From Tridacna crocea (lineage: Eukaryota > Mollusca > Bivalvia > Cardiida > Cardiidae): a DNA stretch of 64,000 nucleotides. The DNA lies in the NCBI GenBank assembly GCA_943736015.1, contig OX031068.1, forward strand, positions 28,342,296-28,406,295. Direction: 5' to 3'. The notes under the pieces are model-generated. The model saw only the letters and a list, made by a program, of their open reading frames with translations. It had not been told where the DNA came from and made no database searches. Shown here in pieces: positions 1 to 64,000 of this stretch. How positions within the stretch are numbered: position 1 is the first letter of the stretch; each line of letters starts with the position of its first letter. Both the position numbers and the translations under genes were made by a program.

Positions 1-1046
1 CTCAGGAATTGTACCTATTGATCCTTTAGATAAGCAAAGATGATCAATGTATAGTGCAGAAATCCCAGAAAATAGTGTCACAAGTGGCTAAAAAAGACAA
101 AAATCAAGCAAAGGGAACTAAATTTTTTTTTTATTATAATTTTTTTTTTTTCAATCCCTTCATACAGTGACGAGAAAGCCAGTTACGTTGACCACTGACT
201 TGTGTCCCAGTTACTCGCCCCAGAAAACATGGAAAATCGACTTGCGACACATTTCATAGCAGACGACACCTGAAGCCTAAGTTAAATATAGGGATTTTTT
301 TTTTTCTTTTCTCTTGCTAGGACCATTGAATTGGTTATGATGACTACCATACGCGACTGTTAGGTGCTGCACATGAAATCATAAGATCGACTTTGACACT
401 TTCGGAGGCAACCGATACCTATTGCACAAAGCAAAGAAAGGTAAAACCAAATTTTTCCGTTTTCTTTACCAGGGTCACCGAAACATTGAAACGGTTTTGG
501 TGACTGCGTGAGTCAGGAGTCTATGTTATGTTTAACCACCGTGCAAAAATATGAAATTAAAAAAGACGCAACCGGTTGCTGTTGCATGAACTTTTTTCAC
601 AAAACATTTTCTTGTTTGAAGTATAAAGAAATAGGCCAACAAAATACAGTAAGATGTAAGAAAAACTAATAATTGAAATAGATAAAAAAAAAAGATAGAA
701 TGGTAAAGTTGAGATTTCAAACTCTGAAAAAAGGGGTCTTGGTGTGGGTGTCTGATCCCTCTTTATTATAGAATAGGCTGAAATGATCCGAAAAATAGGC
801 CAAAAGAATACAACAAGATGTAAGAATAACTAATGATTAAAATAGATAAAAAAGATAAAAAGGCAGAGTGAAGGATTGAAACTCTGGAAAAAGAGGTCTT
901 GGTGCAGATGTCTGATCCTTGTTGACCATAAAATAGGCCGAAATGACCCGAAAAATGACCCGAAAAATTAGCATAAAATTATAAACATTTCCTTCCCCCC
1001 CCTCTTTTTGATCAGCCGATCAAATCTCGGCCCTCTCTGAAATCGT

Positions 1047-1205
1047 CCAATCAGGAAGGCTTTTAGGAAATCATTACGGTATCCTATGAGCCAATCAAAT
1101 CACAGCCCTCTCTGAAATCGTCCAATCAGAAAAGCCCTAAGAAATTCAGATTAGGCCCAATCAGCTAATCAAATCGCAGACACACCCCCAGGATCAGCCA
1201 ATCAC
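1047..1205 (+). promoter_or_regulatory. CCAATCA box cluster, one per array unit
   Basis: Five CCAATCA motifs in one direction at 1047, 1091, 1122, 1157 and 1198, spaced 31-44 bp, matching the core NF-Y consensus CCAAT with the favoured 3' context. The cluster recurs in every unit, with a CCGATCA or CCAATCA variant just upstream. Known: multiple CCAAT boxes mark many animal promoters. Inferred: each unit could carry a promoter firing rightward. Confidence 0.5.
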
Positions 1206-1619
1206 AAAGCTTTAAGCAATTTGAAATGGCGCTCGAAAATATCGATAGAAAACATTGAGCAAAAATCGGCATTAAAGTGGATTTTAAGTCTTCTTTGAAA
1301 GCTTTTATGCAGTCCTAGGCAAACTGCAATGCCTGAACCATCCACACATGCCAGATTTCACTGACAATGGGCGCAAATTTAAGAAAACGGGGTGGCAGAA
1401 GACCTTGTTTTGGTCTTTTCAAGCACCTTGCAAGAGTGCAAGAGTAGCTTCACCTGATTCCTATATCCCTTGATTCGATTCGCTTTTCTAATTCATGCCA
1501 TGCTGTACATTGATACTTTGAAGATGATCAAAGTACAGTGTAGAAACCCAGAAAAATAATGTCACAAGTGGCCAAAAAAAGACTGAAAGCTCTCAGTAGC
1601 AACTCTTTCCTATTGCATA

Positions 1620-1653
1620 AATAAAACTCCTACCCATTGCATGCATAAATAAA
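1620..1653 (+). terminator. Paired AATAAA hexamers, one pair per array unit
   Basis: AATAAA at 1620-1625 and 1648-1653, about 415-450 bp past the last CCAATCA. Unit 6 loses the first (TAACTAATACT near 11033). Compatible with a 3' end of a short transcript; AT-rich sequence makes chance occurrence plausible. Confidence 0.3.
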
Positions 1654-1878
1654 ACAGAGGGAACCTTTATTTTTTTTTTTTTTTCAATCTCTGTTTACGG
1701 TGACAAGAAACCCAGTTACGTTGACTACCATCTCGTAGGTGCCAGATACTCTCCTGCGAAAACATGAAAAATCGACTTGCGGCACATTCCGTAGCAGACG
1801 ACACCTGTTGCCTAAATCAAATATAGAGATTTTTTTCCGCCCCTTTTCTATTACTAGGGCCATTGAATTGGTTACTAA

Positions 1879-3761
1879 CTCAGGAATTGTACCTATTGAT
1901 CCTTTAGATAAGCAAAGATGATCAATGTATAGTGCAGAAATCCCAGAAAATAGTGTCACAAGTGGCTAAAAAAGACAAAAATCAAGCAAAGGGAACTAAA
2001 TTTTTTTTTTATTATAATTTTTTTTTTTTCAATCCCTTCATACAGTGACGAGAAAGCCAGTTACGTTGACCACTGACTTGTGTCCCAGTTACGCGCCCCC
2101 GAAAACATGGAAAATCGACTTGCGACACATTTCATAGCAGACGACACGTGAAGCCTAAGTTAAATATAGGGATTTTTTTTTTCTTTTCTCTTGCTAGGAC
2201 CATTGAATTGGTTATGATGACTACCATACGCGACTGTTAGGTGCTGCACATGAAATCATAAGATCGACTTTGACACTTTCGGAGGCAACCGATACCTATT
2301 GCACAAAGCAAAGAAAGGTAAAACCAAATTTTTCCGTTTTCTTTACCAGGGTCACCGAAAGATTGAAACGGTTTTGGTGACTGCGTGAGTCAGGAGTCTA
2401 TGTTATGTTTAACCACCGTGCAAAAATATGAAATTAAAAAAGACGCAACCGGTTGCTGTTGCATGAACTTTTTTCACAAAACATTTTCTTGTTTGAAGTA
2501 TAAAGAAATAGGCCAACAAAATACAGTAAGATGTAAGAATAACTAATAATTGAAATAGATAAGAAAAAAAAAAGATAGAATGGTAAAGTTGAGATTTCAA
2601 ACTCTGAAAAAAGGGGTCTTGGTGTGGGTGTCTGATCCCTCTTTATTATAGAATAGGCTGAAATGATCCGAAAAATAGGCCAAAAGAATACAACAAGATG
2701 TAAGAATAACTAATGATTAAAATAGATAAAAAAGATAAAAAGGCAGAGTGAAGGATTGAAACTCTGGAAAAAGAGGTCTTGGTGCAGATGTCTGATCCTT
2801 GTTGACCATAAAATAGGCCGAAATGACCCAAAAAATGACCCGAAAAATTAGCATAAAATTATAAACATTTCCTCCCCCCCCCCCTCTTTTTGATCAGCCG
2901 ATCAAATCTCGGCCCTCTCTGAAATCGTCCAATCAGGAAGGCTTTTAGGAAATCATTACGGTATCCTATGAGCCAATCAAATCACAGCCCTCTCTGAAAT
3001 CGTCCAATCAGAAAAGCCCTAAGAAATTCAGATTAGGCCCAATCAGCTAATCAAATCGCAGACACACCCCCAGGATCAGCCAATCACAAAGCTTTAAGCA
3101 ATTTGAAATGGCGCTCGAAAATATCGATAGAAAACATTGAGCAAAAATCGGCATTAAAGTGGATTTTAAGTCTTCTTTGAAAGCTTTTATGCAGTCCTAG
3201 GCAAACTGCAATGCCTGAACCATCCACACATGCCAGATTTCACTGACAATGGGCGCAAATTTAAGAAAACGGGGTGGCAGAAGACCTTGTTTTGGTCTTT
3301 TCAAGCACCTTGCAAGAGTGCAAGAGTAGCTTCCCCTGATTCCTATATCCCTTGATTCGATTCGCTTTTCTAATTCATGCCATGCTGTACATTGATACTT
3401 TGAAGATGATCAAAGTACAGTGTAGAAACCCAGAAAAATAATGTCACAAGTGGCCAAAAAAAGACTGAAAGCTCTCAGTAGCAACTCTTTCCTATTGCAT
3501 AAATAAAACTCCTACCCATTGCATGCATAAATAAAACAGAGGGAACCTTTATTTTTTTTATTTATTTCAATCTCTGTTTACTGTGACAAGAAACCCAGTT
3601 ACGTTGACTACCATCTCGTAGGTGCCAGATACTCTCCTGCGAAAACATGAAAAATCGACTTGCGGCACATTCCGTAGCAGACAACACCTGTTGCCTAAAT
3701 CAAATATAGAGATTTTTTTCCGCCCCTTTTCTATTACTAGGGCCATTGAATTGGTTACTTA
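1879..3761. repeat. Array unit 2
   Basis: 1,883 bp; poly-C before the CCAAT cluster is longer than in unit 1 (about 2873-2884), and the poly-T before module b3 is broken by TTTA near 3560. Confidence 0.93.
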
Positions 3762-5641
3762 CTCAGGAATTGCACCTATTGATCCTTTAAATAAGCAAAG
3801 ATGATCAATGTATAGTGCAGAAATCCCAGAAAATAGTGTCACAAGTGGCTAAAAAAGACAAAAATCAAGCAAAGGGAACTAAATTTTTTTTTTATTATAA
3901 TTTTTTTTTTTTCAATCCCTTCATACAGTGACGAGAAAGCCAGTTACGTTGACCACTGACTTGTGTACCAGTTACCCGCCCCCGAAAACATGGAAAATCG
4001 ACTTGCGACACATTTCATAGCAGACGACACGTGAAGCCTAAGTTAAATATAGGGAATTTTTTTTTTCTTTTCTCTTGCTAGGACCATTGAATTGGTTATG
4101 ATGACTACCATACGCGACTGTTAGGTGCTGCACATGAAATCATAAGATCGACTTTGACACTTTCGGAGGCAACCGATACCTATTGCACAAAGCAAAGAAA
4201 GGTAAAACCAAATTTTTCCGTTTTCTCTACCAGGGTCACCGAAACATTGAAACGGTTTTCGTGACTGTGTGAGTCAGGAGTCTATGTTATGTTTAACCGC
4301 CGTGCAGAAATATGAAATTAAAAAAGACGCAACTGGTTGCTGTTGCATGAACTTTTTTCACAAAACATTTTCTTGTTTGAAGTATAAAGAAATAGGCCAA
4401 CAAAATACAGTAAGATGTAAGAATAACTAATAATTGAAATAGATAAAAAAAAAAAGATAGAATGGTAAAGTTGAGATTTCAAACTCTGAAAAAAGGGGTC
4501 TTGGTGTGGGTGTCTGATCCCTCTTTACCATAGAATAGGCTGAAATGATCCGAAAAATAGGCCAAAAGAATACAACAAGATGTAAGAATAACTAATGATT
4601 AAAATAGATAAAAAAGATAAAAAGGCAGAGTGAAGGATTGAAACTCTGGAAAAAGAGGTCTTGGTGCAGATGTCTGATCCTTGTTGACCATAAAATAGGC
4701 CGAAATGACCCGAAAAATGACCCGAAAAATTAGCATAAAATTATAAACATTTCCTCCCCCCCCCCTCTTTTTGATCAGCCGATCAAATCTCGGCCCTCTC
4801 TGAAATCGTCCAATCAGGAAGGCTTTTAGGAAATCATTACGGTATCCTATGAGCCAATCAAATCACAGCCCTCTCTGAAATCGTCCAATCAGAAAAGCCC
4901 TAAGAAATTCAGATTAGGCCCAATCAGCTAATCAAATCGCAGACACACCCCCAGGATCAGCCAATCACAAAGCTTTAAGCAATTTGAAATGGCGCTCGAA
5001 AATATCGATAGAAAACATTGAGCAAAAATCGGCATTAAAGTGGATTTTAAGTCTTCTTTGAAAGCTTTTATGCAGTCCTAGGCAAACTGCAATGCCTGAA
5101 CCATCCACACATGCCAGATTTTACTGACAATGGGCGCAAATTTAAGAAAACGGGGTGGCAGAAGACCTTGTTTTGGTCTTTTCAAGCACCTTGCAAGAGC
5201 GCAAGAGTAGCTTCCCCTGATTCCTATATCCCTTGATTCGATTCGCTTTTCTAATTCATGCCATGCTGTACATTGATACTTTGAAGATGATCAAAGTACA
5301 GTGTAGAAACCCAGAAAAATAATGTCACAAGTGGCCAAAAAAAGACTGAAAGCTCTCAGTAGCAACTCTTTCCTATTGCATAAATAAAACTCCTACCCAT
5401 TGCATGCATAAATAAAACAGAGGGAACCTTTATTTATTTATTTTTTTCAATCTCTGTTTACGGTGACAAGAAACCCAGTTACGTTGACTACCATCTCGTA
5501 GGTGCCAGATACTCTCCTGCGAAAACATGAAAAATCGATTTGCGGCACATTCCGTAGCAGACGACACCTGTTGCCTAAATCAAATATAGAGATTTTTTTC
5601 CGCCCCTTTTCTATTACTAGGGCCATTGAATTGGTTACTAA
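3762..5641. repeat. Array unit 3
   Basis: 1,880 bp; shares with units 4 and 5 the substitutions GTTTTCGTGACTGTGTG near 4255, which group them apart from units 1-2. Confidence 0.93.
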
Positions 5642-7520
5642 CTCAGGAATTGTACCTATTGATCCTTTAAATAAGCAAAGATGATCAATGTATAGTGCAG
5701 AAATCCCAGAAAATAGTGTCACAAGTGGCTAAAAAAGACAAAAATCAAGCAAAGGGAACTAAATTTTTTTTTTATTATAATTTTTTTTTTTTTCAATCCC
5801 TTCATACAGTGACGAGAAAGCCAGTTACGTTGACCACTGACTTGTGTCCCAGTTACGCGCCCCCGAAAACATGGAAAATCGACTTGCGACACATTTCATA
5901 GCAGACGACACCTGAAGCCTAAGTTAAATATAGGGAATTTTTTTTTTCTTTTCTCTTGCTAGGACCATTGAATTGGTTATGATGACTACAATACGCGACT
6001 GTTAGGTGCTGCACATGAAATCATAAGATCGACTTTGACACTTTCGGAGGCAACCGATACCTATTGCACAAAGCAAAGAAAGGTAAAACCAAATTTTTCC
6101 GTTTTCTTTACCAGGGTCACCGAAACATTGAAACGGTTTTCGTGACTGTGTGAGTCAGGAGTCTATGTTATGTTTAACCGCCGTGCAAAAATATGAAATT
6201 AAAAAAGACGCAACTGGTTGCTGTTGCATGAACTTTTTTCACAAAACATTTTCTTGTTTGAAGTATAAAGAAATAGGCCAACAAAATACAGTAAGATGTA
6301 AGAATAACTAATAATTAAAATAGATAAAAAAAAAAAGATAGATTGGTAAAGTTGAGATTTCAAACTCTGAAAAAAGGGGTCTTGGTGTGGGTGTCTGATC
6401 CCTCTTTACCATAGAATAGGCTGAAATGATCCGAAAAATAGGCCAAAAGAATACAACAAGATGTAAGAATAACTAATGATTAAAATAGATAAAAAAGATA
6501 AAAAGGCAGAGTGAAGGATTGAAACTCTGGAAAAAGAGGTCTTGGTGCAGATGTCTGATCCTTGTTGACCATAAAATAGGCCGAAATGACCCGAAAAATG
6601 ACCCGAAAAATTAGCATAAAATTATAAACATTTCCTCCCCCTCCCCTTTTTGATCAGCCAATCAAATCTCGGCCCTCTCTGAAATCGTCCAATCAGGAAG
6701 GCTTTTAGGAAATCATTACGGTATCCTATGAGCCAATCAAATCACAGCCCTCTCTGAAATCGTCCAATCAGAAAAGCCCTAAGAAATTCAGATTAGGCCC
6801 AATCAGCTAATCAAATCGCAGACACACCCCCAGGATCAGCCAATCACAAAGCTTTAAGCAATTTGAAATGGCGCTCGAAAATATCGATAGAAAACATTGA
6901 GCAAAAATCGGCATTAAAGTGGATTTTAAGTCTTCTTTGAAAGCTTTTATGCAGTCCTAGGCAAACTGCAATGCCTGAACCATCCACACATGCCAGATTT
7001 CACTGACAATGGGCGCAAATTTAAGAAAACGGGGTGGCAGAAGACCTTGTTTTGGTCTTTTCAAGCACCTTGCAAGAGTGCAAGAGTAGCTTCCCCTGAT
7101 TCCTATATCCCTTGATTCGATTCGCTTTTCTAATTCATGCCATGCTGTACATTGATACTTTGAAGATGATCAAAGTACAGTGTAGAAACCCAGAAAAATA
7201 ATGTCACAAGTGGCCAAAAAAAGACTGAAAGCTCTCAGTAGCAACTCTTTCCTATTGCATAAATAAAACTCCTACCCATTGCATGCATAAATAAAACAGA
7301 GGGAACCTTTATTTTTTTATTTTTTTCAATCTCTGTTTACGGTGACAAGAAACCCAGTTACGTTGACTACCATCTCGTAGGTGCCAGATACTCTCCTGCG
7401 AAAACATGAAAAATCGACTTGCGGCACATTCCATAGCAGACGACACCTGTTGCCTAAATCAAATATAGAGATTTTTTTCCGCCCCTTTTCTATTACTAGG
7501 GCCATTGAATTGGTTACTAA
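5642..7520. repeat. Array unit 4
   Basis: 1,879 bp; carries the same GTGACTGTGTG variant as unit 3 and a shorter, T-interrupted C tract near 6638. Confidence 0.93.
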
Positions 7521-9403
7521 CTCAGGAATTGTACCTATTGATCCTTTAAATAAGCAAAGATGATCAATGTATAGTGCAGAAATCCCAGAAAATAGCGTCA
7601 CAAGTGGCTAAAAAAGACAAAAATCAAGCAAAGGGAACTAAATTTTTTTTTTATTATAATTTTTTTTTTTTTTCAATCCCTTCATACAGTGACGAGAAAG
7701 CCAGTTACGTTGACCATTGACTTGTGTCCCAGTTACGCGCCCCCGAAAACATGGAAAATCGACTTGCGACACATTTCATAGCAGACGACACGTGAAGCCT
7801 AAGTTAAATATAGGGAATTTTTTTTTTTCTTTTCTCTTGCTAGGACCATTGAATTGGTTATGATGACTACCATACGCGACTGTTAGGTGCTGCACATGAA
7901 ATCATAAGATCGACTTTGACACTTTCGGAGGCAACCGATACCTATTGCACAAAGCAAAGAAAGGTAAAACCAAATTTTTCCGTTTTCTTTACCAGGGTCA
8001 CCGAAACATTGAAACGGTTTTCGTGACTGTGTGAGTCAGGAGTCTATGTTATGTTTAACCGCCGTGCAAAAATATGAAATTAAACAAGACGCAACTGGTT
8101 GCTGTTGCATGAACTTTTTTCACAAAACATTTTCTTGTTTGAAGTATAAAGAAATAGGCCAACAAAATACAGTAAGATGTAAGAATAACTAATAATTGAA
8201 ATAGATAAAAAAAAAAAAGATAGAATGGTAAAGTTGAGATTTCAAACTCTGAAAAAAGGGGTCTTGGTGTGGGTGTCTGATCCCTCTTTACCATAGAATA
8301 GGCTGAAATGATCCGAAAAATAGGCCAAAAGAATACAACAAGATGTAAGAATAACTAATGATTAAAATAGATAAAAAAGATAAAAAGGCAGAGTGAAGGA
8401 TTGAAACTCTGGAAAAAGAGGTCTTGGTGCAGATGTCTGATCCTTGTTGACCATAAAATAGGCCGAAATGACCCGAAAAATGACCCGAAAAATTAGCATA
8501 AAATTATAAACATTTCCTCCCCCCCCCTCTTTTTGATCAGCCAATCAAATCTCGGCCCTCTCTGAAATCGTCCAATCAGGAAGGCTTTTAGGAAATCATT
8601 ACGGTATCCTATGAGCCAATCAAATCACAGCCCTCTCTGAAATCGTCCAATCAGAAAAGCCCTAAGAAATTCAGATTAGGCCCAATCAGCTAATCAAATC
8701 GCAGACACACCCCCAGGATCAGCCAATCACAAAGCTTTAAGCAATTTGAAATGGCGCTCGAAAATATCGATAGAAAACATTGAGCAAAAATCGGCATTAA
8801 AGTGGATTTTAAGTCTTCTTTGAAAGCTTTTATGCAGTCCTAGGCAAACTGCAATGCCTGAACCATCCACACATGCCAGATTTCACTGACAATGGGCGCA
8901 AATTTAAGAAAACGGGGTGGCAGAAGACCTTGTTTTGGTCTTTTCAAGCACCTTGCAAGAGTGCAAGAGTAGCTTCCCCTGATTCCTATATCCCTTGATT
9001 CGATTCGCTTTTCTAATTCATGCCATGCTGTACATTGATACTTTGAAGATGATCAAAGTACAGTGTAGAAACCCAGAAAAATAATGTCACAAGTGGCCAA
9101 ATAAAGACTTAAAGCTCTCAGTAGCAACTCTTTCCTATTGCATAACTAAAACTCCTACCCATTGCATGCATAAATAAAACAGAGGGAACCTTTATTTTTT
9201 TATTTTTTTCAATCTCTGTTTACGGTGACAAGAAACCCAGTTACGTTGACTACCATCTCGTAGGTGCCAGATACTCTCCTGCGAAAACATGAAAAATCGA
9301 CTTGCGGCACATTCCGTAGCAGAGAACACCTGTTGCCTAAATCAAATATAGAGATTTTTTTCCGCCCCTTTTCTATTACTAGGGCCATTGAATTGGTTAC
9401 TAA
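7521..9403. repeat. Array unit 5
   Basis: 1,883 bp; as unit 4, with AGCCAATCA replacing AGCCGATCA at the first box (near 8538), which creates a sixth CCAATCA. Confidence 0.93.
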
Positions 9404-11291
9404 CTCAGGAATTGTACCTATTGATCCTTTAAATAAGCAAAGATGATCAATGTATAGTGCAGAAATCCCAGAAAATAGTGTCACAAGTGGCTAAAAAAGA
9501 CAAAAATCAAGCAAAAGGAACTAAATTTTTTTTTTATTATAATTTTTTTTTTTTTCAATCCCTTCATACAGTGACGAGAAAGCCAGTTACGTTGACCACT
9601 GACTTGTGTACCAGTTACGCGCCCCCGAAAACGTGGAGAATCAACTTGCGACACATTTCATAGCAGACGACACCTGAAGCCTAAGTTAAATATAGGGATT
9701 TTTTTTTTTTCTTTTCTCTTGCTAGGTCCATTGAATTGGTTATGATGACTACCATACGCGACTGTTAGGTGCTGCACATGAAATCATAAGATCGACTTTG
9801 ACACTTTCGGAGGCAACCGATACCTATTGCACAAAGCAAAGAAAGGTAAAACCAAATTTTTCCGTTTTCTTTACCAGGGTCACCGAAAGATTGAAACGGT
9901 TTTGGTGACTGCGTGAGTCAGGAGTCTATGTTATGTTTAACCGCCGTGCAAAAATATGAAATTAAAAAAGACGCAACCGGTTGCTGTTGCATGAACTTTT
10001 TTCACAAAACATTTTCTTGTTTGAAGTATAAAGAAATAGGCCAACAAAATACAGTAAGATGTAAGAATAACTAATAATTGAAATAGATAAAAAAAAAAAA
10101 AAAAAAGATAGAATGGTAAAGTTGAGATTTCAAACTCTGAAAAAAGGGGTCTTGGTGTGGGTGTCTGATCCCTCTTTACCATAGAATAGGCTGAAATGAT
10201 CCGAAAAATAGGCCAAAAGAATACAACAAGATGTAAGAATAACTAATGATTAAAATAGATAAAAAAGATAAAAAGGCAGAGTGAAGGATTGAAACTCTGG
10301 AAAAAGAGGTCTTGGTGCAGATGTCTGATCCTTGTTGACCATAAAATAGGCCGAAATGACCCGAAAAATGACCCGAAAAATTAGCATAAAATTATAAACA
10401 TTTCCTCCCCCCCCCTCTTTTTGATGAGCCAATCAAATCTCGGCCCTCTCTGAAATCGTCCAATCAGGAAGGCTTTTAGGAAATCATTACGGTATCCTAT
10501 GAGCCAATCAAATCACAGCCCTCTCTGAAATCGTCCAATCAGAAAAGCCCTAAGAAATTCAGATTAGGCCCAATCAGCTAATCAAATCGCAGACACACCC
10601 CCAGGATCAGCCAATCACAAAGCTTTATGCAATTTGAAATGGCGCTCGAAAATATCGATAGAAAACATTGAGCAAAAATCGGCATTAAAGTGGATTTTAA
10701 GTCTTCTTTGAAAGCTTTTATGCAGTCCTAGGCAAACTGCAATGCCTGAACCATCCACACATGCCAGATTTCACTGACAATGGGCGCAAATTTAAGAAAA
10801 TGGGGTGGCAGAAGACATTGTTTTGGTCTTTTCAAGCACCTTGCAAGAGTGCAAGAGTAGCTTCCTCTAATTCCAATATCCCTTGATTCGATTCGCTTTT
10901 CTAATTCATGCCATGCTGTACATTGATACTTTGAAGATGATCAAAGTACAGTGTAGAAACCCAGAAAAATAATGTCACAAGTGGCTAAAAAAAGACTGAA
11001 AGCTCTCAGTAGCAACTCTTTCCTATTGCATAACTAATACTCCTACCCATTGCATGCGTAAATAAAACAGAGGGAACCTTTATTTTTTTATTTTTTTCAA
11101 TCTCTTTTTACGGTGACAAGAAACCCAGTTACGTTGACTACCATCTCATAGGTGCCAGATACTCTCCTGCGAAAACATGAAAAATCGACTTGCGGCACAT
11201 TCCGTAGCAGAGAACACCTGTTGCCTAAATCAAATATAGAGATTTTTTTCCGCCCCTTTTCTATTACTAGGGCCATTGAATTGGTTACTAA
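9404..11291. repeat. Array unit 6
   Basis: 1,888 bp; has a long A tract in module c1 (10090-10106) and more private substitutions in the less repetitive part, for example near 10801 and 10865. Confidence 0.93.
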
Positions 11292-13176
11292 CTCAGGAAT
11301 TGCACCTATTGATCCTTTAAATAAGCAAAGATGATCAATGTATAGTGCAGAAATCCCAGAAAATAGTGTCACAAGTGGCTAAAAAGACAAAATTCAAACA
11401 AAGGGAACTAATTTTTTTTTTTTTCATATTATAATTTTTTATTTTTTCAATCCCTTCATACAGTGACGAGAAAGCCAGTTACGTTGACCACTGACTTGTG
11501 TACCAGTTACGCGCCCTCAAAAACATGGAAAATCGACTTGCGACACATTTCGTAGCAGACAACACCTGAAGCTTAAGTTAAATATAGGGAATTTTTTTTT
11601 TCTTTTCTCTTGCTAGGACCATTGAATTGGTTATGATGACTACCATACGTGACTGTTAGGTGCTGCACATGAAATCATCAGATCGACTTTGACACTTTCG
11701 GAGGCAACCGATACCTATTGCACAAAGCAAAGAAAGGTAAAACCAAATTTTTCCATTTTCTTTACCAGGGTCACCGAAAGATTGAAACGGTTTTGGTGAC
11801 TGCGTGAGTCAGGAGTCTATGTTATGTTTAACCGCCATGCAAAAATATGAAATTAAAAAAGATGCAATCGGTTGCTGTTGCGTGAACTTTTTTCACGAAA
11901 CATTTTCTTGTTTGAAGTATAAAGAAATAGGCCAACAAAATACAGTAAGATGTAAGAATAACTAATAATTGAAATAGATTAAAAAAAAGAAAAAAAAGAT
12001 AGAATGGTAAAGTTGAGATTTCAAACTCTGAAAAAAGGGGTCTTGGTGTGGGTGTCTGATCCCTCTTTACCATAGAATAGGCTGAAATGATCCGAAAAAT
12101 AGGCCAAAAGAATACAACAAGATGTAAGAATAACTAATGATTAAAATAGATAAAAAAGATAAAAAGGCAGAGTGAAGGATTCAAACTCTGGGAAAAGGGG
12201 TCTTGGTGCAGATGTCTCATCCATGTTGACCATGAAATAGGCCGAAATGACCCGAAAAATGACCCGAAAAATTAGCATAAAATTATAAACATTTCACCCC
12301 CCTCTTTTTGATCAGCTAATCAAATCTCGGCCCTCTCTGAAATCGTCCAATCAGGAAGGCTTTTAGGAAATCATTACGGTATCCTATGAGCCAATCAAAT
12401 CACAGCCCTCTCTGAAATCGTCCAATCAGAAAAGCCCTAAGAAATTCAGATTAGGCCCAATCAGCTAATCAAATCGCAGACACACCCCCAGGATCAGCCA
12501 ATCACAAAGCTTTAAGCAATTTGAAATGACGCTCGAAAATATCGATAGAAAACATTGAGCAAAAATCGGCATTAAAGTGGATTTTAAGTCTTCTTTGAAA
12601 GCTTTTATGCAGTCCTAGGCAAACTGCAATGCCTGAACCATCCACACATGCCAGATTTCACTGACAATGGGCGCAAATTTAAGAAAACGGGGTGGCAGAA
12701 GACCTTGTTTTGGTCTTTTCAAGCACCTTGCAAGAGTGCAAGAGTAGCTTCCTCTGATTCCTATATCCCTTGATTCGATTCGCTTTTCTAATTCATGCCA
12801 TGCTGTACATTGATACTTTGAAGATGATCAAAGTACAGTGTAGAAACCCAGAAAAATAAAGTCACAAGTGGCCAAAAAAAGACTTAAAGCTCTCAGTAGC
12901 AACTCTTTCCTATTGCATAAATAAAACTTCTACCCATTGCATGCATAAATAAAACAGAGGGAACCTTTATTTTTTTATTTTTTTCAATCTCTTTTTACGG
13001 TGACAAGAAACCCAGTTACGTTGACTACCATCTCGTAGGTGCCAGATACTCTCCTGCGAAAACATGAAAAATCAACTTGCGGCACATTCAGTAGCAGACG
13101 ACACCTGTTGCCTAAATCAAATATAGAGTTTTTTTTTCCCCTTTTCTGTTACTAGGGCCATTGAATTGGTTACTAA
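11292..13176. repeat. Array unit 7
   Basis: 1,885 bp; more diverged, with a short poly-C and AATGACGC in place of AATGGCGC near 12526. Confidence 0.92.
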
Positions 13177-14990
13177 CTCAGGAATTGCACCTATTGATCC
13201 TTTAAATAAGCAAAGATGATCAAAGTATAGTGCAGAAATCCCAGAAAATAGTGTCACAAGTGGCTAAAAAAGACAAAAGTCATGCAAAGGGAACTAAATG
13301 TTTTTATTTTTTTTATAATTTTTTTTTTTTTCAATCCCTTCATACAGTGACGAGAAAGCCAGTTACTTTGACCACTGACTTGTGTACCAGTTACGCACCC
13401 CCGAAAACATGGAAAATCGACTTGCGACACATTTCGTAGCAGACGACACCTGAAGCTTAACTTAAATATAGAGATTTTTTTTTTCTTTTCTCTTGCTAGG
13501 ACCATTGAATTGGTTATGATGACTACCATACGCGACTGTTAGGTGCTGCACATGAAATCATAAGATCGACTTTGACACTTTCGGAGGCAACCAATACCTA
13601 TGGCACAAAGCAAAGAAAGGTAAAACCAAATTTTTCCATTTTCTTTACCAGGGTCACCGAAAGATTGAAACGGTTTTGGTGACTGCGTGAGTCAGGAGTC
13701 TATGTAATGTTTAACCGCCGTGCAAAAATATGAAATTAAAAAAGACGCAACCGGTTGCTGTTGCATGAACATTTTTCACAGAACATTTTCTTGTTTGAAG
13801 TATAAAGAAATAGGCCAACAAAATACAGTAAGATGTAAGAATAACTAATAATTGAAATAGATAAAAAAAAAAAGAAGAAAAAAAAAAGAAAGAATGGTAA
13901 AGTTGAGATTTCAAACTCTGAAAAAAGGGGTCTTGGTGTGGGTGTCTGATCCCTCTTTACCATAGAATAGGCTGAAATGATCCGAAAAATAGGCCAAAAG
14001 AATACAACAAGATGTAAAATAACCAATGATTAAAATAGATAAAAAAGATAAAAAGGCAGAGTGAAGGATTCAAACTCTGGAAAAAGGGGTCTTGGTGCAG
14101 ATGTCTCATCCTTGTTGACCATAAAATAGGCCGAAATGACCCGAAAAATTAGCATAAAATTATAAACATTCCCCCCTCCTCTTTTTGATCAGCTAATCAA
14201 ATCTCGGCCCTCTCTGAAATCGTCCAATCAGGAAGGCTTTTAGGAAATCATTACGGTATCCTATGAGCCAATCAAATCACAGCCCTATCTGAAATCGTCC
14301 AATCAGAAAAGCCCTAAGAAATTCATATTAGGCCCAATCAGCTAATCAAATCGCAGACACACCCTCAGGATCAGCCAATCACAAAGCTTTAAGCAATTTG
14401 AAATGGCGCTCGAAAATATCGATAGAAAACATTGAGCAAAAATCGGCATTAAAGTGGATTTTAAGTCTTCTTTGAAAGCTTTTATGCAGTCCTAGGCAAA
14501 CTGCAATGCCTGAACCATCCACACATGCCAGATTTCACTGACAATGGGCGCAAATTTAAGAAAACGGGGTGGCAGAAGACCTTGTTTTGGTCTTTTCAAG
14601 CACCTTGCAAGAGTGCAAGAGTAGCTTCCTCTGATTCCTATATCCCTTGATTCGATTCGCTTTTCTAATTCATGCCATGCTGTACATTGATACTTTGAAG
14701 ATGATCAAAGTACAGTGTAGAAACCCAGAAAAATAATGTCACAAGTGGCCAAAAAAAGACTGAAAACTCTCAGTAGCAACTCTTTCCTATTGCATAAATA
14801 AAACTCCTACCCATTGCATGCATAAATAAAACAGGGGGAACCTTTATTTTTTTATTTTTTTCAATCTCTTTTTACCATGACAAGAAACCCAGTTACGTTG
14901 ACTACCATCTCGTAGGTGCCAGATACTCTCCTGCGAAAACATGAAAAATCGACTTGCGGCACATTCCATAGCAGACGACACCTGTTGCCT
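13177..14990. repeat. Array unit 8, truncated
   Basis: Follows the unit order until module b3, then breaks at CCTGTTGCC (about 14990) and jumps to the c1/c2 boundary sequence TTTACCATAGAATAGG. One copy of the GACCCGAAAAAT doublet is missing near 14145. Confidence 0.92.
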
Positions 14991-15524
14991 TTACCATAGA
15001 ATAGGCTGAAATGATCCGAAAAATAGGCCAAAAGAATACAACAAGATGTAAGAATAACTAATGATTAAAATAGATAAAAAAGATAAAAAGGCAGAGTGAA
15101 GGATTGAAACTCTGGAAAAAGGGGTCTTGGTGCAGATGTCTGATCCTTGTTGACCATAAAATAGGCCGAAATGACCCGAAAAATTAGCATAAATATACAA
15201 ATATTCTCTCCCCCCCCCCTCTTTTTGATCAGCCAATCAAATCTCGGCCCTCTCTGAAATCGTCCAATCAGGAAGGCTTTTAGGAAATCAGAATGGTATC
15301 CGATGAGCCAATCAAATCTCAGCCCTCTCTGCAATCATCCAATCAGAAAAGCCCTAAGAAATTCAGATTAGGCCCAATCAGCCTTTGACACTTTCGGAGG
15401 CAACCGATACCTATTGCAGAAATCAAAGAAAGGTAAACCAAATTTGTCCGTTTTGTTTACCAGGGTCACAGAAACATTGAAACAGTTTTGGTGACTGCGT
15501 GATTCAGGAGTCGATGTTATGTTT
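14991..15524. repeat. Rearranged scraps at the array edge
   Basis: 14991-15382 is a c2 plus CCAAT-cluster segment. At about 15382 it jumps into module b2 (CTTTGACACTTTCGG), which ends at about 15524 where similarity stops. These copies are the most diverged of the array. Confidence 0.9.
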
Positions 15525-15864
15525 CATGTTGATGATTTTATATCTGTAAATTGTTCTAGGTTACTTAGACTTAGTTCATTGTTTGAGTAACATTAAGAGA
15601 CTGTAGTAACATTTTGAAATCTGGAGTTGACGATATGTTTTGGACTCAACTATGCAAAATAAACGGACTTAAGTTATAACAGACTTCAGTTTTGCATTTG
15701 AGAATGTTACGTAAGTCTGTTTATGTTAGTAATATATCTCAGCAATAGAAAAAAAAGTCTTTTTGTGGATTAAAATAAAATAAGAAAGTTATGTTTTTTC
15801 CTGAAATATTGCTCCAAGATTAGTACAAGTTGCAAGAATTTGTTTCTCAAATTATATGAAAAAA
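15525..15864. other. Non-repeat AT-rich spacer
   Basis: No gene, element or tandem structure recognised; contains only short A and T runs. Confidence 0.5.
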
Positions 15865-16058
15865 AAAAAAACACTTATTTTAGACTCTACAAAATTCAAA
15901 GCATTTGCAGAAAACATAATGGATTTGATGCAAAACTTTAGAATTGTTTTGACAGGTTGGAAAACATTGTGAGGAAAGGAAAAACATAATCAGCATTTTC
16001 TCCTTTTCTCACAATGTCCTCAAAAGGCTGAAAACCCTGGATTGTTTGGAAAAGTGTT
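15865..16058 (-). mobile_element. TTAA-MITE, degraded
   Basis: Retains CAAAATTCAAAGCATTTGCAG, most of the palindrome (GAAAACATTGTGAGG to CTCACAATG) and the CTGGATTGTTTGG end. Confidence 0.75.
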
Positions 16059-16252
16059 TAAGTTATACTAAAAAAGACTGATCATGTTTGTTGTTGTATT
16101 TTCCTTTTTAGTCATAAAAAGCCAGAGGGTGCCTTTCACTACTATAGATACTTTTTATGGACATTGTAGTCAAGATCAGACTGCGACACGTGTGTGGTCT
16201 AGGCTCTATAATGTTCTCAATCGTGATGTCATTTGAGAAATAAAATGCAGCT

Positions 16253-16469
16253 TTAACCCTTTTACCACACAATCCCGAATTTTAACAATACTGGGGTTAA
16301 AAGTTTTGGTAAACATCATGGGAAAAGGAGAAAATGCAGCGTTTCATATTTTCTCACAAAGTTTTTAACCTGTCCCAAAACAAATTTCAATTTGTGGTTA
16401 CATTAATTTTGTATGCAATTGCTTCCCATTTACACAAATCAATTTTTTTGCTATTTGATAAGGGGTTAA
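16253..16469 (+). mobile_element. TTAA-MITE, full length, diverged core
   Basis: TTAA at both ends, CCCTTTTACCACACAATCCC left end and GATAAGGGG right end. The left hairpin arm is partly eroded. Confidence 0.85.
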
Positions 16470-16489
16470 ACGGTCACCACACCATGAAC

Positions 16490-16645
16490 CCCGAGGTAGA
16501 ATGCTTCGGAAAGCATTGCAGGGAAAATGCTGGTAACCGGCAGCATTTTCCCCTTTGCCCAGTGTTTTCTATCTTTTTCCAGATCATTTTTGGCTACATT
16601 TAGTTTGATGTCTGCATTTATACATTCAATTTTGTACTAGTCTTG
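16490..16645 (+). mobile_element. TTAA-MITE, degraded
   Basis: Hairpin GCATTGCAGGGAAAATGCTGG to CAGCATTTTCCCC with a decayed right half; starts just after the previous copy. Confidence 0.6.
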
Positions 16646-16730
16646 AATGTTGTTGTTTGGTATAGTTACAGTTACAATACATGTATTTGGATCTACTATT
16701 TCCTTACCAAGTGAAAAAACCGTTTTTTTT

Positions 16731-17651
16731 TTAGCTCATCTGAGAACGAAGTGCTCAGTGAGAGCTTTTGTGATTGTGCTGTGTCCGTGGTCCATCTTCA
16801 ACTTTTAAATTATGTATGGTCTAGAGGCCACATTTTCATTCCTGTACTCATGAAACTTGGTCAGAATATTTGTTATTATGATATATCGTGCAAGATTGAA
16901 CAGGCATCATGTCAGGTCAAAAACTAGGTCAACATGGTCAAATCTTAAAAGGATCTATGTGTATGCTGTAGAAGCCACATTTTCAGCTGAATACTCTTGA
17001 AAATTTATAAAAATGAGGATATCTCAGATGAGTTGTATTGCCTGTCTTGATGGTATCTCAGATGACTTGTTTAATAGATTACGTTTGGTCAAAGACTAGA
17101 ACACCAAGTAAAATCTTAGAAAAGTCCAGTCTATGCCCTAGAGGATACATTTTCGGTCTGATACTCACGGAACTTGGCCAAGAGCTTGGTCTTAGTGATA
17201 ATTATTATCTTGGGCAGGTTTGAAAAAGGATCATGTCAGGTTTAAAACTAGGTTACAAGGTTAATCATTTGGAAGTCCGATACTCATTGAAAAAGGTCAT
17301 AATGTTTGTCTAGGTGTTATCTGAAATGAGATCGAAAATAAGTCACATCGGGTAAAAGACTAGATCACCAGGTCAAATCTTGGAAAACGCTTGTGTAGAT
17401 TCTAAAGACCTAATTTTCAGTCTGATACTCATGAAAATTGGTCAGAGTGTCTATCTTGATGATATCTCAGAGAAGAGAGGAAATAGGTTGTCTTACAAAT
17501 ATTGTAAATTTATATGAGATCAAGTTGTCTTGTTGGTGGTGGTGGTAAAGATGTACCTAGTAGTGCATAAGAAGTAACAAACTTCATGCAAACAAACACA
17601 ATGTACTTAGGTAAAAAAGCTCAGGTGGGCAACTTATGGCCATCATGACCC
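16731..17651 (-). mobile_element. Pearl-like element P1
   Basis: Starts TTAGCTCATCTGAG with a hairpin (GAGAACGAAGTGCTC), then TGTGTCCGTGGTCC, then about five monomers of roughly 165 bp containing 'CTCATGAAACTTGGTCAGA' or close variants. It ends with inverted AGCTCAGGTGGG and GGCCATCATGACC. It is the reverse-oriented relative of P3 at 57.3 kb. Non-coding. Confidence 0.75.
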
Positions 17652-18160
17652 TTTTTTTTCTTGGTTTTATGCAAACAGTTGTTACAGCCAATGTAATGAA
17701 TAGGCATTTAAAATCAAATTTGCATTAGACCATTGATATGTATCTGTTTTTAAAGCCTGCCATGTTTAAATGTATGGTCTTGGAACTCCGAAAAGTATCG
17801 ACCCTGGTCATACTGCGCAGTTCGCACAGTCTGACTAGGCTCAAAACATTTTGCTTTTGGGACTTTTTCCATAGGAATAATGGCATTTTTCAAATAATGA
17901 CACTAATTTAGCAGCCCTAGCTATGAATTCTTTTTCATATAACTTGAGTTACAGAGTTCTCAGGTTGACCTTTTTGCGTGATTGGTCAAATATATAATAA
18001 AAAGTAGCGTGATTGGTCAAATATATAATAAAAAGTAATAGACAGAAAATAGCATCAAAAGAACACTGCCTTGGTCATAATCGATTCTTTACAAAACAAG
18101 CACATTTTAGACCTGTCAAGTGACAAGGAATTAAATGATACGAAAGAAAACATTATTGAA
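17652..18160. other. Spacer with a short dispersed repeat and a 32-bp tandem duplication
   Basis: 17805-17850 holds the dispersed CTGCGCAGTTCGCACAGTCTG motif. GCGTGATTGGTCAAATATAT is repeated directly at 17976 and 18008. No gene seen. Confidence 0.5.
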
Positions 18161-19598
18161 ACAAGAGGGCCAAAATGGCCCTGGATCGCTCACCTGAATT
18201 TTTGAGAGGACCATAGCCTTTTTTTTTTTTAAGGTATTGAAACACTGGAAACAAAATCATCATTTTGACAAGCAATTTTTAAAAGGTCATCTGTAAAAGT
18301 CCTTTCAAAATCTGACCCGCAGTTTCAGAGAAGAAGAATTTTCAAGAATTTCTTCATTTCTATATACATGTAGTGCAAGTAGCCCCTACCTACCAGAGCA
18401 ATGTTTCTCGACGAATCAAACTTTCACCAACAATTTTTGAAAAGGGTCACCCAAGGAATATCTCTGTGAAAATTTTCCAAAATCTGACAAGCCGTTTCAG
18501 AGAAGAAGAATTTTTAAGAATTTCTTCATTGCCCTATAGTGCAAATAGCCTCCATTCACCAGAGCCATGTTTCTTGATGAATCAAAATTTCACAAACAAT
18601 TTTTAAAAAGGGTCACCCAAGGAACATCTCTGTGAAATTATTTTAAAATCTGACCAGCCGTTCGAGAGAAGAAGAATTTTTAAGAATTTCTTCATTTCCC
18701 CATATAGCGCAAGTAGCCCCCATTCCCCAGAGCCAGGTTTCTTGACCTATCAAAATTTCACGAACAGTTTTTGGAAAGAGTCATCCAAGGAACATCTCTG
18801 TGAAATTATTTCAAAATCTGACCAGCGGTTTCAGAGAAGAATAATTTTAAAGAATTTCTTCATTTCTTTATAGTGCAATAAGCCCCCATTCACCAGAGCC
18901 ATGTTTCTTGACGAATCAAAATTTCGCGAACAGTTTTTGAAAAGGGTCATCCAAGGAAGATCTCTGTGAAATTATATTAATATCTGGCCAGCTGTTTCTG
19001 AGAAGAAGAATTTTTAAGAATTTCTTCATTTCTGTAAAGTGCAAGAAGCCCCATTTCACCAGAGCCATGTTTCTTGACGGATCAAAATTTGGCGAACAAT
19101 TTTTGGAAAGGGTCACCCAAGGAACATCTCTGTGAAATTATTTTAAAATCTGGCCAGCGGTTTCTGAGAAGAAGAATTTTTAAAAATTCCTTCATTTCTG
19201 TATAGTGCAAGAAGCCCCCATTCACCAGAGCCATGTTTCTTGACGGATCAAAATTTCGCGACCAGTTTTTGAAAAGGGTCACCCAAGGAACATCTCTGTG
19301 AAATTATTTTAAAATCTGGCCAGCGGTTTTAGAGAAGAAGATTTTTAAAGAATTTCCTAAAAAAATTCATTTCGTTGCCATGGCAACCAGAGTTTTTGAC
19401 GGAATCAAATTCTGTGAACAATTTTTAAAGAAGACCTCCCAAGGAACATTCCAGCCAAGTTTGGTCCAAATTGGCATAGTGGTTTAGGAAGAGTTGATGT
19501 TTGAAGAATTGTTGACGACGCACTGACGCACGACGGACGACGGACACCGGGTGATCCTAAAAGCTCCCCTTGAGCACGTTGTGCTAAGGTGAGCTAAA
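18161..19598 (+). mobile_element. Pearl-like element P2
   Basis: Left end ACAAGAGGGCCAAAATGGCCCT (hairpin) and TCGCTCACCTGA. The core has about seven monomers of 163-170 bp beginning near CACCAGAGCCATGTTTCTTG (18395, 18559, 18729, 18893, 19059, 19226, 19383). Then comes GACGGACGACGGACACC and right hairpin GAGCACGTTGTGCT followed by GAGCTAAA. The internal ORFs here are monomer read-through. Layout as in bivalve pearl elements. Confidence 0.85.
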
Positions 19599-19884
19599 AA
19601 GAGAAAAGGCTTTCAATTATTACCAGCATTTTCTTTCCTTTTTTTGTAATAAAAAATGTTTCTAAAGTCTTTTCTCAGCATGGGTAAAATTCAGGTTTTT
19701 CTGATAACTGATTACATAAAATTCGAAATGTTCTAAATAAATCTGTACACACCATTCATGTTTTTACTTCCTTTTCTTCATCCCACTGTTTGGAACAGTG
19801 GTAAATTTTGAAGGAAGGTAAGAGCATATACCTTCTTTTCAGAAAATGTAGACAAAGATAAGCTTGCAAAGCTTTGCAGAGTCT

Positions 19885-20112
19885 GATCAAAGTCCACATT
19901 TTCCCCGGTTTTTGCAACTCAGAGGAAAAGGCCTTTTGAATACATTGTCGGAAAAGGAGAAACTGCTGGAAACCAGCATTTTATCCTTTTTCCACAATGT
20001 TTCATACTCTTCTGAAATCAAAGTTTCAATTTTTGAGTCAAGTTTAGTTTGTTGTCTGCAGATGCTTTCAATTTGGACAAGTGTAAAATTTTGTCGTTTG
20101 AAAAAGCGTTAC
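19885..20112 (+). mobile_element. TTAA-MITE, diverged
   Basis: Hairpin around 19935-20010 and the TCTGCAGATGCTTTCAATTTG right half; ends eroded. Confidence 0.8.
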
Positions 20113-20115
20113 TAG

Positions 20116-20292
20116 TAAAATTGAAAGCATTTGCAGATGACAAATGATGAAATTTGCCCATGATAGACTTGGAAACATTGTTTGAAAAGGAGAAGATGCT
20201 GGTTACCAGCATTCTTTCTTTTTCCCAAAATGTTTTCGAAAGGCCACTTTTTCAAGGTCTTAAGAACAAGGGCTTGTTTGGTAAAGGGTTAA
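20116..20292 (-). mobile_element. TTAA-MITE, left end truncated
   Basis: Begins inside AAATTGAAAGCATTTGCAGA and ends GTTTGGTAAAGGGTTAA. Abuts the preceding copy tail to tail. Confidence 0.82.
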
Positions 20293-20784
20293 CAGCTATT
20301 GATGTCATCACAGTCTCATCCGTGCAAAATTGTTCCACGTTGAAATGTATTTTGCAGTTACTTTCTGAGAAATTAAATTGTCTTGCATAAGCATAAAATA
20401 CCATGTAGACTAACTGTCCAAGAAGTGTCTGCGTTAGCCACCAGTGTCCACACACATAAGCATATTTTTAGGTAGTCCAAGCTTTCATTCACTGAAAAAA
20501 GCAACACAAACACACAGAAAAGGACATTAAGTTTGATTAAATCCATAGTGATGACTACTGAATAATAATCATGTATGTTGGGTTATCTATTGTTTTTTGT
20601 GGATTAATACTGGAGCAGTCCCTATGATAATTGTCTAAGTCCCTCTCCGACCCTTCCAGTACGTAGATATGCATATAAATAATAATATGAAAAAGGCAAA
20701 GCCTCAATATGAGGCACGTGAATGATTTGTAGAACATCTATCGACCATACATGCCACATATATATTTTAGGATGATCCCTGGCA
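20293..20784. other. Spacer without recognised gene
   Basis: Mixed AT-rich sequence; nothing identifiable on either strand. Confidence 0.4.
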
Positions 20785-20935
20785 AATTTTGAGTACTATA
20801 GAATACATTCTCATTTTTCTCCTTTTCACACAGTATTTTCTAAAATGTGAAAGAAAATTCAGGTTGCAAGCTATATTTCAGTTTTCATGTGTCAATGCCT
20901 TCAATTTGGAAAAGTCAACATTTTTGTTGTTGGTA
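20785..20935 (+). mobile_element. TTAA-MITE, heavily degraded
   Basis: Right half only: TTCTCCTTTTCACACAGTATTTTCT, then CAATGCCTTCAATTTGGA. Confidence 0.55.
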
Positions 20936-20969
20936 GAATCAGTGCCATGCTGGATTGGTTGAACTGAAG

Positions 20970-21195
20970 TTAACTCCTTACCACATAACAAAGTTTTAAG
21001 ACTTGTCCAAATTGAAAGCATTGGCTATGACAGTTTCTATGTGGCTCATAAGGAATTATTTTTCTTTGATCGATTAGAAAACATTGTGGGAAAAGGGAAA
21101 AAGCTGGTAATCAGCATTTTCTCCTTCACCCACAATGTTTTAAAGTCTTCTCTTTCATGGGGCGTTAAAATTAATCACTATGTGGTAAAGGGTTA
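20970..21195 (-). mobile_element. TTAA-MITE, full length
   Basis: TTAACTCCTTACCACATAAC left end to GTGGTAAAGGGTTAG. Its right TTAG is shared with the next copy. Confidence 0.9.
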
Positions 21196-21423
21196 GCTCA
21201 TTACCAAACGACAATATTTTAGGCTTGTCCACAAATCAAAAGCACTTGTAGACAACAACATAAAGGTGACTGAAAAATTGAAATTTGTTCTGGGAAAGGT
21301 AGAAAAAACTGTAGGAAAAGGAGAAAATGCTGGTTACCAGCATTTTCTCCTTTTCCTACAGTGTTTTCAAAAGGCTTCTTTCTCAGGGGTGTCAAAAGTA
21401 GGGATTGTGTGGTAAAGGGTTAA
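21193..21423 (-). mobile_element. TTAA-MITE, full length, near-perfect hairpin
   Basis: Ends TTAGCTCATTACCAAACGAC and GGTAAAGGGTTAA. The hairpin 21308-21364 carries matched changes in both arms (GTAGG with CCTAC, ACTG with CAGT). Confidence 0.93.
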
Positions 21424-21799
21424 ACACCATTTTAACAGCCTAGGTCATATCACTGCAGTGTAGAGCACTTATGCCTGGCTGTCTCTTGCAAGTACCGACA
21501 CAACTTTCTTTCCAAGTAACTGACTACTTTCTCATTACAGGTGAAAGGTGAAAAAAATGCCTTAAAGAAAACTTGCCTCTTGCATCCACCAGTCATGAGT
21601 ACAATACTCTAACCACTATGCTACCCAGGTGGGCTAACATCATGCGAAATTGGGATAGAACATTTGGTAAGGACACTACATGAGAATAAGTACACAAAAA
21701 CTTTATTTAAGTAACATATAAAAACCAAATACAATTGATAAATATCACAGTACAATATCTCAGTGATGGACTCTTAAAGCTTTGGAATCAACTTAAGAT

Positions 21800-21872
21800 G
21801 TTTTTTCCAGACAACGTAGATTAAGATCAGGCTGCACACAATGTGCAATCTGATCTTGGATCTACCATGTGA
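21800..21872. repeat. Dispersed AGATCAGGCTGC palindromic repeat
   Basis: AGATCAGGCTGCACAC and inverted GTGCAATCTGATCTTGGATC, a quasi-palindrome. Related copies occur at 16165, 17805, 40945, 46405, 47365, 54990 and 63845. Confidence 0.6.
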
Positions 21873-21951
21873 GCTTCATTGTTACATATTCTCCCTTACA
21901 TATGGAAAAAGCAGTAATTTGGCTTCCCCCACCGATACAATGCGTCAATTT

Positions 21952-23390
21952 CATTATGCTCCCCAAAGGGCGAGCATATAGTCGCCGCTTCGTCCGTCCG
22001 TCCTTCCGTCTGTCTGTCTGTCTGTCCGTCCGAAGCCATTTCTCCACAACCCCTGGACCAAATTGGATAAAACTTCATATATGAACTCCTTAGGGTAAGG
22101 CGCCGACGTATCTTTCCTGGTTTTTCCATTTGACCCAGTGTCATGGAAAAAAGGGGCTTAACCCATTACCACACAATCCCTACTTTTGACACCCCTGAGA
22201 AAGAAGCCTTTTGAAAATACTGTGGGAAAAGGAGAAAATGCTGGTAACCAGCATTTCCTCCTTTTCCCACAGTGTTTCTCCCCTTTCCAGAACAAATTTC
22301 AATTTTTCAGTCACCTTTATTTTGTTGTCTACAAATGCTTTCAATTTGGACCTGTCTAAAATTTTCTCGTGTGGTAATGAGTTAATGCAAAATTGCATTT
22401 TTTACCAATATCTCATTCAGTTTTTGTCAAAATTTCATGAAACTTCATGGTTATATTGTTTATGCAAAGATTCAGCATGTACCCTTGCTATTTTTAATCT
22501 AGGCGTTTTTTAAGTTGACGTTCTGTCACGGAAAAAGGGGGTTTCTTGCAAAATTCCAATTTTTATTAATGTCTCATTCAGTTTTGGTCAAAATTTCATT
22601 AAACTTCATGGTTCATGTGCTCTTGTTTCTTTATCTATGTGTTTTTCAATTTGACCCTCTGTCATGGAAAAAGGGGGTTTCTTGTAAAATGCAAAGGAAA
22701 AAGGGGCCTTAATGCAAAATTACTATTTTTAATAATATCTCACTCAGTTTTTGTCAAAATTTCGTAAAACTTCATGGTCATATCTTGTTGTACAAGTTTC
22801 AACATGTTCCCTTGTTATTTTCAATCTATGAATTATTAACGCGCAAATACCTCTTTCCTGGGGTTCTCAATTTGAGGCTGCATCACGGAAAAAGGGGACT
22901 TCATGGAAAAAATTGTTTTTCACTTGTATCTCTTACATCTGTGCTCAAAACTTTGTGAAATATCAAATCTGAATCTGTTGGAACGTTGCCCAGGTACCTC
23001 TCTTCCGGTTTCTCAATTTCAGGCTGCGTCACGGAAAAAGGGGGCTTCATGTAAAAAATCGTTTTATGTAATATTTACTACATGACTGCTCAAAATTTTA
23101 TGAAATTTCGAATTTTGAATTATTATTAAAAAATGCCACAAATCACACACCAGTTGTATTTATTTCAATGATGCAATATTGCCTTATGGGAAAAGGGGGC
23201 TTAGTGAGCTTACTGTCCTCTACAAGTTTGTGTTGGCTATCTCTAAGATAGTAATTGCCTTTTCACTTCAATTTTTGGGGAGCATGAACAGGTCCTGTTA
23301 GGATAAAGGAAGTAAATTTATATTGATTTCATATATTTTATGACAAGCACTTGTTCGGGGAGCATAACCCGTCTCTGACGGCTCTTGTTA
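21952..23390 (+). mobile_element. Pearl-like element P5 with nested MITE
   Basis: Starts with hairpin TATGCTCCCCAAAGGGCGAGCATA, then a CGTCCGTCCGTCC / TGTCTGTC tract (21987-22032). The core repeats a module with CACGGAAAAAGGGGGCTTC, and the right end is GGGGAGCATAACC, inverted to the left. A MITE at 22158-22385 interrupts the first core module. Confidence 0.82.
22158..22385 (+). mobile_element. TTAA-MITE, full length, inside P5
   Basis: TTAA on both sides, CCCATTACCACACAATCC left end and GTGGTAATGAG right end. A sister core module at 22701-22725 shows the empty site with one TTAA. Confidence 0.95.
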
Positions 23391-23407
23391 CTTTATGGTT
23401 CAAGGGC

Positions 23408-23636
23408 TTAACTCTTTACTAAGCAACATAACTTTAGCTTCGTTCAAATTAGAAGCATTTGCAAACAACAAAATTAATGTTACTCAAAAGTTGAACTTTA
23501 GGTTGGGAAGGGTGGAAAACATTGTTGGAAAAGGAGAAAATGCTAATTACCAGCAATTTCTCCTTTTCCCATAATGTTTCCTAAAGGCTTCTTCCTCAGG
23601 GTCGTAAAAACCCCGGAACGTTTGGTAAACTGTTAA
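23408..23636 (-). mobile_element. TTAA-MITE, full length
   Basis: TTAACTCTTTACTAAGCAAC to GTTTGGTAAACTGTTAA; hairpin 23516-23580 with a few mismatches. Confidence 0.9.
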
Positions 23637-24435
23637 AGGTTACTTAGTTTCTATGCAATTAATCAAAATTTCTATAAATACAAAAAAATACAACTAGATA
23701 CATCTTTCTCTGCTACACAAGAGATTGTACAGCTATATTCCATGAAGAGGGGCAATTTTAGGTGTTGAAATAACAGGAATGAGTAACTCTGTATTTCTAT
23801 TACTTCAGACTGATATGATATCAAAATACTAATTTGAACATGAATCCATGCAGTTGACATGTTACTGTTCATGCGAAATTGCCAGTGGTTTTGCAGAACT
23901 CTGGCATAAAAATCTAAAAATATCTAAAGAGGCTATGTAGCCCATTAAGGCAATATCACTGAAACATATTTTTATCTGGCCTGTGTCTTTCTTCTTCACT
24001 GATGACTTGCCAGCTATTAGCACATTTAATTCAGTGATAAATCATTTTTAAAGTTTGGTCAAGATCTTGAAAATCTACACATCTCCCTTTGATATTATGT
24101 AACATTGGCATATCAAGCCAGGGGAGGTTATTCCAAGGTTATCCCCCAAAGAATTTCAAATTAACCACTGTCTACCTGATATTTTGACCAAGTATGAATG
24201 TAGTAGCAGATTCTAGATTATTTCTTTGCACAAGTTTTCAAGCTTGCAGGTCTACTATTATACAAGTATACAAACTGACAGGAAATAAAAACATTTAGTG
24301 CGGTAGTAAATTTGAATACATAATGACCTATTTGATTTTCTGGAACATCCCCACATCTCTCTCCCCCCCCCCCACCTTCAAAAAAAAAAAAAAAAAACGG
24401 ATTTGCCCCTGTGTTAGTATAAGGTAATTGATACT
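23637..24435. other. Spacer without recognised gene
   Basis: Nothing identifiable except a C run followed by an A run near 24363-24397; ORFs here are short and unconvincing. Confidence 0.4.
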
Positions 24436-24664
24436 TTAACCCTTTCCCAAACAATCCCTGGTTTTTACGGGTCAGGAATAGAAGCCTTTTGTAAACACTG
24501 TGGGAAAAGGAGAAAATGCTGGTAACCAGCATTTTCTCCTTTTCCCACAATGTTTTCTACCCTATCATAAAGAAAAATCATCCTTTTAGCAACTGTTAAG
24601 TTTTCATCTGCAGAACGCTTTCAGTTTGGTGTGGTCCAAAATTTGCTGTCTGGGAAAGGGTTAA
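24436..24664 (+). mobile_element. TTAA-MITE, full length (CCCAAAC subtype)
   Basis: TTAACCCTTTCCCAAACAAT left and CTGGGAAAGGGTTAA right; perfect central hairpin near 24496-24553. Confidence 0.93.
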
Positions 24665-24693
24665 CCTAAGCACTTTTAGAAATTACCCTCCCT

Positions 24694-24926
24694 AACCCTT
24701 TACCACACAATCCCACCTTTTGAATGACCCTGAGAAAAAAAGCTTTTGAAAACATTGTGGGAAAAGGAAAAAATGCTGGTAACCACTAACCAGCTTTTTC
24801 TCCTTTGCCCACGATATTTTCTACCTATTCAAGAATAGGAATCATTATTTGAAAACATGTCAATTTTTCCCTGTGAATTTCCTAAATAAAGATGAGTATG
24901 AAATTCTGCTGTGTGGTAAATGGTTA
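24694..24926 (+). mobile_element. TTAA-MITE, near full length
   Basis: CTAACCCTTTACCACACAAT to GTGTGGTAAATGGTTA; an extra ACTAACC duplicates the hairpin tip (24780-24790). Confidence 0.88.
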
Positions 24927-24938
24927 TGCCTTTTCAAC

Positions 24939-25171
24939 TTAACTCTACTCTTTACCACACGACAAAATTTTAGACTGGTCCAAATTGAAAGCATTTGCAG
25001 ACGACAAAAAAAGGTGACTAAAAACTAGAAATTTGTTCTGGGAAGGGTAGAAAACACTGTGGGAAAAGGAGAAAATGCTGGTTACCAGCATTTTCTCCTT
25101 TTCCCACAGTGTTTTCAAAAGGCTTCTTTCTCAGGGGCGTCAAAAGTAGGGATTGTGTGGTAATGGGATAA
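24939..25171 (-). mobile_element. TTAA-MITE, full length
   Basis: Inserted after GCCTTTTCAAC; hairpin 25055-25118 has ACTGTGGG in one arm and CCCACAGT in the other. The duplicated flank at 25609-25632 lacks it. Confidence 0.93.
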
Positions 25172-25224
25172 GCAGAATGTGCTGTTTGACCTAGGAGCTA
25201 CAGGCCAATAATTTGTTCATCTTC

Positions 25225-25381
25225 TTTGACACCACCTCAAACAGTACTTCATATTAATAACCCTGAGACAGATAGAATTTGAAAATATTGTGCGAAAAAG
25301 AGAAAATGCTGATGATCAGCATTTTCTCCATTTCCCACAATGTTGTGTACCTTACAAATCACAAACACAGTCATTTGAGCC
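25225..25381 (+). mobile_element. TTAA-MITE, variant, degraded
   Basis: Hairpin with ATGCTGATGATCAGCAT tip and TGTGTACCTTACAAATC flank; shares this variant flank with the copy at 25661. Confidence 0.7.
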
Positions 25382-25608
25382 TTAACTCATTACACACAAT
25401 CCCTACTTTTGACGACCCTGAGAAAGAAGCCTGTAGAAAACATTGTGGGAAAAGGAGAAAATGCTGGTAACCAGCATTTTATTCTTTTCCCACAATGTTT
25501 TCTACCCTTCACAAAACAAATCTCAAATTTTCAGTCACTTTTATTTTGTCATCTGCAAATGCTTTCATTTGGACAAGTCTACAATTTAATTTTTTGGAAA
25601 AGAGTTGA
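25382..25608 (+). mobile_element. TTAA-MITE, full length
   Basis: TTAACTCATTACACACAATC left, AAAGAGTTGA right, conserved CTTTTATTTTGTCATCTGC block. Confidence 0.92.
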
Positions 25609-25660
25609 GCCTTTTCAACATCAGCAGAATAGGCTGCCTGACCTTGGAGCTACAGCTTCT

Positions 25661-26048
25661 TTAATCCCACATCAAACAACACTGCATATAAACAACCCTG
25701 GGAAAGACAGAATTTGAAAACATTGCAGGAAAAACAGAAAATGCTGATAATCAGTATTTTCTCTGTTTCCCACAATGTTTTGTATCTTAGAAATTGCAAA
25801 CACAATCATTTTAACCACATTTTTATGTCATCTGCAAATCCTTTGAACTTGAACTATGGGAAAGCAGCCAGTGGCTTGGAAAGAAAATTGTGTGAAATAC
25901 TGGGAAAGGAAACTCCAGGAACACATGGATAAGAGCACTTGCCGCCATGATTTACCTGAAATAATGTTGAAAATGGCGTTAATCACCATACAATCAATCA
26001 ATCTGAACTTGAACAAGCCTACAATTTTGCCATGTGGTACAAAGTTAA
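25661..26048 (+). mobile_element. TTAA-MITE, variant, split by a retroposon
   Basis: Left part 25661-25854 and right part 26015-26048 (AAGCCTACAATTTTGCCATG, then TTAA) are one MITE interrupted at its AATTTGGAC-equivalent site. Confidence 0.85.
25855..26003 (+). mobile_element. 5'-truncated SINE-like insertion with target duplication
   Basis: 149 bp flanked by the 11-bp direct repeat TGAACTTGAAC (25844-25854, 26004-26014). It ends in CAATCAATCAATC and contains AATGTTGAAAATGGCGTTAA, the 3' body of a common bivalve SINE-type repeat as I recall it. The 69-codon ORF across it is not a gene. Confidence 0.8.
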
Positions 26049-26206
26049 AAGAAGAATGTGCTTAGTAAGCACAATTTCACCAACTACTTAGTAATGTTTT
26101 TAGACAATAAAAGTATTCAGAAAATGCTTATAATTTTGTCACTATGAATAATATAATCATGTCATAATTATGGAATCTTGAATAATCATATAGGAGTTTT
26201 TAAAAA

Positions 26207-26349
26207 TCAATCCTTTACCACACAACATGTATTACAGGGGATGAAGGCTTTCAAAAACATGGTGGAAAAAGGAGAAAAATGCTGTTTAGCAGTATTATCT
26301 CCTTTTCCCACAAAGTTTTTCGACCTCACAAAAGACAGGACATTGTCTT
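26207..26349 (+). mobile_element. TTAA-MITE, right half missing
   Basis: CCTTTACCACACAAC start and hairpin with tip TGTTTAGCAGT; ends where the next copy's TTAA begins. Confidence 0.75.
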
Positions 26350-26577
26350 TTAACCCATTACCACACAATCCCTTCTTTTGACGACCCTGAGAAAGAAGCC
26401 TTTGGAAAACATTGTGGGAAAAGGAGAAAGTACTGGTAACCAGCATTTTCTCCTTTTCCCACAATGTTTTCTACCCTTCACAATACAAATCTCACATTTT
26501 CAGTGACTTTTATTTTGTGGTCTGCAAATGCTTTTGATTTGGACAAACCTAAAATTTTTATGTTTCGTAAAGAGTTA
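26350..26577 (+). mobile_element. TTAA-MITE, full length, in TMEM254 3' flank
   Basis: TTAACCCATTACCACACAAT to CGTAAAGAGTTA. Provides the minus-strand AATAAA downstream of TMEM254. Confidence 0.92.
26509..26514 (-). promoter_or_regulatory. Candidate TMEM254 polyadenylation hexamer inside a MITE
   Basis: AATAAA on the minus strand about 170 nt past the TMEM254 stop. It lies in the internal AAAATAAAAGT block of the MITE at 26350-26577. I see no other AATAAA between it and the stop. Confidence 0.5.
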
Positions 26578-26584
26578 TGTGACA

Positions 26585-26655
26585 TTAATTTGTTCGTCTG
26601 CGAATGCCTTCACTTCAAAGCAGACTGAAATGTTATGGTTTTTGGTAAAGAGTTG
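26585..26655 (+). mobile_element. TTAA-MITE fragment (right end)
   Basis: GTCTGCGAATGCCTTCAC and TTTGGTAAAGAGTTGA; ends 26 bp from the last stop of TMEM254. Confidence 0.7.
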
Positions 26656-26683
26656 ATTCTACTGCAGTGTCTGTTGCCTTTCA

Positions 26684-26798
26684 TCACTCTGTTTTGGTGT
26701 CTGGTTTGTAATTTGTAAGCCGCAGCAGTGAAGGAAAACCAATGATAAAAGTCTGTAGGCACCACAGAATCGTTACTGGGGTAGAAATACCATGCTTC
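26684..26798 (-). CDS. TMEM254: TMEM254 exon 4 (stop codon exon)
   Basis: Acceptor ATTTTCAG, then 37 codons and a double stop (TGA TGA, 26686-26681). It encodes the ISTPVTILWCLQTF block and a short charged tail. A 73-codon ORF in another frame over the same bases is a shadow; only this frame continues from exon 3. Confidence 0.92.
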
Positions 26799-29700
26799 CT
26801 GAAAATTTATAAAATACAAAAACATGTACATGTATATTACACTCTGTTCTAAACTAAAAGTTGTGCTACACTGACTTATTTACTCTTTTAAGGAATAAAG
26901 AAAGCGGTTTCATACAAAAGAGTGATTAGCTTTTTTTTTTTCATACCTCCATAAAAACAACAACAACAATTCTCTTCACTCCTTTTTGATCTAATTCAAT
27001 ATCGCAGACAACAAAATATGCGCTTAAAAATACTAACTGCTTTTTTCATTGAAAATCTAACATTGCGTATTTATTTAATGTCCATTTCACTCCTAATTCA
27101 TGACGCGGTAAAACTGCTGGTTCATGATGTAACAATGACATATATTTGTGACGTCATTATAGTATTGAACATTTGCAGTTTCAGTAGATTTATTATTAGA
27201 AGTTTGATATGCTAGAAGTAAGTTGAAAATAAGATTGTTAGAACCCAGCAAAGTGAATGACAATGAATTTTCAGCTCTCTCAATGAATTTACTGGTGGAT
27301 AAATTTTTCAATATTTAAATAAATTCAGCTAGCAAGTTGAACTTCATACTCAATAATGATCAGAAATCAGAAAGAAAACCATTATGAAATCTTGTATACA
27401 TGTTTGTTTACATTACTGCAAAAGTAGTCCCTGCACTGCTGAAATTTTTTTTTCATGGAGCTATGAAAAAAAAAATTCAGCCAATCAGAATTTGCCATTT
27501 TTCACGAAAACAACTAATATTGAATTATTACCACATGACAAAATCATAGATTTGTCAAAATTTTAGGAAAGCGTTCGTGTAAGAAAATTTTGCTCAAATA
27601 ACAAAGTTGTCTTTGATAGGATGGAAAACATGAGGGAAAAGGAGAAAATGCTGGTTACCAGCATTTTCTCCTTTACCAACAATGTTTTTTTGAAAATCCT
27701 TATTCAGGGCTGTTTTAAACTCTAAATTACTTGTTAAAGGGTTAAAGAGTTCATATATGTCCAGGATTTCAACAGTGCATGTACTAGGTTGCAGCTCAAA
27801 GATCTCTTGCCCAAGGGCACTCCCACAGAAAACCAAGTGCTTCCAATGAGGTTCAAACTCAGGGTGTCCATTACATTTCACCCTTGAAGGAAATGGCTTT
27901 CACAAATATTGTAGGAAAAGATCAAAATGTTGCTTACAAGCATTTGTAAACTTCTTTCCAATAATGAACAGGTGCCTAAGACAAAATTTTCCACTTCCTA
28001 CACATTAAACTTGTCTGGAAATCCTATCAATTAGGGCAGGTCGACTTTTTTCTGTTTGTCTTAGAAATCACTAAAAGTTATGAAAGGGCAAAATTTATGA
28101 CATATCCTATGTTTATAGCATTTGAAGATAAAGTGTGGCTAAGATGATAGGATTTCTTTTGGATAGGGTTAAAAACTTTATGGGAAAAAGAGAAAATGCT
28201 TGTCACCAGCATTTTCCCCCACACCCACTCACCAGCATTTTCTCCCATACCCACAACAAAGTTTTCAAAAGCCTTTTTTTCCTGGTCCTAAATGCCCGTC
28301 ATTGTGTACTGAAGGTTCAGAGTATCTCAAAATGTAGAAATTGTATCAAATCAGTCAACAAAAATAATAAAACAGTTCAGCAAAATATAATTTGACCATT
28401 ATATCAAAGTACAAGCACTTGTTACTACTGAGCCAAGTTTCAGACTGTTTACAATTTTATGCTACACATGTATTTTTTCCAGTCAACCATTCTTTTTCAT
28501 GTAGCAAGTATGATCTGAAAAGCTTTCTACTGTGGTCTTTAAAAGTTTATAATACTGGAATACTTACTTCATCAACCAGCCATTCAATCACTCAATATGG
28601 CACGCAACATGCAAAAGGAGGCATTTGGCCATTTGCATAAAGTATAGTCTCAGATCAGCATCCACAGTCCGCAAAGGCATATCAGACACCGCATTTTATG
28701 ACAACATTAGGTTTTGTCCTGTAGTAGACTTGCGCCAAACAGAAAATTACAAAAAAAAAAGAAAGTGTCATTTCTGAATAGTCCATGCGAACTGCGCAGG
28801 CTGATCAGAGATATACTTTAAGCAAACATCAGGAAGCCCCCTTTTCTAGTGTTGCAGGCTATATATAACTTTACCTGCAAAGCTTGACAGCATAGACAGC
28901 CTCACCAACATGAACAATTACTGTGGAACCTAATCTGGAAAGAGACAATTAGATCTTTACCAAACCACAAAATTTTAAACTTGTCTAAATTTGGAAAAAA
29001 TAAATGTGACTGAAGAATTGAAATTTGTTGCAGGAATGATAGAAAACATTGTTGGAAAGGGAAAAAATGCTGGTTACCAGTATTTCCTCCTTTTCCCACA
29101 TTGTTTTCAAAATGTCTTCTTTCTTAGGGTCATTAAAGTCGTGATTATGTGCTAATGGGTTATGTGGTAATGTGTTAAAGAATAATTCAGCAGGAATGAA
29201 CCTGACATGGTCCTCTTCAGAATTCCTTGAAAGAATTTTTTTTCCTTCAAAAACTGTGGTTGTGATGGCAACAAAACTGAAAAAATTTGGAAATTTTTAA
29301 AAATCTTCTTCTCTGAAACCATAAGGCCTAGGGCTACCAAATTTGGCATGTAGCTTTATCAAGTGACCTCTACCAAGTTCCTACAAATAATAGCCCTGGG
29401 GTCAAAACTGACACCCCCCCAGGGTTCACAAGTTTCATATGGGCTTATATAGGGAAAACTTTAAAATTGTACTGGTACTTAGCCATACAGCCTATGGCTA
29501 CCAAATTTGGCATGTATCTTTATCAACTGATTGTCTACCAAGGGTGCCCAAGTGATAGCTCAAGGGTCAAATTCAGCCCGGCCCCGGTGGTCACAAGTTT
29601 TATTTGGGCTTATATAGGGAAAACTTTAAAAAATCTTCTCGTACCAAGCCATAAGGCCTAGGGCTACTCAATTTTGCATCTAGTTTTATCAAGTGGTTGT

Positions 29701-32700
29701 CTACCAAAGGTGCCCAAATTTTAGCCCTGGGATTAAATTTGGCCCTGCCCTGGAGGTCACAAGTTTAACATGGGCTCATATTGGGAAATTTTTAAAAATC
29801 TACAGTGCACTCCGGATACAGCGAGATCGCGGGGACAAGAAGTATTATCTCGTTGTAACCGGGTCTCATTATAACCAAATCGGAAATCAAACATCGTAAA
29901 GATACGCAAGGATACAGACTTTCATAGTGTTTACTTTCGTTTACACCGGAAGTAGCTGATTACCTTCTTTTTGAAGGGTATACAAAGACAGATAACTCTG
30001 TCGATTTACTGTACAATGTATTATATGTATTTACGAGATATTTACACGAATGTTAGCATTTTAAAAATTAAGTATGCATTTATTTGAAGAATGCTGTTAT
30101 GTTAGATAGCCTTTTTTGTTTTTGATTTTATCCTCCAGTAATTGTTCAATACTCGCTAAGTTTGAAAATGTGCTCTGATCAATGTCCGACTTGCACTCAA
30201 AGAAGCGGCGTAAAGTTTTCATTTCATCCATTAGAACTGGTCAGTCATAAGCTACATGTATAAACTGCTAAAAATATGTGTGATAACATTTAATCACCTA
30301 CGGATCAATTTAGCCTGTGGCGCAAACATATCCAAAACGCGACAATAGTTTATTGTTAGACAGTTAATCCGATAATTATTCGATAATTGCCCTGCATGGT
30401 GACAAACTAATGCAGATGACGTATTTTATCAATAGACCTCGTTGTAAGGTGGGAAATTTACGTTGGGGGCCTTGACTATTTTTACGTTGTAGCCGATATC
30501 TCGCCGTAACCGATCTCGTTCTATGCGGTATAAAATAAAAGAAAAAAAGTAGGGATTCTGCCGGGACTCAGCAAGATTTACTTTATAAGCGGTATCTCGT
30601 TGAAACCGATTTCGTAATATGTGGAGCGGACTGTACTTGTATCTAGCCATAAGGCCTAGGGCTACCAAATTTTGCATGTAGCTTTGTCAAGTGGGCCTCT
30701 ACCAAGAGGGCCCAAATTACAGCCTTTGGGTCAAGTTTGTCCCTACACCAGGAGTCACAAGTTTACATAGGTTTTTTATGGTGAAAATTTTTTAAGTCAT
30801 CACAAACACACACACACACACTCTAACACAAAAACTAAACTGACTTACATAATTTGAAGAATTCCATAGTGGTTCTTGTTCATATATCTTGCTAGTGTAC
30901 CAAGTGGTCCAAACAAATCCAGTATCTTATTACTCGGGTCAAACAAACTAAACTGCAAAACAAGAAAGAAAAGAGTGCCATGATGGCCCTGTATCACTCC
31001 ACTGGCTTTTTAACTCTTTACCAAACAACAAAATTTTAGGTTTGTCAAAATCGAAAGATTTGCAGACGACAAAATGAAAGTAACAGAAAATTTGAAATAT
31101 GTTTTTGTGAAGGGTAAAAAACATTGTGGGAAAGGCAAAAAATGCTGGTTACCAGCATTTTCTCCTTTTCCCACAATGTTTTTTAAAGGTTTCTTTCTCA
31201 GGGTCGTCAAAAGAGGGTATTGTGCGGTAAAGGGCTAACCCTTTACCACATAAATTGAAGTGTTCATGACCCTGAAAAACAGGGCTTTCTAAAACAATGA
31301 ACACTGTCAGGCAGTACAAGCAGGTTTATTCATTGGCATGAAAGATAAAGTTCTTAGGAAAAAAAACTGAATGATAGAAACCTTACAATGAATTCACTAT
31401 TCCACTCATATGAGCATAACTATTAGCATCAAAATGAATCACTCTCTCTGAAAACAGAATACTCTCTATCCAAAAACTTAAATATCTAGCACCAATCTTG
31501 TGTCACTAGAGTTCTGATAATCAAGGGAGGCAAATAGTAACAAATTGTATCCTTTGTAACAAGTTATCTCCCTTGATTAATGTTTTAAACTAAAGTAACT
31601 AAATATGTAAGTCCATGCTAAACTTGTGGTCTCTGGAATGGAGCCAATTTTGATCCCAGGTCTATAATATGAAGAAACTTCTTAAAGGTCTATTAGTTAA
31701 AGCTGCATGCCAAATTCAGTAGCCCTGGGCCTTGTATATCTAGTTTCAGAGAACAAGACTTTTAAAATGTTATTTTTTTAGTTTTGTTGCGATGGCAACC
31801 AGAGTTTTTGAAAGAATCAATTCATATCAATAAATTCTGAAGAGGACATGGCATTATAATTTCTGTGAAGTTTCATCAAATCTGGATGGGTAGTTTCAGA
31901 GAGTTGGAAATAAAAGTTAACAAACGCACGCAAGAACACACGCACGAACGGGCAAACGCAAGACGGACACCTGGCCATGACATAAGCCCGCTAAAAATTG
32001 AAGACTTTTACTGTGTAATACAGTCAGCTTGTTATCCCCCGCCAAAAAGGCGGCGGGGGATATGGTACAGTAATAGTCTCCGTGCCTCCTTCCGTCTGTC
32101 CGTCCTTCCGTCCCACATTTTTGTCCGGAGCACATCTCCAAAAGTATTTGAGATATCAACTTCAAACTTCACAAGTGGATAGATCTCATTAAGGAGGCAT
32201 GCAGTGTACAAGAACCATTACTCTATCTTCAGTATTTTTGGAGTTATTGCCCTTTGTACATTTTTTTTCTGACATTTTGTCCAGAGCATATCTCCAAAAG
32301 TATGAAAGCTAGGAACTTGAAACTTCACACACATATAGAACTCATTGGGGAGGCGTGCAGTGCGAAAGATCCATTACTCTGTCTTTAGTATTTTTGGAGT
32401 TATTGCCCTTTGTACATTTTTTTTCTGGAATTTTTGTCCAGAGCATATCTCCAAAAGTATGAAAGCTAGGAACTTGAAACTTCACACACATATAGAACTC
32501 ATTGGGGAGAAGTGCAGTGCACAAGAACCATAACTCTATCTTCAGTATTTTTGGAGTTATTGCCCTTTGTACATTTTTACTTTGAATTTTTGTCCGGAGC
32601 ATATCTCCAAAAGTATAAAAGCTAGGAGTATATCTCCAAAAGTATAAAAGCTAGGAACTTGAAACATCACACGCATATAGAACTAATTAAGGAGAAGTGC

Positions 32701-34266
32701 AGTGCTAAAGAATCATGACTCTATCTTCAGTAATTGTTGAGTTATTGCTCTTTGTAAATTTTCACTGGAATTTTGTTCAGAGTATATCTCCAAAAGTACA
32801 AAGGCTAGGACCTTATCAAAAAGCTAGGAACTTGAAACTTCACACACATACAGAACTAATTGAGGAAAAGTGCAGTGCACAAGAACCATAACTCTATCTT
32901 CAGTATTTTTGGAGTTATTGCCCTTTGTAAATTTTTACTTTGGATTTTTCTTCGCATGTTTCCAGTTAGATTCACAGGCTTTTTTTTTTTTTTTGACTGA
33001 TTACCTTTGATAAATTTATCCTGTTCTGGGACAAGTGCTAGTTTTTTGCCCTTGTTTTTGTAATAAGGTGTCATGGAAAAAGGGGGTTACATGTTATATT
33101 TCATTCCATTTCTTGTGAAGGCAACTCCTTCTACATTTCTTGACGGAATTGAATAGAATTTTGACAGAATATTTCTTGTCATGTGACCTATTGCATATTG
33201 TCAACATTTTGCAATTTGTAGCTGTGTCATGAAAAAAGGGGGTTTCATGTTTAATTTCATTTTATTTCTTGTGAATGCAACTAGTCCCACATTTCTTGGC
33301 AGATTTGAATGGAATTTTCACATTATCATGTGACCTAGGCTAACACAATGCCTCCCACATATCTTGGCAGATTCGGATGGAATTTTCACATGAGCATGTG
33401 ACCTACGGCATATTGTCAACGTTTTGGGATTTGTAACTGCATCATGGAATAAGGGGGTTTCATGTTATAATTTCATTTTTCACCAGAATCTCTTCAATTA
33501 CTGGACATATCTCAATAGATTTGGATGAGATTTTCACAGATCATGCGACCTAATACATGTTGTCAGGGTTTTGCAATTTATCACTGTATCATGGAAAATG
33601 GGGACTTCATGTCAAATTTTAGTTTTTATCAGTGTATCTCCAACTTCTGCACATATTTTCATGGAACTTCATATTTTTATTGCTTGATCAAAGCCAGTGA
33701 CCAATGAGTGAATTGTGCATTTGTCTCTCCATGCATCAGTCTGTTCGTAAATCTTTTAGATCACAAGTAATACCATATATCCATTCAGCTACCCAGACAA
33801 GTGTTACAAATTTATGAAATCCTGAAATGGGTACTTAATATATAATCCTGTTATGGACCTCTTTTAATTAAAGTTTTATATTTTTTATGTAATGAAATCC
33901 TGTGCCATGGAACAAGGGAGCTTAATTTATAATTTCATTATGGACCAGAAACAAAAAGGCCACATGTAGATGCAAAACACAGTACCTCTTATACGTTTGT
34001 ATCAAAAAAGGTCCTTTTCGGCGGGGGATATCATTTCAACGAAATTGCTTGTGTTTGATTATGAACAGATAGGGCATGGACTTTGATCTTAAAGAACAGA
34101 AGATGCAAAGGAAATAAGGACAGATTTTCCAGTTATTTTGAAGTGATATATGAAATGGTGTAGTAATTATACATACATAAAATACAACGCAAAGTAAAGA
34201 AATTATTGTTCCTTCCACTGGTTTTGGAAAACGAAAGAAATTCGGGTCCGCTTTCGTAGATTTCAT
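26684..34266 (-). CDS. TMEM254: TMEM254 homologue, complete, four exons
   Basis: Small multi-pass membrane protein of the TMEM254 (DUF4499-type) family; its biochemical role is not established. Joining 34266-34177, 30952-30849, 28934-28875 and 26798-26684 gives an uninterrupted 122-codon protein ending in TGA, close to the 123 residues of the human protein as I recall it. All three introns are GT-AG, phases 0, 2 and 2. Recognisable family blocks are FGPLGTLARY (residues 44-53), VHVGEAVYAVKLC (72-84) and LWCLQTF (96-102). Three hydrophobic segments lie at about 20-36, 62-81 and 93-112, and the charged C-terminus is typical. The start is the ATG at 34266; an out-of-frame ATG ten bases upstream could be a short overlapping uORF if transcribed. 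Introns hold pearl-like elements, a Tigger-like element and MITEs. The identification is from remembered family sequence, not a search. Confidence 0.93.
26930..27380. other. TMEM254 intron 3, non-repeat part
   Basis: No exon or element recognised; contains a T run (26932-26942) and short CAA repeats. Confidence 0.4.
27525..27745 (-). mobile_element. TTAA-MITE, full length, diverged
   Basis: Begins ATTATTACCACATGACAAAA and ends TTGTTAAAGGGTTAA; hairpin shortened to ACATGAGGG / CCAACAATG. Confidence 0.85.
27885..27975 (+). mobile_element. TTAA-MITE hairpin remnant
   Basis: CACAAATATTGTAGGAAAAG and TGCTTACAAGCATT remain. Confidence 0.5.
28100..28312 (-). mobile_element. TTAA-MITE, degraded, with duplicated right arm
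   Basis: CACCAGCATTTTC occurs twice (28205, 28230), separated by a CACACCCACT insert. Confidence 0.65.
28875..28934 (-). CDS. TMEM254: TMEM254 exon 3
   Basis: 60 bases, acceptor CTTTCCAG, donor GTAAAG, both junctions phase 2. It encodes the second membrane segment and the conserved VHVGEAVYAVKLC block. A MITE begins 14 bp upstream of the acceptor (+ strand 28949). Confidence 0.93.
28949..29162 (-). mobile_element. TTAA-MITE abutting TMEM254 exon 3 acceptor
   Basis: Starts TTAGATCTTTACCAAACCAC 14 bp outside the acceptor and ends GTGCTAATGGGTTA. On the minus strand its edge reads CTAAT, a branch-point-like motif. Confidence 0.88.
29180..30825 (-). mobile_element. Pearl-like element P7 with nested Tigger-like element
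   Basis: Core monomers of about 165 bp containing 'CCATAAGGCCTAGGGCTACC' or variants at 29317, 29482, 29650 and 30647. The fourth is interrupted by the insertion at 29803-30633. Ends near a CA microsatellite (30805-30822). Lies within TMEM254 intron 2. Confidence 0.7.
29803..30633. mobile_element. Tigger/mariner-type nonautonomous DNA transposon
   Basis: 831 bp bounded by TA duplications (29801-29802, 30634-30635). Ends are inverted: CAGTGCACTCCGGATA and, read from the right, CAGTCCGCTCCACATATTAC, each followed by an ACGA(A/G)ATC-like block. No transposase ORF, so nonautonomous. Superfamily is inferred from the TA site and CAGT ends. Confidence 0.82.
30849..30952 (-). CDS. TMEM254: TMEM254 exon 2
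   Basis: 104 bases, acceptor TTTTGCAG, donor GTAAGT, intron phases 0 and 2. It encodes residues 31-64 with the diagnostic FGPLGTLARYM block. The left end of a pearl-like repeat lies only about 8 bp outside the acceptor, so the pyrimidine tract is probably repeat-derived. Confidence 0.93.
31010..31238 (-). mobile_element. TTAA-MITE, full length, in P8
   Basis: TTAACTCTTTACCAAACAAC to TGCGGTAAAGGGCTAA; the right target copy has mutated to CTAA. Confidence 0.92.
31235..31307 (+). mobile_element. TTAA-MITE left-end fragment
   Basis: CTAACCCTTTACCACATAAA followed by CATGACCCTGAAAAACAGGGC; truncated before the hairpin. Confidence 0.7.
32032..34031 (+). mobile_element. Pearl-like element P4 in TMEM254 intron 1
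   Basis: Starts with hairpin ATCCCCCGCCAAAAAGGCGG CGGGGGAT and a CCTTCCGTCTGTCCGTCC tract. First core: about five monomers of about 160 bp with GGAGTTATTGCCCTTTGTA (32236, 32397, 32555, 32919 and a variant at 32727). Second core: modules with CATGGAAAAAGGGGG (33073, 33227, 33444, 33588, 33906). Right end CGGCGGGGGATAT is inverted to the left end. Internal ORFs are read-through. Confidence 0.82.
34177..34266 (-). CDS. TMEM254: TMEM254 exon 1 (start codon exon)
   Basis: Thirty codons starting MKSTKADPNFFRFPKP and running into the first hydrophobic segment. The donor is GTATGT at 34176-34171, phase 0. Reading past the donor gives a longer ORF on the same strand to 34036, which is intron read-through. 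The aromatic pair FF at residues 10-11 sits where vertebrate TMEM254 has its YF. Confidence 0.88.
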
Positions 34267-34267
34267 G

Positions 34268-34900
34268 TTTTACCATAAGAGTGGCCTCCCTTGATACTAA
34301 GGTTAAACTAAAACTATACAGAGTTTAAGTACGCTCTGTAGTATAGACTCTTTATACACACTGTAGAGTTTTGGTATGCTATAACAAAATTGATATGGTG
34401 GAATGTGTAGAAATGTGTATCATATAAAAGATCTATAAAGCAAAATTCAAATGTGAAAGTCGTCTTAGATAGCTTCAAATTATGAATAAAGTGGCAATAT
34501 TCATGGTATATTATATCAAACTACTTTATGCCAATTTTAATATTCTTGCGCTAAAGTCCGGGACCTTTCGGAGGTAGATTAATTTATCTGTCATCGACGG
34601 CCAACTTCTTTCGAAAAGGGCTGACTTATTAAACTTGAAATCAGGTTTTTCAGCCCGTCTGGCTTTTTTGCGATGAAAGAGCATATAATTATTGCTTTGT
34701 CTGTTTGTGTGTGATAAGGACATAGAACGTAGTACTTACCTAATGATGTACTCCAATGTTTTAAGCCAATAAGGTATGTAGAAAGCAGTATGAATTCTAA
34801 AGGGTCTAGGTACATAAACAAAAGCTTAAAGACTTAAATAACTTAGAAAATGACCATTTGTACATTTCGGATTTTTACTATTTTTGTATCGACTCTTTAT
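34268..34900. other. 5' flank of TMEM254 (promoter side)
   Basis: No TATA box or CpG-rich block is obvious by eye. A short quasi-palindrome with CTGTAGTATAGACTC / ACTGTAGAG lies near 34336-34370. No gene recognised. Confidence 0.35.
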
Positions 34901-34929
34901 TAGACAATTTCGAGTTTTAGCACTTAGCA

Positions 34930-35115
34930 AACTGAGGAAAAGGTCAGTTTGATAAGATTATGGAAAAAGTAAAAAGTGCAAGTAAACAGCATTGTCTCGT
35001 TTTCTCACAGTGTTGTCTAGCCTATCATACAAATTCTGCCATTTTAATCTGAATTAAATTGCTGTCTGCGAATCCTTTCGATTTGGAGAAGTCCAGGGTT
35101 TTCGTGTGAGTGGAA
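34930..35115 (+). mobile_element. TTAA-MITE, degraded
   Basis: Hairpin remnant with GTGCAAGTAAACAGCATTGTC, then GTCTGCGAATCCTTTCGATTTG. Confidence 0.65.
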
Positions 35116-35619
35116 CTAAAATTCCAAAGCGTTTGAGTCATTTCCAAGCTTCAAACATCCGGGATATTCCGGCAAAAATTTAAGCCGGAACTACTTTGAC
35201 CCAATCTCTTTGGTTTTCTACAGTACCTAAACGCAATGGAGTATTAGTTTATTGGCCATACTAATTTGCGGATTCTATTTACGGACAATATACGCAAGGA
35301 GAATTTTGCGGACAATATAGAACATAGAGGGATTTTGCGGACGAATTGAATATAGGGAAATTATCGCGCTTTAGGCGACGGACATGCTATTTTCACCTAT
35401 AATTCTTTTTTTTACTGATTGTTTATAAATACTTTATACATGAGCTTATATAACGAAAATTGCTTTTAGAGAGTTGAATGTAATTAAAAAAAAAATATGT
35501 AGATCTATTTTTTTTTTCATTTAGAGTCATAAATCTTACTCTTCGTAACATGTAAACTTATTATTACATTTTGAAATTGTGCTTTCTAAATCATAAATGG
35601 TTTCAACGTCTTTGTATTT

Positions 35620-35820
35620 GATAAACATAAATAAATTTAGGAGATGGAAGAAAATCGGCCTTTCATGTTTTGAAAACTACGATTCTAACAACGCAAAGCA
35701 AGTAGATCTATGCATGTATGTGATAAACATTTAAATAAATTTGGAAGATGGAAGAGAATCAGCCTTTCATGGTTTGAAAACGGTGATTCTAACAACGCAA
35801 AGCAGATATGCATCTACGTA
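35620..35820. repeat. Tandem duplication, 102-bp period
   Basis: Two copies starting GATAAACATAAATAAATTTA (35620) and GATAAACATTTAAATAAATT (35722), both with CCTTTCATG and TTCTAACAACGCAAAGCA. An 81-codon ORF overlapping it looks incidental. Confidence 0.85.
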
Positions 35821-36816
35821 TGTATACATTTGTGTCATTCATTTTCTCCCTGCTTTATATTTTTAGAAAAAGAAAACATCAGTTGTCGTTTACACCCAGG
35901 ATTGTTTTGTAAAGATTTAAATACACGAACACACGTTGTTATGTTCTTATTTTAATATGACACATACATCTATTTATGGTAACATTACTTATGGTCCCTG
36001 TTATTTTAATTAATACTATGTCAGGTTCTGGATAGTCTGAGCTAGTTAATAAAACAGCGAACACTATCTATGTGTCTTTATACTTTATTCCTAAATTATC
36101 AATTAACTTAGGATATAACACACGTGCCCAAGGGAAAGAGAGCTATGTGAGTCCTTAATAGCTCACCTGAGCCTTTTTATCATAATAATATGATAATATA
36201 TTCATTTTGAAATCAAAATTTAACTAAGTAAAAATTCTGATTATGTTTTGCAAACCATTGACAAGAAAAATAAGTAGCCTTTAGTATGCATACAAGGTTT
36301 TTCATAGATATAACCCGGAGACTAACTTTTCTTTAACTAATATAGCTCTGTCTGTTTGTCTGTCTGTCTGTCTACCCAACCATCTATCTATCTGCCTTTA
36401 AAACATTTCGGGAAAAGGAGAATATGCTGAGAACTTGAATTAAGGTGGTACCATTCTAATGGAAAACAGCTATTTTCACTATAATATTTTATCCTAAAAA
36501 AGTTGCCATGATTGAAATTGAGTATTATTGTACTACATTGACCAAGCCAATTTCTTCCCATTTTTCCCTTCTAAGAATAATCATTTATAAATCAAGAGCC
36601 ATTCTATTCTCATTACAAAAAGAGATAACAATTACCTCTCTTTTCTGAAAAACTAACAAAATATTAACAAAATTTTAATAATTCCAAGATGGACATCAAA
36701 TGAATTTCTGGTCGGTTAGAAATGTGCAAAAATATTATATCAGTATAAATCCTTATTTATCAAGTAATAAGAAATTTAATTAGATGTTGCGCTAGAAAAG
36801 TAAGGATGGTAATATC
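35821..36816. other. Spacer with one half of a segmental duplication
   Basis: 36165-36400 is copied at 38400-38630; a GTCTGTCT microsatellite lies at 36350-36374. No gene recognised. Confidence 0.5.
36165..36400 (+). repeat. Segmental direct repeat, copy 1
   Basis: Shares AAAAATTCTGATTATGTTTT GCAAACCATTG and GACTAACTTTTCT with 38400-38630. Both copies end in a TCTG microsatellite. Confidence 0.8.
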
Positions 36817-37044
36817 TTAACTCTTTACCAAACAACAAAATTTTGGACTTGTCCAAATTGAAAGCATTTGCAGACAACAAAATGAATGTGAATGAGAAAT
36901 TGAATTTTGATATAGAAGGGGTAGAAAACATTGTTGGAAATGGAGAAAATGCTGGTTACCAGCATTTTCTCCTTTTCCCACAATGTTTTCTAAGACTTCT
37001 TTCTCAGGCTTGTCAAAAGTAGGGATTGTGTGGTAATGGGTTAA
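36817..37044 (-). mobile_element. TTAA-MITE, full length
   Basis: TTAACTCTTTACCAAACAAC to GTGTGGTAATGGGTTAA; clean hairpin. Confidence 0.93.
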
Positions 37045-37159
37045 TTTGTATTGATACTTTGATGCTTTGAATTTGCAAGTCTAAAATATGTTGTGTGAGA
37101 AAGGATTACAGGTATTTTGTAAAATGTTTTACTAGATTATCACCTGATGAACTCCTAAA

Positions 37160-37277
37160 TGAACTTGTACTTTTACTACCAGCACCTGAAGGAGACAGTA
37201 ATTGAAAACATTGTAGGAGAATGAGTAAATGCAGGAAGCCACCCTCTTCTTCTTAGTCCAAAATGTGTTCCATCTCA
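37160..37277 (+). mobile_element. TTAA-MITE, variant remnant
   Basis: AACATTGTAGGAGAATGAGT AAATGCAGG and CCAAAATGTGTTCCATC; the same variant occurs at 40430-40515. Confidence 0.55.
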
Positions 37278-37430
37278 TTAACTCTTTACCTCACAATCCC
37301 GACTTTTAACACCCCTGTGAAAGAAGCCCTTTGAAAACATTGAAGAAATGGAGAAAATGCTGCTGTCCAGCATTTTCTTATTTTTCCACAATGTTTTCTT
37401 CCATTTGAGGTTTTATAGGATAAATTAGCT
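37278..37430 (+). mobile_element. TTAA-MITE, right end truncated
   Basis: TTAACTCTTTACCTCACAAT and hairpin; cut off where the next copy begins. Confidence 0.82.
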
Positions 37431-37655
37431 TAACCCTTTACCACGCAATCCTGATTTTTAACACCTCTGTGAAAGAAGACTTTTGAAAACATTGTGGTAA
37501 AGTGAGAAAATGCTTGTAACCAGCATTTTCTCATTTTTCCACAATGTTTTCTTCCATTCCTAAAACAAGTCTGAATTCTTAAGTCACATTTATTTTGCCA
37601 TCTGCAAATGCTTTCAATGTAGACCAATCTGAAATTTTGTAATTTGGTAAAGAAT
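37430..37655 (+). mobile_element. TTAA-MITE, full length
   Basis: TTAACCCTTTACCACGCAAT to ATTTGGTAAAGAAT; abuts the preceding copy at a shared TTAA. Confidence 0.9.
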
Positions 37656-37790
37656 GAAATAATGATAGATCTATAGCTTAATTGACATATTCAGCCCAGG
37701 GGCAGAATACCATACCATATCATACCATATTGTTAATATACCCTTCCTTTTTCAATGATTAATATAAACAAACAAACTAATAAATGAAAA

Positions 37791-37824
<34 letters not shown>
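37791..37824. repeat. (ATAG)n microsatellite
   Basis: About eight uninterrupted ATAG units, then degenerate copies to about 37856. Confidence 0.95.
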
Positions 37825-37859
37825 TAGGTAGATCGATAGATTTACCAGGTAGATAGATA

Positions 37860-38400
37860 CTAGCCATTTAAATTAGGATTCTTAATCGTAAATAATTACT
37901 GTACCTTTGTGTCTAGTCTATTCATTGCCCCTGTTGAAAGACATTAACGGCAATTTACATTAAGGTTACTTTCATGAGTTTATTATCAGTTCATACCAGA
38001 TTTCAATATAGAGGATGTGAATTTCACTACATTTTGGAAATTTCTTATTTTGGTTTAGATTCCTCAAATTCTGTGAGCTGGTCCATGTTTACATAAATTT
38101 GGGGCGTCTTGCCTTTGGTGTGGGCCAATAGGTCTTCAGTTATGGGCAAGTTGTCTGGGGCCTGGGGGCGATTTTTATATAAGGCAAATTGTCTTGGGGC
38201 CAGTTGTCTCCTGGTGAGTTGTCTGTTATGAGTTGTCTGTTATTCGTTCATAAGGCATCACACTTATCGTTTTTAGCCTAATTGAACTCAGAGCAAATCA
38301 ACCATATCTGAAGCTTCACATGTTGCTCGACACAAAAATATGGATTGTCTGTCTGTAACTCTAAAAAATACCACCACAGGTCTGCAAAAAAATGCAATTA
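37860..38400. other. Spacer with GTCT-rich short repeats
   Basis: Contains GGGGCCTGGGGGCG and repeated AGTTGTCTG near 38145-38240; no gene seen. Confidence 0.35.
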
Positions 38401-38630
38401 ATAGCTTGCCTTAGCCTTTTTTTATCACTGACAGATAATAATATGTTCATTTTTAAATAAGGTTTTAACAGTTTAAAGTAAAAATTCTGATTATGTTTTG
38501 CAAACCATTGGAGGAAAAAGGGGTTGCTTCTAGTTGGCATGCAAGGCTTTTCTTAAACATGAGCCAGCGACTAACTTTTCTACTGAGATGCATCTATCGA
38601 TCTGTATGTCTGTCTGTCTGTCAATCAATC
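38400..38630 (+). repeat. Segmental direct repeat, copy 2
   Basis: Partner of 36165-36400, about 2.2 kb apart in the same orientation, ending in TGTCTGTCTGTCTGTC. Confidence 0.8.
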
Positions 38631-38782
38631 AATTCATTCATTCATTCATTCATTCATTCATTCAATCATTCTTACACCCACTAAACCATCTATCTATCTA
38701 TCTATCTATCCAGCCAACCATCAATCTATCATCCATTCATTTATCCACACATCCATCTGCTCAACCATCCATCCAACCTGTA
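38606..38782. repeat. Compound tetranucleotide microsatellite
   Basis: Successive (TCTG)n, (ATCA)n, (ATTC)n, (ATCT)n and CATCCAT-rich blocks. Two overlapping ORFs rich in Ser, Ile and His come from it. Confidence 0.92.
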
Positions 38783-39968
38783 ATGAGTAAGAGCGGAAAT
38801 CGTGAACGACACACGGTCAAAGGGAGAAAACTCGCATATACATGTGTCCTTACTTATGTTAGAGTTACGTCCCTTGTAGTTAAGGAAACGGCCTAAAATG
38901 GCAAAGACGAAAATGCGGTCCATATGCAAGTTTGTAAACACGAACGGTTTAAAAACGATTTATTCTGCCGGTTTCAGAATTATTTATTACATGATTTTAT
39001 TGAAGAATTCGAAATGTTTAAAGCGCTGAAGAAATCAGGAAATCTGACAGAAAAAAAAGTGGTGAAAAAAGGAATATGGCGTATTTTTTTAACCAGTAGG
39101 TAGTCTCCCTTGTATTTAATCAAACTTGTAAACATAACATCCGCCAAATTTTAAATAGGAAAATACAGGAAATACATGATTATTTTTCGCGACATTGAAC
39201 TAGATAATTCAGGTAATGATACGTCCAATCAAGTTTAATAATTGTTTAATTAGATAGATTACTTGACGATCTCTAAAAATATAGGTAGGTATCTAGATAC
39301 ATATATAGATTAAGGTTCTGTCATATTCAAGGTCGTCTACAAATTTATTTAGGTTTCCATCTGTTTTGAGTTCAATAGATCTAATCGTAACTGGAACGAT
39401 TACGAAAATAACCAGAGCACATCGACGTAAAGATTTCAAGCTTTTGGCTTGTGTCAAAACTTTATCGGCGATTTGATATTCGAATGAAGGTGTGCACTTT
39501 ATGAAATTTCTATCATGTCCGTAAGCTTGTAGGAATCTTTCGATGTATTGAAAGGCGAAATGGATACAAATGAAAAAAAAAATATATCTTCAATATTTAC
39601 TAGACATGTAAAACACGGATAGCATTATTAATTGCGTATTTTATGAAAAGCACGGACTGTCGATTATTCGTCCAGTTACTGTCAAAAGGAGGACGGGGCG
39701 CCGAAACATTAGAATAAGGGAGATCACTCTTCATTAATTTCTATTTAAGAAAGGAGTTTTCTCCCTTCGACCGTTAAATTAAGAAAGATTTTCATCGTGC
39801 ACTTCCTTGTATTGTTTGATCAGCAAAATACTCAAAACATTAGGCCATTTGTGAAATTAATGTGACAAAAGGAGAAATTATTAATAATGAACAATTACCG
39901 GCAATTGTTTTTGTATCTGTTTTTGCATATTATCAGCAGGTAGTTACACCAATCTAAATTGTTTAAAA
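38783..39968. other. Spacer without recognised gene
   Basis: AT-rich. Motifs such as GGGAGATCACTC and TTCTCCCTTCGACCG near 39718-39775 are not assignable. Confidence 0.35.
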
Positions 39969-40200
39969 TTAACCCTTTAGTACCAGACAAGCCCTGGTTT
40001 TTATGACCCTGAGGGAGTAGCCTTCTGAAAACATTGTAGGAAAATGAGAAAATGCTTGTAACCAGCATTTTCTCCTTTATCTACAATGTTTTCTACTCTT
40101 CTAGGGTAAAGTGTCAATTTGTGAGACAGGTTTATTTTGTCATCTGCAAATGCTTTCAATTTGGACAAGTCTAAAGTTTTGCCATTTGGTAAAGAGTTAA
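39969..40200 (+). mobile_element. TTAA-MITE, full length
   Basis: TTAACCCTTTAGTACCAGAC to CATTTGGTAAAGAGTTAA; hairpin arms partly mismatched. Confidence 0.9.
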
Positions 40201-40212
40201 GTAATAGAAATT

Positions 40213-40350
40213 TATCTTTTTACCATGCATTCCTAAGTTTTAATGACATAAAAAGAGCCATCTTAAAAACATTGCAGGAAAAGGAGAAAATGCTGGTATT
40301 CAGTATTTTCTCCTTTTCCTAAAATATGTTTCTATCCTTTAATACGGTTA
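40213..40350 (+). mobile_element. TTAA-MITE, right end missing
   Basis: TTTTACCATGCATTCC start and hairpin with tip GGTATTCAG. Confidence 0.7.
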
Positions 40351-40379
40351 TTGGTATTTGCTGAAAATGTTTTATAACT

Positions 40380-40515
40380 TAACTATTTCCCTAACAAATC
40401 TGTATTTTTATTTCCATGAAGGAGAAAGTTACAGACAACATTGTAGGAGAATGAGTAAATGCAGGTAACCAGCCTCTTCTTTGTGGTCCCAAATGTGTTC
40501 CATCACATTACAGAC
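40380..40515 (+). mobile_element. TTAA-MITE, variant remnant
   Basis: ACATTGTAGGAGAATGAGTA and CCCAAATGTGTTCCATC; sister of 37160-37277. Confidence 0.55.
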
Positions 40516-41610
40516 AAATCTTAACCATTCTACTCCAGTAAGACATACATGTGTCTGTATATATACTGTCAATTTGGGCAAGTCTACAGTTGTATTAAAG
40601 ATGTTCTATGATCATAGGATCTAACTGTCTACTATTTTTGTGATACAGTTGGGCAAAAGGACACTTAACCCTTAGGCTGCTAAGCATGACTCACTAACCT
40701 TTTGCAGACAGCTTAGGCCAAAAAAAAAACCTTTTTGTGTTTAGGGTTTTCCTACCCTACCTGGAAAATGCTGCCAACCCTAAACTTTTTCACCATGATT
40801 GAAAAAAAAAAATTATCAGTTGGGTGTGATTTCATTATATATTCTTTTTAGGAAGTTTTTGTGGGAAAAAAATAAATCACTACCTACCCTACCTACAGTA
40901 TCTCGGGCTGAAAATGTAAACATAGTTTTTTTTTTGTTAAGCCTTAGATCAGGATCAGACTGCATGTTCAGTTCTTGGATCTACACTTTCTGATATGGGT
41001 GTCCATGTATTATTCCCCAAAACATTACTTTGAAACAGCAATATTTGGGTTTTTACGATAGATTTGACAATTTTGTATTAGCTATTTGGCAGGATGAGGG
41101 TAAAATGTAAATAAGAAATGCTCTGTGAAAACAGGGTTTGTGCATTCTTTAGAATGGACTGATCAAGATCAAAATGCACAGTCAATGCAGGCTGACCTAG
41201 TTATTTCCTTTTTCTTTTGCTATTGGTTAATTTTCTGCGTGTCAAACAACCAATTTACCTCAAGGTTCCTTTGGTTGTTAGACAGAATTGATTTTATGGG
41301 TCCATTTTGATGGGACAATGCGCTTGGTAAAATACATCACACATTTAACTCCCTTATGCCAGCAAAGAACTCAAATGGATTTGATCCATTTTCCATGTGT
41401 AGAGCATCATTCTTATTGATGTAGCACACTTACCTTTGCGCCCATTCTCAATAAAACGGAACATTCAATGTTCCATTGTTTATCATGAATATCTTTGCTT
41501 ATTCCTACAAGTATTAGTCATTTGCAGGAAGATATCAATTGGGTACATTGAGACAGATAAAATTTTCTGAGAAATTTGTATTAATTTTCGCATGTGGTCA
41601 CCATTTTAGT
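40516..41610. other. Spacer with dispersed AGATCAGACTGC repeat
   Basis: 40945-40995 carries GATCAGGATCAGACTGC and TTGGATCTACAC. No convincing exon found. Confidence 0.4.
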
Positions 41611-41618
41611 CCCAAAAT

Positions 41619-43748
41619 GAAACATACGTTACTGTCTCCATTTCAATTTTTCAATTTCAAGCTTGTACCCAGACGACCAAAAGATTGAAATACTTAATAC
41701 AATTTGTCTGAGGCAAAGTTTGTTGTGTCAGGTTTGTAACACTATGCCTAGATTCATATTTACCCATACCTGGTCGGTTTGATTCATTTTTATTTAATGT
41801 TGCCAAATTCTGAAAAATAAAATTTGCCTATAATCGGATGTACCGCCTACCTCCGCATCAAGATACAATAAGGTTTATACTAAAAATTACACACTTAAAC
41901 AACAATTAAACAACACAGTATATAATCACCATCAAGAAATAATATCAGACTACTTGTCATAATCTTTAATTTCAAGAAAAATGAGCATTTATTTGAAGGA
42001 CCCGTTTTTTTCAATATCAAATTGAAACAAACGTTACCATGGTTTTATGCAAAACTATTGTAGGAATATAGCTGTAAAAAATCACATGTATCAGTGAATA
42101 GTCTATTATTATAATACATTAAAATTGCCTTAAACATGTAGAACAAGACGTTGTCAGAACACCTCCAAAGTCTGAATGAAACATACGTGACGAAACATAC
42201 GTGACTGTTAAAAAATTCTTTTCATTTTCTAGATGATGGTGAACTTATCATAAAGATAACTTTGTCATTCTTTTATTTCTGATGATGTGATATGACATCA
42301 CTATTAACGATTTTGACATGTTCTGCTGTTGAAAAAGGTCTAATTTTTCTGTTGATTTTGTGAATTTCATCAGGGCATTGTATATGTCAGGTGAGATTGC
42401 TCTTACAAGACTATTTTTTTCATTGTTCATATGTGGCCGATGATTTTTCACTATAAGTAGTTGATGAATATTTTCTGGAACACAGTAAATACGTACCCAT
42501 TATTTCTCGTACTTTTTGTACGGCATCCAAACACACTGAAACATACGTTACAAAAGGTAACGTATGTTTCACATTGAAAACATTCTATTTTAAGCTCTAG
42601 TAATTCACTTTGGTCAGGAAATTGATACATAAATAGATGTTTAGATACAAATTTAACAGTTTTAGAAAATGTTTACATACAAAGTGTATTTTTTTTTACA
42701 GAAGGACAGAAAAATCTCTCTTTTTCTAGAATTATAATATGAAAACTATTATAACTCAACATAATATTAGTCTTTCAACAGAAAATCGAAAATTTGATTT
42801 TAATTGTTAGAAATATCGTTAATTAAAGACAATATCATAGATATTTTCAAATCAAGATATATCTATTGGGAAAGAGAAAGCTTCTATTTAAAAGAATCTG
42901 GTAAAATGTGCGATTCTTTGAATGTCTTTGAAAACAAAACAGAAAGTATGGAAAGGACTGACACCCCGTCATCTTCAATCCAATCATATGCTAAAGCAGA
43001 TTACATTGCTGCTAACTCTGAAAGGAGCTGGTATGATGATCTGATTCTAAAGGTTGACAACAATAGCGATGGTTTTGACTACAACGTTATACTTTTATGC
43101 AAAGAAAAAAGGATTTTTTTTCAACTTGATCAATTTATGACAGGTAACATAAGCAACCTTTAGATATCTGGTTTTTCTAAACATGCGTTATCTAATTTGC
43201 GTGAATTGACAGCCTGCCATTCTCAAAGCAAGAACACGGTGTTACATTTTTTAAGGAAAAAATGGAATGAAAAACCTTTTGAATAACCAAATTTAAAACA
43301 ATTACTGACATGTGCATGTTTGATTACAAGAAATGACTATAAACACTTTCGGATGTTTGTTTGAAACTTACGTTAACATGTAGCGCCTGCACAGTGTTGA
43401 CTTATAATCAATAGTCTGATAAAGAACATTGTTGACATTTTGTTTTAAATATTTAAAGTTGGCATCAATGTTGCAGTTCTTATTAAGAATGAAAGATTAG
43501 ATGCCAAAATTATAGTTGGAAAATGAGCGAAATCTAAGTTTGACAATATTTTGAAGTTTTTTTAAAAAAAAATCTAATGTAGAATGTTATTACTTCAAAT
43601 AAAAAAGTAAGTTCTTTGTTTAACTGTATCATTTTTGCGTTATCGGAGTCTTTTTGTGCTGAAAAGATATCCCTATCTATATAGTCCTGGAACCTGTTTA
43701 GTAATTTTACAAAAGAAACACATAAGTAGTCAAGGAAACATACGTTAC
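41619..43748. repeat. Domain with eight scattered GAAACATACGTTAC motifs
   Basis: Copies at 41619-41632, 42024-42037 (variant), 42178-42191 and 42192-42205 (GTGAC variants, back to back), 42538-42551, 42557-42570 (inverted), 43363-43376 (variant) and 43735-43748. The 42538-42570 pair forms a perfect 14-bp inverted repeat with a 5-bp spacer. Free of MITEs. Function unknown. Confidence 0.75.
42804..43163 (+). CDS. Unidentified 119-codon ORF, possible exon or element gene fragment
   Basis: Open from 42804 to TAG at 43161-43163 with no visible tandem repeat or MITE inside. The second half (ADYIAANSERSWYDDLILKV) has a mixed, protein-like composition, and a donor-like CAG/GTAACAT occurs at 43143 after FMTG. 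Its WYDDLILKVD core vaguely recalls a module of uncharacterised invertebrate proteins (DW.Y.G.ILEVD pattern), but I cannot name it. It sits in the centre of the GAAACATACGTTAC domain. It could be a decayed element gene, an exon, or chance. I make no functional claim. Confidence 0.3.
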   Translation: MLEISLIKDNIIDIFKSRYIYWERESFYLKESGKMCDSLNVFENKTESMERTDTPSSSIQSYAKADYIAANSERSWYDDLILKVDNNSDGFDYNVILLCKEKRIFFQLDQFMTGNISNL

Positions 43749-43968
43749 CAACGAAAAAGGGTATCCTAAATGAATCATATTTTTTTCCGAAATGGAGTTA
43801 ATGATGTTCGCAGTATTTTGGGAAATCATTCTACATAGGTGTATCTTTGAAAGAGGATGTATATTTCTCAAATTTGCAGATGTCATTTTTTCGATTTTTC
43901 TTGTCCCTGAATGTCCCTGAATGTTCCGTTTTATTGAGAATGGGCATTTTGTTAGAAAACTGGGGCTT

Positions 43969-44517
43969 TAGTGGATGGCATAGATAAATACATAAAGTGG
44001 ATGGCATAGATAAATACATAAATACATGTATATAGAGTAAAGTGGATGGCATTATGAATACATGTACATAAATACATAGAGTAAAGTGGACGGCATACAT
44101 AAATACATAAATACATAGAGTAAATTGGACGGCATTGTAAATACATGTACATAGAGTAAAGTGGACAGCATTATAAATACATAAATACATAGAGTAAAGT
44201 GGACTGCATAGATAAATACATAAATACATAGAGTAAAGTGGACGGCATTATAAATACATAAATACATAGAGTAAAGTGGATGGCATTATAAAAACATGTA
44301 CATAAATACATAGAGTAAAGTGGACGGCATAGATAAATACATAGAGTAAAGTGGACGGCATAGATAAATACATAAATACATAAAGTGGACGGCATAGATC
44401 AATACATAAATACATAGAGTAAAGTGGATGGCATTATAAATACATAGAGTAAAGTGGATGGCATAGATGAATACATAAAAACATAGAGTAAAGTGGATGG
44501 CATAGATAAATACATAG
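43969..44517. repeat. Minisatellite, GGAYGGCAT / AAATACATAGAGTAAAGT unit
   Basis: About 15 irregular copies of a 28-43 bp unit, with variable numbers of the AAATACAT sub-repeat. The minus strand lacks stops over long stretches in more than one frame, so overlapping Tyr/Ile/Cys/Met-rich ORFs arise; these are not genes. Confidence 0.95.
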
Positions 44518-44714
44518 ATCAAGATCAGATATCACAGAACACAGTCATACTGTCATCTTGAATCAATACTGTGTTCTTGTTTACTCAAGCATAATTGTAT
44601 ATACTTCATTTACCCTGACCCTACTGAAAATTATTTGCATTAATTAATTTTCTATTTTTACTATTTTTCTATTTTTTCTATTTTTACCTTCGGCATAGCT
44701 CATTGCATGTTCGG

Positions 44715-44900
44715 AATGGTCTTGGGAAATATTTTGGGAAAAGGAGAAAAAGGCTGGTAACCGACATTTTCTCCTTTTCGTACAGTGTTTTCTTCCCTTC
44801 CAAAATTAAATTTCAATTTTACAGTCACTTCTATTTTGTAGTCTGCAAATGCTTTCAATTTGGACCAGTCTAAAATGTTGTCATTTGGTAAAGAATTAAT
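44715..44900 (+). mobile_element. TTAA-MITE, left end missing
   Basis: Hairpin from TTTTGGGAAAAGG, then GTCTGCAAATGCTTTCAATTT and ATTTGGTAAAGAATTAA. Confidence 0.85.
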
Positions 44901-44964
44901 CTACTAGATAAGTTAATTGAAAATTTCAAGTCAAGAATATAAAAAAGCAAGCAAATTGCAAGTT

Positions 44965-46377
44965 TTTATACCCCTGCAAAACGAATGTTTTAGGGGGTAT
45001 ACTGGAATCAGCCTGTCTGTATGTGTGTCCGTCAGACCGTGTGTCCGTCTGTATACAAAATACCAGTTGACACTCTAGCATCTAAAATTAATGGCCAATC
45101 AGCACCAAACTTGGTCAAAACATATATGACTATAAGATCCTGGATGAATTTGATTATGGGTCTTATTTGACTGCAAAAACTGGGAGTTATTTGCCCTTCA
45201 AATAGAAAAATTGCTATATTTGACTTTGTTTCTACTCTAGCATCTACATTTATAAACCAATCTTCACCAAACTCGGACAAAATATATATGACCATAAGAT
45301 CTCGAATGAGTCTGACTATTGGTCTAATTGGACTAGAACAAATAGAATTACTTGCCACTGAATTAGAAAAATTGCTATATTTCACTTTTTTACACTGTAG
45401 CATCTACAAATATCAACCTAAGAGCACCAAAAATTTTTCAAAATATACATGATTATAACATCATGGATATGTTTGATTATGGGTCTAATACAATCCAAAG
45501 GACATGAGTTATTTGCCCTTAAATTAGAAAGTTCTTTAGAATAGTGCTTTAGTCAGAGCATAACGTTGTCATCTCCAGTATGATTGACTTGAAACTTGGC
45601 ATTTAAATTCTTTGCAATAATACGGATTGAAGATTGAAAGGACTATAACTCTACCTCATACTGTCTATGAGTTATTATCCTTTGATTCTCATTTTTACCG
45701 CATTTTCTGCTCATCTGCAATATGACTTTGTCATCTCCAGCCTGTACATCTTCAAATTTGGTATGCATGACTGTTGAAAAATTACAGAGCACAGTGCTCA
45801 AGAACCATAATTCTTCCTAGTACAAATTTCGAGTTATTCCCCCTCTCACCTTCATTTTATAGCATTTCTTGCCTGTCCGGAGCAAAACTTTGTCATCGTA
45901 AGTAGGAATGACTTGAAATCTGGTATGCTTACCGGTATTTGTTGCAATATTTGAAAGTGCTGTTCACAAGAATTGTAACTCTACCTCATATTGTCTTTGA
46001 CTTATTTCCCTTTGAATGTCATTTTTACAGCACTTAGTGCTTGTCTAGTATATAACTTTGTCATCTCAAGTCAGAATTGATGAATGAATGAATGTTGTTT
46101 TATGGTGCATCGACAGCTTTGGTCATTTAGCATGCATATCTGTGTTAAAAGATAATAAAAGTAGAGTTGTTTAAACTGAATAAAGTTTGAATACCTCAAG
46201 TCGGAAGGACTTCAAACATGGTATGCATGTTTGTTGCAATATTAACGAGTACAGTGTGCAAGAACATTAACTGTATTTAGCAATCATCTGTGTGACTGTA
46301 CAAAATACTACTAACTGTCTGTTACTGTCAAAGAGCTGGTGGGGGCATTTAGTCACATTCAGCGAAAGCTCTAGTTT
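44965..46377 (+). mobile_element. Pearl-like element P6
   Basis: Starts with hairpin TATACCCCTGCAAAACGAAT GTTTTAGGGGGTATA, then TGTGTCCGTCAGACCGTGTG. Core monomers of about 160 bp in two types (ATATATGACTATAAGATC type, and AGTTATTTCCCTTTGA type). Right end GGTGGGGGCATTTAGTCAC and AGCTCTAG. Split by the retroposon at 46077-46194. A 123-codon minus-strand ORF is monomer read-through. Confidence 0.72.
46077..46194 (-). mobile_element. Short retroposon insertion with 12-bp target duplication
   Basis: 118 bp between CTCAAGTCAGAA (46065-46076) and CTCAAGTCGGAA (46195-46206). The left edge has GATGAATGAATGAATG, i.e. an (ATTC)n tail on the minus strand, preceded by a SINE-like TGCACCATAAAACAAC body. 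Confidence 0.75.
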
Positions 46378-46394
46378 TTCAGCGAAATATCTCC

Positions 46395-46495
46395 TCATTG
46401 GACATTGTAGATCAAAGATCAGAAGACTGCAAGTTCTGTGCAGTCTGATCTTGATATACACTGCCTGCAAAAGCACCTTGAAACGCACTTTGTAG
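46395..46495. repeat. Dispersed AGTCTGATC palindromic repeat
   Basis: GATCAGAAGACTGC and GTGCAGTCTGATCTTGATAT form a quasi-palindrome, followed by ACACTGCCTGCAAAAGCACC. Confidence 0.6.
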
Positions 46496-46620
46496 GCTAA
46501 ATTGCATACCTATCTATATACATACCTCTCTGTTTATATATTTACTTACCAAATAATAGTTGGAGTTCAAGTTGTATGCCTACCGGTACGTCGGTATTCA
46601 TTATTAAGGTCTGGATCAGG

Positions 46621-46849
46621 TTAACCCTTTCCCAAACGACAAATTTTTGGACTAGACCAAATTGAAAGCATTTGCAGACGACAATTCAACTCTTGCTGGA
46701 AAGATGATTTCTGTCTACGATAGGGTAGAAAACATTGTGGGAAAAGGAGAAAATGCTGGTTACCAGCATTTTCTCCTTTTCCCACAATGTTTTCAAAAGG
46801 CTACTCTTCCAGACCCGTAAAAATCAGGGATTGTTTGGGAAAGGGTTAA
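46621..46849 (-). mobile_element. TTAA-MITE, full length (CCCAAAC subtype), perfect hairpin
   Basis: TTAACCCTTTCCCAAACGAC to TTTGGGAAAGGGTTAA. The hairpin at about 46731-46797 has 33-bp arms around a single central T. Confidence 0.96.
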
Positions 46850-46854
46850 GTCAT

Positions 46855-47062
46855 AACATAACGACTATATTTTAGGCTTGTCCAAATTGAAAGCACTTGC
46901 AGATGACAAAATGAAAGTGACTGAAAATTTGAAATTTGTTTTGTGAAGGGTAGAAAACGTGGGAAAATGAGAAAATGCTGGTTACCAGCATTTTCTCATT
47001 TTCCCACAATGTTTTCTAAAGGCTTCTTTCTCAGGGTCATCAGAACTGTGTGGTGGGGGTAG
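46855..47062 (-). mobile_element. TTAA-MITE, ends eroded
   Basis: Hairpin 46961-47005 with matched ATGAG and CTCAT in the two arms. Confidence 0.85.
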
Positions 47063-47158
47063 AGTAGATTCTACCGGTATTTTTCAGCCATTGAAATATG
47101 TTACATGTATATATAAGCATTGTTCTGTGAACACGGGGTTTAATACATCTCCATTTCT

Positions 47159-47360
47159 TTAACTCTTTACCACACGAGAAAATTTTAGATCAGTCCAAAT
47201 TAAAAGCATTAGCAGATGACAAAATAAATGTGATTCGAAAATTGAAATTCAGTTAGGGAAGGGTAGAAAACATTGTGGGAAAAGGAGGAAATGCTGGTCA
47301 CCAGTCCCCAATGTTTTCAAAAGGCTTCTTTCTCAGGGTCGTTAAAAGTCGGGATTGTGT
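47159..47360 (-). mobile_element. TTAA-MITE, hairpin right arm deleted
   Basis: TTAACTCTTTACCACACGAG left end; the arm breaks off at GGTCACCAGTCCCCAATG; ends GTCGGGATTGTGTA. Confidence 0.85.
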
Positions 47361-47538
47361 ACATTTTGTGCAGTCTGATCTTGGTCTGCACCTTCTGCAA
47401 AAGGTCAGTAAGTCACGCTCAGCAGCTTAAAGGTTAACCTGCTTTTCACAGTGCATTGACCACAATGAATGTTTGTCAATTAGATATATAAGTATATACA
47501 TGGTGCAGGATGAGATATGGAGGATATTTGTTCTTTCA

Positions 47539-47662
47539 GTGAAAGATCGAAATTTGTTTCATCGAGTGAACACCATTGGCAACATTTTCACGAGTGGTAC
47601 AGCCAAAAGTGAAAATATTACCGAAGGTGTTCATGAGATGAAATAAATTTCAACCTTTCACC
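47539..47662. repeat. Inverted repeat, 36-bp arms
   Basis: GTGAAAGATCGAAATTTGTT (from 47539) mirrors AATAAATTTCAACCTTTCAC (to 47661), with about 50 bp between arms. Possible element terminus or hairpin; the following 47,663-48,000 is a dispersed-looking stretch with a 94-codon ORF of no recognised family. Confidence 0.7.
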
Positions 47663-48246
47663 AAAAAAAAAAATATTCTATTTATTTCTTGCTTTTAACC
47701 CTTTCTGGGTGGAGCTTTATCAAAATCCAGTTCAGTTCTTTTCCGTTATTCCCTGTGGCATACTCCTACCGCAGAGCAAAGCATTACAATATTACGTCAA
47801 GCACCGGAAATGTAAGGTAAATGACATCATATTTCCATCTGGTTGTGAGGGCATGTGCAATTTACCTACTGGTCTTTCTAGTGTAATACTGAAAAATATT
47901 TTCACTGCTATTTCTCGATATCCCATCGGAAAGCATGAAATAAGAACTAATACTCAATGCAGATGCATTAAACTCCCTTTTCACAGAGCATGACTCATAT
48001 TCGGCCTTCAAAAATACAATGGTGGGATGGCAGAAAATAAAAAGGCACAGTAAACTGTTGATTCTTAGACCATTTTTACTGCATGAAAATTGTTAACTTA
48101 TATAAAATGCAATCATTCATAAATAATATCAGAAAGAACAACAAAAAAAGTACATAAAGTAACATTATAGTATATATTACAATAAATTCTCTGTTTTGTG
48201 GTTTAGCAGATCAGTGCAGATCAAGATAAGAATGCGTAACTTTCCT

Positions 48247-48696
48247 GAACCTTGACCAAACGACAAATTTTTGGACTGAACAAATTGAAAACATTTACAC
48301 ATGACAAAAGTAGATGTTACTGAACAACTCAAATTTGTTTTGGGAACAGAAGAAAACATTGTGTTAACTCATTACCACACGAGAAAATTTTAGACTGGTC
48401 TAAATTGAAAGCATTTGCAGACGACAAAATAAAGGTGACTGAAAAATAGAAATTTGTTCTGGGAAGGGTAGAAAACACTGTGGGAAAAGGAGAAAATGCT
48501 GGTTACCAGCATTTTCTCCTTTTCCCACAGTGTTTTCAAAAGTCTTCTTTCTCAGGAGCATCAAAAGTAGGGATTGAGTGGTAATGGGTTAAAAGGAGAA
48601 AATGCTGGTTATCAGCATTTTCTCCTATTAACTCAATGTTTTCAGAGGGCTTCTTCCTTAGGGTCATGAAAACCAGGGATGCTTGGTAAAGGGTTG
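48247..48696 (-). mobile_element. TTAA-MITE split by a second MITE
   Basis: Outer copy: 48247-48363 (TTGACCAAACGACAAATTTT to GAAAACATTGTG) and 48593-48696 (AAGGAGAAAATGCTGGTTAT to TTGGTAAAGGGTTGA). The join falls within its left hairpin arm. Confidence 0.93.
48364..48592 (-). mobile_element. TTAA-MITE, full length, nested in another copy
   Basis: TTAACTCATTACCACACGAG to GAGTGGTAATGGGTTAA with perfect hairpin; TTAA on both sides inside the host hairpin. Confidence 0.96.
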
Positions 48697-48881
48697 AATT
48701 TTGCAGGTGACCAGGTAAAGGCGACCCGAATTAAAAATTTTGTCTTGGATTACTTTACTACTGTGATAAATTACTCCAGTCCAAACAGACTCCAAATGTT
48801 GGACTATTTATCATTTATCGAAAATGTCCTTTTTGTAAATTCAGCCCTCCAGAGAGATACATGTAATATTCAAAATATTAT

Positions 48882-49110
48882 TTAAACTTTTACCACACAA
48901 TCCCTGATTTTTTCAACCCGAATTAGAATCCTCTTGAAAACATTGTGAGAAAAGGAGAAAATTATGGTAACCAGCATTTTCTCCTTTTCCCACAATGTTT
49001 ACTACTCATCTTAGGTCAAGTTTCAATTTTTGAGTTAACATTTATTTTGTGGTCTGCAAGTGCTTTCAATTTGGATCAGTCTAAAATGTTGTCATTTTGT
49101 AAAGGGTTAA
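48882..49110 (+). mobile_element. TTAA-MITE, full length
   Basis: TTAAACTTTTACCACACAAT to CATTTTGTAAAGGGTTAA. Confidence 0.93.
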
Positions 49111-49121
49111 AGTATGACAGA

Positions 49122-49349
49122 TTATCCCTTTCCCAAACGACAAATTTTGGACTCTTCCAAACCAAAAGAGTTTGCAGACGACAATTTTAGATGTGGAGAA
49201 AATGGCAGAAAGTTCTCAAAAAGGGTAGAAAACACTGTGGGAAAAGGAGAAATTGCTCATTACGAGCAATTTCTCCTTTTCCCACAGTGTTTCCAAAAGA
49301 CTTATACTGCAGACACATAAAAACCAGGGCTTGTTTGGGAAAGGGTTAA
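49122..49349 (-). mobile_element. TTAA-MITE, TTGCTC-hairpin subtype
   Basis: TTATCCCTTTCCCAAACGAC to TTTGGGAAAGGGTTAA. The hairpin tip is AATTGCTC / GAGCAATT instead of AATGCTGG / CCAGCATT; same subtype as 50942-51170. Confidence 0.94.
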
Positions 49350-49711
49350 GCAAGCTTTTTCCGACACTCAATTTAAAGGAACTCAGAATCGTTTTCCTAT
49401 TTCAAGCATATTTTAGTAATAATTTCATCTTTTGTTGTTATTGTTGTTTTTTGAAACATCGTAACCCATCCATGAATAACAAGCAAATAAATATCTGAAT
49501 AAACAAAACAATTGAGGATAGCAATAATAATACATGGGGATGTTAACACTCGGATATAAGAAGCGCATGTTTTTGTCGGAGTTTATACAAGAAAATGTTG
49601 ACCAGACTATCACAATGCCTCAATGTTTTCTTTAAAAACTGGAAGTGAACCCAAATTATGCTTTGACTGTAATTTCAATAAATGCACCCATCTGCCCATT
49701 GTAGTACAGGT

Positions 49712-49940
49712 TTAACTCTTTACCAGACTACAAAATTTTAGACTGGGCCAAATTGAAAGCTCTTGCAGATGCCAAATTAAACATAATTCAAAAATTGAAA
49801 TTTATTTCCAGTAGGGTAGAAAACATTGTGGGAAGAGGAGAAAATGCTAGTTACTAGCATTTTCTCCTCTTCCCAAAGTGTTTTCATATGGCTTCTTTCT
49901 CAGGGTTGTTAAAAGTCCAGATTTTGTGGCAAAGAGATTA
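49712..49940 (-). mobile_element. TTAA-MITE, full length, covarying hairpin
   Basis: TTAACTCTTTACCAGACTAC to GTGGCAAAGAGATTA. Arms read GGAAGAGGAG and CTCCTCTTCC, and GCTAGT and ACTAGC. Confidence 0.93.
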
Positions 49941-50039
49941 CAGCTGACGAATGTTCTATTTTTTTCACCTTAGGATCCTGTTTTAATGAACCTCAGGAAA
50001 TGGCCCTCTAAAATCCTTTTCCAACAAGTTTTCTACACT

Positions 50040-50220
50040 TTAATCCTTTACCAAATAATTCCTGGATTTTATGCCCTGAGATAGAAGGCTTCTGAAAACA
50101 TTGTGGTAACCAGCATTTTCTCCATTTCCCACACTGTGAAGAACTTGTCTAAAATCAAGTTAAAATTTTTGAGTCACTTTATTTTGTCATCTACAAATGC
50201 TTTCAAGTTTGTCTCAGGAC
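50040..50220 (+). mobile_element. TTAA-MITE, internally deleted
   Basis: TTAATCCTTTACCAAATAAT; the left hairpin arm goes straight from ACATTGTGG to TAACCAGCATTTTCTCC; right end lost. Confidence 0.82.
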
Positions 50221-50717
50221 TGTTAAAGTTCAGGTGAAAGGCTCAAAGAGCGACAAAAAGGATAATGATTTGAAAGCAATAAAATAGTATGGATAAGAGT
50301 ATGTACCAAGCACAAATTTCTCCTTATTTCACAAAAATTTGGCAAAAAAGAAAGACAACAACATACACTTGTACACCAATCAGTTGTAAACATCTCACGA
50401 TTTGTTCTGTCTATACATTAAAATTAATACAGTAGTTAACATACATTCATTTTCCTCATATCTCCATTTTATATTTTTTTCATACATTTCATAAGAAATA
50501 CACTGGAATGGTTATACATGTACAATTAACTGTTAAAGTATGCATGATGAATGACACTACTTGTAAGCAATATTTATTTCTGCCGACTAGGTGAGAAACA
50601 ATTTCTTGGCCAGCAATCAAGTTGAACTTTTGCTCATGAGTTAACATACTACTTGAAGTAAGTTTATTTATGATATGCATCTTTACTTGGGTAAGTAAAT
50701 TGGCCTTTGGTCTCTCT
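50221..50717. other. Spacer without recognised gene
   Basis: AT-rich; no element or exon identified. Confidence 0.35.
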
Positions 50718-50914
50718 CAACCCTTTACCAGTCAACAAAATTTTAGCCCTGTCCAAATTGAAAGCATATGTAGCCAACAATTTCAATGTGGCTCAAACAA
50801 TGCAATTGTCTAGTGATAGGGTAGAAAACATTGTGGGAAAAGGAGAAAATGCTTTTTTCAAAAGGCTTCTTTCCAAAGGTCGTCAAAAGTTGTCATTGTG
50901 TGGGAAAAGGTTAA
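50718..50914 (-). mobile_element. TTAA-MITE, hairpin right arm deleted
   Basis: CAACCCTTTACCAGTCAAC; the arm GGAAAAGGAGAAAATGC joins directly to TTTTTTCAAAAGGCTTC; ends GTGGGAAAAGGTTAA. Confidence 0.85.
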
Positions 50915-50941
50915 GAGTTGGTAACGAGTACAGTCAAACTG

Positions 50942-51170
50942 TTAACCCTTTCCCAAATAACAAATTTTAGACTCTTCCAAACTTAAAAGAGTTTGCAGAC
51001 AACAATTTCAAATTTGATGAAAATAGTAGAAAGTTCTCCTAAAGGATAGAAAACACTGTGGGAAAAGGAGAAATTGCTCGTTATGAGCAATTTCTCCTTT
51101 TCCCACAGTGTTTTCAAAAGACTTGTACTGCAGTCACGTAAAAACCAGGGCTTGTTTGGGAAAGGGTTAA
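50942..51170 (-). mobile_element. TTAA-MITE, TTGCTC-hairpin subtype
   Basis: TTAACCCTTTCCCAAATAAC to TTTGGGAAAGGGTTAA; hairpin 51048-51113 with AATTGCTCG / TGAGCAATT. Confidence 0.94.
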
Positions 51171-51324
51171 TACACCAATCTTAATCAAAAAGCCAACCTG
51201 TATCACATAGCCACTTTTATGAGACATTTGAATCTTATATTCAATGGTAAAATATGTCTGCTGATTAACCAATTACGGTAGTAATTATAAGGAGTTATTT
51301 TCCTAGGTCCAATGGATGGTTACC

Positions 51325-51520
51325 AGGTTCTATCCCAAACTACAGAAATTTAGACAGGTTCAAAGCTGAAAGCATTTTGTGGATAGAAAATTGATAGAGA
51401 TAGTACAGAGGTGAACTCAGATTGAAAGGGTAGAAAACAGTGGGAAAAAGAGAAAATGCCAGTTCAACATTTCTTCTTTTCCCCACTCTGTTTTCAAAAG
51501 TAGCTTTCATCTGGGTAGTT
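51325..51520 (-). mobile_element. TTAA-MITE, diverged
   Basis: TCTATCCCAAACTACAG to CATCTGGGTAGTTTA; hairpin tip reduced to GCCAGTTCAAC. Confidence 0.75.
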
Positions 51521-51736
51521 TACTCATTACCAAACAACAAAATTTCAGGTTTGTCTAATTCAAAAGCATTTGCAGAGGAGAAAATAAAAGTGACACAAAA
51601 TTTGAAATTTGTTCTGTGAAGGGTATAAAACACTGTGAGAAAAGGAGAAAATGCTGGTTCTCCTTATCCCACAATGTTTTCTAAAGGCTTCTTTCTCAGG
51701 GTCGTCAAAAGTAGGGATTGTGTGGTAATGGGTTAA
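51519..51736 (-). mobile_element. TTAA-MITE, hairpin tip deleted
   Basis: TTACTCATTACCAAACAAC to GTGTGGTAATGGGTTAA; the hairpin reads GCTGGTTCTCCTTATCCC, so the right arm tip is missing. Shares its right TTAA with the next copy. Confidence 0.9.
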
Positions 51737-51931
51737 CCCTTTACCAAATGACAAAATTTCAGATTTGTCCAAATTGAAAGCACTTGCAGACAACAAAATG
51801 AATGTAACTAATAAATGAAACTTGTTTCCAGCAGGATGGAAAACATATTAGCAGCATTTTCTCCATTATTCACAACGTTTTCGAAAGGATTCTATCTCAG
51901 GTTCATAAAAAGCAGGGACTGTTTGGTAAGG
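51733..51931 (-). mobile_element. TTAA-MITE, diverged
   Basis: TTAACCCTTTACCAAATGAC to TTTGGTAAGGGGAA; the left arm of the hairpin is lost (GAAAACATATTAGCAGC). Confidence 0.85.
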
Positions 51932-52124
51932 GGAATTGCTTGGTTATAGGTAAACACAAATTTGGCTGTATTTTTTTTTTTATTAATCTTTGGTGTTTGA
52001 CATTCTCCCATAGAGCAGTAGAAATAAAGGATACCAACTTTATGATGTCGTATAAAATATGTTGAAGATACAGAAGCAAATGACCTTATTAATAACAAAC
52101 AATGCAATGTTCCCTACCTCTCTC

Positions 52125-52222
52125 GAGAGAAAGCTTTTAAAACAAAAACATTCGGAAAAAGAGACATTGCTGGTAACCAGCAGCTTCTCTACTTCCCACA
52201 ATATTTTTAAATCTTTTCTTCC
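52125..52222 (+). mobile_element. TTAA-MITE hairpin remnant
   Basis: ATTGCTGGTAACCAGCAGCT core with eroded arms. Confidence 0.65.
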
Positions 52223-52224
52223 TC

Positions 52225-52446
52225 AACTCTTTACCAGACCACAAAATTTTAGACAGGTACAAGTTGAGGGCATTTGCAGACAACAAAATTAACATGACTC
52301 TAAAATTGAAATTTGTTCTGAGAGGCTAGAAAACATTGTGGGAACAAGAGAAAATTCTGGCAACCAGCATTTTCTCCTTTTCCCACAATGTTTTCAAAAG
52401 GCTTCTTCAGGGTTGTGGAAACCAGGGATTGTTGGGAAAAGGTTAA
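52225..52446 (-). mobile_element. TTAA-MITE, full length, in SCHIP1 3' flank
   Basis: TCAACTCTTTACCAGACCAC to TTGGGAAAAGGTTAA; ends 142 bp below the SCHIP1 stop codon. Confidence 0.9.
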
Positions 52447-52587
52447 GGTCATAAAAACCTGATGTGTTTAGGAAAGCATTACACAAAAAATTATAAACCA
52501 CATTTAAAATAGGAACACAATGGAAGATCTATAATGGTTATGTCTTTATGCATCCTCTAGAGGCTAAAATTGGCCGACAGCTTCCTG

Positions 52588-52678
52588 CTATCTCCCGCCC
52601 ACTTTTCCTGTCACATGATTTTTGCTATTTTTAGCTGCAGCTTTAGCATTGGATTTCTCTGCAAGTTCCTCTGCTCTT
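52588..52678 (-). CDS. SCHIP1: SCHIP1 terminal coding exon
   Basis: Acceptor TTATTACAG, then 29 codons to TAG. It encodes the end of the coiled coil (RRAEELAEK) and a lysine- and alanine-rich tail ending VGGR. The tail differs from vertebrate SCHIP1, as expected. A MITE lies about 140 bp downstream, probably in the 3' UTR. Confidence 0.9.
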
Positions 52679-55600
52679 CTGTAATAAGAAATTAAAAGCA
52701 AATAAATTAAAGAAACTTTAAATCATGTTAAACCTCTCCTGAACCAAGTTTTAGACTCTTTCAAATTCATCACAACCTAAAACAAGAAATTCAAAACTGA
52801 TACAAACAAGTTTACTCCCTCTGATTGGGTCGAAAAATACTGTTGGAAAAAGAATAATGATGCTGGTTATCAGCTTTTTCTCCTTTTCCTACAATGTTTT
52901 CATGAAACCGTGGATTGTATTGTAAAGGGTTAAGTCTTCACTATCTTCTTTCCCACAAACATAATCAGAGCAATGAGGAATGAAACCTGTTACAATGACA
53001 GTCATCAATCCTCGAGAAAAAAATTGGCCTAGTTTGGGAATAAAACCAACCACCTCTTTCTTTAAAACTCTGCATGCTATAAGTCTGAGCCAGGCAGTTT
53101 TTGTGGAGTTTGTAACTTACTGTTTCTCTTAAATGTTTCAGAGGCATTACATTTTCCAAAAGTGGGGCAATTAATAGAGGTTAAGATGACATGGAATTTC
53201 TAAGGATGATGCTAATGGCGTATTCCTTTTGCTAAATCGAATACTCCGAACATGTTCTAGGTCAATGAAGTATTTCGAAACACTATGCCCTGTTCTTCAG
53301 GACATGTTCTGACTGTTCTAATCCAATCAAGGTGTAGTGCACCGTCCTGCAGAAAGGTTGCTAGATGATACAAGATGGCTGAAAGACGGACAATTCTTCA
53401 TGGCCAAATTTGCAATTGTCTTTTTTACGATATGGATGCCATAAATAGCAGCTCTTGCAACAACCATTATGGCAATGTGCTTTTCATTTCGATATGGTTT
53501 AGAACAATGTTCTGAATATGCTCCATTCAGAACATACTTCTGGAACGGTGTATTGTGTTCTGATAATATGTTCCTTTTACATTCCATAACAGCATTCCAG
53601 AACATAGAACAGGTGAAAGGAATACCTCTAGATTTAGTCAGTAATACTTGCTGTCTCAGTAATCAATTTGATCAAACCCCAGGATTATTTGTTACAGGAA
53701 TACATTTGACCCGGAGCAGTGATAAGGGAAGTTACAATACCTAGTTAAATCTTCAATGTCCACCAACATGGAGTCCTGTTCCATATGTAACTCGTCTCTC
53801 TCCATCAACAAATGTACAAGTTCTTCATTCAGGTCTGTAAATAGGACATAGAAAATTTAACAAGTTGACCCATTACCACACAATCCCTACTTTTGACGCC
53901 CCTGAAAAAGAAGCCTTTAGAAAACACTGTGGGAAAAAGAGAAAATGCTGGTAACCAGCACTTTCTCCTTTTCCTACAATGTTTTCTACCCTTCACAAAA
54001 CAATTTTCAAATTTTCAGTCACTTTTATTTTGTCGTCTGCAAATGCTTTCTATTTGGACCAACCTAAAATATTGTCGTTTGGTAACAAGTTAAACTCCGG
54101 AAAAAAGGGGCTACATGCATATCTTTGATGCATTATACCAGCAAGCCATCTCATAGTTATAGATTCATAATAGTCATTTTTTTTAATCAACTACATGCAA
54201 CTTAACCATGAGCAGGCTTTTCCCTCCGCTTTGAAAATTAGGGGTCATTGTAACCCCCTTCCTTATTAGTTGAGGGTCATTTCGCTAAATTAGGGGGTCA
54301 AAAAACCGGATCTCCTCGTCATCAATTTCAAGCACAATTTACACTGCATTTTACCTTTAAACACCAACTTCCAAAACTGAAAAGTTGGTTACTCATTTCT
54401 GATGGAAAGGTCGATGTCACTTTTTGAAAGACCAACATTTTCATTTTGTGGCTTGATCGTCAGTTGTAGGAAGCAGACGATAGAGGAATGCTACAGTTTT
54501 CTTCGTCATGACATTAAATTTTATTTTCCGCTAACAACACAGACCGGTAATGTGTACTTTTATATACCAAAAGTCATGTAAAATATACTATGAAATACAG
54601 AGAACCCAACCACAACTTCGACTGGGCCCCTATTTATGACGTGTGCAATATACTTTACACCAATAATGCGTAAACCAGTCTTATTCTTCAAATAAATTAC
54701 CGGAAAACCACTTTTATCTAAAATAAACCCTGTAGCTAAAAAAGAATGGTGTTCTTCTGACATTGAAGAATGAAAAAGACTTGAAATTATGACGCTTTAT
54801 TCAACTTTGTACATTATTTAGATTTCGGAAAGTTGCGTCACAGGTGACACACTGTCACTTATTTTGGGGGTGATTTGAATTAAAATTGCGTCTATGACGC
54901 AGGATTTGTGCATCATGGAAAACCCTTCATGAGGTACACTGGTCCTTGAATATATAAAAAAAATCCCCAATTTTGCATAAAGTCTTGGCCCAGGTCTGTC
55001 TGTGCAGGCTGATCTGGATTGATACTTTTGCAGCTGCATAAAGCGCTCTTTTCACAGAGAATGACCCAAACGTATCGACTCTTTATCACATGAACAAGTT
55101 TTTGACATCAAATTGAAAGCCATTGTGGAATTTATTACTAATGGGTAGAAAATATTGTGGGAAAAGGAGAAAATGCTGGTTACCAGCATTTTCTCCTTTT
55201 CTCAAAATGTTTTCAAAAGGGTTCATTGTCAGAGTCCTTATAACTTGGGATTGTGTGGCAAAGAGTTAGTAACAGATGTCCGATTCAAAGCAACCAATGC
55301 ATTAACCCTTTGCTACATAATCCAGGGTATCAAGAGCCCTGACACAGAGAGCTTTTGAAAACATTGTGATAAAGGGGATAAAATACTAATAACAGACAAT
55401 CACCATCATGTCAACACAGCGCAAAAGATGGGGTTTGTCTCTGAAAGGCTTAGAAATATTGTGGGAAAAGTTGTCGATAAAAGGCTATTTTAAAAGTTGT
55501 GTTTTGGGAGGAAATATTGAGGGGATAAAAAAAAAAAATGCTGGCTACAAGCATTTATTATTTTATCTTCTTCTTAATATGTTATGAAAGGCTTTAGTCT

Positions 55601-58600
55601 TCAAGGTTATTCAAATATGGAACTGTTTTAGACAGGGCTAAACATGTTTGTAAAACATTGTAGGAAAAGGAAAAAATGGTGATAACTGAATTTCTCCATG
55701 CCTCACAATATTTCCAACCATTTCTGTGAATATCACCTTTTTAGCTACAATGATATTGTTGTCTGCAAATGCTTTGGCTTTGGATAAGTCTAAAATTTTT
55801 TTGTGTGGTAAAGAGAAGTGACAGACAATTAAATCTCTTATGGGTAATTAACCCACAAAAGTACTTTAAGTTTCCAGATACTGAACAGAGGAAACAATCC
55901 CCAATTTAACACACAATGCTTCTAAAATATTTTTTTTTAAATTTTCTCAGTTGAAAGGCATCCCAAGAATAGAATACTCAACTCTCTACCACATGATCCC
56001 GACTTTAGATGACCCTGGGAAAGAAACCTTGTAAAAACATTGTGGGAAAAGGAGAAAATGCTGGTAACCAGCATTTTCTCCTTTTCCCACAATCTTTTCT
56101 ACCCTTTTGAAAACAAGTTTCAATTTATGAGTCACTGTAATTTTGTTGTCTGCTAATGCTTTCAATTTGGAACCATCTAAAATTTTGTCGTTTGGTAAAG
56201 GGTACACAATGACAAATTTTAATGCCCCCAAGGAAGAAGCCTTTTCAAAACATTGTGGGAAAAGGGGAAAATGCTGGCAACTCTATCAATGCAAAATTGC
56301 ACAATTTGAGCCAATTTGAACTTGTCATCTGCAAATGCTTTTAATTTGGACGAGACTAAACTTTTGTTGGCTGATAAAGGATTGCGGTAACCAGTACCAG
56401 TGAAAATTTTATTTCCACGCTGTAAATGAAAGTTCTGCATAAAAATTTCAGGAAAAGAGCAGTATTTTACAAATAATTGGTACCTCCCCCAACTGCTTGT
56501 CATGGGCCATTTATACATCCATAATCTTGTGTTTCATCTTCTGGTTTGTAAAAATCGGGATTGTGTGGTCACAGGTTAATGATAGAATGGATCAACTGGG
56601 ATCAGGAGAAATGATGAACTAAACGGGAAGGAAAATTCTCCTCATGAATAATTAAGTCAGGACACCCACTCCTCATTTTGCAATTTCAGGGCTTTTTTGA
56701 CCCGTTTTTCAATGAAAATACCAGACTTTATATATAATGCAAACATTATACAATATCTCCCACCCCTTGCCAAACAATCCTGGATTTCAACAATCCTGCA
56801 TGCAAAAGAGAACTTCTAAAAACATTATGGAAACAGGAGAAAATACTTGTAACCAGCATTTTCTTTTCCAACAATGTATCTTTAGCCAACTCTCACATTT
56901 CAAGGCATGGTTAAATTGTCAGCTACATCATTCTCTCTATCTGGAATTCTGCAAGTATTTCTCATCTAATAAAAAGTTTACGATGGCCTGTGAATTTGTT
57001 CATGTTTTATCCAAGCTTCAAAGCATGTTTTTGGTTACCGACTTGGAAATTTCAACATAACGCCAAAATGAAAATATCTGGTCAATAACCCAACCTTGGA
57101 TACCCTGTTTCATTGGTCCAAAATTTTCATGTTTCACCAAAGTACAATATTCTAAAAATTCTCCAACTTGAAATTATTAGCAGAAAACAATTCAACAACC
57201 TTTTACCACACAATTCCGAATTTTAATAATTCTGACAAAAAGGACTTGAGAACGTGGTGGGAAAAGAAGACAAGAGGGCCATAATGGCCCTGAAATCGCT
57301 CACCTGAGTCTATTGACCAAACATGAACCATTTTCAATCTAGTTTCCCAGTGACCTCCTTTTGACCCAACATGACCCATTTTCGAACTCGTCTGAGATAT
57401 CATTGAGGCAAACATTCTGACCAACTTTCATGAGTATCGGACTGAAAATGTGGCCCCTACAGTGTACAAAAGGTTTTTCTAAGATTTGACCAAGAGACCT
57501 AGTTTTGGACCCGACAATTACCCATTATTAAACTCTTTTGAGACATCATCAAAACAAACATTCTGACCAAGTTTGAAAAGTATCAGGCAGAAAATGTGGC
57601 CTCTAGAGTGTACACAAGGTTTTTCTAATATTTGACCCAGTGACCCACATGACCCATTTTCAAACTCATGCAAGATATCACCAAGACAAATATTATGAAC
57701 AAGTTTCAGGAGCATCAGACTGAAAATGTGTCCTCCAGAGCATACACAAGGTTTTTGTAACATTTGACATATTGACCTAGTTTTTGACCCAACATGACCC
57801 ATCTTCAAACTCATCCAAGATATTATCAAGGCAAACATTCTCACTAATTTTCAAGAGGGTTTGACTGAAAATGTGGCATCTAGAGCATATACAAGGTTTT
57901 TCTAAGATTTGACTTGGTAGCCTAGATTTTGACCCAACATGACCCATATATATGTATTATCAAACTTGTCTGAGATATCATCAAGACAATCATTCTGACC
58001 AACTTACAAGAGTTTTGGACTGCAAATTTGGCCTCTAGAGTGTACAAAAGGTTTTCTAACATTTGACCTGATGACCTAGTTTTTCTGACATGACCCATTT
58101 TCGAACTCGTCCGAGATATCATCAAATCAAACATTCTGACCAACTTTCATGAGTATCAGACTGAAAATATGGCGTCTCGAGCGTACACAAGGTTTTTCTA
58201 AGATTTGACCAAGTGGCCTAGTTTTTGATCCAAATGACCCATTTTCAAACTCATCTGAGATATCATTGAGGCAAACATTCTGACCAACCTTAATGAGTAT
58301 GGGACTGAAAATGTGGCCTCTAGAGTGTACACAAGGTTTTTCTAGGATTTGACCTAGTGACCTAGTTTTTGACCCAACATAACCCATTTTTCGTCCGAGA
58401 TATCATCTAGGCAAACATTCTGACCAACTTTCATGAGTACGGGACTGAAAATATGGCCTCTATAGCGTACACAAGGTTTTTCTAAGATATGACCAAGTGA
58501 CCTAGTTTTTGACCCAACATGACCCATTTTCGGATTCGTATGAAATCTTATCAAGGCAAACCAACTGACCAACTTTTATGAGTATCGGACTGAAAATGTG

Positions 58601-60746
58601 GCCTCTAGAGCTTACACAAGGTAAAAGGTGACGACGGACGACACACGCCGGACACAGCACTATCCCAAAAGCTCACCCTGAGCACTTCGTGCTCAGGTGA
58701 GCTAAAAATGCTGGAAACTTGTTAGCATTTTCATTAGAGCGTACACAAGGTTTTTCTAAGATTTGACCTATCTAGAAACTATGTTGGGTCTACATTTTCT
58801 TCTTTTCTGACAATGTTTTCTAATTTCATATTTCTAGTCATGTATCATTAGAATTTTGTCATCTGCAAATGCTTCGAATTTGGATCAGTTTAAAATTTTG
58901 TCATTTGATATGCATGTAGGTTCATATTTGTTTTAAAATGAGATATGTCTTTGAAAGGAAAGAAAACATAGTAGGAAATGGAGAAAATGTTGGTTAGAAG
59001 TATTTTCTCCACATGTCATTCAAAAAGCCTTTTTTCTAAGGGTTGTTTAAACTCTGAATCCTTTTGTAAAGGCCTACAGGTAATACATATATGTCAAGTT
59101 ACTGTGCAGGGTAACTGATATCAAATTTTCCATATGTAGGAATTTAGCACTTACAACTTACGTACATCTACCAACAAGAATGTCACAATATAGGAAGGAG
59201 TAGAGCAAAGATCAATTTTCATGTTCTGTGCAGTGTATCTAATCTCGATCTACAATATCTTTGGAAGAAGCTTGAGTTGCGCTCAGTACTGTATAAGTGG
59301 AAATTTTTGTGACAATGAAATTTTTTTCCATTTTGCAAATTTGAAAATTTCACAGTTTTCTGTTTGCATATTTATTCACAAGTATACTAACAAATAACAA
59401 GTGTCTCGAACTCGCAAACATTTCCATGTGCAAAATGACCATGTTTAACCTGTAATTCGTGATTTTCTCCTCATGCAGTATATATCCATGTATACAGTAT
59501 ATCAAACATTTACTGAAACAGCCTGTGTTTCTATGTCCTGGAGAAGAAAGGGTTTAGACAAATTTTTAACCTTTTACCACTATATCCCAACAGTTAAAAT
59601 CCCCCCCCCCCCCCAAAAAAAAGATGGCTTTTGCAAATATGTGAAAAGGAGAAAATCTTTGTAACCAGCTTTTTGCTCTTTTCCTACAATGTTTCCTGCA
59701 TGTTCCAATACAATCTCATCATAAGTGCCGATTTAATTTGTTGCCTGCAAATGCTTTTATTTTGAACCAGTCTAAAAGTTTGTCATCTGATAAAGAGTAA
59801 ACAAAAACTTTGTCATTTTCCAAAACCTTTTCCAACTTTTCAAAGACAAATCTCAGCAACTAAGCAACATCATAGTTTGTAGTCTGCATTATGCTTGCGA
59901 TACAGAAAAGTCTAAAAAATTTGTCTTGTAGTTAAAAAATTGAATCCTTTAACTCTATACCAAACGGCAAAATAGACTGGTCAAAATTGAAAGCATTTAC
60001 AGATAACAGAATTAACATGACACAAAAACTGAAATTTGTTCTGTTAGAGTAGAAAACATTGTGGGGAAAAAGAGAAAATTCTGGTGACAAGCACTTTCTC
60101 CTTTTCTCACGATATTTTCAAAAGCCTTGTAGTTCACAGCCGTGAAAACCAAAGATTGTTTGGTTATCCCATTACCAAACGACAAAATTTTGGGTTTGTC
60201 AAAATTGAAAGCTTTTGCAGACGACAAAATAAAAGTCAATGAAAATTTGAAATCGGTTTTGTGAATGGTGGAAAACATTGTGAGAAAAGGAGAAAACGCT
60301 GGTTACAGCCTTTTCTCCTTTTCCCATAATGTTTTCTAAAAGCTTTTTTCTCCGAGGGGTCAAGAGTAGGGATTGTGTGGTAATGGATTAAGGGTTAACT
60401 CTTTACCAAACCAAAATTTAAGACTTGGCCAAATTGAAAACATTACAAGACAACTAAATAAATGTGACTCAGAAATTGAAACTTCGCTTTGGAAGAACAG
60501 AAAACATTGTGGGAAAAGGAGAAAATGCTGGTAAACCAGCATGTTCTTTTCCCACAATATTTTCATAAGTCTTCTTCCTCTGAGCCGTAAAAACCAGAGA
60601 CTGTCTGGCAAAGCTTAGAGCTACTTACTCTCAATCTGTGTTTGCAGGTCATTATATAGAACTTGAATCTGAGCTAGGTTCATTTCCTGCAGTTTTCTCA
60701 AGCCCAACTTTTTTCTACGTCTTTCTCCTAATCCTGGAATCCCAAC
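52588..60746 (-). CDS. SCHIP1: SCHIP1 homologue, 3' part (last three coding exons)
   Basis: Schwannomin-interacting protein 1. In animals it is a coiled-coil adaptor that binds merlin/NF2 and acts in Hippo signalling in flies; the vertebrate IQCJ-SCHIP1 form binds ankyrin-G in axons. Joining 60746-60629, 53834-53741 and 52678-52588 gives the C-terminal 100 residues in one frame to TAG. The core is [16 protein letters not shown], then [13 protein letters not shown], then [15 protein letters not shown], the most conserved stretch of the family, followed by a divergent basic tail. All junctions are GT-AG, phases 1 and 2. The first visible exon starts in phase 0, so more 5' exons must exist; I could not find them before the right edge. 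The 6.8-kb intron holds many MITEs and one pearl-like element. Identified from remembered family sequence. Confidence 0.93.
52725..52932 (-). mobile_element. TTAA-MITE, diverged, in last SCHIP1 intron
   Basis: GATGCTGGTTATCAGC hairpin core and TTGTATTGTAAAGGGTTAA end. Confidence 0.75.
53217..53626. mobile_element. Short terminal-inverted-repeat element, superfamily unassigned
   Basis: Left GGCGTATTCCTTTTGC and right, inverted, GGTATTCCTTTCACC. Internal sub-terminal GAACATGTTCT and AGAACATAGAAC are also inverted. Overlapping ORFs on both strands (53327-53605, 53469-53744) do not resemble a transposase I know. Lies in the last SCHIP1 intron. Confidence 0.45.
53741..53834 (-). CDS. SCHIP1: SCHIP1 exon (second from last coding)
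   Basis: 94 bases, acceptor ATTTACAG, donor GTATTG, phase 1 in and phase 2 out. It encodes [20 protein letters not shown] and the following [10 protein letters not shown], nearly invariant across animal SCHIP1. A MITE starts 30 bp upstream of the acceptor (+ strand 53865). Confidence 0.95.
53865..54093 (+). mobile_element. TTAA-MITE, full length, 30 bp from a SCHIP1 acceptor
   Basis: TTGACCCATTACCACACAAT to GTTTGGTAACAAGTTAA. Confidence 0.92.
54094..55070. other. SCHIP1 intron spacer with small ORF and dispersed repeat
   Basis: A 67-codon minus-strand ORF at 54763-54560 has no recognised family or flanking splice context. 54985-55045 carries the dispersed TGTGCAGGCTGATCTGG motif. Confidence 0.4.
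55074..55269 (-). mobile_element. TTAA-MITE, left half shortened
   Basis: GACTCTTTATCACATGAAC to GTGTGGCAAAGAGTTAG; hairpin near 55150-55212 almost perfect. Confidence 0.88.
55302..55400 (+). mobile_element. TTAA-MITE left fragment
   Basis: TTAACCCTTTGCTACATAAT and GAAAACATTGTGATAAAGG. Confidence 0.7.
55430..55816. mobile_element. Cluster of degraded TTAA-MITE remnants
   Basis: Hairpin traces near 55455, 55511-55575 and 55650-55725; the last continues + orientation to GTGTGGTAAAGAG at 55805-55816. Confidence 0.65.
55978..56203 (+). mobile_element. TTAA-MITE, full length
   Basis: TCAACTCTCTACCACATGAT to GTTTGGTAAAGGGTA. Confidence 0.92.
56210..56382 (+). mobile_element. TTAA-MITE, hairpin right arm deleted
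   Basis: GAAGCCTTTTCAAAACATTG to ATGCTGGCAAC, then GTCATCTGCAAATGCTTTTA. Confidence 0.82.
56760..56885 (+). mobile_element. TTAA-MITE, right half missing
   Basis: CCCCTTGCCAAACAATCC and a diverged hairpin ending CCAACAATG. Confidence 0.7.
57196..58915 (+). mobile_element. TTAA-MITE split by pearl-like element P3
   Basis: Left part 57196-57269 (CTTTTACCACACAATTCCG to GGTGGGAAAAGAAG) and right part 58707-58915 (AAATGCTGG to CTGCAAATGCTTCGAATTTG and TTTTGTCATTTGATA). Confidence 0.85.
57270..58706 (+). mobile_element. Pearl-like element P3 in a SCHIP1 intron
   Basis: Left end ACAAGAGGGCCATAATGGCC CTGAAATCGCTCACCTGAG. About eight monomers of roughly 160-170 bp with GACCTAGTTTTTGACCCAAC and AACATTCTGACCAACTTTCA variants, then GACGACGGACGACACACGCC, right hairpin CTGAGCACTTCGTGCTCAG, and GTGAGCTAA. 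Because the host MITE is known, both ends are defined. Internal ORFs of 72-108 codons are read-through. Confidence 0.9.
58916..59564. other. SCHIP1 intron spacer with a MITE trace
   Basis: 58960-59030 has a weak hairpin (GAAAACATAGTAGGAAATGG, TTCTCCACATG). The rest has no recognised feature. Confidence 0.45.
59565..59802 (+). mobile_element. TTAA-MITE, full length, with C-run
   Basis: TTAACCTTTTACCACTATAT to CATCTGATAAAGAGTAA; contains a 14-base C run near 59601. Confidence 0.85.
59810..59935 (+). mobile_element. TTAA-MITE right-half remnant
   Basis: GACAAATCTCAGC, GTAGTCTGCATTATGCTTGC and AAGTCTAAAAAATTTGTC. Confidence 0.55.
59948..60166 (-). mobile_element. TTAA-MITE, near full length
   Basis: TTAACTCTATACCAAACGGC to GATTGTTTGGTTAT; runs directly into the next copy. 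Confidence 0.88.
60163..60391 (-). mobile_element. TTAA-MITE, full length
   Basis: TTATCCCATTACCAAACGAC to GTGTGGTAATGGATTAA. Confidence 0.92.
60395..60618 (-). mobile_element. TTAA-MITE, full length, next to SCHIP1 donor
   Basis: TTAACTCTTTACCAAACCAA to CTGTCTGGCAAAGCTTA; its right edge is about 10 bp from the donor GTAAGT at 60628. Confidence 0.92.
60629..60746 (-). CDS. SCHIP1: SCHIP1 exon (third from last coding)
   Basis: 118 bases from acceptor CATTTTCAG to donor GTAAGT (60628-60623), phase 0 in and phase 1 out. It encodes an arginine/lysine-rich start ([13 protein letters not shown]) and the first coiled-coil heptads [22 protein letters not shown] ends about 10 bp beyond the donor. 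Confidence 0.92.
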
Positions 60747-61012
60747 CTGAAAATGATGAAAAATTTTATAGTATTTTTTTATGTTCTATACGGTTTTCAA
60801 GAATACCTGTTAGTGCATCTATCCATGATGACAGTTCTCTGTGTGCATCCTTTTTACCTAAAACTACACCCTTTTGAAACCACTGGCTGCCTTTCCAGAT
60901 AATTTATGTCAGCAAAATGATCGATGGTGTGAGAAGTTGTTTCTCAAAAACTTTAAACCTACGATTCTATTTTCTCAGCAGTTAGGGCACCGGTTTTATC
61001 ATTTATAATGCA

Positions 61013-61249
61013 GTAAACTCTTTACCAAATGACAAAATTCAAGACTGGTCCAAATTGGAAGCATTAATTTTGCAGACAACAACATTAATGTGAATTTAAA
61101 ACTGAAATCTGTTTTGAGAAGGACAAAAACACACTGCAGGAAAGGATGAAAAATGCTGGTTACCAGCATTTTCTCCTTTTCCCACAATGCTTTCAAAAGG
61201 CTTCTCTCTCAGGGTTGTTAAAACCTGAAATTCTTTGGTAAAGGGTTTA
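61013..61249 (-). mobile_element. TTAA-MITE, full length
   Basis: GTAAACTCTTTACCAAATGAC to CTTTGGTAAAGGGTTTA; first of four consecutive copies. Confidence 0.92.
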
Positions 61250-61470
61250 CCCCTTACCAAGAAAACAGAATTTTAAACATATTATTTTGCTGACGATATT
61301 TCAAAAATTAACATAGCTCGAACATTGGAATTTGTCTGGGACAGGGTTAAAAGCATCGTGGCAAAAGGACATACAGTACACTTAATGAAAATTTTCTCCT
61401 TTCCCACAATATTTTCAAAAACCTTTTTCATCACTTCATCAGAAATCAAGATTGTTTGGAGCATGGTTAA
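61247..61470 (-). mobile_element. TTAA-MITE, diverged
   Basis: TTTACCCCTTACCAAGAAAAC to GTTTGGAGCATGGTTAA; hairpin eroded. Confidence 0.8.
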
Positions 61471-61693
61471 TGACCTACCATACAATTCTGCATTATAACA
61501 ACCCTATGAAAGAATCTTTTTCCATTTTGAAAACATTGTTGAAAATGGTGTAAACCAGAATTCTTCTTCTTTTTTCCCCAAATATTTTCTACTTTATCAA
61601 GGAAGGATAAAATCCCTAAAATTGGGGCACCTTTATTTTTTCATCTGTGAATGCTGTCATTTTAGAAAAGCGTACAACTTTGTCATTCCTTAA
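61467..61693 (+). mobile_element. TTAA-MITE, diverged
   Basis: TTAATGACCTACCATACAAT to GTCATTCCTTAA; hairpin eroded. Confidence 0.8.
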
Positions 61694-61918
61694 CCCTTTC
61701 CCAAACAATCCCTGGTTTTTATGGGTCAGGAATGGAAGCCTTTTGAAAACATTGTGAGAAAAGGAGAAAATGCTGGTAACCAGCATTTTCTTCTTTTCCC
61801 ACAATGTTTTCTGCCCTTCACAAAACAAATTTCAAATTTTCAGTCACTTTTATTTTGTCGTCTGCAAATGCTTTCAATTTGGACCAGTCTAAAATACTGT
61901 TATTTGGTAATGGGTTAA
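61690..61918 (+). mobile_element. TTAA-MITE, full length
   Basis: TTAACCCTTTCCCAAACAAT to TATTTGGTAATGGGTTAA; good hairpin. Confidence 0.95.
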
Positions 61919-62063
61919 AGAGTTAAGGAATTAGTTATGGCAGCAAAAACCTTGTAATCAAGCATTACATGCCTCTGTCCTCAATGACCTCCAATCAATA
62001 TTGTTACACTTGATTAAAACCTGTCTTTCAGTACAATTATTTCTTCAATCTCTTGATCAATTA

Positions 62064-62268
62064 CGGAACAATCCTATATGTTCACCACAATGAATGAAGA
62101 AGCCCTTTTGAAAACATTGTGGGAAAAAAAGAAAATGCTTGTAACCGGCATTTTCTTCTTTTCCCACAGTGCTTTCTTTCTGCAAAGAACAACTTGCTAT
62201 TTGTCTGTTTTTCAGACGCCTTTATAAATTTTTGTCTACAAATACTTTCGCTTTAGTTTAGACTGGAG
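62064..62268 (+). mobile_element. TTAA-MITE, ends eroded
   Basis: AAGCCCTTTTGAAAACATTG, tip TTGTAACCGGCA, right half diverged. Confidence 0.8.
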
Positions 62269-62276
62269 TCCAAGAA

Positions 62277-62523
62277 TTAACTCCTTACTAGATCTACTAG
62301 ACCACAGAATTTTAGCCCTGTCAAAATTGAAAGCCTTGGCAGACTGTAATTTCAAAGTGGCTGAAGTGGTGCAAATGTTTATTTATATAATTGTTTGGGT
62401 AGAAAACATTGTGGGAAAAGGAGAAAATGCTGGTTACCAGCATTTTCTCCTTTTCCTACAATGTTTTCAAAAAGCTTCTTTCTCTGGGTGGTCAAAAGTC
62501 ATCATTGTGAGGTAAAGGGTTAA
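62277..62523 (-). mobile_element. TTAA-MITE, full length
   Basis: TTAACTCCTTACTAGATC (short insertion) to GTGAGGTAAAGGGTTAA; hairpin near perfect. Confidence 0.93.
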
Positions 62524-62787
62524 TAACCAAGGTTCTATCTGAAATTTGAGACAGAATTTATGATCAATTCTCCCAAACTCCTTAATTCTAAATGTGAGTA
62601 TCATTTAAATCAACCTACTGCCAGATTTTACAAGAAAATCTCATTGACGTAGCAAACAAAAATTTTGACCTGTCTAAACTAGAAGAAGAAATATTTATGT
62701 GCCTAAAAGTATTTCATTTCATTACCCAAAGAGAATTTTAGATTCATCTGAACTGAAAGCATTTTCAGACTGAAAATTCAATATGGC

Positions 62788-63017
62788 TTAACTCTTTACC
62801 ACACAATCCCAAACTTTCACTGACCCTGGTGAAGAAAGCTTTTGAAAACATTGTGGAAAAGGGAGAAAATGCTGGTAACCAGCAATTTCTCCTTTTTCCA
62901 CAATGCTTTCTACCCTTTCACAGACAAATTTCATCATTTTAGGCACATTTAATTTGTCGTCTGCAAAAGCTTTCAACTTAGACCAGTCTAAGTTTTTGTT
63001 GTTTGGTAAAGAGTTAA
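62788..63017 (+). mobile_element. TTAA-MITE, full length
   Basis: TTAACTCTTTACCACACAAT to GTTTGGTAAAGAGTTAA. Confidence 0.95.
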
Positions 63018-63044
63018 ATAGTTGGACTTGTCTGTCAGATGGCT

Positions 63045-63142
63045 AAAAACACCACAGCATTTTCTTTTTCTCCCAGAATGTTTTCCAAACACCACTCCCC
63101 AAGGGTCCCTACAACAAAGGATTATTTGGTAAAAGGTTTTAG
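63045..63142 (-). mobile_element. TTAA-MITE right-half remnant
   Basis: CAGCATTTTCTTTTTCTCCC and GGATTATTTGGTAAAAGG. Confidence 0.65.
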
Positions 63143-63520
63143 GGAAAAAGAATCAAGTCTGCAAATGTATTCATATCAGTCTGACTAAATTTTAGGAGTG
63201 GAGCAGGGAAAAAAATCCATGTTTGTGAACTGCGGAAATGAAATACATTAATCCATCAATCTAGTATTACATGAAGCTCCTTTCCATTTGATTAACTTCA
63301 ATTTTTATGCCTTTCCAGGTCAGAATGCCATCAACTCTTTTCCCTAAAAAGAAAATGGCTGACTGAAAAATACTGTACACAGAGTTGAACACAAAAAAAA
63401 GGTAAAATACTGTTTCCTTCTTTTGCAATGTGACATAAGGACTTTTAAAAGTATGTGTCTTAACACAGATTTGGGGTTTCTTTCAGACTTAACTTTGCCT
63501 CTATGCAAGGATTTATCCCT

Positions 63521-63741
63521 TTAACCCTTTACCAGACAATCCTGAGTTTTAACGACTCTGAGGCAGAGGCCTTTTGATAATACTGTAGAAAGAGACAAAA
63601 ATGCAAGTATTCCCCCTTTTTCCAAAACGTTTTCTTCCTTACCAAAGGCGAATTTCAACTTTTAGTCACAAATAATTTGTCCTCTGCATAATGCTTTCAA
63701 TTTGAACAAGTTTAAAATTTTGTTGTTTGGTAAAGAGATGA
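63521..63741 (+). mobile_element. TTAA-MITE, full length, diverged hairpin
   Basis: TTAACCCTTTACCAGACAAT to GTTTGGTAAAGAGATGA. Confidence 0.88.
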
Positions 63742-63930
63742 GTTATGAATAATTGGAATTTATTCATGTAGATAAGAAATAATGGATAGATAATGGATAG
63801 CTGTTCTAGACAGCTAGAATAAGAGTTTCCCATAAAATGATATGATCCAAGATCAAGCATGACTATTTTGAGGTCTACACTGTCCACTAAAGAACTCGAA
63901 ATTCATCATAATACAGTGAACATAATTATC

Positions 63931-64000
63931 TAACTCTTTACCATACACTCCCTAGTTCTGATGACCCCAAGAAAAGAGTCTCTTGAAAACATTGTAGGAA
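63931..64000 (+). mobile_element. TTAA-MITE, runs off right edge
   Basis: CTAACTCTTTACCATACACTC to GAAAACATTGTAGGAA at the last base. Confidence 0.85.

Follow-up and report, generated by a model that had tools for sequence, protein, structure and literature searches.

Arm-to-arm covariation in the central palindrome of an abundant TTAA-ended MITE of Tridacna crocea

The window, a 64-kb stretch of the Tridacna crocea genome, holds many copies of a MITE whose central hairpin carries changes in one arm that are matched in the other, raising the question of whether the arms change together beyond what shared descent would give and, if so, by which route. The initial annotation proposed either that one arm is copied to the other or that a foldback is selected for, and quoted several hairpin stretches as examples. 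The quoted strings are all present in the window, and five of the five stretches fold as hairpins (z -12 to -15).

The MITE is ~229 bp long, its consensus ends in TTAA on both sides, and its centre is a 67-bp palindrome composed of two 33-bp arms and a 1-nt centre. TTAA target duplications of the piggyBac-type MITE kind were found: TTAAC and GTTAA lie near the two ends in 14 of 39 full-length window copies, near one end only in 21/39, and near neither in 4/39. The two ends match at 15/17 bases in the young consensus and at 17/17 in subfamily B, TTAA included. Short TIRs of piggyBac-type MITEs are described as starting with CC[C/T]T (PMC2872659); subfamily B starts with CCCTTT at both ends, and the young consensus with CTCATT on the left and CCCATT on the right. 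At 229 bp the element is small and non-coding, the longest stop-to-stop frame in the window, among those listed at 110 aa or more, being 138 aa. On sequence grounds, it is best described as a non-coding, TTAA-ended, piggyBac-type element that carries a central palindrome. Across the window and 21 regions, the palindrome is carried by 102/106 spanning MITE matches and 0/136 hairpin matches lie outside MITE matches, which argues against its being a distinct element nested inside the MITE. The idea that the arm derives from the TIR by internal copying was also rejected (best p 0.03 among 12 comparisons, non-significant after 12 comparisons). In a systematic sample of the 1.05 Gb genome, the MITE occurs at ~1 match per kb (147 in 145 kb, 18% of bases), which extrapolates to ~1 million matches genome-wide. 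The window field at 15877..64000 holds 79 matches on both strands, some directly adjoining one another, and these make up 23.7% of the whole window; the reversed window, used as a control, gave 0 MITE matches.

Table 1. MITE copies in the window and the state of their palindromes.
Feature	Coordinates	Strand	Palindrome
MITE copy cited initially	21193..21429	+	~21302-21368 (T at 21335 as centre); pairs 8 and 12 changed in both arms
MITE copy, pair 8 C-G type	22150..22393	-	
MITE copy	24938..25175	+	25050-25116, perfect
MITE copy (match range)	46856..47055	+	~46953-47016; paired ATGAG/CTCAT at pair 19
MITE copy, pair 8 C-G	48363..48592	+	48471-48537, perfect, 33-bp arms, 1-nt centre
Subfamily B copy	49118..49356	+	~49228-49294; paired marks 8, 26, 31
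MITE copy	49705..49944	+	~49819-49885; pairs 17 and 31 changed in both arms
Subfamily B copy	50937..51175	+	51049-51115; paired marks 8, 26, 31; G-T at pair 32

In the stretch 21308-21364, the changed pairs of the 33-bp arms are C-G at pair 8 and A-T at pair 12, the latter being common to a copy on another chromosome that is 94% identical (L002). The stretch 46961-47005 has T-A at pair 19 and an outer left arm 3 bases shorter than the consensus, and 49831-49874 has G-C at pair 17 and A-T at pair 31. The stretches 49241-49290 and 51048-51113, both changed at pairs 8, 26, and 31, belong to a subfamily with different flanks; the copy at 49118..49356 also has an A-C mismatch at pair 32, in what was probably a CpG context. 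The motif pair CACTGTG/CACAGTG represents pair 8 and occurs in 27/205 well-preserved copies, a figure that is inflated because L002-L008 entered the sample as the top matches of a pair-8-type copy. Several of the quoted pairs are inherited subfamily states, yet an excess of paired changes beyond ancestry remains.

For the larger counts, a 242-copy set was drawn from 307 rows by removing two identical rows and then 63/305 under an arm filter, and a 237-copy set by removing a further five near-duplicates. L001 (part of the window) and L027 were left out of the copy sets, as were L114 and L115 (identical to L113). One early set used a pairing-dependent copy filter, which favours pairs because pairing itself entered the filter; the flank-tree and later sets judge each arm alone, and this arm-by-arm filter leaves out strongly decayed copies. 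The changed pair cells of the 242 copies comprise 640 single-arm, 90 complementary, and 19 non-complementary cells, and the pair cells of 36 usable window copies comprise 119 one-arm, 22 complementary, 2 non-complementary, and 1,034 intact cells. The paired changes first quoted are thus real but selective, as single-arm changes dominate. Two to five paired changes occur in 25/244 copies.

The arms change together beyond chance and shared descent. A tree of 217 copies was built from the flanks only, with a copy filter blind to pairing, and its tips carry 26 complementary doubles vs 6.4-7.7 simulated under independent evolution, and 6 non-complementary doubles vs 10-12 simulated. On its internal branches, 9 complementary doubles stand against 0.6-0.7 simulated, and 1 non-complementary double against 1.0-1.3. 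A pair likelihood model with root states fixed to the consensus gave an LRT for arm matching of 128 (78.6 without pairs 8, 26, and 31), whereas eight scrambled pairings gave 0-1.7. The 242-copy set gave 111.9 (69.6 without the three pairs; 0-2.5 in five scrambled pairings) and the 237-copy set 106.9 (73.9 without them). The signal repeats in sets without window copies: the LRT is 108.8 without the window (181 copies), and the systematic sample by itself (61 copies) gives 42.8, which drops to 14.7 once pairs 8, 26, and 31 are left out. Carriers of shared double states are close by flank, with a median rank of 0.025 and 62% in the nearest 5% (pair 8 left out, and 49/76 carrier pairs coming from pairs 26 and 31), and shared single states have a median rank of 0.39, with 12% in the nearest 5%.

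Arm matching is supported as being stronger on branches that leave sampled descendants, with settled copies decaying mostly by unpaired changes. Paired and single changes number 9:50 on internal branches and 26:515 at tips (OR 3.6, p 0.004), and the odds ratio ranges from 0.63 to 6.1 over 136 bootstrap trees. When the pair model is split between tips and internal branches, c_tip is 3.9 and c_int ~196 (LRT 54), with corresponding values of 3.0 and 290 in the 242 copies and 3.1 and 339 in the 237 copies; the estimate of c_int depends on a small number of internal events (9). When pairs 8, 26, and 31 are left out, the contrast has an LRT of 11-13, falling to 2.1 in the window and systematic regions and to 0.0 in the systematic regions alone. 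A young set of 97 copies was picked by flank alone, with a star phylogeny assumed and the right side conditioned on by the search pattern. In this set, matching after insertion runs at ~1.5 times the mutation rate (LRT 4.3), with 199 single-arm, 11 complementary, and 2 non-complementary cells, and values of c of at least 4 lower the fit by 2.7 lnL or more. Regressed on flank divergence, mismatches in young copies show no trend (slope 0.10, intercept 0.059) and give no evidence that copies are perfectly paired at birth.

The arms are also supported as being about as constrained as the left TIR in propagating lineages. The ratio of internal to tip rates is 0.22-0.32 in the arms and 0.34 in 30 columns of the left TIR, vs 0.60 in the right flank, 0.52-0.73 in random held-out flank, and 1.06 in the 40 columns to the left of the hairpin; since the held-out flank itself lies below 1, the internal deficit is in part generic. 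Among young copies, a variant present in at least 10% of copies occurs in 0/66 arm columns vs 15/101 left-flank columns (p 0.0005), and variable columns number 0/24 in the right flank outside the anchor and 3/17 in the left TIR. The hairpin therefore seems to matter for spreading, as matched changes apparently arose mainly in lineages that went on copying. Selection for a foldback, as first proposed, is supported to this extent in source lineages by internal matching and arm constraint, though from few internal events.

The account that we favour, with moderate confidence, is that the palindrome works in propagation, that source lineages keep it paired, and that part of the paired changes come from one arm being copied to the other in a single step. 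The palindrome would be needed for propagation, for example as a putative symmetrical transposase-binding or foldback site, and only copies with a paired palindrome would become sources. New paired states may be formed mainly by such single-step copying, through quasi-palindrome template switching or repair, and may then be inherited by a subfamily; the evidence for these last two steps is weaker.

Maintenance at the source level is explained equally well by two-step compensation, in which a copy with a mismatch propagates less until a second, independent mutation re-forms the pair, without arm copying. The one-step model leads by 2.2-4.0 lnL on the best trees, a small edge that becomes -1.0 to 2.8 lnL in window-only and systematic subsets. 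However, simulations under two-step evolution come out in favour of their own model (mean -6.7, sd 3.9), the observed one-step advantage of 3.9 lnL was reached by only 1 of 60 runs, and one-step copying is favoured on 10/10 bootstrap trees of the 242-copy set (2.2-11.6 lnL over the best and bootstrap trees). Compensation by two mutations alone appears fairly unlikely. Raw ts/tv counts (285:216 for singles, 28:20 for doubles) had seemed to point to copying by their equality, an argument that was dropped for the calibrated likelihood test because a proper null gives 4.3:2.1 simulated vs 19:7 at tips.

If arm-to-arm correction, by template switching or cruciform repair, acted on every copy at all times, selection on the palindrome would be unneeded. 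The tip excess of complementary doubles (26 vs 6-8), the 1.5-fold matching in the young set, and the mild preference for one-step origins accord with such correction, but the young set keeps its 199 single-arm cells and resists higher values of c, matching is stronger on internal branches, and correction alone does not predict constrained arm sequence in source lineages. We regard it as improbable. Arm-to-arm copying, one of the two initial proposals, is thus mildly supported as the origin of paired changes and weak in settled copies. Correction might instead be coupled to transposition, the excised or single-stranded element folding and its arm mismatches being repaired so that new copies are born matched; settled copies would then be weakly matched and propagating branches very strongly so, as the fits show, and we consider this reading about as improbable. 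If true, the MITE would proofread its own palindrome in each transposition cycle.

Selection on a transcribed RNA hairpin, such as a small-RNA source, appears very unlikely. The palindrome would fold strongly as a single strand (by DNA energies), and G-T mismatches slightly exceed A-C mismatches in larger sets (271:229 in 244 copies; 191:154 in 237 copies, ~2 s.d.), but young copies show no excess (60:63) and 205 well-preserved copies show little (152:133). The wobble counts do not clearly point to an RNA route, and they test source lineages only weakly because the counted mismatches are mostly post-insertion changes. Descent from a few master copies, together with coincidence, is scarcely credible as the sole cause. 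Although pairs 8, 26, and 31 mostly mark subfamilies and hold 44/86 complementary cells in the 237-copy set, covariation exceeds ancestry on the flank tree, contrary to the refuting condition set in the initial annotation; the excess persists without these pairs, and scrambled pairings give no such signal.

The favoured account, propagation through a palindrome kept paired in source lineages, can be set beside known systems. The coral CMITEs of Acropora are piggyBac-like MITEs of ~100 bp, estimated at 1,600 copies in A. millepora. They share with this MITE the TTAA target duplication, ends of the CCCTTT type (in several CMITE families, and here in subfamily B), a lack of coding capacity, tandem arrays, and internal sequence that is better conserved from family to family than the TIRs are (PMC2872659). 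This MITE differs in its ~229 bp, its ~1 million extrapolated matches, and its 67-bp palindrome with covariation; the CMITE text mentions neither palindrome nor hairpin (PMC2872659). Template-switch mutations can maintain hairpins through compensatory pair changes made by copying one arm from the other; that study concerned RNA genes, where only multi-compensatory patterns were enriched over simulation, whereas this DNA element shows mostly single pairs (PMC8794818). Quasi-palindrome mutations in yeast likewise extend identity between imperfect inverted-repeat arms, although that work is experimental or gene-level and here a mobile element with source lineages is concerned (PMC3820800, PMC8604942). 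The ends of piggyBac and piggyBat, of the same superfamily, contain internal palindromes that are bound by a transposase dimer in end recognition; these are 14-19 bp long and near the tips, whereas the 67-bp palindrome of this MITE is central and a putative site (PMC11707139).

With ~1 million related hairpins, by extrapolation, in one genome, the family offers a natural experiment on whether stem changes occur by one copying event or by two mutations with selection. In settled copies, mutation and correction can be gauged free of selection, and in source lineages constraint can be measured. The results suggest that, in a TTAA MITE occupying about one sixth of the genome, a long palindrome is a working part.

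The repeats of the window are copies of a single element of ~229 bp, with TTAA at its ends and a 67-bp palindrome at its centre, in which two 33-bp arms flank one base. The window spans C13:28342296-28406295 and contains 79 matches to this MITE, which make up 23.7% of its bases, and the reversed window, used as a control, contains none. In a systematic sample of the genome (1,048,827,098 bases in 31 contigs), consisting of 29 regions of 5 kb picked by position only, 147 matches were found, or 1.01 per kb (bootstrap 0.79–1.24); the family covers 18.2% (14.2–22.4%) of these 145 kb (L039–L046 and L117–L137) and is absent from 2 of the 29 regions. Extrapolated, the genome would hold ~1 million matches, many of them fragments. 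A strict 3′-flank pattern by itself gave 7,724 exact matches, and its backward control 0.

The initial annotation proposed that changes in one arm are matched in the other, through arm-to-arm copying or selection for a foldback. The strings it cited are present and the matched changes exist, but they were chosen selectively, as single-arm changes are commoner: in 242 copies (7,933 pair cells, each one arm-to-arm base pair in one copy), 7,184 cells are intact, 640 carry single-arm changes, 90 complementary doubles, and 19 non-complementary doubles. Independent mutation does break pairing, as had been argued, and all 33 positions are paired in just 25 of 205 well-preserved copies.

Part of the covariation between the arms is unexplained by ancestry. 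The tree was built from flank columns alone, which yield noisy trees, and the copy filter, which is blind to pairing, kept 217 of 276 unique copies. The tips of this tree carry 26 complementary doubles, versus 6.4–7.7 in independent simulations, and 6 non-complementary doubles, versus 10–12; internal branches, which leave descendants in the sample, carry 9 (0.6–0.7 simulated) and 1 (1.0–1.3 simulated), respectively. The addition of an arm-matching rate, c, scaled to the mutation rate per site, to a 16-state pair model gave an LRT of 128, and eight scrambled pairings of the identical columns gave 0–1.7. With 242 copies, the LRT was 111.9 (126–193 on 10 bootstrap trees; 0–2.5 for five scrambled pairings), and 69.6 without pairs 8, 26, and 31, which are largely subfamily marks; the removal of five near-duplicates gave 106.9 and 73.9, respectively. 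Copies from outside the window only (n = 181) gave 108.8, and the systematic regions alone (n = 61) gave 42.8, or 14.7 without the three pairs. The ancestry of a few master copies does not account for such an excess on a flank-only tree, with scrambled pairings near zero.

Several paired states are inherited by groups of copies. The pair 8 state (CACTG/CAGTG) occurs in 27 of 205 copies; those at pairs 26 and 31 have 8 and 7 carriers, mostly each other's flank-nearest and including the copies at 49241 and 51048 cited earlier, and the pair 12 change of the 21308 copy recurs in its best other genome match (region L002, 94%). For double states with 2–8 carriers, copies that have the state in common are flank-nearest to each other (median rank 0.025; 76 carrier pairs, of which pairs 26 and 31 supply 49), unlike copies with a single state in common (0.39; 707 carrier pairs). 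Some double states at pairs 19, 20, and 32 have unrelated carriers (median ranks 0.73–0.97). CpG observed/expected is 0.59 and TpG 1.21 in systematic regions L039–L046 and L117–L121, so CpG decay is likely; the pair 32 mismatches in subfamily B would fit two such decays.

The fitted c is ~3–4 on tips and ~200–340 on internal branches, which are few (LRT 52–55); without the three pairs the LRT is 11–13, and in smaller unbiased sets it is 2.1 and 0.0, which is not significant. Paired to single changes number 9:50 on internal branches versus 26:515 on tips (p 0.004), and the internal/tip odds ratio ranges from 0.63 to 6.1 over 136 bootstrap trees (median 2.9). A young set of 97 copies was chosen by 3′ flank alone among the matches listed (100 places in the first 14.3 Mb of contig 1, minus 3 duplicates); under a star phylogeny, with pair 8 left out, c was 1.5, c = 0 being worse by 2.2 lnL and c = 4 by 2.7 lnL. 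Given this low value and the high internal c, mismatches persist in settled copies, and matching is mainly a property of lineages that propagated.

Template switching from one arm to the other has been described as giving rise to matched changes (PMC8794818). One-step copying was compared with two-step, spectrum-limited compensation at equal parameter number, and was ahead by 3.9–4.0 lnL in 217 copies; 60 two-step simulations gave a mean of −6.7 (sd 3.9) and reached 3.9 once, while 30 one-step simulations gave a mean of 9.6 and a minimum of 0.1. The difference was 2.2 lnL in 242 copies (3.0–11.6 on 10 bootstrap trees), 2.3 without near-duplicates, −1.0 to 2.8 in systematic subsets, and −1.0 in the window alone. 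The arm-to-arm copying first proposed is thus ahead on the best trees (2.2–4.0 lnL), but subsets fall to −1.0, so the data lean towards copying without proving it; in settled copies its effect is weak, as the low young-set c shows. An RNA-level wobble route has little support, as G-T exceeds A-C mismatches slightly at most (60:63, 152:133, 271:229, and 191:154 in four copy sets).

Arm changes on internal branches proceed at 0.22–0.32 of the tip rate, compared with 0.52–0.73 for random held-out flank columns, 0.60 for the right flank, 1.06 for the 40 columns left of the hairpin, and 0.34 for the left TIR (first 30 columns). In the young set, variants at ≥10% occur in 0 of 66 arm columns versus 15 of 101 left-flank columns and 3 of 17 left-TIR columns; 0 of 24 right-flank columns outside the anchor are variable, which the search pattern itself favours. 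With its low internal rate and its arm columns free of variants at ≥10%, the palindrome thus closely resembles a functional terminus of the element in its behaviour. In young copies from L014, L026, L031, and L088, deletions have removed one arm or the greater part of the palindrome, which fits the instability expected of such a structure.

Other repeats and insertion patterns were also observed (see table). In both orientations, neighbouring MITE copies touch at their ends or share a few terminal bases there, a layout that would follow from insertion of the MITE into the TTAA of its own termini, a shared TTAA being presumed for each copy. Copies identical across aligned columns in L113, L114, and L115 (contig 1, 14.01, 14.09, and 14.17 Mb), spaced 80–84 kb apart, suggest a recent large tandem duplication.

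Repeat arrays and abutting MITE copies in the window
Feature	Position	Period or unit	Details
Tandem array	1-15000	~1.88 kb	landmarks recurring at 629, 2506, 4390, 6271, 8152 and on
Tandem repeat	18303-19489	166 bp	~6 copies; alternative period 332 bp
Abutting MITE copies	20964-21429
Abutting MITE copies	60162-60620
Abutting MITE copies	61009-61925

The nearest MITEs found, the coral CMITEs (PMC2872659), have TTAA, CCCTTT ends, and a conserved interior that is left without explanation. Among the papers listed (titles and abstract openings, mostly of open-access papers), no report of covariation in a MITE hairpin appeared, which leaves its absence unproven. The palindrome may be bound by a dimeric transposase as a symmetrical site, in the way that piggyBac-superfamily enzymes are described as binding palindromic sites (PMC11707139), or may act as a foldback during the transposition cycle. 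The conservation of the arm sequence would favour binding; surviving paired states are of various kinds and lie at many positions, which would favour pairing itself over one fixed binding sequence. Either way, the palindrome would be part of the mobile unit, and its symmetry would be required for a copy to serve as a source.
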